A model generated the notes under the pieces. It did not search any database, was not told the origin of the DNA, and saw only the letters and a program-made list of their open reading frames with translations. Position numbers and translations under genes: made by a program. 41,152 nucleotides of DNA from Pseudooceanicola lipolyticus (GTDB taxonomy: Bacteria > Pseudomonadota > Alphaproteobacteria > Rhodobacterales > Rhodobacteraceae): positions 1 to 41,152 of the forward strand of contig NZ_PGTB01000023.1 of the NCBI RefSeq assembly GCF_002786325.1, written 5' to 3'. Positions 1-41,152 of the stretch are shown piece by piece (positions within the stretch are counted from its first letter, which is position 1; every line of letters starts with the position of its first letter).

Positions 1-384
1 CACGAAGGGTGCGGCGGCGGCGGCGAATTTCGCGTCGCCCGCGCCGATGGCCTGCTGGTCCAGCAGCGCCTGGATCGGCCGCCCCGGCAGGGTTGCATCC
101 AGCCGTGCCAGCGCCGCGTCCCGGCCGGGCCAGTGAAACCGGCGGATGCCAAGGGCGAAGGTGACGATCAGCGCCAGCAGGCTCAGCACCCCGCCGCCCC
201 AGACCAGTTCGACCGGGGCCAGGTCCTGCAACCCCAGCATCAGCACCGCCAGAACCAGCATGGCCACCGTGAAGAACGGCCAGAACCTGCGCAGGATCTG
301 CTCGGCCACCAGCCCCATACGGGTCAGCGCCAACGGCACACGCAGCGATTTCAGGATCGGTTCGGCGCCGAAACGATTGGCCAT
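1..384 (-). CDS. DUF4175 / TIGR02302 family membrane protein, N-terminal part
   Basis: Only the first 128 codons lie in the window; the gene runs off the left edge. The start is the ATG at 384, preceded by a GGAG-type ribosome site about 7 bases upstream and lying 34 bp after the lysA stop. The visible part has a basic N-terminus and two hydrophobic segments (about residues 32-52 and 57-77), followed by an RFHWPGRDAALARLD stretch typical of this family. Known: the family is a large (about 800 residue) membrane-anchored protein that often follows lysA in Rhodobacterales; its function is unknown. Inferred: same transcript as lysA. The assignment rests on the N-terminus and on gene order. Confidence 0.75.
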   Translation of the reverse strand, partial: MANRFGAEPILKSLRVPLALTRMGLVAEQILRRFWPFFTVAMLVLAVLMLGLQDLAPVELVWGGGVLSLLALIVTFALGIRRFHWPGRDAALARLDATLPGRPIQALLDQQAIGAGDAKFAAAAAPFV

Positions 385-418
385 CCGCAACTCCACGCGG
401 CCCCGCCGCTGGATTGCG

Positions 419-1684
419 TCAAAGCCATGCGGGGATGGTATCTCGATTTATCAGTTCGTCAAAGGTCGGGCGTCGGCGGATTACCGCAAATTGATCACCC
501 TTCACCAGAACTTCGGGCACCAGCGGGCGCGCATTATATTCACTGGCCATCACCGCGCCATAGGCGCCGGCGCTGCGAAACGCCACCAGATCGCCCGCTG
601 CCAGCGGCGGCATCATCCGGTCGCGGGCAAAGGTATCGCCGGTTTCGCAGACCGGCCCGACAATGTCATACGGCCGCTGCTCGACCCCGGCCGCCGGTTC
701 GACCAGCGGGACGATGTCGTGCCAGGCTTCGTACATGGCCGGGCGGATCAGGTCGTTCATCGCCGCGTCCAGGATCAGGAAATCGCGGCCTTCGCCGGCT
801 TTGACATAGATCACCGAGGACACCAGGATACCGGCATTCCCGGCGATCAGCCGGCCCGGTTCGATCTCGATCTCGCAGCCAAGGTCGCCCAGTACCTCTT
901 TGATAAGTTGACCATATTCCGTGGGCAGCGGCGGTGCCTCGTTGCTGCGGGTATAGGGGATGCCCAGCCCGCCGCCCAGATCCAGCCGCCGGATGTCATG
1001 GCCATCGGCACGTAACGCCTCGGTCAGTTCCGCCACCTTCTGATAGGCCTGCCGGAACGGCTCCAGCCGGGTCAGCTGGCTGCCGATATGCACGTCGATG
1101 CCAACCACCTGCAGCCCCGGCAGCGCCGCCGCCTGGGCATAAACTTCGCGCGCGCGCGCGATCGGGATGCCGAACTTGTTCTCGGATTTCCCGGTGGCGA
1201 TCTTGGCATGGGTCTGCGCATCGACATCCGGATTCACCCGCACGGTGATCGGCGCAACTGTCCCCAGGGATTGGGCAACCTGGTCGAGCAGCAGCATCTC
1301 GGGTTCGGATTCGACATTGAACTGCCGGATGCCGCCCAGCAGCGCGGTGCGCATTTCTTGGGCGGTTTTGCCGACGCCGGAAAACACGATCTTGTCGCCC
1401 GGCACCCCGGCGGCGCGGGCGCGGCGGTATTCGCCTTCGCTGACCACGTCCATCCCGGCTCCGGCCTCGGCCAGGGTCTTGATGATCGCCTGGTTGCCGG
1501 CCGCCTTCATCGCGTAGCAGACCAGATGCTCGGTGCCCTTCAGCGCCTCGTCGAACAGGCGGTAGTGCCGCAGCAGGGTGGCGGTGGAATAGAGATAGAA
1601 CGGCGTGCCAACGGTGGCGGCAATCTCGGCCACCGGCACGTCCTCGGCATACAGGGCGCCGTCGCGATACAGAAAGTGATCCAT
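419..1684 (-). CDS. lysA: Diaminopimelate decarboxylase
   Basis: Decarboxylates meso-diaminopimelate to L-lysine, the last step of lysine synthesis, in the cytoplasm. At 421 residues it has the family's normal length. The PLP lysine is K60 in the YAMKA motif, followed by the alanine-racemase-type barrel with HIGSQ (glycine-rich phosphate contact), GGGLGIPY and EPGR. The C-terminal domain carries CETGD and YGAVMASEYNARP, the residues that complete the active site across the dimer. The start ATG at 1684 gives the expected N-terminus. It lies downstream of the ATP-grasp gene (56 bp gap) and 34 bp before the DUF4175 gene, consistent with one minus-strand transcription unit. No anomaly seen. Confidence 0.97.
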   Translation of the reverse strand: MDHFLYRDGALYAEDVPVAEIAATVGTPFYLYSTATLLRHYRLFDEALKGTEHLVCYAMKAAGNQAIIKTLAEAGAGMDVVSEGEYRRARAAGVPGDKIVFSGVGKTAQEMRTALLGGIRQFNVESEPEMLLLDQVAQSLGTVAPITVRVNPDVDAQTHAKIATGKSENKFGIPIARAREVYAQAAALPGLQVVGIDVHIGSQLTRLEPFRQAYQKVAELTEALRADGHDIRRLDLGGGLGIPYTRSNEAPPLPTEYGQLIKEVLGDLGCEIEIEPGRLIAGNAGILVSSVIYVKAGEGRDFLILDAAMNDLIRPAMYEAWHDIVPLVEPAAGVEQRPYDIVGPVCETGDTFARDRMMPPLAAGDLVAFRSAGAYGAVMASEYNARPLVPEVLVKGDQFAVIRRRPTFDELINRDTIPAWL

Positions 1685-1740
1685 TCCGCGCGTTTAGACG
1701 CGATTCGGGGGCCAGATCAAACGGATTTGGCGGCGCTGGC

Positions 1741-2925
1741 CTATTGTTCGGCGCGGCGCTTGCGGGCGCGGCCTTTCTGCTGCGCCAGTTTCATCTGCGA
1801 CCAGGCCGCAACCCGTTCGAAGATCGGCAGGAACTCGGCGTTGCGGATGCCGCGTCCGAAAGCGCGCTGGTAAATGGTGTGCAGCGGGTTGTCGCGGCAT
1901 TCGATGATCACCGGTCCGCTTTCGGTGATGGCGATATCCCAGCCCAGGATGCCGTATTCGGGGAACAGCGCATGGGCGTTCCGCGCCATCTGCCGCAAAT
2001 CCTCCCAGAACGGCAGCTGGAACCCGGTGATCGCGCGTCCGGTAACCGGATGGGTCTCGATCGCCTCCGCCGACAGGCCAAAGCCGGCACAGGCGCGGCC
2101 AACCTGCCCCGTGCAGGTATTCACCGGCGCCACGAGCGCGCCTTGCTGGCGCAGATCGTCGGACATGGTGCCGGGTGCAGGGATTTTCCACACCGAATAC
2201 AACGCATCGGGCATGTCGGCCTTGCGGATCGTCACCACCCGCACGGTCCCGACCGCACGGCCGGTGATGACCTCGATCTCGGGGTGCTGACGCAGAGCGC
2301 TTTGGAACACCACGCCATCGGCGCTGTTGCGCACCACCTGAGCACAGAACTCGTCCAGCGGCACCTTGCGGCCATCGGCAAATTCCAGCACCTCGCCGTC
2401 CAGCCGTTCCAGCAGAACGGTCAGCTGGCTGTCGCAGGTCAGTTGCGGCTTGCTGAACAGCGGATAACGCGCCTTGCCCTTGAGAAAGCGGCGCAACTCT
2501 TCGACGCTGGTCAGCGCCGGGACCGCACCGAAACGCCGCGCGGTGGTCACCACCGCCTGGGTCTCGGTGGCGGCAAAGCCAAATTGGCGCAGCAGCGAGG
2601 AACACATGACCTTGTCGGCGACCAGGCTGCGCAAGGTCAGCAATTCGTCATGGGACAGTTCCGCGTTCAGGTTGCGGCTGCCGCGGGTGCCGACATAGTC
2701 CAGCTTGTCCTCGAAGGGGATCGACGGATCGAACAGGCCCGAATCGTAATATTCACGGAAATACAACCGGCCCCGCCCGAATTTGAGACGCAGCATTTCG
2801 CTGATCTGGCGCAGCTTGCCAACACCGTGCTTGCGTGCGACCTCCGACGCGAGAGAGGCTGGCGGGATCGTCGGGCGCGGCGCTTCGCCGACAAACGCCT
2901 CGTCCAATACGCTGGCTGTCGTCAT
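1741..2925 (-). CDS. Sugar-transfer-associated ATP-grasp family protein
   Basis: A 394-residue protein resembling the ATP-grasp family found beside polysaccharide and exopolysaccharide genes (Pfam ATPgrasp_ST). Visible marks are a central YPLFSKP lysine strand, a GWDIAITESGPVIIEC segment (metal-binding acidic cluster of the ATP-grasp core) and a following RDNPLHTIYQ loop. The family is expected to join a carboxylate to an amine or hydroxyl using ATP; the substrate is unknown. I chose the ATG at 2925 because AGGAAA lies just upstream; a longer reading from 3021 would add 32 unsupported residues. It sits between the argH-linked lipoprotein and lysA, genes that are normally adjacent in this group, so it may be a local insertion. 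Confidence 0.8.
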   Translation of the reverse strand: MTTASVLDEAFVGEAPRPTIPPASLASEVARKHGVGKLRQISEMLRLKFGRGRLYFREYYDSGLFDPSIPFEDKLDYVGTRGSRNLNAELSHDELLTLRSLVADKVMCSSLLRQFGFAATETQAVVTTARRFGAVPALTSVEELRRFLKGKARYPLFSKPQLTCDSQLTVLLERLDGEVLEFADGRKVPLDEFCAQVVRNSADGVVFQSALRQHPEIEVITGRAVGTVRVVTIRKADMPDALYSVWKIPAPGTMSDDLRQQGALVAPVNTCTGQVGRACAGFGLSAEAIETHPVTGRAITGFQLPFWEDLRQMARNAHALFPEYGILGWDIAITESGPVIIECRDNPLHTIYQRAFGRGIRNAEFLPIFERVAAWSQMKLAQQKGRARKRRAEQ

Positions 2926-3105
2926 GCCGGTTTTCCTTTTGCCTGTTCCTGCTCTTTCAACGGCCTTACTGGTTAAAAATGGCCTAAATCTGACAAGAAT
3001 GCAGGAAATGCCGACCGGCAACGTCTTATGACATCTTCGTGACCGGCGCAGGCGGAGAGGCCACGCGGAGTGGCTAAATTCTGCCCGCGATGCCGAAGCC
3101 TGGCG

Positions 3106-3288
3106 TCAGAACCCCAGGAACAGCGACAGCGGCCCCTGGTGCAGGCCGACCCCACCGCCGACATGGACACCGCTGTCCGACAGGGACAGCCCGGCATTCA
3201 GCGTCGGCTGCACCGGCTCGCCATCGGCGCCACATCCAGCCAGAAGGGCGGCAATCAGCATCAGACAGACCTGTTTCACGCGTGTCAC
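3106..3288 (-). CDS. Small lipoprotein downstream of argH
   Basis: A 60-residue protein with a type II signal peptide: basic start, hydrophobic core, and lipobox LLAGC with the lipidated Cys at residue 19. The mature part is short, Gly/Ser-rich and ends in LSLFLGF. I chose the GTG at 3288, whose GTGA overlaps the argH stop, so translation is probably coupled to argH; an upstream start at 3306 would lie inside argH and add six residues before the signal. A small lipoprotein in this position is a recurrent feature of Rhodobacterales argH loci. Its function is not known; likely anchored in the inner or outer membrane. Confidence 0.72.
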
Positions 3289-4676
3289 GCCAACCTGTCC
3301 TTCCACCTCGCGATCTGGGCCCGGACCTGCGCAGGCGCGGTCCCGCCATAGGAGATGCGCGAGTTTACCGAATTTTCGACGCCAAGCACAGCAAAGACAT
3401 CGCTGGTGATCCCGGCATGGACGCTTTGCATGTCGGCCAGGCTCAGATCCGGCAGGTCGCAGCCCTTGGTCTCGGCCAAGGCGACCAGCGCGCCGGTGAC
3501 GTGATGCGCCTCGCGGAAGGGCAGGCCCAGCACCCGCACCAGCCAGTCGGCCAGGTCGGTTGCGGTGGAAAAGCCGCTGCCGGCGGCCGCGGCGAGCGCG
3601 GCGCGGTTGGCCGACATGTCGCGCACCATGCCCTCCATCGCCGCCAGTGCCAGCATCCAGTTGTCGGCGGCGTCGAAGACCTGTTCCTTGTCTTCCTGCA
3701 TGTCCTTGGAATAGGCCAGCGGCAGCCCCTTCATCACCATCATCAGCGCGGTGTTGGCGCCAAAGATACGGCCGATCTTGGCGCGGATCAGTTCGGCCGC
3801 GTCGGGATTCTTTTTCTGCGGCATGATCGACGAGCCGGTCGAGAACCGGTCGGACAGCACCACGAAGCGGAACTGCGCCGACGACCAGATCACCAGTTCC
3901 TCGGCCAGGCGCGACAGGTGCATGGCGCAGATCGACGCGACCGACAGGAATTCCAGCGCGAAATCACGGTCGCTGACCGCGTCGAGCGAATTGGCGCAGG
4001 GTGCGTCGAAGCCCAGCGCCTTGGCCGTCATGTCGCGGTCGATCGGGAACGAGGTGCCGGCCAGCGCCGCCGCGCCCAGCGGACTTTCGTTCATCCGCGC
4101 ACGCGCGTCGCGCACCCGGCCCAGGTCGCGCCCGAACATTTCGACATAGGCCATCATGTGATGGCCCCATGTCACCGGTTGCGCGGTCTGCAGATGGGTA
4201 AAGCCCGGCATCACCCAGTCGGCCCCGGCCTCGGCCTGCCCCAGCAGCGCGCGGATCAGGGCGATCAGACCGGCCTCGGCGGCGTCCAGCTGGTCGCGCA
4301 CCCAAAGGCGGAAATCGGTCGCCACCTGGTCGTTGCGGCTGCGCGCCGTGTGCAGCCGCCCGGCCGGATCGCCGATCAGTTCCTTCAGCCGCGCCTCGAC
4401 ATTCATGTGAATGTCCTCCAGCGCGGCGGAAAATTCGAATTTCCCGGTCTCGATCTCTGACAACACCGTGAGCAGGCCTTCCCGAATGACCTTGGCGTCG
4501 GTATCGCTGATCACGCCTGTGGCGGCCAGCATCGCCGCATGGGCCCGCGAGCCGGCGATGTCCTGTGCCGCCATCCGCTGGTCGAACCCGATCGAGGCAT
4601 TGATCGCCTCCATGATCGCGTCCGGTCCGGCGGAAAAGCGGCCGCCCCACATCTGGTTTGCGGTCTTGTCGTTCAT
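3285..4676 (-). CDS. argH: Argininosuccinate lyase
   Basis: Cleaves argininosuccinate to arginine and fumarate, the last step of arginine synthesis. The 463-residue protein is full length. It shows the fumarase/aspartase superfamily marks: [12 protein letters not shown] near residues 110-121, the histidine-containing [10 protein letters not shown] at 158-167, and the signature loop [12 protein letters not shown] at 281-292 with the catalytic serine. The start ATG at 4676 is only 21 bp from the divergent thioredoxin-like gene, so the two promoters must overlap the opposite coding region. It is followed by the coupled lipoprotein gene. Confidence 0.97.
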
Positions 4677-4697
4677 CGGTTTGCCCCAGGAGAAAAC

Positions 4698-5258
4698 ATG
4701 CGTCTGTTTCGTTTGCTGACCGTTTATATGGCCCTTGCCCTATGTGCAAATGCCGCACTGGCCGACACCGCGGCGCTGGAGGCGCTGCGCGAGGGCGACC
4801 TGAAAAAGCTGATGTTCCATCCGACACCCAAGCCCGCATCCGAGGCCGAATTCCAGCTGGCCGACGGCGCCGGCACCGGGACGCTGGACGAGTACCAGGG
4901 CAAATATGTCCTGCTGAATTTCTGGGCGACCTGGTGCGCGCCCTGCCGCGAGGAGATGCCGACGCTGTCCGCGCTGCAAACCGAGTTCGGCGATGACAGC
5001 TTTGAGGTGGTCACACTGGCCACCGGGCGCAATTCACCCGCGGGCATCGTGAAATTCTTCGACGAGCAAGGCATCACCAACCTGCCGCGCCATCAGGACC
5101 AGAAACAGGCCATCGCCCGCGACATGGCGGTGCTGGGCCTGCCGGTCACGGTGATCCTGAACCCCGAGGGCGAGGAGATCGCCCGCCTGATGGGCGAAGC
5201 CGACTGGTATTCCGACAGCGCCAGGGCGATCATCAACGCCTTGAAAAGCGGCAGTTAG
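4698..5258 (+). CDS. TlpA/ResA-type periplasmic thioredoxin-like protein
   Basis: A 186-residue exported thiol-disulfide protein. Residues 1-22 form a Sec signal ending in ALA before Asp23. A thioredoxin fold follows, with the redox motif WCAPC at 79-83 in the context [10 protein letters not shown] and a cis-proline region near LGLPVTVIL. TlpA/ResA-type proteins reduce or shuttle disulfides in the periplasm, for example during cytochrome c or oxidase assembly. The ATG at 4698 has AGGAGA 5 bases upstream. The gene is divergent from argH, an arrangement that recurs in relatives; I infer no functional link to arginine synthesis. Confidence 0.88.
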
Positions 5259-5337
5259 CGCCGAATGGCGGAAGAGTCGGCACGACCATCGCCGCGGACT
5301 TGCTGCAAGTTCGCGGGCTGTACAGAGTGTTTGCCAC

Positions 5338-5763
5338 ATGCCCTGCCGCTATACACTCCACCCCGATATCGGCATCCTGCACTGCCGCTTCTCGGGCCAT
5401 CTTCATCTGGATGACATCCTGGGGTTTGTCGATCGGGCGCTGCGCGATCCCGGCCACCGCGACGGCACCAACATCCTTGCCGATGCCCGCGCGCTGACCC
5501 GGCTGGACATCGACGGGCCGGCGCAGCGGCGGCTGTCCGACCGGCTGGTCGCCCTGGAACGGTGGCGCGGGATGCCGCGCAGCTGCGCCATCATCGCCGC
5601 GGGCGAGCCGGTCTGGTCGCTGGTCGGCAGCATCGTCGCCACCACGTCGCTCGAGTCTCCGGTGGTGTTCGACCGTTTCCGCAACCCGTCCGGCGCGCTG
5701 GCCTTTGTCGGGCTGAACCCGCGCCTGCATAGCGACCGGTTCGGGTATCTCCCGGTGCCCTGA
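5338..5763 (+). CDS. STAS/SEC14-like (SpoIIAA-like) hypothetical protein
   Basis: A 141-residue soluble protein without signal or membrane segment. The order of strands and helices (an N-terminal YTLHPDIGILHCRFSG strand pair, LHLDDILGFVDRAL helix, NILADAR strand, then an LSDRLVALERW helix) resembles the SpoIIAA-like/STAS fold of small alphaproteobacterial proteins; I infer this from pattern and not from a search. It starts 79 bp after the thioredoxin-like gene with a weak ribosome site, and ends 6 bp before the convergent tag gene. No catalytic residues can be named. Confidence 0.6.
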   Translation: MPCRYTLHPDIGILHCRFSGHLHLDDILGFVDRALRDPGHRDGTNILADARALTRLDIDGPAQRRLSDRLVALERWRGMPRSCAIIAAGEPVWSLVGSIVATTSLESPVVFDRFRNPSGALAFVGLNPRLHSDRFGYLPVP

Positions 5764-5768
5764 CCGGC

Positions 5769-6335
5769 TCAGCCGGGCTGGGCCAAGTCGGCATGGCGCG
5801 GGCAGGTCACGACATGGTCATTCACCATGCCCACCGCCTGCATGAACGCATAGACGATGGTTGGCCCGCAGAACCGGAACCCGGCCTTCTTCAGATCCTT
5901 GGAAATCTGTTCGGAAAGCGGGGTGAAGGCCGGCACCTCGGCCAGCGTGGCCCAACGGTTTTGCAGCGGCGCCCCGCCGACATAATCCCACAGGAAACGG
6001 TCAAAGCCCTGCGCGGCTTCGATCCGCTGCCAGGCCTGTGCATTGCCGATCGTCGCCGCGATCTTGCCGCGATGCCGGATGATGCCGGGATCGGCCAGCA
6101 GCCGTTCGATCTCGGGCTCGCCCCAGCCGGCAATCGCGTTCGGATCGAACCCGGCAAAGGCGCGGCGGAAATTGTCGCGTTTCTTCAGGATGGTGATCCA
6201 GCTGAGACCGGCCTGGAACCCGTCCAGGATCAGCTTTTCCCACAGCGCCCGGCTGTCATATTCCGGCACGCCCCATTCGGTGTCGTGATAGGCGATGTAG
6301 ATCGGGTCTTCGCCCACCCAGCCACAGCGTTTCAT
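5769..6335 (-). CDS. tag: DNA-3-methyladenine glycosylase I
   Basis: Removes 3-methyladenine from alkylated DNA, starting base excision repair. The 188-residue length matches E. coli Tag. All four zinc-snap ligands are visible: C4 (MKRCGW), H17 (YHDTEWG), H174 and C178 (VNDHVVTC). The helix-hairpin core includes the FQAGLSW segment. I chose the ATG at 6335 because a GAGGAGGGG ribosome site sits right upstream; an in-frame ATG at 6353 would add six residues and displace C4. It follows the DUF2948 gene by 21 bp and is probably transcribed with murA. Confidence 0.95.
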   Translation of the reverse strand: MKRCGWVGEDPIYIAYHDTEWGVPEYDSRALWEKLILDGFQAGLSWITILKKRDNFRRAFAGFDPNAIAGWGEPEIERLLADPGIIRHRGKIAATIGNAQAWQRIEAAQGFDRFLWDYVGGAPLQNRWATLAEVPAFTPLSEQISKDLKKAGFRFCGPTIVYAFMQAVGMVNDHVVTCPRHADLAQPG

Positions 6336-6356
6336 CGCCCCTCCTCCGGACATGGC

Positions 6357-6830
6357 TCAGTCCGGATGCCCCGGCACCTTGCCCGAAGGCGCGCGATAGG
6401 GGCGGGTCACGTCCTTCAGCGTCACTTCCAGCGCCTCGATGCGCAGGCGGATCGCCCCGTCCCCGGCCAGGGTCAGCAACACATGGCCGGCACCATCCTC
6501 GCCCGGCTCGAAGGTCACCGACAGCAGCGACAGGATCACGTCCTTGTCGCCGCGGTCGATGCCCTGGCTCGCCACCCCCAGCACGTTGTCGACCACCAGC
6601 AGCGATTGCACCCGCTCGGCCCCGCGCCGCTGCACCGCCGCGCCTTCTTCCCAGCGGAACCGGTTGACCAGAAGGGCAAAGCGGCGCTGCCGCGCTCGCC
6701 AGGAAATCTCGGTGATCGGAAAGATTGCGTCCTGGACCAGCGACGAGATCACCTCCAGATCCGCCACCTCCAGCGCGCCGAGATTCAGCGGCGCCTCGGC
6801 ACCATCCTCGAATTTGGCATCCTCGGTCAC
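6357..6830 (-). CDS. DUF2948 family protein
   Basis: A 157-residue soluble protein of the alphaproteobacterial DUF2948 family, recognised by its [19 protein letters not shown] opening, the [13 protein letters not shown] segment and its position directly after murA. The start is a GTG at 6830 whose GTGA overlaps the murA stop, which means translational coupling. The function is unknown; the conserved linkage to murA suggests a link with the cell envelope, but nothing in the sequence shows it. The first 15 residues are acidic and probably disordered. Confidence 0.82.
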
Positions 6831-8095
6831 GCGCCCGGCACCCGTTCGATCAGCGCGCCGACTCCCTGCAGCTTGCGCACCACATGTTCATAGCCCCGGT
6901 CGAGGTGATAGACCCGGCTGACCGTGGTGGCGCCCTCGGCGGCCAGCCCGGCCAGGATCAGCGAGACGCTGGCGCGCAGATCGGTGGCCATCACCGGCGC
7001 ACCTTTCAGCCGGTCCACCCCGGTGACCGTGGCGGTGCCGCCATGCACGTCGATCTTCGCCCCCATCCGCATCAGTTCGGGCGCGTGCATGAAACGGTTT
7101 TCAAAGATTTTCTCCTCCAGCACGCTCACCCCGTCGGCGGTGGCCAAGAGCGCCATCATCTGCGCCTGCAGATCGGTCGGGAACCCGGGGAACGGTTCGG
7201 TGGTGACATCCACCGCCTTGATGTGGTCCTCGCGCCGCTTCACGCTGAGGCCGCGCCCGGTTTCGGTGACCTCAATGCCCGCCTCGTCGAGCTTGTTGCA
7301 GAAGGCGCCAACCAGGTCGCGCCGCCCGCCCAGCAATTCGACTTCGCCGCCGCAGATCGCCGGGGCCAGCATATAGGTGCCCAGCTCGATCCGGTCGGTC
7401 ACCACCGGATGGGTGGCGCCATGCAGCCGGTCGACCCCCTGCACGGTGATCGTGTCGGTGCCCTCGCCCTCGATCTGCGCCCCCATCTTGCGCAGGCACA
7501 GCGCCAGGTCGACGATCTCGGGCTCTTTCGCGGCGCTCCGGATCACCGTGGTGCCCTTGGCCAGCGTCGCCGCCATCAGCGCGTTTTCGGTGGCGCCGAC
7601 CGAGACGAAGGGAAATTCGATCACGCCGCCTTTCAGCCCGCCCGGTGCCTTGGCATGTACATAGCCATCGCGCAGGTCCAGTTCGGCCCCCAGCGCCTCG
7701 AGCGCGCGCAGATGCAGATCCACCGGCCGCGCGCCGATCGCACAGCCACCAGGCAGCGACACCACCGCCTGGCCATCGCGCGCCAGCATCGGCCCCAGCA
7801 CCAGGATCGAGGCGCGCATCTTGCGCACGATATCGTAATCCGCCTTGTGGCTGGTCAGGTCGTGGCTGGACATGGCCAGCACCTTGCCGTCCTGCAGGCT
7901 CGACACCTCGGCCCCCAACGAGGCCAGCAGCGCGGTCATGGTGCGGATGTCGCTCAGCCGCGGCGCGTTGGTCAGCGTCAGCGGTTCGTCGCTCAGCAGT
8001 GTCGCCGGCATCAGCGTGAGGCAGGCATTCTTGGCGCCCGCAATCGGGATCTGCCCCGACAGCGGCCCGTTGCCGGTGACGATGATCGAATCCAT
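6827..8095 (-). CDS. murA: UDP-N-acetylglucosamine 1-carboxyvinyltransferase
   Basis: Transfers enolpyruvate from PEP to UDP-GlcNAc, the first committed step of peptidoglycan synthesis. From the ATG at 8095 the protein has 422 residues, the normal length. The substrate-binding K22-N23 pair (GAKNA), the mobile loop [11 protein letters not shown] with catalytic Cys118 (so fosfomycin-sensitive type) and the closing [10 protein letters not shown] motif are all present. A longer reading from 8140 is rejected because [10 protein letters not shown] is the standard MurA N-terminus. It is preceded by a 52-residue basic protein 4 bp upstream and followed by the coupled DUF2948 gene. Confidence 0.97.
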
Positions 8096-8099
8096 CTGC

Positions 8100-8258
8100 T
8101 TAGTCCTCGCTTCTGCCTGTTTTGTCCGCCTCGGCCCCATCCCGCGCCCGGGCCTGCGCCTTGCGCCGCCCCAGATTGGCCTTCAGCGCCGCCTTCAGCC
8201 GCTGCTCGCGGCTTTGCTTTGGTTTCTCGCCTTTGGCGGGGGGGGATTTCTCTGCCAT
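8100..8258 (-). CDS. Small basic protein upstream of murA
   Basis: A 52-residue, highly charged protein (many Lys, Arg, Gln and Glu) with no cysteine, signal or membrane segment: it begins [10 protein letters not shown] and contains [19 protein letters not shown]. The ATG at 8258 has AGAGGGG just upstream, and the TAA stop is 4 bp before the murA start, so it is probably cotranscribed with murA. Similar short lysine-rich proteins occur before murA in related genomes, as I recall it. Function unknown; the composition would suit nucleic-acid binding, which is a guess. Confidence 0.65.
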
Positions 8259-8300
8259 GCCCCCTCTTATATCAGCCGCCAAAATGCGTCCAGATTACCC

Positions 8301-8327
8301 TTGCACCCCTGCCGGATTGCGTCTAAT
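8301..8327 (+). promoter_or_regulatory. Possible sigma-70 promoter of tRNA-Thr
   Basis: TTGCAC at 8301-8306 and TCTAAT at 8322-8327, separated by 15 bases, lie so that transcription would start near 8334, just before the tRNA at 8342. The spacing is shorter than the usual 17, so this is tentative. Confidence 0.35.
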
Positions 8328-8341
8328 GACCCGCGCACGAT

Positions 8342-8416
<75 letters not shown>

Positions 8417-8792
8417 TCTCGCAGAACAAGCTGATCGCGATACCGGATTTCGACTCTACCGCCTGCGGCCGGGGCGACGGCGTTTCATTGGTTCATCGTT
8501 TTATCGAGGAGAACGCGGGCCGGGATCTTCCCGCCGCGGCTTGGGCGGCTGTGGTATTGAGCCGGTCCCAAGGTATTTTGATCTGGTGGTCTGAGACCGT
8601 GCTGGTCGCGCGCTGCCGGGCAGGTCATTGCCGCAGGCTGTGCCCCCTGCCCGCCGCCAGCCGCCATATCGCGACGGCGCTCTTTGCCGGGCCGCTTGGG
8701 ACAGGCCCGGCAGTGATCTTCAAGGGCGGGCCTGAAACCTGGCGCGTGATCAGCGCCTCGGAGAGGCCCGCAGGGTGGCAGGGCGGGCGCGA
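8417..8792. other. Intergenic stretch after tRNA-Thr, no gene recognised
   Basis: About 375 bp between the tRNA and GST1. No reading frame here has a ribosome site together with a protein-like composition. A perfect 9-bp hairpin (8685-8693 with 8704-8712, loop 10) could be a transcription stop for GST1 but has no T tract. I looked for a repeat of the tRNA 3' end as an attachment-site scar and found none. Confidence 0.5.
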
Positions 8793-9431
8793 TCAGCCCG
8801 GGGGAATGTCCTGCACGAATTTTGGCTGGTGATAGCCACGCTGCACTGCGGGCCGCTCTCGGATCTGGCGATACCATTGGCGCACATTGGGATAGTCGGC
8901 CAGGTCGACCTCGTGGAATTCATAGCGCGAGACCCATGGCCAAACTGCCATGTCGGCAATGGTGTAGGTGCCTGCGCCTTCGCCTGCGACGTATTCGCGT
9001 CCGCTCAGCCGGGTATCCAGCACCCGGTAAAGGCGATGTGCTTCCTTGGAAAAGCGCTCCTCGGCATATGGAGATTTGCCGCGATTGTATTTCACGAAAT
9101 GATGTACCTGGCCCAGCATCGGCCCCAGACCGCCCATCTGCCACATCAGCCATTCGACCATGCGCCAATATTCATCGCCCTCGACCCGGAAGCGGCCGTA
9201 TTTATCCGCCAGGTAAAGCATGATCGCCCCGCTTTCCATCAGCTGCATGCCGGTCTCGTGATCGACAATGGCGGGGATCCGGTTGTTGGGTGCAATCTTC
9301 AGAAAATCCGGTGCGAACTGCTCATCCTTGGAGATATCCACCGCCTTGACGGTAAAGGGCACGCCCAGCTCTTCCAGCAGGATAGAGACCTTGCGCCCGT
9401 TCGGCGTGGTCCAGGTATAAAGATCGATCAT
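8793..9431 (-). CDS. Glutathione transferase family protein (YfcG/YghU-like)
   Basis: A 212-residue cytoplasmic protein with an N-terminal thioredoxin-like domain and a C-terminal helical domain. The opening MIDLYTWTTPNGRK and the following ILLEEL, NNRIPAIVD and ESGAIMLYL segments match the nu-class YfcG group, whose members reduce glutathione-linked disulfides with the TPNG loop instead of a catalytic Tyr or Ser. I chose the ATG at 9431 (AGGA upstream) over one at 9488, which adds a non-family extension. A TetR-type inverted repeat at 9502-9515 lies 71 bp upstream, so it is probably a target of the neighbouring regulator. Confidence 0.88.
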   Translation of the reverse strand: MIDLYTWTTPNGRKVSILLEELGVPFTVKAVDISKDEQFAPDFLKIAPNNRIPAIVDHETGMQLMESGAIMLYLADKYGRFRVEGDEYWRMVEWLMWQMGGLGPMLGQVHHFVKYNRGKSPYAEERFSKEAHRLYRVLDTRLSGREYVAGEGAGTYTIADMAVWPWVSRYEFHEVDLADYPNVRQWYRQIRERPAVQRGYHQPKFVQDIPPG

Positions 9432-9501
9432 GGTTGGTCCTGTTCGGTGGCCTGAGATACTGGCCATGTTAAGCGTAAAGGGGGGCAAACGAAAGCATCA
9501 A

Positions 9502-9515
9502 TGATCACTTGATAA
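9502..9515. promoter_or_regulatory. Candidate TetR operator, site A (upstream of GST1)
   Basis: TGATC-ACTT-GATAA, an inverted repeat with four-base spacer, one mismatch from the two sites at 10271 and 13833. It sits in the 107-bp gap between the tetR stop and the GST1 start, in promoter position for GST1. Confidence 0.5.
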
Positions 9516-9538
9516 ACAATGCCCGATGCGAGGGCCCC

Positions 9539-10201
9539 TCACCCCGGCGGGGCCGCATGCGCGCTACTGCACAGCATATACATTTCCAGCGCCTGCCGAA
9601 TCGCGTGGACACGTCCCGCCTTGTCATCCTCGCCCGTGGCCTGCCGGCGCAGGCCGTAATTCAGCAACCCGCCATGCAACAGCCATGGCATCTCCAGTTC
9701 GGCTGGGGTCACGTGAAAGGCCTGGTCGATGCCCAGTTCGATCCGTCGCTCGCGCACCAGGGGCTTCAGGATCTGTTCCTGCACCACCTCGCGATACCAG
9801 CCATAGACCTCGGCATCGCGCAGCAGAGCAAAATACCACAGCCGCAGCCAGACCCGTTCGAAGACCGTGTCGGTATAGGCTTCGTAGAAATATTGGAACC
9901 GGTCGCGCACCGGCAGGCTGCGGTCCTGCAGGATATCGTCCCACGCCGGATCCCAGCTTTCCAGAAACACCCGGGCATAGACCGCCTCGATCAGGCTCTC
10001 CTTGCTGGGAAAATAGCGATAGAGCAGCGGCTGGGTGATACCGGCGCTGCGGGCCACGTCACGGGTGCTACCATCGAAACCGGTTTCCGCGAACAGCGCG
10101 ACCGCGGCCGAGACGATCTCGTCCCGGCGCGCCTCTGGCGACAGGCGGCGCCGGTTGGGCGCCGCTGCTGCGGGCGTATTGCTTTGCTTTTTTGTCGGCA
10201 C
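9539..10201 (-). CDS. TetR/AcrR family transcriptional regulator
   Basis: A 220-residue regulator. Residues about 22-80 form the TetR helix-turn-helix domain: RRDEIVSAAVALFAETGF, then the recognition region TRDVARSAGITQPLLYRYFPSKESL. The C-terminal domain is rich in Trp, Tyr and Phe (for example YEAYTDTVFERVWLRLWYFALL) and should form the ligand pocket. The first 20 residues are basic and Ala/Pro-rich. The start is a GTG at 10201 with GGAG upstream. It is divergent from GST2, and the shared gap holds a perfect inverted repeat (10271-10284); two similar repeats lie upstream of GST1 and in the TRAP divergent promoter. Inferred: represses itself, both GSTs and the TRAP genes, released by an unknown ligand. 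Confidence 0.9.
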   Translation of the reverse strand: MPTKKQSNTPAAAAPNRRRLSPEARRDEIVSAAVALFAETGFDGSTRDVARSAGITQPLLYRYFPSKESLIEAVYARVFLESWDPAWDDILQDRSLPVRDRFQYFYEAYTDTVFERVWLRLWYFALLRDAEVYGWYREVVQEQILKPLVRERRIELGIDQAFHVTPAELEMPWLLHGGLLNYGLRRQATGEDDKAGRVHAIRQALEMYMLCSSAHAAPPG

Positions 10202-10270
10202 CTGGACTCCGCCGCTTTCGCATGACCTCTGCCCCTAACAGAAAGCATTCTCCCCTTGCAGTCCAGATAT

Positions 10271-10284
10271 TTATCGTGTGATAA
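10271..10284. promoter_or_regulatory. Candidate TetR operator, site B (tetR / GST2 divergent promoter)
   Basis: TTATC-GTGT-GATAA, perfect 5-bp arms with a four-base spacer, in the 112-bp gap between divergent tetR (start 10201) and GST2 (start 10314). The surrounding 25 bases are AT-rich, unlike the flanks. Same arms and spacing as site C at 13833-13846. Confidence 0.65.
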
Positions 10285-10313
10285 TTAAATAATCGGCACA
10301 GGAGGGCTTGGCG

Positions 10314-10952
10314 ATGCGGCTTTGGGGACGGAAAACTTCGGTAAATGTTCAAAAGGTTCTTTGGGCGCTCGAAGAACTGGGCCTCGACTATGACCAACGG
10401 GATGCTGGCGGCGCCTTTGGCGGCCTGGACACGCAGGAATACCTGGCGCTGAACCCCACCCGCAAGGTCCCGACCCTGCAGGATGGCGAATTGGTCATCT
10501 GGGAATCCAACGCCGTGGTGCGCCACCTTGCCCGCGAGCATGGCGGGGGCGTGCTGGCCGGAAGCAATCCGGCGGAAACCGCGCGTGCCGACATGTGGAT
10601 GGAGTGGTTCCAGAACAACCCCTACCCGCATTTCATTGCGCTTTTCTATCAGCTGGTGCGCCTGCCCGAGGCCGAGCGCGACGCCGCCACCCGAGACCAG
10701 GCCATCGCGGCGCTGAGCGGGCATTTTGCCGTGCTGGATCAGCGCCTGAACGACCAGCCCTTCCTGGCCGGTGACCGCCTCACGATGGGCGATATCCCGG
10801 TTGGGGCGGCGTTGTACCGGTATTATTCGATGCCGTTTGACCGCCCCGATCTGCCGGCGCTGGCCGCCTATTATCAGCGGCTAAGCCAGCGCCATGCCTA
10901 TCGGGACACGGTCATGACATCCTATGACAGCCTGCGCCCGGCAGCAGCCTAA
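10314..10952 (+). CDS. Glutathione S-transferase family protein
   Basis: A 212-residue GST: N-terminal thioredoxin-like domain with RKTSVNVQKVLWALEELGL (Ser in the position that activates glutathione thiol in theta/beta-like classes), NPTRKVPTLQD (cis-proline loop) and WESNAVVRHLA; helical C-terminal domain with RLTMGDIPVGAALYRY, the conserved N-capping box. The ATG at 10314 has GGAGGG seven bases upstream, which rules out the TTG at 10308. Its 3' end overlaps the convergent hydrolase by 4 bp. Transcription is probably controlled by the operator at 10271-10284. The substrate is unknown; with the second GST and hydrolase nearby, a glutathione-dependent detoxification step is plausible. Confidence 0.9.
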   Translation: MRLWGRKTSVNVQKVLWALEELGLDYDQRDAGGAFGGLDTQEYLALNPTRKVPTLQDGELVIWESNAVVRHLAREHGGGVLAGSNPAETARADMWMEWFQNNPYPHFIALFYQLVRLPEAERDAATRDQAIAALSGHFAVLDQRLNDQPFLAGDRLTMGDIPVGAALYRYYSMPFDRPDLPALAAYYQRLSQRHAYRDTVMTSYDSLRPAAA

Positions 10953-11731
10953 CCCGCCACCAGATCAAGAAACTTGAGCGTCGCCAGGGCAAAATCGTCG
11001 GGGCGATCAACATTGATCACATGTTTGGCCCCAGCCACCACCGCAAAGTCGGAATTGGGGCAGGCATCGGCCATCGCGCGCATCGTGTCCGGGGTGGCGC
11101 CACCATCCAGTTCGCCGGCGACAAACAGTGCCGGAACACGCAATTCGCCCAGGTGCCGCAGGTAATCCAGCCGCATCAGCGCATTGGCACAGCCGCGATA
11201 ACCCTCTTGCCTGGTCTTCAGGAACCCGGCGCGCAGCGCGGCTTCCCGCTCGGGATGTTCCCGGCGCGTTTCTTCAGACAGCCAGAACCCGACCGTGCCT
11301 TCCCACACTGCTTCGATGCCGCCGGCCTCCATCTTGGCCAGCCGGTCGTGCCAGCTTTGCACGAAGGGCGGCGGGGCGTCCGAGCGGGCCGCGCAGCAGA
11401 TCAGCCGCTCGATCCGCTCGGGCGCGGTCAGCCCCATCCCCAACGCGGTCATGCCTCCCAGCGACAGGCCCATCACGGTGGCGCGCTGCACGTCATGCGC
11501 ATCCAGAACCGCCAGCGCATCGGCGACAATCTCGTCGAAACTATAGGGCGACGGCGGCGTCGGGCTGTCGCCATGGCCCCGCGTGTCGCAGCGGATCACC
11601 CGATAATACCGCTCCAGCAGCGGCAATTGTGCGTCCCACATGGCATGGGTTGCGCCAAGGCTGTTGAGCAGCAGCAGCGCCGGGGCCTCGGGACGGCCGC
11701 TGGCGACGGAGTGAAGGGTCTGATGGGTCAT
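10949..11731 (-). CDS. Alpha/beta hydrolase, 3-oxoadipate enol-lactonase-like
   Basis: A 260-residue cytoplasmic hydrolase. The nucleophile elbow is GLSLGG with Ser90; the likely acid is Asp209 (GELDGG) and the histidine is H237 (AKHVINVDRPDDF). The opening LLLLNSLGATHAMWDAQLPLL and RCDTRGHGDS strongly resemble PcaD-type enol-lactonases, but no other protocatechuate gene is present, so the true ester or lactone substrate is open. Its ATGA start overlaps the stop of the upstream luciferase-like gene (11728-11731), so the two are translated together. Its 3' end overlaps GST2 by 4 bp. Confidence 0.88.
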   Translation of the reverse strand: MTHQTLHSVASGRPEAPALLLLNSLGATHAMWDAQLPLLERYYRVIRCDTRGHGDSPTPPSPYSFDEIVADALAVLDAHDVQRATVMGLSLGGMTALGMGLTAPERIERLICCAARSDAPPPFVQSWHDRLAKMEAGGIEAVWEGTVGFWLSEETRREHPEREAALRAGFLKTRQEGYRGCANALMRLDYLRHLGELRVPALFVAGELDGGATPDTMRAMADACPNSDFAVVAGAKHVINVDRPDDFALATLKFLDLVAG

Positions 11732-12522
11732 GCGAGTTCCAGTTTCTTGATTTTGAAGGTCGTCGGGGTTTGGTGAAGTTGCAGAACGGCGTCTGCAAAA
11801 AGTGTCATCGAACGGCGCGCCAGGGCCGCATCGGGCCAGGGATGGTCGACAAAAACCAATGTGCCGAACGCGGCGGTCTGTGCCAGGGCTTCCAGCTGCG
11901 CCATCACGCTGGCCTGGCTACCATACAGCACGCAGGCATCGATCAGCGCCGCCACCGCCGCATCGCTGGCGCCGGGCGGCAGCGCGTTCCGGTAGTAGGC
12001 ACGGCACGGGCTGTCCGGGCCCTTGACTGTGGCCTCTGCCCGCAGCGGATCGTCATCGACAACCACGGTGCGCGCCACCCGCCAGTCCCGGCGGCGCGCG
12101 CAACGGGCGGCATGGGTAGAACCGGTCACATGTGCGGCCCAATGCCGGGCCAGCAGATCGGCATCAAGCCAACTGACCGACAGCGGGGCGTGGCCCTGAC
12201 GGGACTGCGCCCTGACGGTGCTGGCGCCGATGGCCGGGGCCACCAGCGCACCGGCGGTCCGCCCGTTCTGGCGGCGTGGATTGCCATCGACGGCCACCAG
12301 TTCGGGCAGCACTCTTCCGGGGCGATCGGGCAGGATGCGCAGCAATGCCTGGCGCTCGGGGCCGCCGGGTTCAACGCCGCCGCCGCCAGCGCCGGGCGGC
12401 AAGGCGTAGAACTCGGTAAACCCCAGCGCTTCGGCCAGATTGGCACGCGGTGCCGCGAAGAAGCCGTTCGGACCTTGGTGCTGCGCACATGCGGGGGGAA
12501 TGGACAGATATCCGAGCTTCAT
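11728..12522 (-). CDS. Degenerate luciferase-like (LLM) protein
   Basis: A 264-residue protein that I can place only loosely. The opening MKLGYLSIPP and an ALGFTEFYALP segment look like the first barrel strands of luciferase-like flavin monooxygenases, and the C-terminal half (DWRVARTVVVDDDPLRAEA, then VLYGSQASVMAQLEAL and FVDHPWPDAALARRSM) follows the end of that family, as in the full-length LLM at 17930-19039. The middle, which should hold the flavin-binding LGTG and GR-L-G strands, is absent; usual length is 340-370. No frameshift is obvious and the frame is intact. Possibly a non-catalytic relative. Cotranscribed with the hydrolase; the GGAGGAGG ribosome site lies in a hairpin. Confidence 0.55.
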   Translation of the reverse strand: MKLGYLSIPPACAQHQGPNGFFAAPRANLAEALGFTEFYALPPGAGGGGVEPGGPERQALLRILPDRPGRVLPELVAVDGNPRRQNGRTAGALVAPAIGASTVRAQSRQGHAPLSVSWLDADLLARHWAAHVTGSTHAARCARRRDWRVARTVVVDDDPLRAEATVKGPDSPCRAYYRNALPPGASDAAVAALIDACVLYGSQASVMAQLEALAQTAAFGTLVFVDHPWPDAALARRSMTLFADAVLQLHQTPTTFKIKKLELA

Positions 12523-12530
12523 GGCGGCCT

Positions 12531-12558
12531 CCTCCGTTGGTCGGAGGCTTTGCCGACC
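12531..12558 (-). promoter_or_regulatory. Leader hairpins that cover or free the ribosome site of the LLM-like gene
   Basis: Read on the minus strand, CCTCCG (12547-12542) can pair with CGGAGG (12536-12531), burying the GGAGGAGG ribosome site of the gene starting at 12522. The alternative pairing GGTCGG (12558-12553) with CCGACC (12544-12539) uses three of the same bases and would free it. The two structures exclude each other. This could be chance in GC-rich DNA. Confidence 0.3.
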
Positions 12559-12613
12559 TCCTGCCCAAGAAAGCTAATGGCAAGGAGGCGAGCATTAGAA
12601 ATTATATATGCGA

Positions 12614-12646
12614 GCGGCGGCCATCAAGAAACCTGATGGCCGCCGC
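12614..12646 (-). terminator. Hairpin terminator after dctP
   Basis: GCGGCGGCCATCA (12614-12626) pairs perfectly with TGATGGCCGCCGC (12634-12646) around a 7-base loop, 5 bp after the dctP stop. On the minus strand it is followed by an AT-rich run instead of a pure T tract. Confidence 0.65.
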
Positions 12647-12651
12647 GGCGC

Positions 12652-13731
12652 TCAGTTCAGCTGGTATTCGACCGGCCAGACATGGCCAATTTCCCGCGCG
12701 GCATCGAGAAAGTCCTGCATGACCTTGGTGCCCGGCATCCCGCGCGAATCCGCCTCTTGCGCGCTTTTACGGGGAAGCTCGGCAAGGCTCTGGGCCCATT
12801 CCGCCCGCACCTCGTCGGGCAGTTCGGTGATAACGGCGCCATTTTCCTTGAGCGCCGCCAGACCGGCGGCCTGGCTGTCATCCATCGCCTGGCCGTTGCG
12901 CTGTTCCCATTCCATCCCGACCTCGGTGATGATCTGGCGCAGGTCCTCGGGAAGGCTGGCCATCTTTGCCTGGTTCACCGTCAGCACCACCACCGGCATC
13001 GCGCCGAAGCCGATCAGCGTGTAATAGGGCGACGGCTCGTAATATTTGAACCCGTTATAGCCCGCCGGTGTCATCAGCCAGCCATCATAGACCCCGGTCT
13101 TCATCGCCATGTAACCTTCCGGCAGGCTCGACTGCACCGGCACGGCACCGGCATATTCCAGCCAGGGCAGGTTGGGCCCGGCGCCGCCGATCTTCACCCC
13201 TTTCAGATCCGACACCTGGGTCCATTGCTCCTTGGTGCCCAGGTGGTAGTTGTCCCAGGCGCCAAGACCCAGCAATTGCTGGCCGAATTCTTTCTCGAAG
13301 ACCTCGGACAGCCACGGGTTGCTGTCATACACGATCCGCACCGCGGCAATCGCGTCGGAGGACGACTGCGGCCCGAACGGCTGGAAGTAGGGGAAATTGT
13401 GCAGGTAAAGGTTCGAAGGTTCGAAACACACGCAGTAGCCGCCGAAATCGAGCAGACCGTTCTGCACCGCTTCCAGGGTTTCTGACACGCCGGCAATGCC
13501 GCCGCCATAGGACTCGATGAAACTTACCTTGTGCTCGGTCTCTTCCTCGGCGCGGCGCTTTACCTCGGCTGCGAAGAAGTCGGACATGGTGGTGACATAG
13601 GGCGCCGGACCCTTGGGATGCCCCGACCCGATTCGAAACGTGAACCGATCCGCCTGCGCGGCAGACGCACACAGCGCGACTCCGAGTGCTGCACCGGCGA
13701 TTCCGCCGGCAATCCTGGTTTTCTTGGTCAT
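12652..13731 (-). CDS. dctP: TRAP transporter substrate-binding protein, DctP family
   Basis: A 359-residue periplasmic binding protein that delivers a solute to the DctQM permease encoded divergently at 13914. Residues 1-27 are a Sec signal (MTKKTR, hydrophobic core, ASAAQA before Asp). The mature protein has the DctP order: FRIGSGHP, a helix with FFAAEVKRR, and the WDNYHLG and LKGVKIGG strands. At the place where most DctP proteins carry the carboxylate-binding arginine (LKG-KIR) this one has Gly182, so its ligand may not be a simple acid. The ATG at 13731 has GGGAGG upstream; a start at 13782 lacks one. Probably controlled by the operator at 13832-13847. Confidence 0.9.
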   Translation of the reverse strand: MTKKTRIAGGIAGAALGVALCASAAQADRFTFRIGSGHPKGPAPYVTTMSDFFAAEVKRRAEEETEHKVSFIESYGGGIAGVSETLEAVQNGLLDFGGYCVCFEPSNLYLHNFPYFQPFGPQSSSDAIAAVRIVYDSNPWLSEVFEKEFGQQLLGLGAWDNYHLGTKEQWTQVSDLKGVKIGGAGPNLPWLEYAGAVPVQSSLPEGYMAMKTGVYDGWLMTPAGYNGFKYYEPSPYYTLIGFGAMPVVVLTVNQAKMASLPEDLRQIITEVGMEWEQRNGQAMDDSQAAGLAALKENGAVITELPDEVRAEWAQSLAELPRKSAQEADSRGMPGTKVMQDFLDAAREIGHVWPVEYQLN

Positions 13732-13831
13732 CTGAATGATCCTCCCTTGGGAAACTGTGCCGCGATTTTCTGCACAGGTCACGCCATTTGCGTGGCGCCT
13801 GAATCGCGGCGGTAAGGCACTGTTGCATTAA

Positions 13832-13847
13832 TTTATCGTTCGATAAA
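13832..13847. promoter_or_regulatory. Candidate TetR operator, site C (dctP / dctQM divergent promoter)
   Basis: TTTATCG-TT-CGATAAA, perfect 7-bp arms, containing the same TTATC-N4-GATAA core as the site between tetR and GST2. It lies in the middle of the 182-bp divergent promoter region, 101 bp from the dctP start and 66 bp from the dctQ start, and could control both directions. Confidence 0.6.
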
Positions 13848-13913
13848 CAAAAATCTTGTGCAATCGAATTTGGCGTCCTACGCTGACGGCGACATCAGCA
13901 CCGAGGAGGAGTG

Positions 13914-14438
13914 ATGAGACTGCAAACGGCAATCGCGCGATGGGCGCATATTCTTTCGGCTGGGTGGGTCTTCGTGCTTGCCCTGCTGATCATCGCCGAC
14001 GTTCTGGGGCGCACTCTGTTTCTGCATCCGATCGCTGGCACAAAGGAAATCCTGCAGAACTCGGTGATCGCGGTGACCTTCCTGCAGTTGCCCCTGGCGA
14101 TCTATTCGGGGTCGATGCTGCGGACCACGCTGTTGCTGGACCACCTGGGACCACGCGGCGCCTTGGTGCTGCGAATCTTCGCCTGGCTGCTGGGCGCGGG
14201 ACTGTTTGCAGCCATTGCCTATGCCTCGTTCTCTCCGGCGCTTACGGCGGTCCGGTTGGGCGAGTACGAAGGCGAGGGCGCCATGCGCATCTATACCTGG
14301 CCGGTGCGTTTCCTGCTGGTAGGCACCAGCGCATTTGCGGCGCTGGCCTATATCTCGGTGCTGATCGCCGATCTGCGGGCCCAGTTTTCGGCCAGCCGCC
14401 CCGTTCCCCAGCCCCTGACCGGAGCAGACCTGACATGA
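13914..14438 (+). CDS. dctQ: TRAP transporter small permease, DctQ family
   Basis: A 174-residue inner-membrane protein with four hydrophobic helices (about residues 12-34, 50-70, 88-108 and 130-150) and the family's ADVLGRTLFLHPIAGTKEILQ region in the first loop. It is the small subunit of the TRAP permease. AGGAGG at 13904-13909 favours the ATG at 13914 over the GTG at 13911. Its stop overlaps the dctM start (ATGA at 14435), the standard coupling in TRAP operons. Confidence 0.88.
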   Translation: MRLQTAIARWAHILSAGWVFVLALLIIADVLGRTLFLHPIAGTKEILQNSVIAVTFLQLPLAIYSGSMLRTTLLLDHLGPRGALVLRIFAWLLGAGLFAAIAYASFSPALTAVRLGEYEGEGAMRIYTWPVRFLLVGTSAFAALAYISVLIADLRAQFSASRPVPQPLTGADLT

Positions 14439-15751
14439 CACTCACGATTTTCGGAATCCTCGGCCTGCTGATGCTGTTCATCTTCCTGGGCGTCCACCTT
14501 GCGGTGGCCCTGGGGGCGGTCAGCTTCGTCGGCGTCACCTGGATGATGGGCAGCATGGATATCGGCCTGTCGATCCTCAGCACCACCGCCTACGAGGCCC
14601 TGCGCAAGGATGTCTTCATCATCATCCCGCTCTTCGTGCTGATGGGCGATTTTGTCAGCCGCTCGGGCTCGGCCAACGATCTATATGCCCTGTGCAACCG
14701 CGCCTTCCGGCGGCTGCCCGGCTGCCTGGGCGTCGCGACCGTGGCGGGGAATGCGATTTTTGCCGCGATCACCGGCGTGTCGATTGCCGCGGCGGCCACC
14801 TTCTCGCGAATCGCCTATCCCGAGATGGTGGCGCTTGGCTATTCCAAGCGCTTTTCGCTGGGAACCGTGGCGGGCAGCGCCTGCCTTGGCATGTTGATCC
14901 CGCCGTCCATCCTGATGATCGTCTGGGCGGTGCTGACCGAGCAGTCGATCGGGGCGCTGTTCATCGCCGGGCTGATTCCGGGGCTGATCCTCGCGGTGGC
15001 CTTCTGTGGCTATTGCGTGATCTACGCCCTGCGCAATCCTGACTGCGCGCCCTGCCAGCCCGCCCCCGACGTGGCCGGGGAAGACCCCGAGGTGCTGCGG
15101 CGGCAGCTGCTGGGCGGGCTGGCGATCCTGGGGCTGATCGGGGTGGTGATCGGCGGCATCTGGGGCGGCTTTCTCACCCCGACCGAGGCCGCAGGATTCG
15201 GCACCATGGGTGCCTTCGTGCTGGGCCTTGCCAAGGGCATGAAGCGACAGGATGTGCTGGACGCGATCTATAGCGCCGGGCGCACCACGGCGCCGATCAT
15301 GATCCTGCTGATCGCCGCCTCGATGTATTCGCGGTTCCTGGCCATGGGGGGCGCCACCCAGGTGATCACCGACCTGCTGTTCTCGGTCAGTGAAAATCCC
15401 GCGGTGGTCCTGGGCATGATCTTCACCATCTGGATCCTGCTGGGCATGTTCATCGACTCGACTTCGATCATTCTGCTGACGGTGCCGATCTTCGCCCCCG
15501 TCGCCACCACACTGGGAGTCGATCCGCTGGCCTTCGCGATCTTCGGCATCCTGGTGATCGAGGCCGGCCTGCTGACACCGCCCTTCGGGATCCTCGTCTT
15601 TACCGTCAAGGCGGCAGTGCCCGGCGGGCAAGTCACCCTGGGCGACATTTTTCAGGGGGCGGTCCCGTTCTGGGTGCTGATCCTGGCGGTGGCGATCATG
15701 GTGCTGGTCTGGCCCGAACTGAGCACCTGGTTGCCATATAATTTCATGTAA
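14435..15751 (+). CDS. dctM: TRAP transporter large permease, DctM family
   Basis: A 438-residue polytopic membrane protein, the sodium-driven solute channel of the TRAP system. Hydrophobic segments cover nearly the full length. Family motifs include HLAVALGAVSFVG near the start, AAAATFSRIAYPEM in the first half and the ATG-TQVI / GMFIDSTSIILLTVPIFAPV block in the second. The length is normal (about 425-440). The ATG at 14435 overlaps the dctQ stop. A strong intrinsic terminator (15773-15806) follows, so the dctQM operon ends here. Confidence 0.93.
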   Translation: MTLTIFGILGLLMLFIFLGVHLAVALGAVSFVGVTWMMGSMDIGLSILSTTAYEALRKDVFIIIPLFVLMGDFVSRSGSANDLYALCNRAFRRLPGCLGVATVAGNAIFAAITGVSIAAAATFSRIAYPEMVALGYSKRFSLGTVAGSACLGMLIPPSILMIVWAVLTEQSIGALFIAGLIPGLILAVAFCGYCVIYALRNPDCAPCQPAPDVAGEDPEVLRRQLLGGLAILGLIGVVIGGIWGGFLTPTEAAGFGTMGAFVLGLAKGMKRQDVLDAIYSAGRTTAPIMILLIAASMYSRFLAMGGATQVITDLLFSVSENPAVVLGMIFTIWILLGMFIDSTSIILLTVPIFAPVATTLGVDPLAFAIFGILVIEAGLLTPPFGILVFTVKAAVPGGQVTLGDIFQGAVPFWVLILAVAIMVLVWPELSTWLPYNFM

Positions 15752-15772
15752 TCCACTCACGGACCCAAGGCA

Positions 15773-15806
15773 CCGCTCGTCAGCTTCGGCTGGCGGGCGG
15801 TTTTTT
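15773..15806 (+). terminator. Intrinsic terminator of dctQM
   Basis: A 12-bp stem (15773-15784 with 15789-15800, two G-U pairs) closed by a TTCG tetraloop and followed by TTTTTT at 15801-15806; a textbook rho-independent stop 22 bp after dctM. Confidence 0.92.
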
Positions 15807-15887
15807 GTTCCCGTTGCACCAGGTCACAGGGGCTGGCTGGGGCGAGATGGAATGGCGGGCTATTCGCTTTCCTGCTACTCTACATCG

Positions 15888-15899
15888 AATTATATAATT
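15888..15899. promoter_or_regulatory. AT-rich palindrome in the BKACE promoter region
   Basis: AATTATATAATT is a perfect 12-bp palindrome in otherwise GC-rich DNA, 64 bp before the GTG start at 15963. It contains TATAAT (15893-15898), a likely -10 box; no convincing -35 is seen at the right distance. Confidence 0.4.
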
Positions 15900-15962
15900 T
15901 ACTCTGAAGGCAGGATCCCCGGTAATTTGCCCGGGTTGATATCGTTAAAAAGGAGCCTGCCC

Positions 15963-16814
15963 GTGACCCAGACCCAGCCAAAGCAAACATTGGGGCGCTC
16001 CGGCCAACGGGCGGCCAGCCTGACGCCGCTGCCGCGCCTGATGGTTGCACCCAACGGCGCTCGGCGCGGCAAGGCCGATCACCCGGAACTGCCCGTCACC
16101 GATGACGAAATGGTGGCCACCGCGCGTGCCTGCCGCGCCGCCGGCGCTGATGGCATCCATTTGCATATCCGCGATGCGGCGGGCCGGCATCTTCTGGATG
16201 CAGGCCGCTATCGCGCCCTGCTCGACCGGCTGAAGGAAGAGGTGCCCGGGCTGTACCTGCAGGTCACGTCCGAGGCCGCGGGCCGCTATGAGTCCGCGCA
16301 GCAAGATGCGATGATGCGGGCCCTGAAACCGCGGCATGTTTCGGTTGCCCTGCGCGAGATGGTGCGTCGGCCCGCCGATTGGCCGCAAGCGCGCGATTTC
16401 TACCACTGGGCAGTGGATCACGGCGTCGAGGTCCAGCATATCCTTTATACACCCGACGAGGTTCGCGCCTTCGTGGCCGCCTGCCGCGACAAGCTGATCC
16501 CCGGCAACAGCCACCTGCTGTTGTTCGTTCAGGGCAGCTATGCCAACGGCGCCGCGGACAGCGTACCGCTGGAACATTACCTGGCGCCGCTGGACCGGCT
16601 TGACGTTGCAGCGTTCGACTGGATGGCCTGCGCCTTCGGACCGGAAGAGACCAACAGCCTGGTCCGCGCCGCCGAACTTGGTGGCAAGGCGCGCGTCGGC
16701 TTTGAAAATTCGCTCTGGCACCCGGATGGCAGCCTTGCGCGCGACAATGCAGATCGGGTCCGCCAACTCGATTCCGCATTGCGCGGCCTCGCGGCCGAAC
16801 CCGCGCGCGCCTAA
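15963..16814 (+). CDS. BKACE (DUF849) family beta-keto acid cleavage enzyme
   Basis: A 283-residue zinc-dependent TIM-barrel enzyme of the 3-keto-5-aminohexanoate cleavage family. These proteins condense a beta-keto acid with acetyl-CoA and split it into acetoacetate and a new acyl-CoA. Visible marks are the metal-binding IHLHIRD (H66, H68), LYLQVTSEAAG, GVEVQHILYT and the C-terminal GFENSLWHPDG with the conserved Glu. I chose the GTG at 15963, 7 bases after AAAGGAG; earlier in-frame starts have no ribosome site. It stands alone between a TRAP terminator and the convergent flavin reductase. The keto-acid substrate cannot be read from the sequence. Confidence 0.87.
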   Translation: MTQTQPKQTLGRSGQRAASLTPLPRLMVAPNGARRGKADHPELPVTDDEMVATARACRAAGADGIHLHIRDAAGRHLLDAGRYRALLDRLKEEVPGLYLQVTSEAAGRYESAQQDAMMRALKPRHVSVALREMVRRPADWPQARDFYHWAVDHGVEVQHILYTPDEVRAFVAACRDKLIPGNSHLLLFVQGSYANGAADSVPLEHYLAPLDRLDVAAFDWMACAFGPEETNSLVRAAELGGKARVGFENSLWHPDGSLARDNADRVRQLDSALRGLAAEPARA

Positions 16815-16833
16815 CCCCCTTCCCTTTTTCCCG

Positions 16834-16865
16834 ACAAAAAAAACCCGACCCGAGACTGATCTCGG
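16834..16865 (-). terminator. Intrinsic terminator of the flavin monooxygenase operon
   Basis: On the minus strand, CCCGAGA (16865-16859) pairs with TCTCGGG (16854-16848) around TCAG, followed by TCGGG and a run of T from about 16841 to 16834. It lies 71 bp after the reductase-MarR stop and probably also limits read-through from the convergent BKACE gene. Confidence 0.75.
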
Positions 16866-16935
16866 GCCGGGACGCTTTCGGTAGCGAATAAGCCGTGCGA
16901 GGAGCGTGCACGGCTCTGGAGAGGGCCGAAAGCGA

Positions 16936-17874
16936 TTATCCGATCAGATGGCGCAACACCTGGTTGAACGTGTCGATCTGCGCCGCGCTGAAGCCTGCGA
17001 AACTTTCCTCGGCATGGGCATCTGCCACGCGCCAGCACTGGGCGGCCATGTTCTGGCCGGTCTCGGTCAGGTGATAGCGATCCTCCTTGTGCGCGACCAA
17101 TTTGCGATCTTCCAGATTGACCAGCGCCGCATGCGCTTCGGTTTCCGGCGAATGCAGGTGCACCACCAGTTCCTCGGCCGTCGGACCGGACAGATCGTTC
17201 AACACCAGCAGGATGCGCGCTTCGGTCACGCTCAATCCCAATGCGGTGATCTTGGGCTGATATCGCGCCTGATAAGCCCGCACGGCGCGCAGCATCAGGA
17301 AAAACGTGTGGTTGCCCATCCGGCCGGTATCGGCATCGGGCAGACCGGCATGGTCGCCCTTGGCGAAGCTGCCGGGATGGTTGAACACCATGGCATAGGA
17401 GCCCTGGTGAAAACAGAGCGGCGTCCGGCCGAAATCGTCGAAAGCGATCACCCGCCCGACAAAGATCCAGTGATCCCCGCCATCCAGCTTGGCATAGGTT
17501 TCGCATTGGAACCGCCCAGCGCAATCCGGCAGGATGGGTGCGCCGCCGATGCCGATTTCATAGTCGATGCCGTCGAACTTGTCCGGCTGCTGCCGGGCAA
17601 AATGGTTCGACAGCTCCATCTGGTCGGCGGCGAGGATGTTCACAGCGAAATGGCTGGCCTCTTCGAAGATCGCGCAGCTGCGAGCCTCTTTCATGCTGCT
17701 CCAAAGAACCAGCGGGGGGTCCATCGAAAGCGAGTTGAAGCTGCTGGCGGTCACCCCCACCGTGGTGCCGTCCGGCGCGCGCGCCGTGATGATCGTTACC
17801 CCGGTGGCAAAGTTGCCAAGTGCCCGGCGAAAGGCCTTTGGGTCGATAACGGGCTTGGTCATCAGTAAGGTCAT
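16936..17874 (-). CDS. Flavin reductase fused to a MarR-like domain
   Basis: A 312-residue two-domain protein. Residues about 10-165 are an NADH:FMN reductase domain of the HpaC/DIM6 type (FRRALGNFATGVTIITA, VTASSFNSLSMDPPLV, HFAVNILAADQ, HWIFVGRV). Residues about 180-312 are a winged-helix MarR-like domain (LGLSVTEARILLVLN, AEELVVHLH, ALVNLEDRKLV). The same domain order is known from the C1 reductase of Acinetobacter p-hydroxyphenylacetate hydroxylase, where the MarR-like part senses the aromatic substrate and speeds flavin reduction. It follows the LLM monooxygenase by 55 bp, so I infer a two-component flavin monooxygenase. The ATG at 17874 has GGAGGA upstream. Confidence 0.88.
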   Translation of the reverse strand: MTLLMTKPVIDPKAFRRALGNFATGVTIITARAPDGTTVGVTASSFNSLSMDPPLVLWSSMKEARSCAIFEEASHFAVNILAADQMELSNHFARQQPDKFDGIDYEIGIGGAPILPDCAGRFQCETYAKLDGGDHWIFVGRVIAFDDFGRTPLCFHQGSYAMVFNHPGSFAKGDHAGLPDADTGRMGNHTFFLMLRAVRAYQARYQPKITALGLSVTEARILLVLNDLSGPTAEELVVHLHSPETEAHAALVNLEDRKLVAHKEDRYHLTETGQNMAAQCWRVADAHAEESFAGFSAAQIDTFNQVLRHLIG

Positions 17875-17929
17875 GTGTCGTCCTCCCGGTTGGCCCAAGC
17901 GGGCGCAGGGCGCCGCGCTGGTGCAGCGG

Positions 17930-19039
17930 TTACGCAGCGACGGTGATGGGTTCCGCCTTGGTGGCCTCTTGCAGCAAGGGCAGCACCTTCTCGCCCATCA
18001 ATATCATGCTGCGGCGGCCGAGGTCGTAATCGGTCCAGTCATGGCCGGCATAGACCAGATGTTTGAACGGTCCGGTTTCTTCGCGCAGGGCAAGGATCTG
18101 ATCGGTCACCGATTGCGGATCGCCATGGATCACCAGCCGGTCCAGGACGTAATCCAACGTGACCGCGTCGTCCGGCATGTTCTGATCCTCTTTGAACAGG
18201 TTCAACCGCCCGCCTGCGCGCATCTTGGTCAGCAATTGGGAATAGTACAGCACATAGGGGCTGCCCGGATCGCGCGCATAGGCCCGCGCGGTTTCCTGAT
18301 CGTCGGCGACGCAAATGTTCTTTGCCACGCGCCAGTCGGCGTAATCCGGGGTGATCCCGGCCTTCTCGCAGCCCTCGACGTATTTCGGCCAGTGGGTGGC
18401 GGCCCATTTCGGCAGCAGGAAGTTGCCCGATATCGGCTGCCAGCCGCGCTCGGCCATGGCGCTGACGCCCTTGGAAAACGGCGCGACGGCGGTGCCGACG
18501 ATCGGAGGATGCGGGTCCTGATAGGGCTTCATGATATCGCCCTGACCGATCTCGGGCATCATCGTGCGGGCGGTGGAAATCTCCCAGAACTTGCCCTTGA
18601 GGTCATACGGAGCCTGCCCCTTCCAGATGTCGAGCACCATGTTGATGCTTTCGACGAACATGGCGTTGCGGTCCTTGTCGATCGAACCGAAGACCTCGGC
18701 ATCCGACATCAGCCCGCCGGGCGAGATGCCGAAATTGAGCCGGCCCTCGAGCATGTGGTCGAGCATCGCCACCTCGGCGGCGATCCGCGCCGGATGCGAG
18801 TTCGGCATGTTCACTGTGCCGGTGCCAAGGCGGATCTGCTTTGTCTCGTAGGCCAGGCTGGCCAGGAAGGCCACGCAGGACGTGATGATCTCGGCCTGAT
18901 CGGTGGTGTGTTCACCGCAATAGGCTTCGGCATAGCCCAGCTGATCGGCCAGGATAAACGCCTCACGGTCTTCCGCCAGGCTTTGGGAATATGGCTTTCC
19001 CAGCGGGTGAATCGGCATCGTGAAGAACGACAGTTTCAT
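17930..19039 (-). CDS. LLM-class flavin-dependent monooxygenase
   Basis: A 369-residue luciferase-like TIM barrel that should oxidise an organic substrate with reduced flavin and oxygen. It shows FTMPIHPL at the N-terminus, EAYCGEHTTD, the flavin-binding RLGTGTVNMPNSHP strand, GRLNFGISPGGL and the C-terminal HLVYAGHDW. The length matches alkanal- and limonene-type monooxygenases. Reduced flavin is most likely supplied by the reductase-MarR protein encoded just downstream in the same operon. The ATG at 19039 has GGAGGG seven bases upstream. Upstream lies a 297-bp gap to a divergent LysR gene, the probable regulator. Confidence 0.9.
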   Translation of the reverse strand: MKLSFFTMPIHPLGKPYSQSLAEDREAFILADQLGYAEAYCGEHTTDQAEIITSCVAFLASLAYETKQIRLGTGTVNMPNSHPARIAAEVAMLDHMLEGRLNFGISPGGLMSDAEVFGSIDKDRNAMFVESINMVLDIWKGQAPYDLKGKFWEISTARTMMPEIGQGDIMKPYQDPHPPIVGTAVAPFSKGVSAMAERGWQPISGNFLLPKWAATHWPKYVEGCEKAGITPDYADWRVAKNICVADDQETARAYARDPGSPYVLYYSQLLTKMRAGGRLNLFKEDQNMPDDAVTLDYVLDRLVIHGDPQSVTDQILALREETGPFKHLVYAGHDWTDYDLGRRSMILMGEKVLPLLQEATKAEPITVAA

Positions 19040-19293
19040 AAGGGCCCTCCGTGGCTTTGAACGTCACTGTGGCGCAGGCAGGCCATTTGAAAAACTGAAA
19101 CTTTCTGATGCGCGCCATCTGGTTTTCAGATAGGAAACGGTCCCAAGACAGGGCTGGCACGACGGTGCAATTCGCAGGACCGAACCAGAAGTTGACCAGC
19201 TGAGAGTCCCAAAAATCGCAACGGAATAACATTGCAACCCGGTGTGCGCCCCGATCGGCCCGGTTTTGGCCCGTTGACCCTTCAGAGCGACAA

Positions 19294-19314
19294 ATAGTAA
19301 TCTCCATTTGCTAT
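19294..19314. promoter_or_regulatory. Possible LysR-type binding site
   Basis: ATAGTAA-N7-TTGCTAT, 7-bp arms with one mismatch, in the 297-bp divergent gap between the LLM gene (19039) and lysR (19337). It lies 23 bp before the lysR start, so autoregulation is likely; the rest of the gap (19040-19293) holds only an imperfect CTGAAA...TTTCAG inverted repeat and no gene I can support. Confidence 0.4.
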
Positions 19315-19336
19315 AAAAAAAACGGATAGGCGTTTC

Positions 19337-20260
19337 ATGAAGCTCCAGCAGCTGCGCTACTTCACGGCGGTCTATGAGCAGGGCTCGTTCTCGGCCGCGG
19401 CGGAACAGGTAAACGCCACCCAGTCCGGTCTTTCGATGCATGTCAGCCAGATCGAGAAACGGTATGGTGTGCAATTGTTCGAACGCAGCTCCTCTGGCGT
19501 GGCACCAACCGAAGCAGGCCGGTCCTTTTACAAGGAGGCGGTGAAGGTCATAGCCGCGGCCCGCCATGCCGAAGACCGGCTGCAAGTGCTGTCAAAAGCG
19601 GTTGTCGGTCACGTGCATGTCGGCCTGATGCCTACCTTCACCCGCGCGGTGCTGTCCTCGGTCCTGCTGCGATTTTCCAAAGAGTATCCAGAGGTGCGCC
19701 TGTCGATCTCCGAGGCCTATTCCGGCGCGTTGGCACAGGACGTGTCAGAAGGCCGGCTGGATTTCGCCGTGGTGCCGACCTCGTTCGACCTGAGCGAAAC
19801 GCTGCTTTCCACGCCGATGGGCACAGATCGCGAATGTTTCGTCTGCGCGGTGGGCCGGCCATTACCGATCCGCAACGGGGGCGTGATCCTGGCGGAACTC
19901 GGGGCGCTGAAACTGGTGTTGCCCGGGGCGGCGAATGCGCGCCGCCAAAGAGTCCAGGCCTATCTGGATTTGAACGGGATCGAAGTGCAGGATGTGCTGG
20001 AACTCGACACCATGCATGGCACGCTCGACCTGGTGGCGCGGTCGGACTGGGTGTCGATCCTGCCAAGCATCCTGTGCCTGCCCGATCTGGACGGGACGCG
20101 ACGCCAGGTGGTGCCGCTGGTCGAACCGGCGCTGAACGTGAACTACATGCGCATCCAGACCCGCAAGCGCCCCCTGAACATGGCCGCGCAGGCCTTTGCC
20201 GACATCCTGCAGGAAGAGCTCAACTCGGCGCTTGAAATCACCCCGATGGCTGTCAGCTGA
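19337..20260 (+). CDS. LysR family transcriptional regulator
   Basis: A 307-residue regulator. The first 60 residues are the LysR winged helix (MKLQQLRYFTAVYEQGSFSA, then AAEQVNATQSGLSMHVSQIE and LFERSSSGVAPTEAG), with a linker helix near 60-88 and a periplasmic-binding-like effector domain to the end (VGLMPTFTRAVL, GRLDFAVVPTS, SDWVSILPS). It is divergent from the LLM/flavin reductase operon, the usual layout for an activator of that operon; the effector is unknown. Normal length and intact. Confidence 0.92.
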   Translation: MKLQQLRYFTAVYEQGSFSAAAEQVNATQSGLSMHVSQIEKRYGVQLFERSSSGVAPTEAGRSFYKEAVKVIAAARHAEDRLQVLSKAVVGHVHVGLMPTFTRAVLSSVLLRFSKEYPEVRLSISEAYSGALAQDVSEGRLDFAVVPTSFDLSETLLSTPMGTDRECFVCAVGRPLPIRNGGVILAELGALKLVLPGAANARRQRVQAYLDLNGIEVQDVLELDTMHGTLDLVARSDWVSILPSILCLPDLDGTRRQVVPLVEPALNVNYMRIQTRKRPLNMAAQAFADILQEELNSALEITPMAVS

Positions 20261-20405
20261 CCAGCCGGGTCTCATCACCTGACATCATTGGCAACTCGAC
20301 CGCGGCCGGGCGTTCCCGGGCCCAATCGCCTGAGAAGTGACCAAGCCTTTATTGCGCCGGCCAGAAGCCGCGCGCGGCCTGCGCATGGGCGATCACGCAG
20401 GTCGT

Positions 20406-20417
20406 GAAAGCGCTTTC
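20406..20417. promoter_or_regulatory. LacI-family-like operator, copy 1
   Basis: GAAAGCGCTTTC, a perfect 12-bp palindrome with the central CG typical of LacI-family operators. A near-copy (11 of 12) lies 54 bp downstream. No LacI gene is in the window. Confidence 0.4.
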
Positions 20418-20436
20418 GCGACAGGCAATTCAACCA

Positions 20437-20450
20437 ATTGGTAAACCAAT
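20437..20450. promoter_or_regulatory. GntR (FadR-type) operator, dehydrogenase operon, distal
   Basis: ATTGGT-AA-ACCAAT, a perfect palindrome (8-bp arms if 20436 and 20451 are included). It matches the TTGGT-N2-ACCAA motif that overlaps the gntR start at 26810. Centre 132 bp from the proximal site. Confidence 0.7.
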
Positions 20451-20459
20451 TTGAGGGAG

Positions 20460-20471
20460 GAAACCGCTTTC
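20460..20471. promoter_or_regulatory. LacI-family-like operator, copy 2
   Basis: GAAACCGCTTTC differs at one base from the perfect palindrome at 20406-20417; the centres are 54 bp apart, close to five helical turns, so both would face the same side of the DNA. Confidence 0.35.
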
Positions 20472-20569
20472 CTCGCCATATTATTCGTGATTTTTCGCGC
20501 ATATCGCGATAAAATACTTGCCCGAAAGGTCGATTCCACCACATCTGAACTTACCGAAGACAACCAAAA

Positions 20570-20581
20570 TTGGTTGACCAA
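20570..20581. promoter_or_regulatory. GntR (FadR-type) operator, dehydrogenase operon, proximal
   Basis: TTGGT-TG-ACCAA, perfect 5-bp arms, ending 16 bp before the ATG at 20598 and next to the AGGAA ribosome site, a position where binding would block transcription. Confidence 0.7.
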
Positions 20582-20597
20582 ATCTAGGAAGCCGCAG

Positions 20598-21782
20598 ATG
20601 CCTGATGATGCAACCAACACCCCCGATCCCGGACACGCCGCCAAGATCGACCCGTCCGCCCCCCTGCCCGAGACAATGCGCGCCTGGGTTCTGGGCGGCC
20701 CGGAGGAATTGAGCCTGCAGGAAAAACCGCTGCCGCGCCCCGGCAAAGCCGAGGTGCTGGTGCGTGTCGACGCGGTGGCGATTTGCGCGACCGACCTGGA
20801 GATCCTGAAATACGGCACGCCTGCGCTGATCGAGGGCGGCCCACCGTTCCACAAAAACTTTACGCCCGGCCATGAATACATGGGCACGGTTGCCGCGCTT
20901 GGCCCCGGCGTCGACGAATTCGCCGTGGGCGACCGGGTGACGGTCGAGATCCATGCCGGCTGCGGCCAGTGCAAGCGCTGCCGGATGGGCATGTACACCT
21001 CGTGCCACAACTACGGAAAGAATTACGGCGACCAGAACAAGGGGCACCGTGCCAATGGCTTTACCACGGATGGTGGCTTTGCCGAATACGCGGTGAACAA
21101 CATCAACACGCTGATCCCTGTGCCGGACACCATGTCGGATGAGGAGGCAACCCTGGTCGTGACTGCCGGAACCTCGATGTATGGCCTGACCGAGCTGGGC
21201 GGGCTGGTTGCCGGCGAGAGCGTCGTGGTGATCGGCCCCGGCGCCATCGGCCTGCTGGCGGTCGCCGTGGCCAAGGCGCTTGGCGCGGCACCGGTGATCC
21301 TGGTCGGCACGCGGGAGAGCCGCAACGCCATCGGCCGCAAGCTGGGCGCGGATCACGTGATCGACGCGCGCAACGAAGATGTGGTTGCCCGCGTCAAGGA
21401 ACTGACCGGAAACGGCGCCGATTATGTGGTCGACTGCGCCGGCACCGAGACGACGGTCAACCAGTCGGTGCACATGACCAATCGCGGCGGACGAATCTGC
21501 CTGGCCGCGTTCCCGAAATCGGCGGTCAGCTTTGACCTCGGCGCCCTTGCCGTGAACAATATCTATCTCTACGGCATCCGCGGCGAAGGGAAATCCGCGA
21601 CGCATCGCGCCATGGCCTTCATGCAGGCCGGGCGGTTCGACGCCAGCCAGATCCACACGCATACCTTCCCGTTGGAAGACCTGCCCGAGGCGCTGCGCTA
21701 TGCCCGCGACCGGGTGGACGACGCCATCAAGGTGGTAGTTTCGACGCGGCCGGGCCTCGCCGGCGGCGCCAAGGCCAGATGA
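20598..21782 (+). CDS. Zinc-dependent (MDR family) alcohol/polyol dehydrogenase
   Basis: A 394-residue medium-chain dehydrogenase. Catalytic zinc ligands are C63 (ICATD) and H92-E93 (GHEYMG); the structural zinc site is complete with C122, C125, C128 and C136. The nucleotide-binding fold carries VVVIGPGAIGLLAVAVAKALG. The layout resembles sorbitol/threonine-dehydrogenase-like enzymes that oxidise a secondary alcohol. The ATG at 20598 follows AGGAA; a longer reading from 20451 would run through the two GntR sites and is rejected. It is first in an operon with the DHDPS-like and cupin genes (18 bp and 13 bp gaps). Likely repressed by the GntR protein at 26133. Confidence 0.9.
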   Translation: MPDDATNTPDPGHAAKIDPSAPLPETMRAWVLGGPEELSLQEKPLPRPGKAEVLVRVDAVAICATDLEILKYGTPALIEGGPPFHKNFTPGHEYMGTVAALGPGVDEFAVGDRVTVEIHAGCGQCKRCRMGMYTSCHNYGKNYGDQNKGHRANGFTTDGGFAEYAVNNINTLIPVPDTMSDEEATLVVTAGTSMYGLTELGGLVAGESVVVIGPGAIGLLAVAVAKALGAAPVILVGTRESRNAIGRKLGADHVIDARNEDVVARVKELTGNGADYVVDCAGTETTVNQSVHMTNRGGRICLAAFPKSAVSFDLGALAVNNIYLYGIRGEGKSATHRAMAFMQAGRFDASQIHTHTFPLEDLPEALRYARDRVDDAIKVVVSTRPGLAGGAKAR

Positions 21783-21799
21783 CATCCGGAGACGAGACA

Positions 21800-22726
21800 A
21801 TGAGCAAGGCAAGACAGGGCATTTACGCCGCTGCGATCACCCCATTTCAGGAAGACGGCAGCGTCGACCAGGCCAAACTGGTGACCTATTGCCGTCACCT
21901 GCTGACCGAGGGCGGCTGCGACGGCGTCGCGCCCACCGGCACCACCGGCGAAGGCACCTCGGTCGCGATGACCGACCGGCTGGCACTGCCCGCAGCCTTT
22001 GCCGAGGCCGGCTTCGCCCCCGATCAAGTGATCTTTGGCACGGGCGCGCCCTCGGCACAGGATTGCGTTGCGTTGACCCGCGCCGCCTGCGAGGCCGGTT
22101 TTGTCAACGTGCTGGTGCTGCCGCCCTATTATTACAAATCGCCCACGGATGACGGTGTCTTCGCCTATTACGCCAATCTGGTGGACAAGGTCGGCCGCGA
22201 CGACCTGCGTATCTACCTTTACCATTTCCCGCAGATGTCGGCCGTCCCGCTATCCACCGCGCTGGTCACCCGGCTGCGCGAGGCGTTCGGCCCGGTGATC
22301 GCCGGGCTGAAAGACAGCAGCGGCGACTTTGCCCAAAGTCGGGCCTTTGTCGAGGCAACCGGCGGCGTGGCCGCTGGTTTCGACGTCTATCCCTCGTCGG
22401 AGGCGTTCCTGTGGGATGGTCTGGACATCGGGACCGCGGGCATCATTTCAGGCTCGACCAACCTGTTCGGCGCATTGGCGCAGAAGGCCTGCCGCGCACC
22501 TGCCGGGCCGGCGCGCGACGCCGCAATGCAGGCGGTCAGCGCGGCCCGCGGGGTGGCGTCGAAATATCCCCTGATGGCCGCAATGAAAACCGCCGCCGCC
22601 TGGCGCACCGGCGATGATGGCTGGCTGCGCATGGCACCACCGCTGGTGCCGCTGTCTGCCGAGATGAAAGCCGCCTTCCGCGCCGACCTCGACGCGCTGA
22701 ACGTCACCGCTGATCCCGTTAGTTGA
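21800..22726 (+). CDS. DHDPS/NAL superfamily aldolase or dehydratase
   Basis: A 308-residue class I (Schiff-base) TIM-barrel enzyme. The catalytic lysine is K171 (GLKDSSGD), the tyrosine is Y141 (IYLYHFP), and the carboxylate-binding GTTGEG loop is at 47-52. Family members cleave or form 2-keto acids or dehydrate keto-deoxy sugar acids. It is not the biosynthetic dapA by context: it lies in a catabolic operon between a dehydrogenase and a cupin under GntR operators. The ATG at 21800 has GGAGACGAG upstream. The exact substrate is not readable; a pyruvate-releasing aldolase is a fair guess. Confidence 0.87.
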   Translation: MSKARQGIYAAAITPFQEDGSVDQAKLVTYCRHLLTEGGCDGVAPTGTTGEGTSVAMTDRLALPAAFAEAGFAPDQVIFGTGAPSAQDCVALTRAACEAGFVNVLVLPPYYYKSPTDDGVFAYYANLVDKVGRDDLRIYLYHFPQMSAVPLSTALVTRLREAFGPVIAGLKDSSGDFAQSRAFVEATGGVAAGFDVYPSSEAFLWDGLDIGTAGIISGSTNLFGALAQKACRAPAGPARDAAMQAVSAARGVASKYPLMAAMKTAAAWRTGDDGWLRMAPPLVPLSAEMKAAFRADLDALNVTADPVS

Positions 22727-22738
22727 GAGGAGATACAG

Positions 22739-23203
22739 ATGAGCACCCTCACCCACGGCCCCGACCACGTCGAAACCAACCCCGATCCGGCCGCCTTCGC
22801 CCACTGGCCCGAAGGGCTGCACGAAGAGATGCTGCGCGATGCCGACAACGGCTGCGTCGGCTCGGTTCTGGTGTCGGAAACGCCGACCATGCGGATCTGG
22901 CACCTGCGCATCGCACCGGGCAAGCGCTGCCGCTTTCACCGCCATGTAAACCGCTATTTCTGGACCGCACTGGTGCCGGGCAAGGCGCGCGGATATTTCT
23001 CGTCTGGCGAAATCAAGGATGTCGAACACTACCAGGGCGAGACCAAGCATTTCGACTATGGCGAAGGCGACCAGATGCTGCATGCGGTCGAGAATATCGG
23101 CGAAAGCGAACTGATCTTCACCACGGTCGAATTCATTGACGGCCCGAACCGTCCGCTTCCCGTTCCCGACAGCGTGCGACTGGCACCGCGCGACGGTCAT
23201 TGA
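22739..23203 (+). CDS. Cupin-domain protein
   Basis: A 154-residue single-domain cupin. The first motif is degenerate but recognisable (PGKRCRFHRHVNRYFWTALVPG, two histidines), the second lies around GEGDQMLHAVENIG. No signal peptide. It follows the aldolase by 12 bp with GAGAGGAGA upstream, and a strong terminator follows, so it closes the operon. Cupins beside sugar-acid enzymes are often isomerases or lyases; the activity here is unknown. Confidence 0.8.
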   Translation: MSTLTHGPDHVETNPDPAAFAHWPEGLHEEMLRDADNGCVGSVLVSETPTMRIWHLRIAPGKRCRFHRHVNRYFWTALVPGKARGYFSSGEIKDVEHYQGETKHFDYGEGDQMLHAVENIGESELIFTTVEFIDGPNRPLPVPDSVRLAPRDGH

Positions 23204-23210
23204 CCCCGAC

Positions 23211-23239
23211 GCCCCGGCCCACTGGCCGGGGCGCTTTTT
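23211..23239 (+). terminator. Intrinsic terminator of the dehydrogenase-aldolase-cupin operon
   Basis: GCCCCGGCC (23211-23219) pairs with GGCCGGGGC (23224-23232) around CACT, followed by GC and TTTTT (23235-23239). It ends exactly at the stop codon of the convergent gene. Confidence 0.92.
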
Positions 23240-24102
23240 CATTCTGGGCGGCTGCGCGAGATCGGCAGCAATACCGCGGCATTGTCGAGATCGCCCTCGC
23301 CCGCCGCCAGCGCCGCCTGCATCATTTGCAAATAGGTTCGGGCAAAGGGCAACCCCTGCCCCGCCGCCGCCGCGCCATCGAGGATCAGCGTGAAATCCTT
23401 GGCCGATTGCGCGATCCGCCCCTGAGGACTGAACTCGCGCCGCGCCATCTTGGCCCCCTTGCTGTCCATCACCGCGGACTGCGCCGCGGACGCCCGCGCA
23501 AGGTCAAGAAAGCGCTCGGCATCAAGCCCGAGTTTTTCGGCAAACACCAGACCTTCGGCCAGCGCCGCCCGGTTCAGGCCAAGCACCAGGTTGATCGCCA
23601 GCTTGGCGCGATTGCCGTTGCCGATCGGGCCCACATGCCGCCGCGCCATCGCCACCGCGTCCAGCACCGGCGCAATCCGATCTGCCGCGCCGGGATCGCC
23701 CGCCAGGATCAGCAGCGCAGTCCCTTCGGCCAGCGCGCGGCTGGTGCCCGAGACCGGCGCTTCGATCAGCGTGATGCCCTTGGCCGCCGCCTGCCCGGCC
23801 AAGCCCGGCATCTGATCCGGGTCGCAGGTCGACACAGAGACCAGCACCGCCCTGCAATCCGGCGCGGTTCGGATCAATTCGGCCAGCTGGCCGGTATCGA
23901 AGACGCAGGAAAACACGACATCTGATTGCCAGACGTCGCGCGGAGCACCGGCCCTGCCGCCGAGGCCGGCAAGTTCTGCACAGCGCGACGCGTCCGGATC
24001 ATGGCCGACCACCGGAAAACCCGCCGCGCATAGGCGCCGCGCCACGGCGCTGCCAATCAGGCCAAGCCCGAACAGGCCGACCGTCGGCACCGGATCAGCC
24101 AT
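23239..24102 (-). CDS. 3-hydroxyisobutyrate-dehydrogenase-like NAD(P) oxidoreductase, copy 1
   Basis: A 287-residue beta-hydroxyacid dehydrogenase. The Rossmann motif is GLFGLGLIGSAVA near the start; the substrate-binding EAPVSGTSRALAEGTALLILAG block and catalytic K167 (GNGNRAKLAINLVLG) are in place. The family oxidises beta-hydroxy acids such as 3-hydroxyisobutyrate, tartronate semialdehyde or related compounds. The ATG at 24102 overlaps the previous gene by 8 bp. It is last in a three-gene unit (Gfo, HIBADH-like 2, HIBADH-like 1). Confidence 0.88.
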   Translation of the reverse strand: MADPVPTVGLFGLGLIGSAVARRLCAAGFPVVGHDPDASRCAELAGLGGRAGAPRDVWQSDVVFSCVFDTGQLAELIRTAPDCRAVLVSVSTCDPDQMPGLAGQAAAKGITLIEAPVSGTSRALAEGTALLILAGDPGAADRIAPVLDAVAMARRHVGPIGNGNRAKLAINLVLGLNRAALAEGLVFAEKLGLDAERFLDLARASAAQSAVMDSKGAKMARREFSPQGRIAQSAKDFTLILDGAAAAGQGLPFARTYLQMMQAALAAGEGDLDNAAVLLPISRSRPE

Positions 24103-24955
24103 CACGCACCTGTCGCGCCAGTTCGTCGAACATCGGGAACAGGTGGGAAAAGTCGGTTTCGGCCGCGCCCTGGGCAAGCGCCGCGGCCAGCAGATCATGG
24201 GTCAGCCCGGTATAGGCCGCCGGCCCTTCCATCGCCGCAGCAAACCGACGGGCCAGGCCCAGATCCTTTTCCAGATTGGCAATCCGCGACCGGGCGTTCA
24301 TCGTACCGCCCAGGATGTCGCGCGGAAACCGCACCTCGGTCACGAAGCTGCGGGCATTACCGGCATTCAGCACCTCGACCACGCGATCGACCTCCAGCCC
24401 TGCTTTGCCGGCCAGCGTCAGCCCCTCACAGGTGGCCATGAACGCACTGTGCAGGATCAGGTTATGCACCAGCTTGGTTGCGTGCCCCGAACCGACCGGC
24501 CCCATGTGGAACCGCTTGTGCGAAATCCGGTCCAGCACCGGAGCAATACGCCCGATGGTCTCGGCCTCACCCCCCATCATCAGCGTGAGGTTCCCGGCAT
24601 CCGCCCCCGCTGCGCCGCCGGTCATGGCGGCGTCAACATAGGCCACGCCGGATCCGGCCAGGCGTGCGGCCAGGGCCGCGCTCTCTTCCGGGTGCGATGT
24701 GGTCAGATCGACAATCACCTGCCCGGCGCGGCAGGGCGTTTGCTCCAATATTTCGGCGATCTGCGCGGTGCCCGGCACGACGAACAGCACGATATCAGCC
24801 GCCGCGATGTCCGAGCCAACCGCCTGCGACAAGCCGGCCGCGGCCCGCTGATCCGGATTTGCATCCATTGCCGCATGCAGCAAACCGGCCCGATCCAGAC
24901 AGCGGGCGATCCCCCGCCCCATCTGGCCCAGACCGACGACGGCGCTGGTTGTCAT
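24095..24955 (-). CDS. 3-hydroxyisobutyrate-dehydrogenase-like NAD(P) oxidoreductase, copy 2
   Basis: A 286-residue member of the same family as its downstream neighbour, but clearly divergent in sequence. It has VGLGQMGRGIARCL at the N-terminus, DAAMTGGAAGADAGNLTLMMGG as substrate loop and K161 (GSGHATKLVHN) as catalytic lysine. Its ATGA start overlaps the stop of the upstream Gfo gene (24952-24955) and its end overlaps the next gene by 8 bp, so all three are translationally linked. Two such enzymes side by side suggest two oxidation steps or two stereoisomers. Confidence 0.88.
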   Translation of the reverse strand: MTTSAVVGLGQMGRGIARCLDRAGLLHAAMDANPDQRAAAGLSQAVGSDIAAADIVLFVVPGTAQIAEILEQTPCRAGQVIVDLTTSHPEESAALAARLAGSGVAYVDAAMTGGAAGADAGNLTLMMGGEAETIGRIAPVLDRISHKRFHMGPVGSGHATKLVHNLILHSAFMATCEGLTLAGKAGLEVDRVVEVLNAGNARSFVTEVRFPRDILGGTMNARSRIANLEKDLGLARRFAAAMEGPAAYTGLTHDLLAAALAQGAAETDFSHLFPMFDELARQVRDG

Positions 24956-26022
24956 TGCGCCGCCTTGATATCCGCCAGCGTGGCCATGGCGTAATTCGAC
25001 AGCGGCAGGTCCACCGGCTCGCCGATGGCGGCCGAAATATCCGCCGCCAGATAGCTTTCCATCACCATCCGCGCGTGATCGGCCGAAACCAGCGGATCAC
25101 GGTCCAACAACACGGATTCAAGGAAATGCAGCGTTTCCGGGCCCATCTGCCCGGCATACATATGGTCGACATGTTCGCCCGGCATCGTCGACATCGGAAA
25201 CTGGGTGTGCCCTTCGACGGTGTTCAGCCAATTGTCGCGCGAGGTATCGTCAAGGATCAGCGCGCCGTCGGTGCCGGTGATCTCGATCCAGGTGGCGCAA
25301 TAGTTGGGATAGCTCGGCGGCAGGTTCCAACCGCCGCCGATCACCACCAGCGCGCCGTTGTCCATGTTGACCGTGTTCCACATGCAGTCGTAGGAGCCGT
25401 TCAGCTCCTTCATGAAGCCATAGGCGCCCTGCGAGTAGACCTTCACCGGCTTGGCATCCAGCAGCCAGTAAACGAAATCGAGATCATGGGTGGATTCCAT
25501 CGCCGCCGGTGACAACTTGACCCGATTGGCGATCCGCGACCCGAGGCTGCGCGACAGGTGACGACTGACCATGACATTGACGATCTTGCCCAGCTTGCCT
25601 TCGGCGATGGCCTTCTTGGCCCAGGCAATCTTGGGGTTGAAGCGCTGGGAATAGCCGATGGTGAACTTCACCCCTTTCTCGCGGGCGATGTTGATCAGGT
25701 CATCGGCTTCGGCCAGCTCCATCGCGATCGGTTTTTCCAGCAGGACATGTTTGCCAGCCTTCAGGCAATCGCGCGCGATCGGGTAATGCGTCGGTTCCGG
25801 CGTGGTCGAGATATAGACCACCTCGATTGCCGGGTTGCTGACGATGTCCTGGTAATCCATCGTGGCGCTTGCAGGATTGGTCAAGGCCTTCATCTCGTCC
25901 AGCCGCTCGGGCCGGATTTCGCAGATATGCAACTTGTCCACCAACGCCGATTTTGCGAGCGATTCAGCCCGCATACCGCCGCACCAGCCGGTGCCGATCA
26001 CCGCGACTTCCACCTGTCTCAC
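24952..26022 (-). CDS. Gfo/Idh/MocA family oxidoreductase 1
   Basis: A 356-residue NAD(P)-dependent sugar or cyclitol dehydrogenase type. Rossmann motif GTGWCGGMRAE at 10-20, the family EKP signature at 96-98 (LLEKPIAMEL), and a C-terminal domain with ESTHDLDFVYWLL in the position of the catalytic histidine helix. The start is a GTG at 26022 with GGGGAGG seven bases before it. It leads the unit with the two HIBADH-like genes. The substrate is unknown; the fold favours a polyhydroxylated ring or sugar derivative. Confidence 0.88.
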   Translation of the reverse strand: MRQVEVAVIGTGWCGGMRAESLAKSALVDKLHICEIRPERLDEMKALTNPASATMDYQDIVSNPAIEVVYISTTPEPTHYPIARDCLKAGKHVLLEKPIAMELAEADDLINIAREKGVKFTIGYSQRFNPKIAWAKKAIAEGKLGKIVNVMVSRHLSRSLGSRIANRVKLSPAAMESTHDLDFVYWLLDAKPVKVYSQGAYGFMKELNGSYDCMWNTVNMDNGALVVIGGGWNLPPSYPNYCATWIEITGTDGALILDDTSRDNWLNTVEGHTQFPMSTMPGEHVDHMYAGQMGPETLHFLESVLLDRDPLVSADHARMVMESYLAADISAAIGEPVDLPLSNYAMATLADIKAAQ

Positions 26023-26132
26023 AAGGCGCCTCCCCTCACGTCAAGTCATTGAAATAGAAACTACGTTCCAAGCCGCACCACCGCCAACAAGCTTTTCTGA
26101 TGCCGGCCATACGAACTGTTGAAGCGGCGGGC

Positions 26133-26810
26133 TCAGCCCGCGGCCCCCATCAGGGCCAGCGTGGATTTCAAATGCGCCCGCATGGCCGCCTCCGCCACCG
26201 CGCCGTCGCGTTTTTCGATCGCGTTCAGGATCGCATCATGCTCGGCGAAGGAATGATAGTTCGGCTCCGGGCCCGGCGCCGAGGTATTCAGCCGACGCCA
26301 CACCACCACCAGCCGCACGCCGTTCAGAATGCGGTGCAACGACTGAAGCAGCGCATTACCCGAGGCCACGGCGATGATTTCGTGAAACACCCCATCCAGC
26401 GCCTCATAGGCCGACCAGGTCGTGGCGGCGCGCATATCCTGCCCAAGCCGGCGCAATTCGCGCAGATGGCGCGGCGTAGCGTGCATCGCCGCCAGGCGGG
26501 CGATTTCGGGCTCGACGGCCAGGCGCGCCTGCATAGCTTCGATCGGGCCGGTGGTCTCGGCCAGCATGGCAATGGTCTGATCGATACTTCCCGACCGGGA
26601 CGAGCGTGCGGGACGGGCCAGGAAGGTGCCCCGCCCGACATGGCGTTGCAACGTGCCCTCGGCCTCGAGGACCAGCAACGCCTTTCGCAGCTCGGCCCGC
26701 GTGACTCCCAGCGTCGCGCACAATTCGCGCTCGGGCGGCAGCCGCGCCCCTTCGGACAGGCCGGCGCCGCCGATCCAGTTGCGAAGGCGGACCAGGATCT
26801 TATCACTCAT
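26133..26810 (-). CDS. GntR family regulator, FadR/FCD subfamily
   Basis: A 225-residue regulator. Residues 1-70 are a GntR winged helix (SEGARLPPERELCATLGVTR, then RKALLVLEAEGTLQRHVGRGTFLA). The rest is an FCD ligand domain, with the metal-binding pattern visible in ALDGVFHEIIAVASGN, EHDAILNAIEKRD and MRAHLKSTL. FadR-type GntR proteins bind TNGTNNNACNA palindromes; here TTGGTTTACCAA overlaps the start codon and a variant lies 116 bp upstream, so it very likely represses itself. The same motif stands before the dehydrogenase operon (20598) and the double-TTT operon (37073). The ligand is probably a carboxylic acid from the imported substrate. Confidence 0.93.
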   Translation of the reverse strand: MSDKILVRLRNWIGGAGLSEGARLPPERELCATLGVTRAELRKALLVLEAEGTLQRHVGRGTFLARPARSSRSGSIDQTIAMLAETTGPIEAMQARLAVEPEIARLAAMHATPRHLRELRRLGQDMRAATTWSAYEALDGVFHEIIAVASGNALLQSLHRILNGVRLVVVWRRLNTSAPGPEPNYHSFAEHDAILNAIEKRDGAVAEAAMRAHLKSTLALMGAAG

Positions 26811-26821
26811 TGGTTTACCAA
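26810..26821. promoter_or_regulatory. GntR (FadR-type) operator, gntR, proximal
   Basis: TTGGT-TT-ACCAA, perfect arms. Its first base is the A of the gntR start codon (26810, minus strand), so bound protein would block transcription or initiation. Confidence 0.75.
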
Positions 26822-26925
26822 AACTCCGGCACTTGACTATTTCCGAATGGGTTTTCCTCCATTTTACTTTGATATTTTGTCAAAAGTCGAGGAATTATGC
26901 AGCCACGCAATGGGATTCCCCCACA

Positions 26926-26937
26926 ATGGTAAACCTA
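26926..26937. promoter_or_regulatory. GntR (FadR-type) operator, gntR, distal
   Basis: ATGGT-AA-ACCTA, 8 of 10 arm bases matching TTGGT-N2-ACCAA, symmetric in its deviations. Its centre is 116 bp from the proximal site; the AT-rich DNA between them (26822-26925) probably holds the gntR promoter. Confidence 0.5.
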
Positions 26938-26973
26938 TTTGACCCCCACAACCCACCGTCGCGCGCCGCCGTG

Positions 26974-27378
26974 TCAGACCTGATCGCGCGGCGACATGTG
27001 GGCGACCGTTTCGCCGGTTTCGACGAAAGTGCGCGTCACCTCGCGGGCGCCGTAGATCCAAAGGATCGTCAAGGTGCCGGCGCCGGTATTGCGAAAATAA
27101 TGCGGCACCTCGGCCGGCACATAGGTGGTGTCCATCGGGCCAAGCTGCATCACCTGGTCGCCGATGCGCGCCTCGGCCTGCCCAGCCAGGATCGTGACCT
27201 GCTCTGCACAATTATGGGTATGCAGCGGCGCCGCACTGCCGGCGGGAAACACCGTGGTGCCGGTGGTAAACGGCGCCTCCGGGTCGGTGGCGCGGCCCAC
27301 CATCAACCGGGTTTCAACGCCATCCCCGCGCGCGAAGGGCGCAATCGCCTCGTATCTCACGATGGTTCCGTTCGTCAT
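26974..27378 (-). CDS. Cupin-domain protein
   Basis: A 134-residue single-domain cupin with a well-kept metal site: PLHTHNCAEQVTILAGQAEARIG (two His and Glu) and YVPAEVPHYFRNTG (third His). No signal. It lies upstream of gntR on the same strand, 163 bp away, and is divergent from the LDH2-type dehydrogenase across a 64-bp gap. Small cupins of this type are often ligand-binding or isomerase accessory proteins in sugar-acid clusters. The activity is unknown. Confidence 0.82.
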   Translation of the reverse strand: MTNGTIVRYEAIAPFARGDGVETRLMVGRATDPEAPFTTGTTVFPAGSAAPLHTHNCAEQVTILAGQAEARIGDQVMQLGPMDTTYVPAEVPHYFRNTGAGTLTILWIYGAREVTRTFVETGETVAHMSPRDQV

Positions 27379-27399
27379 CTTTGTCCTTTCCCTTCACCT

Positions 27400-27414
27400 G
27401 ACGCCTCCGGCGTC
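27400..27414. promoter_or_regulatory. Inverted repeat in the cupin / LDH2 divergent promoter
   Basis: GACGCC-TCC-GGCGTC, perfect 6-bp arms in the 64-bp gap between divergent genes, followed on the plus strand by GTTTTC. Could be an operator or a short hairpin; it does not match the GntR motif. Confidence 0.35.
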
Positions 27415-27442
27415 GTTTTCACCTCGAACACGGGAGCATCCC

Positions 27443-28489
27443 ATGCCCAATCTCATTCCTGCGACCGACCTGTCGGCCTTCGTGTCCCGCTGCCTCACGG
27501 CCTGCGGCATGCCCGAGGGCGATGCGGCGAAAGTGGCCACCTTGATGACGCGGGCCGATCTGATGGGGCAGGACGGTCACGGGGTGTTCCGCCTGCCGAT
27601 GTATGTGAGACGCATCCTGGCGGGCGGCATGAACCTGACGCCCAGTTTTGCCCTGCTGCAGGATCGGCCCGCCAGCGCGCTGGTTGATGGCGACAACGGC
27701 ATGGGCCATCTCGTGATGCAGCACGCAACGGAATTGGCCATGGAAAAGGCGCGTAAAACCGGCGTTGCCTGGGTGGGCGCGCGCCAATCCAACCATGCCG
27801 GACCGGCCTCGCTTTATGCGATGCTCCCGGCGCAGGAGAACATGATCGGCCTGTATCTTGCCGTTGGCAGCGCCAACCACATGCCGCCTTGGGGCGGGAC
27901 CGACTTGCTGCTCAGCACCAACCCGATCGCCGTGGCCGTTCCCGCGCTTCAGTTTCCGCCCATCGTTCTCGACATGGCGACCACGGTCGCCGCCTATGGC
28001 AAGGTCAAGACCGCCGCGCAGCGGGGCGAGCCCATGCCCGAGGGTTGGATGATCGACCGTGACGGCAAACCGCTGACCGACCCGGCCCGCGCCGCCGAAG
28101 GCTTTCTGCTGCCGATCGGTGGCGCCAAGGGGTACGGGCTGTCGCTGATCTTCGGCATCCTCGCCGGCGTTCTGAACGGCGCAGCCTTTGGACGCGACGT
28201 GGTGGATTTCAATGCCGATGCCGAGACGGTCACCAATACCGGCCAAGCAATCTTGGTGCTGGATATCGCAGCCTTTACGGATCCCGCCCGTTTTCGCGCC
28301 GATATCGACGATGTCTGGCGGCAAATGAAATCCTCCGAGCGGATGACGGGTGTCGACGAGATCCGGCTGCCGGGGGAACGGCTGCACCGGGTCATGGCAA
28401 AGCGCACGGCAGACGGCATCCCCTTGCCGGGCGCGCTGCAAGAAAGATTGGCCACATTGGCAACCGAACTGGGCGTCGCGCCGCTGTAA
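27443..28489 (+). CDS. LDH2/malate-dehydrogenase (YlbC/YiaK-type) oxidoreductase
   Basis: A 348-residue NAD(P)-dependent 2-hydroxyacid dehydrogenase of the Ldh_2 family, unrelated to Rossmann-type LDH. Family marks: DLMGQDGHGVFRLPMY with catalytic H46 and R50, ARQSNHAGPASLYAM, GGTDLLLSTNPIAVAVP and the LPIGGAKGYGLS nucleotide site. Members reduce or oxidise malate, sulfolactate, ureidoglycolate, 2,3-diketogulonate or delta1-piperidine-2-carboxylate. The ATG at 27443 follows GGGAG. It stands in the GntR island, divergent from a cupin, and ends before a strong hairpin. Confidence 0.88.
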   Translation: MPNLIPATDLSAFVSRCLTACGMPEGDAAKVATLMTRADLMGQDGHGVFRLPMYVRRILAGGMNLTPSFALLQDRPASALVDGDNGMGHLVMQHATELAMEKARKTGVAWVGARQSNHAGPASLYAMLPAQENMIGLYLAVGSANHMPPWGGTDLLLSTNPIAVAVPALQFPPIVLDMATTVAAYGKVKTAAQRGEPMPEGWMIDRDGKPLTDPARAAEGFLLPIGGAKGYGLSLIFGILAGVLNGAAFGRDVVDFNADAETVTNTGQAILVLDIAAFTDPARFRADIDDVWRQMKSSERMTGVDEIRLPGERLHRVMAKRTADGIPLPGALQERLATLATELGVAPL

Positions 28490-28506
28490 GCGGGCGTCAT
28501 GCGAAA

Positions 28507-28531
28507 GGCGCCGGGCGAACCGCCCGGCGCC
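28507..28531. terminator. Hairpin between convergent LDH2 and tctC1
   Basis: GGCGCCGGGCG (28507-28517) pairs perfectly with CGCCCGGCGCC (28521-28531) around AAC; 18 bp after the LDH2 stop and 42 bp after the tctC1 stop. It lacks a T tract but lies where a two-way terminator is expected. Confidence 0.65.
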
Positions 28532-28572
28532 TCTGCCGTCACCGTCGCCGGTAAGGCTGCGGCGGCCAGTCA

Positions 28573-29541
28573 TTACTGGGAGGTCAGGTTTTTAACCAGT
28601 TCCTGGTAATCCTCGGCCTGCTGCTCGCGCAGTTTCTGATATTCTGCCCCGGTCATATGGTCGACGCTCTCGCCGAGGCGGCTCATCAACTTGGCGAAGG
28701 TTTCGTCCTTGCTCATTTCCTCGAAGGCTACGGTCAGCTTGTCCACCACCTCTTGCGGAGTGCCGGCAGGGGCCAGGACAAAGCGGTGCATGAAGCCGAT
28801 ATCGCCGGTGATGCCCACTTCCGAGAAGGTAGGCACACCCTCGTAGAGCGGGGTATCCCCGGCCGTGGCCAGAACGCGGATCTTGCCCGCCTCCAGCAAT
28901 TCACCGATGGCCGAGGGGAAGGCCAGCGTCACGTCGGAATCGCCCGAAAGCAGCGATTGCAAAGCGGGTCCGCCTCCCTGGTAGGGCACCAGGTTCACGA
29001 CGAAATCCAGTTTCTTCATGATCTGGGCCGCCGGGACGAAGAAAGCACCCCAGTTGCCGGAATGGCCCAACTGCAGCTGACCAGGCTCGGCCTTGGCCGC
29101 CGCCACCAGCTCTTCAAAGGTCTGATAGGGGCTGTCGGCGCGCACGATGATCGACACCGGCGCATAGTTCACGCGCGCAATCGGAACGAAATCCTTCATC
29201 GGCTCGTAAGGCACGCTTTCGACATATTGCTGAAGCATGTCGATGTAGTTGTGCGTGAAAAGCAGCGTATAGCCGTCAGCCGGCGACCGCGCCACTTCCT
29301 GCGTGCCCTTCTGTCCTCCGGCGCCGGGTGTCAGCCGAACGATCATCGCCTGCCCCAGATAGCTCGGCACGATCGAGGTGATGATGCGCGCGTTCAGGTC
29401 ATGCGACCCGCCCGCGCCCAGTGGGATCACCATCGTGACCGGCTTCTCGGGATATTCCGCCTGCGCGGCGGATGGCCCGGTCAGAACGACACCGGCCGTG
29501 GCGAGCGCGAAAAGCGCGGCTTTGGTCAATGATTTTAGCAT
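28573..29541 (-). CDS. TTT transporter substrate-binding protein 1 (TctC family)
   Basis: A 322-residue periplasmic binding protein. A Sec signal covers residues 1-28 (MLKSLTKAAL, core, PSAAQA). The mature start YPEKPVTMVIPLGAGGSHDLNAR and PADGYTLLFTH are the Bug/TctC hallmarks that hold a carboxylate through main-chain contacts. It is the last gene of the eight-gene minus-strand operon, 63 bp after tctA1. In most TTT operons tctC comes first; here the second cassette has it last. Confidence 0.9.
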   Translation of the reverse strand: MLKSLTKAALFALATAGVVLTGPSAAQAEYPEKPVTMVIPLGAGGSHDLNARIITSIVPSYLGQAMIVRLTPGAGGQKGTQEVARSPADGYTLLFTHNYIDMLQQYVESVPYEPMKDFVPIARVNYAPVSIIVRADSPYQTFEELVAAAKAEPGQLQLGHSGNWGAFFVPAAQIMKKLDFVVNLVPYQGGGPALQSLLSGDSDVTLAFPSAIGELLEAGKIRVLATAGDTPLYEGVPTFSEVGITGDIGFMHRFVLAPAGTPQEVVDKLTVAFEEMSKDETFAKLMSRLGESVDHMTGAEYQKLREQQAEDYQELVKNLTSQ

Positions 29542-29604
29542 GGTTTCTTTCTCTCTCCCTTGGTTATACGGCGGCGCGGACCAACCGCGCCGCCCAGTAT
29601 CAGT

Positions 29605-31092
29605 TCAGGCTGCCACGGGCGCCTTGTGGTACAGCCGCTTCCACAGCAGGTACCCCAGCACCGGTGTCACCAGCAGCACGGCCAGCGCCCCGGTCCTTTC
29701 CGTTAGGAAGAAACCCAGCGTGTTGCCGTTCGACATCGCCGCGGTCTGACCGAAGGCGTATTCCATCGACGGCCCCAGGATGAAGCCCATCACCATCGGC
29801 ATGACATCGAATTTCGCGGCCTTGGCGACGATCCCGAACAGGCCGAATGCCACCAGGATCAGCAGGTCGACCGGGTCCGAGCGATAGACATAGGTGCCCG
29901 CGAACGAGAACATGATTACCAGCGGGATCAGAACCGAGGTCTTGATGGTCACCAACCGGGAAAAGAACGGGATCGACAGATAGCCGATGATCAGGAACAG
30001 CAGGTTCGCGATCACCATGGCCACCAAGATGGCAAAAACGGTGGCTCCCTGCTCTTCGAACAGCTGCGGGCCGGGGCGCAGGCCCTGCGCCACGAAGGCC
30101 CCCAGCAAGATCGCCGTCACGTTGTCGCCGGGTATGCCCAGCGTCAGCAGCGGCACCATCGTCGGACCGTTCACCGCGTTGTTCGCGGCCTCGGCGGCGG
30201 CAACGCCTTCCAACTCGCCCTCGCCGAACGTCTCGGGATGTTTCGAGGCGTTCTTGGCAGCGGAATACCCCAGCATGGCGGCCACGATCTGGCCCAACCC
30301 CGGCACGATGCCCACCGCGGTGCCGATCATCGTGGACCGGCCGATGGTTCTAAAGCAGCGGCGCAGTTCGGACAGGGTCAGCCGCTCGCCCATCAGCGCG
30401 GCCAGCTTGCGGCCCTTTTCGTTGCGCAGCACCACCGAGGTAACCTCGGGCAGCGCAAAGACACCGATCAGCATCGGCAGCAGCGGAATGCCGGATTTCA
30501 GGTCAAACAGGCCAAAGGTGAACCGTTCGACCCCGCCCAGCGGATCGGTGCCGATAAAGGACAGCCACAGGCCAAGCATCATCATCATGAGGCTTTTGAG
30601 CGGGTTTGCCCCCGAGGTAGCGGCGATGATGATCAGGCTCATCAGCAGCACGGCAAACAGCTCGGGCGGGCCGAATTGCATGACCAGATAGGCAATCGGG
30701 AAGATCATCAGGATCGTGAAGATGTCGCTGGCCGTGTCGCCAAAGACCGACGCGGTCAGAGCCATGTCCAGCGCCTTTCGCGACTGTCCTTTCTGGGTCA
30801 GCTTATAGCCGTCACGCGATGTCGCAACCGAGGCCCCCGTGCCGGGCATCGAGATCAGGATCGCCGGAACGCTCCCGCCAAATATACCGCCCTTGTAGAT
30901 ACCCAGAAGGAAGGGAATGCCGACAATCGGGTCGAGGAAGAAGGACACCGGAAGCAGGATCGCCATTGCCATCAGCGTGGTAAATCCAGGCAAAGCACCT
31001 ACCAGCATCCCGGCAAACAAGCCGATGCTCATCAACGCAATTGTGTCGAAGCGCATCGCAAGGGCGAGGCCTTGGGTAAATTGTTCGATCAT
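29605..31092 (-). CDS. TTT transporter large permease 1 (TctA family)
   Basis: A 495-residue polytopic membrane protein with about 11 hydrophobic segments. The TctA signature regions are visible: VGALPGFTTLMAMAILLPV at 30-50, GSVPAILISMPGTGAS near 75-90, and TLGIPGDNVTAILLGAF in the second half, the inverted-repeat loops that bind sodium and solute. The start ATG at 31092 follows GGGAGG. It forms TTT system 1 with tctB1 just upstream (33 bp) and tctC1 just downstream. Confidence 0.92.
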   Translation of the reverse strand: MIEQFTQGLALAMRFDTIALMSIGLFAGMLVGALPGFTTLMAMAILLPVSFFLDPIVGIPFLLGIYKGGIFGGSVPAILISMPGTGASVATSRDGYKLTQKGQSRKALDMALTASVFGDTASDIFTILMIFPIAYLVMQFGPPELFAVLLMSLIIIAATSGANPLKSLMMMMLGLWLSFIGTDPLGGVERFTFGLFDLKSGIPLLPMLIGVFALPEVTSVVLRNEKGRKLAALMGERLTLSELRRCFRTIGRSTMIGTAVGIVPGLGQIVAAMLGYSAAKNASKHPETFGEGELEGVAAAEAANNAVNGPTMVPLLTLGIPGDNVTAILLGAFVAQGLRPGPQLFEEQGATVFAILVAMVIANLLFLIIGYLSIPFFSRLVTIKTSVLIPLVIMFSFAGTYVYRSDPVDLLILVAFGLFGIVAKAAKFDVMPMVMGFILGPSMEYAFGQTAAMSNGNTLGFFLTERTGALAVLLVTPVLGYLLWKRLYHKAPVAA

Positions 31093-31125
31093 TCGGACCT
31101 CCCGGTCACAGCTGGAATTGCGGCG

Positions 31126-31644
31126 TCAGAAAGGAAGCAGGCGGGCATAGGCCATCTCGATCACGTCCAGTTCGGGCAGCGAGACCACCAGCAGTTGCGT
31201 CGCGCCAAGATAGAGCAGCACCGGCGCCACCAGCGCCACCAGCCCGATCTGCACGGGCGACCGCGCGCCCATCTGCAGCGAGATCAGCGTGGTTGTGATC
31301 GCGGTCGAGATCAGGAAACCAAATGGCGCCATCGTGACTGCATAGAAAATCATGATTCCGAACAAGGTTGCGGCGCGCAGCCATTCGCCGCGGGTCAACC
31401 CTTTGCCGGCCGGCTCGGCCGCGCCAATGCGGATCACCACCAGCGCCAGGGCGCAGATCACCGCAAGCAGAAAAAGAACGATGCTGGGAAACAGGCTGGG
31501 CGTGATCGCCGACAGCGTGCGACCGAACAGAACCTTTGGCGCCGCGACGAGCGAGGACATGAAGATCAGCGACAGCGTGGAGGCGACCAGCAGTGACAGG
31601 GTGGTCAGGGTTTCCGGTGTCGGAGTAAGAAATTTCCGGCTCAT
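31126..31644 (-). CDS. TTT transporter small permease 1 (TctB family)
   Basis: A 172-residue membrane protein with four hydrophobic helices (about 17-38, 45-68, 85-118 and 130-158), as in TctB. I chose the ATG at 31644 because CAGGAGA stands 7 bases before it. An in-frame ATG at 31716 overlaps the stop of the DctP-like gene as ATGA and also has a GGAG nearby; it would add 24 hydrophilic residues, and cannot be excluded. Partner of tctA1. Confidence 0.8.
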   Translation of the reverse strand: MSRKFLTPTPETLTTLSLLVASTLSLIFMSSLVAAPKVLFGRTLSAITPSLFPSIVLFLLAVICALALVVIRIGAAEPAGKGLTRGEWLRAATLFGIMIFYAVTMAPFGFLISTAITTTLISLQMGARSPVQIGLVALVAPVLLYLGATQLLVVSLPELDVIEMAYARLLPF

Positions 31645-31712
31645 GTCAGGTCTCCTGAAGATATGTCCGGGCGAGGTTGCGGCCGGGCCGCGGTCGGAAT
31701 TGGTCAGATCGC

Positions 31713-32666
31713 TCATGACAGGGGCTCCGGTTGCGCGCCACGCGCGGTGTCGAACAGGTCCAGCAGATCGGGGGCAAGCCGCGCGCGGCTGCGGGACAGC
31801 TCAGGTGCGAGCGCGTCGCGAAACTTGTCCCGCTCTGCATCGCTCAGCGGCACCAAGACGACCCCTGCCCGCTGCAATTCGCTTGTGCAGACTTCATCCT
31901 CTTCCAGCGCCAGCGCGCGTTGAACGCGCTCAGACTCGCGAACGGCCTGGGCGACGGCCTGCCGTATCTCGGCCGGCCAGCCGGACAGCGCCGCACGGTT
32001 GAACAACACCAGCGCGATGCCCAGAAGATGCCCGGTCATGGTAACACAACGGTGGGTTTCATGCAGGCCAAAGCGGAAGATGTTGGTAAGCGGGTTCTCC
32101 TGGGCGTCGATCTCGCCCCGCGCCACGGCGCCGGCCAAATCTTTGACGTCGATCACCCGCGGCACAAACCCGAGGGCGCGGAACAAACGCTGGTGATCCT
32201 CATTGGCAAGCGTGCGCAGGCTCAGCCCTGCGCAATCCACCGGCCGCCGCACCGGCCGCGCTGCGGTCGAGATGTGCCGTAGCCCGTTGTCCCAGACGCC
32301 CAGAACGCTGAACCCCGTACGTTCGGCGACATCTGCCCCCAAGCGCGCGCCAAGCGCCCCGTCGAGCAGCGCAAAGGCGCCGGCGCGGTCGGGCACCGCG
32401 AAATGCTGATCGAACAGCGACAGCGACGGCACCCGCCCGGCGAGGTAGCTGGAGGAAAAATAGCAGGCATCCAGCTTGCCCCGTTCGGTCAGGTCCAGCA
32501 GATCGGCGGCCTTGTGACCCTGTTCGGTCACATTGCGCTGCAGCTCCACCTGGACCTCGCCGCCGGTCAGATCGTCCAGCGCGGCGGCAAAGGCCTCCAT
32601 ACCGCGGGTATGCACCGATTCCGGCCCCTGGTAGCCGCCAAACCGGATGCGAAACGCGGCCTTCAT
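31713..32666 (-). CDS. DctP-family (TRAP-type) solute-binding protein without signal peptide
   Basis: A 317-residue protein that clearly belongs to the TRAP DctP family: VLGVWDNGLRHIST, the ligand arginine R151 in LSLRTLANE, GEIDAQENPLTNIF and the CVTMTGHLL helix. Yet it starts directly with the first strand of the mature fold (MKAAFRIRFGG) and has no signal peptide. The start is fixed by an ATGA overlap with the upstream Gfo gene. No DctQM permease is in this operon; it sits between a Gfo oxidoreductase and the second TTT cassette. It may work in the cytoplasm as a ligand carrier or sensor, or have lost its signal. The ligand arginine is kept, so it should still bind a carboxylate. Confidence 0.85.
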   Translation of the reverse strand: MKAAFRIRFGGYQGPESVHTRGMEAFAAALDDLTGGEVQVELQRNVTEQGHKAADLLDLTERGKLDACYFSSSYLAGRVPSLSLFDQHFAVPDRAGAFALLDGALGARLGADVAERTGFSVLGVWDNGLRHISTAARPVRRPVDCAGLSLRTLANEDHQRLFRALGFVPRVIDVKDLAGAVARGEIDAQENPLTNIFRFGLHETHRCVTMTGHLLGIALVLFNRAALSGWPAEIRQAVAQAVRESERVQRALALEEDEVCTSELQRAGVVLVPLSDAERDKFRDALAPELSRSRARLAPDLLDLFDTARGAQPEPLS

Positions 32667-33793
32667 CCGGCAAGTTCCCGCATCAGTTCCTCGGGATCGG
32701 CCGGCAGCGCCACCGGCGCACCGCGTTTGGCCGACAGGTCCATCGCCATCGTCATCAGCAGATTGCGATGCCCGTCAGCCGCGGTGGCGTGGGGGGTGCG
32801 CTGGCCGGCATAGACGCGCTGGAACCAGGCATTGGTCTCTTCTCGCATCGGCCCCCACAGCTGGCCGATATGCAGATCACCCGGCGGATAGCTGGTCAGG
32901 AAATCCACGTGCCGGGGCGGTGCTACAAAACCGTCCGGCACATAGCCGCCACCCTGCGGCACCTCGCTGGCCAGCACCACGTCGCGATGGGTGTCCTCGA
33001 TGTCGATCACACCCTTGTCGCCGACGATTCCGATCTCGATGCCATAGACGGCACCGGGCCAGACTTCGGGCAGCGCCCAGCTGATGTTCATCGACCAGAT
33101 GGTGCCATCGGTCATCGTGAACACGCCAAAGGTCGAATCCTTGGTGCCGTGCTTGCTCAGCACCTTGTCGCAGGACTGGGCGAAGACCGACGCGGGGGTC
33201 TTGCCCTCCATCAGCCACATCGACATGTCCAGGCTGTGCGTTCCCGACACCACCATCGGTGTCAGCGTCGCGCGCTCCTGGGTGCGGCGCGTGGTGGCGA
33301 TCGGCACCATGCGGTTCATGAAGGCGCGGGTCACGACGGAATGCACATCGCCGATCTGCCCGGTGATCAGCTTTTCCTTGATCGCCAGAAACCGGCGGCG
33401 GAACCGCTGGGTATAACCAACCACCGCGTCGATCTCCGCCGCCTCGATCGCGGCCAGGATCTGCGCGGATTGCCGCGCGTCGGTCGCCAGCGGCTTCTCG
33501 ATGAACAGGTCATGGCCCTTCTCGATGGCCAGCATCGTCGGGTCGAAATGAAAGTTTTCGTCCGTTGCGATGATCGTGGCGGTCACCTCGGGGCGGTTCA
33601 ACAGCTCCCGGTAGTCATTGGTGAAGAAATCGGCCGAGATGTCATCGGCCAGCTTTCGCCCGATATCCGACTTCACATCGCACAGCCCGATCCAGCCCAC
33701 CCCGGGAAAGGCGCGCGCCAGTTCGGCGCGGATTCTGCCGATGGTGCCGCATCCAACGACGGCAAGTCCGATTTCCTTACGTTTCGATGTCAT
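32663..33793 (-). CDS. Gfo/Idh/MocA family oxidoreductase 2
   Basis: A 376-residue NAD(P)-dependent oxidoreductase. Rossmann motif VVGCGTIGRIRAE near residues 12-24, EKP signature at 99-101 (FIEKPLATDA), GYTQRFRRRF in the hinge and VSGTHSLDMSMWLM at the catalytic histidine helix. It differs clearly from Gfo 1 and Gfo 3. It starts 28 bp after tctA2 and overlaps the DctP-like gene by ATGA, so it is embedded between the two transporter cassettes. It probably oxidises the imported compound or its first product. Confidence 0.88.
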   Translation of the reverse strand: MTSKRKEIGLAVVGCGTIGRIRAELARAFPGVGWIGLCDVKSDIGRKLADDISADFFTNDYRELLNRPEVTATIIATDENFHFDPTMLAIEKGHDLFIEKPLATDARQSAQILAAIEAAEIDAVVGYTQRFRRRFLAIKEKLITGQIGDVHSVVTRAFMNRMVPIATTRRTQERATLTPMVVSGTHSLDMSMWLMEGKTPASVFAQSCDKVLSKHGTKDSTFGVFTMTDGTIWSMNISWALPEVWPGAVYGIEIGIVGDKGVIDIEDTHRDVVLASEVPQGGGYVPDGFVAPPRHVDFLTSYPPGDLHIGQLWGPMREETNAWFQRVYAGQRTPHATAADGHRNLLMTMAMDLSAKRGAPVALPADPEELMRELAG

Positions 33794-33821
33794 GTTGTCT
33801 TTCCTTTTTGCCGCAGGCTGT

Positions 33822-35312
33822 TCAAGCGGCTGCAGTCTGTTGTCTTGATGCGCGCAGGCCGCGCAGGATGCCTTCGATCACCACGAACAGGACCCCTGCC
33901 ATCAGCACGGTTCCAATCCACTGCGAGAGGATGAAGCCGACGCTCTTGTCTTCGAACACAAGCAGGGCGCGGCGCAGGTTTTCATCCGCGAGCGGGGCGA
34001 GGATGACGCCCAGAACAATCGGTGCCACGGGGAAGTGGAACCGCGTCAGCCCCCAGCCGGCGATGCCCGCCGCGAACATCACCCAGACGTCGAACATCGA
34101 CAGCTTTACCGAATAGGCGCCGACCACGCAGACCGGGATGATCAGCGGCATCAGGATGCCACGCGGCAGGCTGAACAGCTTGATGCAGGGTTTGATCAGG
34201 GCAAAGGCGGCCAGGTACATCAGCACGTTGGCGATGATCAGCGCGCCGTAGATGAAGTAGATCAGCCCCGGATGGTCGACCTCGATCGTGGGGCCCACGG
34301 TGACGTTCTTTAATGTCAGCGCAGCCAGCAGGGCGGCCGCCGCGGCGTTGCCGGGGATACCGAGCGCCAGGGTCGGCAACATCGATCCGCCGATATTGGC
34401 GTTGTTCGAGGTCTCGGCGCAGACCAGCGCCTGGTAACTGCCCTTGCCCCATTGCGCCGCCTCCTCGCGCGAGGCGCGGCGGCGACCGATGTCATAGGCC
34501 AGGAACGAGGCGACATTGGCACCCGCTCCCGGGATCGCACCGATCACCGCGCCCATCACGCCGGAACGCAGCGCCGCAGGGGAATAGCGCGCCAGCCGCC
34601 GCAGCGGCGGAAAGATGCGGCCAACCTCGCCCGGGATGGTCGGCGCGCTGTCCGAGGGCAGAGTCCGCAGGATCTCGGCCAGACCGAACAGGCCGATCAG
34701 CACGGCAACATAGGAAATCCCGTCATACAGCATCGGGCTGCCGAAGGTGAAACGCGGCACCGCGTGGATCTCGTCCAGCCCGACCAGCGCGATGAGAATA
34801 CCCAACCAGCCTGCGATCCAGCCCTTGAGCGGCATTGCCCCCGCCGCCATCGACCCGGAAACCATGATCCCGATCACGGCAAGCCAGAACATCTCCCACG
34901 AACGGAAATTCAGCGCGAAACTCAGGATCAGCGGAATGAACAGGATCAGCAGCACGATGCCCACGGTGCCGCCGACAAACGAGGCGGCGATCGACATGCC
35001 AAGCGCCTGCCCGCCTTCGCCCCGCTGAGCCAGGGTGTGGCCCTCGATCATCGTCGGCACCGCGTCGGGCGTGCCGGGGATGTTGATCAGGATGGCAGAA
35101 ATCGCCCCGCCGAAAACCGACCCGGTATAAACCCCCAGCATGAAGCAGATCGACACCTGCTGTGACATGCCCGCCGACAACCCGATGAGAAGCCCCATCG
35201 CCATCGTGGTCGACAAGCCCGGAAGCGCGCCCCAGATGATGCCCAGACAGACCCCCGCGAGGGTCATCGCCAGCAGCACCGGCGACATGAGCTGAAAAAA
35301 TGCGTCCAACAT
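33822..35312 (-). CDS. TTT transporter large permease 2 (TctA family)
   Basis: A 496-residue polytopic membrane protein. Signature regions: IIWGALPGLSTTMAMGLLIG near 24-43, GGAISAILINIPGTPDAVP near 68-86, and TLALGIPGNAAAAALLAALT in the second half. It is distinct from tctA1 and not a recent duplicate by eye. It is separated from tctB2 by 3 bp, so the pair is tightly coupled, and from the Gfo 2 gene by 28 bp. Part of TTT system 2 with tctB2 and tctC2. Confidence 0.92.
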   Translation of the reverse strand: MLDAFFQLMSPVLLAMTLAGVCLGIIWGALPGLSTTMAMGLLIGLSAGMSQQVSICFMLGVYTGSVFGGAISAILINIPGTPDAVPTMIEGHTLAQRGEGGQALGMSIAASFVGGTVGIVLLILFIPLILSFALNFRSWEMFWLAVIGIMVSGSMAAGAMPLKGWIAGWLGILIALVGLDEIHAVPRFTFGSPMLYDGISYVAVLIGLFGLAEILRTLPSDSAPTIPGEVGRIFPPLRRLARYSPAALRSGVMGAVIGAIPGAGANVASFLAYDIGRRRASREEAAQWGKGSYQALVCAETSNNANIGGSMLPTLALGIPGNAAAAALLAALTLKNVTVGPTIEVDHPGLIYFIYGALIIANVLMYLAAFALIKPCIKLFSLPRGILMPLIIPVCVVGAYSVKLSMFDVWVMFAAGIAGWGLTRFHFPVAPIVLGVILAPLADENLRRALLVFEDKSVGFILSQWIGTVLMAGVLFVVIEGILRGLRASRQQTAAA

Positions 35313-35315
35313 CGA

Positions 35316-35879
35316 TTAGAAGCCTCCCGGCAGGGGAATGTGGAACAGAACCTGGAAGGCGAGTGACAGCGCCAGTGTCCAGCCGACCGAAACCAGCGAG
35401 GTGATCCAGAGCGGCCCGCGCCAGCTGGTATGAATAAGCGCCGTCAATGCGATGATGGTCACCGGCTCGAAGGCGGACAGCGTCAGCGGCACGCTGCCAA
35501 TGTCGAAGTACAACTGGAAGGCCAGCAGTTGCAGCGCCAGAAGATAGGTGGCGATGGTCAACGCCAGTGCCAGCGTGCGACGGTCCTCGGCACGGTTTCC
35601 GAAGTCACTTTCGCCGGTTTCCCCGGCACGGTGACGCCGCAGTGCCGACAGGCCCAGAAGTCCCGCCATCACCGCCAGCGAGGCGGCCGCGAGGAACGGC
35701 AGCAGGCCCGGTGCGGTCAGCACCGCACCCGGCACCGGAAGCAGCAGAGACGCCACCATGACCAGGCCGGAGAGCGCCAAAAGCACGCCCGCCGCGATGA
35801 GATCGAGAAGCGGCGCTGCATATCCTGCATTGGCGTCCTCGCCCTCGAACGAAACGGTCTGCGGCTGAGACTGCGACAT
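35316..35879 (-). CDS. TTT transporter small permease 2 (TctB family)
   Basis: A 187-residue membrane protein with an acidic, hydrophilic N-terminus of about 22 residues and four hydrophobic helices (about 23-46, 54-78, 101-145, 152-180). The ATG at 35879 follows AAGGAGC; a start at 35909 has no ribosome site. It is followed after 3 bp by tctA2 and lies 78 bp after tctC2. Confidence 0.82.
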   Translation of the reverse strand: MSQSQPQTVSFEGEDANAGYAAPLLDLIAAGVLLALSGLVMVASLLLPVPGAVLTAPGLLPFLAAASLAVMAGLLGLSALRRHRAGETGESDFGNRAEDRRTLALALTIATYLLALQLLAFQLYFDIGSVPLTLSAFEPVTIIALTALIHTSWRGPLWITSLVSVGWTLALSLAFQVLFHIPLPGGF

Positions 35880-35957
35880 AAAAACAGCTCCTTGCTGGAG
35901 GTGCGGCATGTGCCGGGCCAGGCCAGTTGCGAGGCCCGGAACATGGTTGCGAACAGA

Positions 35958-37073
35958 TCAGGAAATCGGCGGCGGCGTGTAATCCGCGGGCGGCCACCAG
36001 CTTTCGAAATCTTCTGGCGCCGGCAGGCCCAACTCGGCCGCGGTTTTGACCTCGGCTCCGATGGCTTCCTTGTTCTTGTTGAAGATATCGACGGTGACCG
36101 TCTCCATCAGCGCGCCCTGACGGTCAGCAGCTTCACCGACCAGCACGTCCAACTCGAAGAACTGCCGTTCCATCATCTCGCGGAACCCCTCCGAGGAAGC
36201 GGCGGCGCGGAAGGCATCGGCCAGTTCCTGGAGAATTTCAGGCGGCAGGTTGCGCTGAACCATGAAGTTGTAGGTCGCACCCACCGGCAGCAGCTTCTGA
36301 GCTTCGGGGATGATGCCCCCGATCGACGGCAGCACGGTTCCGTCCGGCAGGGTGACATCCGAGGCACGGGCGTGGCACAGGTTGCGCAGCTCGCCCGTCC
36401 GGATCAGATCTATATGTTCGTGCAGGCCACCGCCGGCGATATCCACCTCGCCCTGAAGCCCGGCCAGGGTGGCCGGCTGCCCCCCTTTGTAAGGCACATA
36501 TTTCAGCTCGATCCCGGCAATATTGGCCAGGATCAGCGACACTTCGTGCCAGACGCCGCCAGTGCCCGAGGTCGAGATGGTGACCGAACCGGGATTGGCG
36601 CGCGCGGCGTCGATCACGTCCTGCATCGACTGGAACGGAGAATCCTTGCGCACCGACCAGCTGGCCGGGGCATTGGCCGCCTTCATCGGCAGCCAGTCCC
36701 GCCACGGCACGAATTCCGCATGCCCCAGCACCCGGACGAACCGGTTGTAATTGGCCGCGCCCAGCAGGGTATAGCCATCGGGGCGCGCGGCGGCGACGAA
36801 TTGCGTCGCCACGCCGCCGACCGCACCCGGTTTGTTGATCACATTGATCGTCCAGCCCTTGGCGCGCGACATCTCTTCGGCCAGCTTGCGCATGATGGCA
36901 TCGGTGCCGCCCCCCGCGGCATACATCACCACCAGGGAGATCGGGCGCCGCGGCCAGGTCTGCGCCCACGCCGGCGCCGGGATGGTGATACTCAACGCGC
37001 CCATGCCCGCCATTGCCGCACCCCCTGCCAGGAATGCGCGGCGGCCTGCCGCTGTCTTTTTGTCCTTCGTCAT
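35958..37073 (-). CDS. TTT transporter substrate-binding protein 2 (TctC family), Tat-type signal
   Basis: A 371-residue binding protein. The N-terminus carries a twin-arginine signal (GRRAFLAGG, then a mild hydrophobic core ending PAWAQ), unlike the Sec signal of tctC1. The mature part starts TWPRRPISLVVMYAAGGGTDA and has RPDGYTLLGAANY, the Bug/TctC hallmarks. The tail is longer than usual and ends with Pro- and Trp-rich residues. The ATG at 37073 follows GGGAGGA. It is first in the eight-gene operon, downstream of two GntR operators (37159-37170, 37277-37288). Confidence 0.88.
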   Translation of the reverse strand: MTKDKKTAAGRRAFLAGGAAMAGMGALSITIPAPAWAQTWPRRPISLVVMYAAGGGTDAIMRKLAEEMSRAKGWTINVINKPGAVGGVATQFVAAARPDGYTLLGAANYNRFVRVLGHAEFVPWRDWLPMKAANAPASWSVRKDSPFQSMQDVIDAARANPGSVTISTSGTGGVWHEVSLILANIAGIELKYVPYKGGQPATLAGLQGEVDIAGGGLHEHIDLIRTGELRNLCHARASDVTLPDGTVLPSIGGIIPEAQKLLPVGATYNFMVQRNLPPEILQELADAFRAAASSEGFREMMERQFFELDVLVGEAADRQGALMETVTVDIFNKNKEAIGAEVKTAAELGLPAPEDFESWWPPADYTPPPIS

Positions 37074-37158
37074 GTTGTCCTCCCATGATGATCGGGCGCT
37101 TGAACCGCCCACCGCAACTATGCGGAATATCTTCCCCTAAGCAGGCCTCCGGATCTTA

Positions 37159-37170
37159 TTGGTCTACCAT
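37159..37170. promoter_or_regulatory. GntR (FadR-type) operator, double-TTT operon, proximal
   Basis: TTGGT-CT-ACCAT, 9 of 10 arm bases, 86 bp upstream of the tctC2 start. Its centre is 118 bp from the distal site. Confidence 0.65.
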
Positions 37171-37276
37171 TTTCCAGATTCCTCCCATCTCATTCTTACC
37201 CCAGCTCAGGGTTATCGCATAATTATTTGTCTTTTTCGGCGGCGTTTTTGCATGATTTGGTCCGAGCGGGCTCAGA

Positions 37277-37288
37277 TTGGTTTACCAA
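37277..37288. promoter_or_regulatory. GntR (FadR-type) operator, double-TTT operon, distal
   Basis: TTGGT-TT-ACCAA, perfect, extended to ATTGGT/ACCAAT (37276-37289). It overlaps the last codons and stop of the upstream AEC transporter gene. The AT-rich DNA between the two sites probably holds the operon promoter. Confidence 0.7.
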
Positions 37289-38187
37289 TGCAAGCCAGCC
37301 CCATCCGAAATCGCCAAAGCCGCCCAGATCAGCACCGGCAGGCAGGCAAAGGTCAGCAGCGTGGACACCACGACCGAACCGGCGACCTGCCCAGGGTTGC
37401 GGCCGAAGCGCTCGGCGAAGACATAGCTGACGATCGCCGTTGGCATCGTGGCCAGCAGGAACACCGTGCCGGCCGCCGCCCCGTTCAGATCCAGCACCGC
37501 GATGACCACGATGGCCGAGATCAACCCGATCACCAGCCGCCCGGACGCGACCAGCAGCGCCGGGCGCAGGTCGGTGATCTGCAACGAGGCCAGCGAACTT
37601 CCCAGCAGCAGCAGCATTGCGGGAATCATCATGCCGCCCAGCAGGCTGGTCGTGGTCAGCACCACCTGCGGCACCGGAATGGCGAACCAGGTGACCAGCA
37701 GCACTGCCAGCACCGAGTAGATCAGCGGCTGGCGCAGCAGTGCCCCAATCCGCAGCGACCCCGCATAGATCGACAGGCCCAGCGAATGCTGCACCAGGGC
37801 GACGACGAAGAAATACGCCACTCCCAGGCGCGAGCCCTCCTCGCCAAAGGCCAAAACCACCAGCGGCAGCCCCAAATTGCCCGAATTGGGCAGCATCAGC
37901 GGTGGCAGAAAGCTGCGCAGCGGCCCGCCTATCAGCTTGAGCGCGAGAATGCCCAACCCACCGGCCAGGCCGAGGCAGAACAGCGCCGCACCCGCCATCA
38001 TGCCGATCGTTTCCACCGGCACCTGCAGCCCGGTCAAAGTGCTGAAGATCAGCGCCGGAGTGGCAACCATGATGACCAGGGTGCTGACCGTGCGGGCCTC
38101 GATATCGACCCCGAACCGCTTCATCACCCAGCCGATGGCGGTGATCGCCAGGGTGGGCAAGAGGATGTCGAGCATCTGAATCAGCAT
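37282..38187 (-). CDS. AEC (auxin efflux carrier) family transporter
   Basis: A 301-residue membrane protein with about ten hydrophobic helices in two halves, matching AEC permeases such as MdcF-like or YfdV-like carriers, which move carboxylates such as malonate, malate or lactate. Marks: LLPTLAITAIGWVMKRFG at the start, PALIFSTLTG, LPNSGNLGLPLVVLAFG (the conserved N-x-G loop) and MIPAMLLLLGSSLA. It lies upstream of the double-TTT operon on the same strand, 208 bp before tctC2; whether it is cotranscribed is unclear because the operators sit at its 3' end. Inferred: exports a product or takes up a related acid. Confidence 0.87.
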   Translation of the reverse strand: MLIQMLDILLPTLAITAIGWVMKRFGVDIEARTVSTLVIMVATPALIFSTLTGLQVPVETIGMMAGAALFCLGLAGGLGILALKLIGGPLRSFLPPLMLPNSGNLGLPLVVLAFGEEGSRLGVAYFFVVALVQHSLGLSIYAGSLRIGALLRQPLIYSVLAVLLVTWFAIPVPQVVLTTTSLLGGMMIPAMLLLLGSSLASLQITDLRPALLVASGRLVIGLISAIVVIAVLDLNGAAAGTVFLLATMPTAIVSYVFAERFGRNPGQVAGSVVVSTLLTFACLPVLIWAALAISDGAGLHW

Positions 38188-38241
38188 CGCCGCGGGGTCT
38201 CGCTCTGGATCGCAACGGGGGGACCGGCATCGCGCGGCGCG

Positions 38242-38403
38242 TCAGGCGATTCCGACATTCCCAGCCGCTCCGCACATGATCGGAGCAGATGCGAATGGAC
38301 CTGCGCTGGCGGGCAATGCACCCGGCGCCAAAGGCGCGCGCGGCGAATACGGGCTTGCCCCGCTCGCATCGACTTCCCCGCCGGGTGTTTCCTTGACAGA
38401 CAT
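38242..38403 (-). CDS. Possible small protein upstream of the AEC transporter
   Basis: A 53-codon reading frame beginning MSVKETPGG and rich in Ala, Pro, Gly and Ser. The ATG at 38403 has a strong GGAGGAG ribosome site at a good distance, and the stop lies 54 bp before the AEC start. No family is recognised. It could be a short leader peptide, a decayed gene or chance; the composition is low-complexity, so confidence is low. Confidence 0.3.
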   Translation of the reverse strand: MSVKETPGGEVDASGASPYSPRAPLAPGALPASAGPFASAPIMCGAAGNVGIA

Positions 38404-38541
38404 CAACGTGGCTCCTCCACTTGGCCCGGTGCCCCTCTGGCTCAGGTATGGAACCCGCCAGCGAGCATCAGAGCAGGGCTCGGTCTGCGACCCCGCGTGG
38501 AGTGAGAATGGCGATGAAAGGCCTTAAAGGGAAAATGTGTT

Positions 38542-38572
38542 TTATCGTGATAACTATCAATTTTCCTGATAG
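38542..38572. promoter_or_regulatory. Adjoining inverted repeats upstream of Gfo 3
   Basis: TTATC-GT-GATAA (38542-38553) abuts CTATCA-N7-TGATAG (38554-38572). Both contain TGATA half-sites. They lie 151-181 bp before the Gfo 3 start in the AT-rich part of the gap and look like operator sites. The first repeat has a two-base spacer, unlike the four-base TetR-type sites. Confidence 0.45.
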
Positions 38573-38722
38573 CGCCGAAGGCCCTGCAGTATCGGATTAA
38601 TCAATGGAAGCCATCAGGTTATTTCATTTGTTCCGGTTGTTTCGGCACCGCTAACCTTAACGCGCGCCCGCACCGGAGGAGAGCGGACAGGCGCCCCTTT
38701 CCCTCAATTCCTGGAGAGCCTC

Positions 38723-39742
38723 ATGACCGAAGCCGATCGAAACTTCACCGTCGCAATCGCCGGTTTCGGATGGTGGGGCCGTCATATCGCCCGTCGACTG
38801 GCCGGCCACGACTGGCTGAGGGTTGCCGGAATCGTGGAGCCTGCCACCGGCAACCATGCCGACATTTCGGAAATGGGCCTCGCGATCTGGACCGACCTGG
38901 CGGAACCGCTGGCGCTGGACGAGGTCGATGCAGTCATTCTGACCACCCCCAACACCCTGCACGAGGCGCAGATCGCGCAGGTCGCTGCCGCGGGCAAGCA
39001 CGTGTTTTGCGAAAAGCCCCTGGGCCTGACCGCCGACAGCGCCCGCCGCTCGGTCCAGGCCTGCACCGAGGCCGGCGTGCAGCTGGGCATCGGGCACGAG
39101 CGCCGCTATGAACCCGCGATGCGCGCCCTGCGCGAAGCGCTGGACGCGGGTGAACTGGGTACGCTGATGCATGCCGAGGCCGCCTTCAGCCACGATAAGC
39201 TGATCCACGTCCCGGCCGATGACTGGCGCACCCGCAAAGATGTCTGCCCGGCCGCGGGGATGACCGCGATGGGGATTCATCTCAGCGATCTGATGCTGTC
39301 CTTCTTTGGTCCGGTTCGCGCCCTGCACGCCTTCACCGCCGACCGCTCGCTGGGCTGGGAAACCGGGGATGTGGTCAGCGTGCAGATGCAGTTCGAAACC
39401 GGGATGACCGCCACATTCAGCGCCGTGCTGCACACGCCCCATTTTATCCGCCTGCATGTGTTCGGCACCAGGCGCTGGGTCGAGATCCTCAACGACACCC
39501 ACCCCGACACGCCCGGCGGCAAGGTTCGGATGCTGACCGCCGAGAGCGGCCAGCCGACCCGCCAGACCGATTTTGACTGGGACGACTCGGTCACCGCGAA
39601 TATCGAAGCCTTCGCCCGCGCCGCCCGTGGAGAGGCGGAGTATCCTTTCACCACTGAGCAGATGGTGCACAATATCCAGATCCTCGAAGCGATTGCCCGC
39701 TCGGCCGAAACCGGCCAGGCGGTATTGCTGGCGGATGTCTGA
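38723..39742 (+). CDS. Gfo/Idh/MocA family oxidoreductase 3
   Basis: A 339-residue NAD(P)-dependent oxidoreductase. Rossmann motif IAGFGWWGRHIARRL near 12-26 (Trp-Trp in the glycine loop is uncommon), EKP signature at 97-99 (FCEKPLGLTA), GHERRYEPAM, and MTAMGIHLSDLMLSFFG at the catalytic histidine helix. The ATG at 38723 follows GGAG. It is alone on the plus strand with a 535-bp upstream gap, and is the third gene of this family in the island. Confidence 0.88.
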   Translation: MTEADRNFTVAIAGFGWWGRHIARRLAGHDWLRVAGIVEPATGNHADISEMGLAIWTDLAEPLALDEVDAVILTTPNTLHEAQIAQVAAAGKHVFCEKPLGLTADSARRSVQACTEAGVQLGIGHERRYEPAMRALREALDAGELGTLMHAEAAFSHDKLIHVPADDWRTRKDVCPAAGMTAMGIHLSDLMLSFFGPVRALHAFTADRSLGWETGDVVSVQMQFETGMTATFSAVLHTPHFIRLHVFGTRRWVEILNDTHPDTPGGKVRMLTAESGQPTRQTDFDWDDSVTANIEAFARAARGEAEYPFTTEQMVHNIQILEAIARSAETGQAVLLADV

Positions 39743-40010
39743 GCAGCGTTTGCAGCGCGACGGCCGCGACGGCGTCCGGCCGGGCGGCCGATACCCCGAA
39801 CCGCCCGCGGCCTGACACCGCCATCGCCGAGAACCGCGCGCCTGGTCGTCGTCAATCAGCCCGGCCCCGACAATCCGCGGCCGAGCGTGGCCGGGATCTC
39901 CCCGGGAAATGGCCCAAGAATTGCATGCGACGGCAGATGTTGCATTTGCCTAAAGCGCCAGGGCCGCCCGTTTGGGGCGGCCCTGGTGTTTGGTTTGGCC
40001 TGGTTCTGGT
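39743..40010. other. Gap between Gfo 3 and the RTX gene, with a strong hairpin
   Basis: No gene is supported in these 268 bp. CCAGGGCCGCCC (39958-39969) pairs perfectly with GGGCGGCCCTGG (39975-39986) around a 5-base loop, 25 bp after the stop of the minus-strand RTX gene, and probably stops both convergent transcripts although the T tract is poor. Confidence 0.6.
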
Positions 40011-41152
40011 TCAGGTGAAGAAGAAGTCGTCGACGGAGAGGTCGGCCATGCGGGTGTTGAGCAGGGTGATGGTGCCGTCGCCGGTGTCGATGACGGTGTC
40101 ATTGCCGACCTGGGAGATGCCGAGATCGTCGTAATCCAGCGCCGCGGTGGCGGTGCGGTCGATCCAGATCAGGTCCTCGCCGATGGTGAAGTCGGTGATC
40201 ACGTCATTGCCATGGCCGTCGCCGAAGACGAAGATGTCGTCGCCGCCGCCGCCGTCGAGCCGGTCATTGCCGGCGCCGCCCTCCAGCAGGTCGTTGGACT
40301 TGCGGCCCAGCAGCGTGTCGTCGCCGTCGCTGCCCTCCAGCGCATCGGCGGCCTCGCTGCCGGTCAGGGTCAGGTTCGCCGGCGCCTCGGCCTGCTGCAC
40401 CGCCGCCGTCACCGGCGCGGTGGCGGCGATGGTGACATCCGAGATGGTGCCGTCGAAGGTGCCCTTGTGGCCGGCGCTGCCGGTCTCGCTGGACCAGCCG
40501 ATGGCGCCGATCTGCAGGTATTCGGCATTGCCCTGCCAGCTCATCTCCGAGGCGGCGGTGCCGATCAGCGTGCCGTTCAGCCAGGCCGCGACCTCGCCGT
40601 CGCCGAACTCGACCTGCAGGTCATAGCTGGTATGGGCGGTGATATCGGCCTCCAGGATCACGTCGCTGCTGCCATCCTGGAAGCGGATGCCGAGGCTGCC
40701 ATTGGCGATGAAGATGGTGAAGTGATTGCCGTCGCCGCTGTAGCCGGCGGCATCCTTGGACAGGAGGCCGGTCCAGCCGCTGACCGTGTCGGCATTGAAG
40801 CTGAGCGCGATGATGCCCGCCTCCAGCGCCAGCTCCGCGGTCGGCGCCAGTTCGACCACGTCGATCGCGGTGCTGACCTCCAGCGCGCCGGCGCGGCTGA
40901 ACACCACCTGCTCGCTCGCGATCTCGGCCGGGGCGCGGCTGCCGCCGCTGCCGCTGTCGGTGCCGGTGCCGGTGCCGGTGCCACTGTCGGTACTCGTGTC
41001 GGGCTCGGCAACCGGCTCTTCGGCGACCGGCGCGATGGTCGGGCCACTGCCGGTGTCCACCGCCAGCGGCGTCGTCGAGGCGATGGTGACATCCGAGATG
41101 GTGCCGTCGAAGGTGCCCTTGTGGCCGGCGCTGCCGGCCTCGCTGGACCAGC
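40011..41152 (-). CDS. RTX calcium-binding protein with repeated LamG-like domains, C-terminal part
   Basis: The frame is open to the right edge, so the 5' end is missing; 380 codons are visible. From the N-terminal side: the end of one LamG/concanavalin-like domain (SSEAGSAGHKGTFDGTISDVTIA), a Ser/Thr/Gly/Asp linker with a GTGTGTGT core, a complete LamG-like domain of about 140 residues (ALSFNADTVSGWTGLL to GTISDVTIA), then RTX nonapeptides (GSDGDDTLLGRKSNDLLEGGAGNDRLDGGGGDDIFVF as consecutive calcium repeats) and a C-terminal tail ending DDFFFT. Such tails direct type I secretion. Likely a secreted or surface adhesin or polysaccharide-binding protein. The secretion genes are not in the window. 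Confidence 0.88.
   Translation of the reverse strand, partial: WSSEAGSAGHKGTFDGTISDVTIASTTPLAVDTGSGPTIAPVAEEPVAEPDTSTDSGTGTGTGTDSGSGGSRAPAEIASEQVVFSRAGALEVSTAIDVVELAPTAELALEAGIIALSFNADTVSGWTGLLSKDAAGYSGDGNHFTIFIANGSLGIRFQDGSSDVILEADITAHTSYDLQVEFGDGEVAAWLNGTLIGTAASEMSWQGNAEYLQIGAIGWSSETGSAGHKGTFDGTISDVTIAATAPVTAAVQQAEAPANLTLTGSEAADALEGSDGDDTLLGRKSNDLLEGGAGNDRLDGGGGDDIFVFGDGHGNDVITDFTIGEDLIWIDRTATAALDYDDLGISQVGNDTVIDTGDGTITLLNTRMADLSVDDFFFT
40426..40498. repeat. Direct repeat within the RTX gene, copy 1
   Basis: 73 bp that recur at 41080-41152 with a single mismatch (T40484 versus C41138); the offset is 654 bp, exactly 218 codons, so the reading frame is kept. It encodes the end of a LamG-like domain. 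Confidence 0.9.
41080..41152. repeat. Direct repeat within the RTX gene, copy 2
   Basis: 72 of 73 bases identical to 40426-40498. It reaches the window edge, so the identical stretch probably continues; this suggests recent duplication or gene conversion between domains. Confidence 0.9.

Follow-up and report, generated by a model that had tools for sequence, protein, structure and literature searches.

The FCD domain of the FadR group has seven helices, versus six in VanR. Among FadR-type repressors, DgoR uses two closely spaced repeats overlapping one promoter, and LldR of Escherichia coli has two separated operators around its promoter. LldR has been named as a possible looping case (PMC7804116), and a 2-nt spacer is reported, in the accessible part of PMC4494728, for several FadR-type groups, e.g., UxuR, GntR, and PrpR. 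For Atu1419 of Agrobacterium fabrum, the one tetrameric FCD protein that we found in the open-licence literature, the accessible part of PMC7797058 proposes looping between palindromes 190 bp apart plus a degenerate site 109 bp away.

Here, we describe paired palindromes at three loci that include the gene of a GntR/FCD regulator. The system resembles the FadR-subfamily GT-N2-AC regulators (UxuR, GntR, HpxS, HypR, MdcY, and PrpR) in its GntR and FCD domains and, going by the accessible part of PMC4494728, in the 2 nt between GT and AC and the double sites in promoter regions; its regulator reaches the cut-off of no named NCBIfam family, and the target genes are others. It shares the FadR type and two separated operators, here predicted, with E. 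coli LldR, which, unlike the local sites, is placed in the 3-nt spacer class (PMC4494728, accessible part) and has other targets. Unlike the repeats of DgoR, the sites here lie 111 to 146 bp apart, and the target genes differ from those of both DgoR and DhdR, which are FadR-type repressors. As with Atu1419, two palindromes are seen per regulated promoter region, in the window and in relatives, and the local GntR is predicted likewise to repress its own and catabolic genes; Atu1419 differs, as far as the accessible part of PMC7797058 goes, in its palindrome (ATGTATACAT), its VanR group, and its distances of 190 and 109 bp, and its sequence is only distantly related.

RESULTS

The window, i.e., the whole stretch analyzed, comprises positions 1 to 41,152 of the forward strand of contig NZ_PGTB01000023.1 from Pseudooceanicola lipolyticus (GCF_002786325.1). 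A site scan recovered the six palindromes of the preliminary description, two per locus and four of the six perfect, and remeasurement returned the same spacings of 132, 116, and 118 bp within pairs (Table 1). The start given there for the first site, 20437, is one base too far left for the TTGGT core and correct as the first base of the 14-mer ATTGGTAAACCAAT, while TNGTNNNACNA, with its N3 spacer, was inexact as the motif class, since the spacer in the window sites is 2 nt. The base preceding the core, a position outside the search pattern, is A in 88% of 40 aligned sites (1.46 bits, symmetrised); the conserved outer A/T extends the site, and the predicted operator is ATTGGTNNACCAAT. Operator T2 also overlaps the stop codon of an AEC-type gene (37282-38187, minus strand).

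Table 1. Predicted operators and annotated genes in the window
Feature	Position	Strand	Remarks
Operator A1 (distal, dehydrogenase operon), predicted	20438..20449	.	TTGGTAAACCAA, perfect; extended 14-mer 20437-20450
Operator A2 (proximal, dehydrogenase operon), predicted	20570..20581	.	TTGGTTGACCAA, perfect; start codon 16 bp downstream
Operator R1 (proximal, gntR), predicted	26810..26821	.	TTGGTTTACCAA, perfect; A of gntR ATG is part of site
Operator R2 (distal, gntR), predicted	26926..26937	.	ATGGTAAACCTA, 2 mismatches; weakest of six
Operator T1 (proximal, transporter operon), predicted	37159..37170	.	TTGGTCTACCAT, 1 mismatch
Operator T2 (distal, transporter operon), predicted	37277..37288	.	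TTGGTTTACCAA, perfect
Zinc-binding dehydrogenase	20598..21782	+	Pfam ADH_N, ADH_zinc_N
DHDPS/KDG-aldolase-family protein	21779..22726	+	Pfam; every NCBIfam match under cut-off
Conserved 154-aa protein, third gene of dehydrogenase operon	22739..23203	+	No Pfam match
3-Hydroxyisobutyrate-dehydrogenase-like protein 1, gntR operon	23239..24198	-	Pfam
3-Hydroxyisobutyrate-dehydrogenase-like protein 2, gntR operon	24095..24955	-	Pfam
Gfo/Idh/MocA oxidoreductase, gntR operon	24952..26022	-	Pfam
GntR/FCD (FadR-type) regulator, predicted binder of six sites	26133..26810	-	Pfam GntR + FCD
Transporter operon TctC2-TctB2-TctA2-Gfo/Idh-DctP-TctB1-TctA1-TctC1 (right to left)	28573..37073	-	Pfam

A genome-wide site scan, proposed as a check in the preliminary description, supported it by perfect copies and not by loose counts. 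All four perfect copies of TTGGTNNACCAA in the 5,229,069-bp genome fall at these promoters in the window, which makes up 0.79% of the genome, and both genome copies of the perfect 14-mer ATTGGTNNACCAAT lie inside it. With up to one mismatch, ATTGGTNNACCAAT occurs at 10 places, 5 of them in the window; four of the others lie within open reading frames (ORFs) of 463 to 622 codons and the fifth where a mechanical ORF lacking any Pfam match begins, and none of the five is claimed as a further regulon member. When the promoter stretches, picked after the sites were known, were dinucleotide shuffled, two equally good sites arose in 0 of 2,000 shuffles for the dehydrogenase operon, 1 of 2,000 for gntR, and 0 of 2,000 for the TTT operon. 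Loose counts showed no excess over controls: the window holds 11 sites with up to two mismatches versus 8.0 expected, with 11 or more arising in 18 of 100 shuffles, and the genome holds 52 with up to one mismatch versus 96 for the reversed control pattern. These counts were dropped as evidence, and the case therefore rests on perfect copies, pairing, position, and conservation. Relaxed pairs (TGGTNNACC twice) were found at 6 distinct places in the genome, 3 of them the window's, with 3 for the control, a count that by itself is only moderate evidence.

Orthologous promoters, a comparison also suggested in the preliminary description, have kept the pairs, here defined as two sites 90 to 165 bp apart with at most two mismatches each and three in sum. 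All 12 loci with the zinc-dehydrogenase gene had a pair upstream of it, as did 6 of 8 TctC2 operons, tallies that include the window and three loci retrieved through motif matches (L094, L097, and L099); the TctC2 operons of L021 and L102 had none, and those of L094, L096, and L099 had theirs approximately 0.6 to 0.8 kb upstream of TctC2. Six loci (L020, L021, L095, L100, L101, and L102) carry one pair between divergent gntR and dehydrogenase genes, and in L018 and L019, where gntR directly follows TctC1, no site with up to two mismatches was found near gntR. When all 1,024 half-sites were ranked over 16 loci, the window and the three motif-retrieved loci among them, TTGGT came first with 13 pairs versus at most 4; it was again first of 1,024, with 6 pairs versus at most 3, in a repeat over 12 loci that countered this selection bias by leaving out the window, the motif-retrieved loci, and one near twin. 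With central gaps of 0 to 8 allowed in the 16 loci, TTGGT formed pairs at gap 2 only. Across 395 family genomes, perfect pairs 104 to 134 bp apart numbered 5 in 4 genomes, 3 of which have a gntR ortholog, versus 0 for the reversed control.

The same genomes were searched for dehydrogenase homologs, which numbered 21 in 20 genomes. In the seven with a gntR ortholog of at least 55% identity, the best homolog had a pair within 600 bp upstream in 7/7, and the remaining 14 homologs (including a second copy in G089) had a pair in 0/14; in the other 13 genomes, GntR matches at E ≤ 1e-30 were limited to three, at 39 to 44% identity. Dehydrogenase identity was 79 to 100% with a pair versus 72 to 78% without, a difference in relatedness that partly confounds the co-occurrence test. 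Among more distant GntR relatives, with less than 55% identity, 12 of 41 carry a site with at most one mismatch in the approximately 400 bp upstream of their own gene. In the plasmid collection, the matches listed (15 of 1,499 records) all had 41 to 49% identity, with one record outside these in the 60 to 80% band.

Regarding gene content, the eight-gene order of the transporter operon, with the TctC2 start taken as the ATG at 37073, is identical in L018, L019, L096, and L099, and the gene of the 154-aa protein lies near the dehydrogenase gene in most mapped relatives. The true start of 3-hydroxyisobutyrate-dehydrogenase-like protein 1 is probably within its overlap with the next gene. Strict sigma-70 scans gave promoter-like sites at gntR (2 versus 0.1 expected) and none at the dehydrogenase or transporter operon. 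The nutrient handled by the operons is probably sugar-acid-like. None of 10 proteins tried had an NCBIfam match above cut-off; the PDB relatives found for DctP, TctC2, the dehydrogenase, and the aldolase-like protein indicated no single substrate, and the Gfo/Idh protein had no PDB relative at 1e-20. The accessible part of a report on a TTT transporter encoded in an alginate locus of Vibrio (PMC13390454) gave nothing on operators.

The regulator combines an N-terminal GntR winged helix (PF00392, E = 2.1e-15) with a C-terminal FCD domain (PF07729, E = 5.6e-26), and fold matches agree. Its structure model (pLDDT 88.6) has helices at 76-85, 89-110, 113-128, 132-149, 153-171, 186-199, and 203-224, which may be those of the FCD domain. 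Among 20 sequences, D139, H143, and H191 are invariant and H213 nearly so; by analogy, they may form the Asp/Asn-His-His-His metal site of many FCD domains, with N137, H141, H192, and H214 as counterparts in Atu1419 (PMC7797058, accessible part). Named NCBIfam families all scored under cut-off: NanR reached 105.7 of 260 bits, and identities as LldR (92.5 versus an equivalog cut-off of 311) and UxuR (80.9 versus 442) were rejected.

DISCUSSION

Our main reading, at a probability of roughly 0.85, is that the GntR/FCD protein would be an autoregulated repressor that controls a single catabolic cluster through two operators at each transcription unit. The earlier proposal of one GntR regulon over three loci is well supported by genome-wide uniqueness, the pairs kept in orthologous promoters, and co-occurrence with the gntR ortholog, binding being predicted; calling it uncharacterised also fits the open-licence literature, where we found no description. 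That the regulon is new and its kind familiar is a solid prediction.

We infer that the regulator would bind ATTGGTNNACCAAT as a dimer and control three units: dehydrogenase, aldolase-like, and 154-aa genes; gntR, Gfo/Idh, and the two HIBADH-like genes; and the eight-gene transporter operon. Each would have two operators 116 to 132 bp apart, the promoter most likely between the pair or overlapping the distal site. Without inducer, both operators would be occupied; the proximal one, before the dehydrogenase start codon and on that of gntR, would block the region transcribed first, and further occlusion or cooperativity would come from the distal site. A small hydroxy-carboxylate imported by the transporters, or a product thereof, would release the repressor.

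How the two sites of a pair relate can be read in several ways. That they act independently, two operators giving tighter occlusion or serving two promoters, as in divergons, and making no contact, has about an even chance of being right: six loci carry a single pair between divergent gntR and dehydrogenase genes, and FadR-type divergons show independent as well as cooperative double sites (PMC4494728, accessible part). The two-promoter version is countered by the window pairs, which precede single operons with spacing in the same range; their upstream neighbours (LysR, cupin, and AEC) run in the same direction as the regulated operons, and therefore two divergent promoters do not explain pairing there. 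A possible but doubtful reading is that one tetramer bridges the operators and represses via a DNA loop of approximately 110 to 146 bp around each promoter; pairing is kept over several operons and genera at 111 to 146 bp, and the FCD repressor Atu1419 is a tetramer for which loops are proposed (PMC7797058, accessible part). Looping, as put forward in the preliminary description, gained no support from phasing, and the same result would fit independent sites: 21 spacings of 111 to 146 bp showed no helical phasing, the best scanned period of 12.55 bp not being meaningful. Short loops would be expected to show such phasing, which the accessible part of PMC7797058 does not mention for Atu1419. 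This set includes the ABM-gene pair of L093 and leaves out L017 (a near twin of L016), the gntR pairs spaced 155 to 157 bp in L016, L017, and L037 (second site intragenic), the second pairings that overlap in L021, L094, and L099, and the L104 and L105 pairs (other genes). Less likely still is an obligate two-site FCD repressor, in which a pair would bracket every cluster promoter and a flexible tetramer would close 111- to 146-bp loops at any helical phase.

As to what binds, the genome encodes 31 FCD proteins, and therefore another could bind the sites too, with the local gntR as one of its targets; in L104, the core motif forms pairs at unrelated genes close to a different GntR (31% identity). 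This is improbable, as pairs co-occur with the ortholog of the local gntR and 12 of 41 distant GntR relatives have upstream sites of their own. That chance or AT-rich promoter composition explains the sites has a negligible probability: the lack of excess at up to two mismatches in the window would fit it, and it is contradicted by the shuffles, the half-site ranking, and conservation.

Altogether, the uncharacterised catabolic cluster, which combines several dehydrogenases with two TTT transporters and a binding protein of the TRAP type, is given a predicted regulon that is coherent and testable, and therefore a single reporter would suffice to read growth screens. If the obligate two-site reading were true, the start-codon operator would make gntR autorepression hit transcription and translation initiation jointly. 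The pairs conserved across operons and genera offer a natural spacing series for testing DNA looping by FadR-type repressors.

Predicted paired operators at three transcription units

A preliminary description had assigned six palindromes, two at each of three units, to a single GntR regulator. Scanning of the window located all six where they had been described, four of them perfect, with centre spacings of 132, 116 and 118 bp within the pairs. The whole assembly contains four perfect copies of the core TTGGTNNACCAA, all of them on contig NZ_PGTB01000023.1. Mismatch-bearing sites were not in excess over expectation in loose counts of window and genome, and such counts therefore prove nothing. 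When the promoter stretches were shuffled, one stretch per pair, two equally good sites arose in 0, 1 and 0 of 2000 shuffles.

Features of the cluster and its surroundings in the window
Feature	Position	Strand	Content
Separate cluster left of the regulon	12652-19039		DctP, DctM, beta-keto acid cleavage enzyme, flavin reductase, luciferase-like monooxygenase
Separate DctP/DctM pair	12652-15751		
Operators of unit 1	20438, 20570		both perfect
Unit 1		+	zinc dehydrogenase, DHDPS-family protein, 154-aa protein
Unit 2		-	gntR, Gfo/Idh/MocA, two HIBADH-like proteins
gntR	26133-26810	-	GntR/FCD regulator
Operators of unit 2	26810, 26926		perfect; two mismatches
Operator at the gntR ATG	26808-26821		
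Cupin and Ldh_2 genes	26974-28489		
Unit 3 (eight-gene run)	28573-37073	-	TctC2, TctB2, TctA2, Gfo/Idh, DctP, TctB1, TctA1, TctC1
DctP, TRAP-type solute-binding protein	31713-32666	-	PF03480, E 4.3e-52
Operators of unit 3	37159, 37277		one mismatch; perfect

The cupin and Ldh_2 genes lie within the cluster and have no operator pair of their own. The neighbours 5' of the three pairs (LysR, cupin and AEC) run in the same direction as the respective units, and thus none of the three window pairs lies in a divergon.

DctP sits inside the TTT operon, immediately ahead of TctB1-TctA1, and a scan of the 20 proteins between 19337 and 39742 found neither DctQ nor DctM. The order DctP-TctB1-TctA1 is conserved in nine loci fetched from related genomes (L016-L020, L037, L095, L096 and L099); the relevant passages of a 2018 review go no further than suggesting that TTT membrane components might work with binding proteins from other systems (PMC5812351). 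In the separate cluster to the left, the window scan detected no perfect operator copy.

Conservation of the operator pairs and controls

Window proteins and the motif were mapped onto 26 fetched loci, some overlapping; GntR orthologs had been retrieved by homology and further stretches by place, some picked for motif matches (L094, L097, L099 and others). Counting as a pair two sites 90-165 bp apart with at most two mismatches each and three in sum, we found one before the dehydrogenase gene in all 12 distinct loci with a homolog of at least 79% identity, the window included (spacing 117-146). The TctC2 operon had a pair in six of eight loci (spacing 111-127), L021 and L102 being the exceptions. 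In L094, L096 and L099 the pair stands about 0.6-0.8 kb ahead of TctC2, a gap occupied in L096 by a 215-aa ORF; genome G089 has an additional pair before DctP (L095). In six loci gntR and the dehydrogenase gene diverge from one common pair, and where gntR follows TctC1 (L018, L019) no site with two or fewer mismatches lies near its start, as expected if gntR rides on the operon promoter.

Across 16 loci (318,189 bases), TTGGT yielded 13 pairs, distributed over 12 loci, against 4 for the runner-up among 1024 half-sites, and with central gaps of 0-8 it formed pairs at gap 2 only. A bias-reduced rerun without the window, the motif-fetched loci and one near twin (12 loci, 156,129 bases) again ranked TTGGT first, with 6 pairs versus at most 3. 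A search of 395 family genomes for perfect pairs with a spacing of 104-134 bp gave five, in four genomes (G000, G089, G123 and, twice, G211), versus none for the reversed control; the G123 pair stands at different genes, and of the two in G211 one precedes an ABM-domain protein. This last pair (L093 9702-9844, on another contig) comprises perfect operators 131 bp apart before a 270-aa protein, a possible further regulon member in G211.

A dehydrogenase search of the same 395 genomes (E <= 1e-150) returned 21 homologs in 20 genomes. In 7 of 7 genomes with a gntR ortholog of at least 55% identity, the best homolog had a pair within 600 bp upstream, versus 0 of the remaining 14 homologs. For 13 of these 14, the only GntR matches in the host genomes (E <= 1e-30) were three at 39-44% identity; the 14th is a second dehydrogenase copy in G089. 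Because dehydrogenase identity also differs (79-100% with a pair, 72-78% without), relatedness is a partial confounder of this association.

Operator structure and position

In 40 sites from 20 pairs, the base ahead of the core, which lay outside the search pattern, was A in 88% (symmetrised; 1.46 bits), and the predicted operator is therefore written ATTGGTNNACCAAT. Eleven off-target sites from elsewhere in the genome included six with A before the core and two with T on the other side. The TNGTNNNACNA spacing initially proposed has to be corrected to 2 nt, found in several FadR-type groups, most having 3 nt between GT and AC, according to portions of a comparative study (PMC4494728).

The same paired motif also stands at other genes. 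In Tritonibacter (L104 8763-8877) it is found where the divergent dctQ and dctP begin, with a GH2 enzyme and a different GntR/FCD gene nearby; in G123 (L105 9899-10020) it separates a dehydrogenase from an aldehyde dehydrogenase gene. Paired use of this motif is therefore probably shared by other FCD regulators. In all six loci where gntR and the dehydrogenase gene diverge (L095, L100, L020, L101, L021 and L102, which are related and so not independent), a TTGGT/CTGGT half-site starts 20 or 21 bp, i.e., two helical turns, upstream of the dehydrogenase-proximal operator. This half-site, possibly a third binding box, was not seen at the corresponding place in the window.

The last core base of one operator is the A of the gntR ATG, an overlap shared by five more loci (L096, L095, L100, L020 and L101). 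With this overlap, any Shine-Dalgarno sequence of the window gntR would lie at least 11 nt upstream. For L021 and L102, inspection shows a readable in-frame ATG at the same place, 13 codons ahead of where the alignment begins. Strict promoter scans gave two sigma-70-like sites at gntR (0.1 expected), one per strand and between both operators, and none at the other two units. For those two, a promoter between the operators is a prediction.

Regulator and proposed mechanism

The structure model of the GntR/FCD regulator was confident, with a pLDDT of 88.6 and a pTM of 0.65. Structural matches to the ligand domain, several of them tied, include DhdR, DgoR, PmiR and PdhR, all four of which are regulators of small carboxylic acids. 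The GntR protein and its relatives conserve residues that correspond to the metal site of Atu1419.

Looping between the paired sites, as the preliminary description had envisaged, is possible but less likely than not; 21 spacings revealed no helical phasing. Among published precedents, looping has been proposed from structure for one FCD protein (PMC7797058), and one test for LldR, at lacUV5, was negative but weak (PMC7804116).

Among the titles and abstracts listed by searches of an open-licence library, none described this cluster or regulon; the kind of system is already known. The simplest account would be repression in which both operators of each unit are occupied, the repressor being released by a hydroxy-carboxylate.
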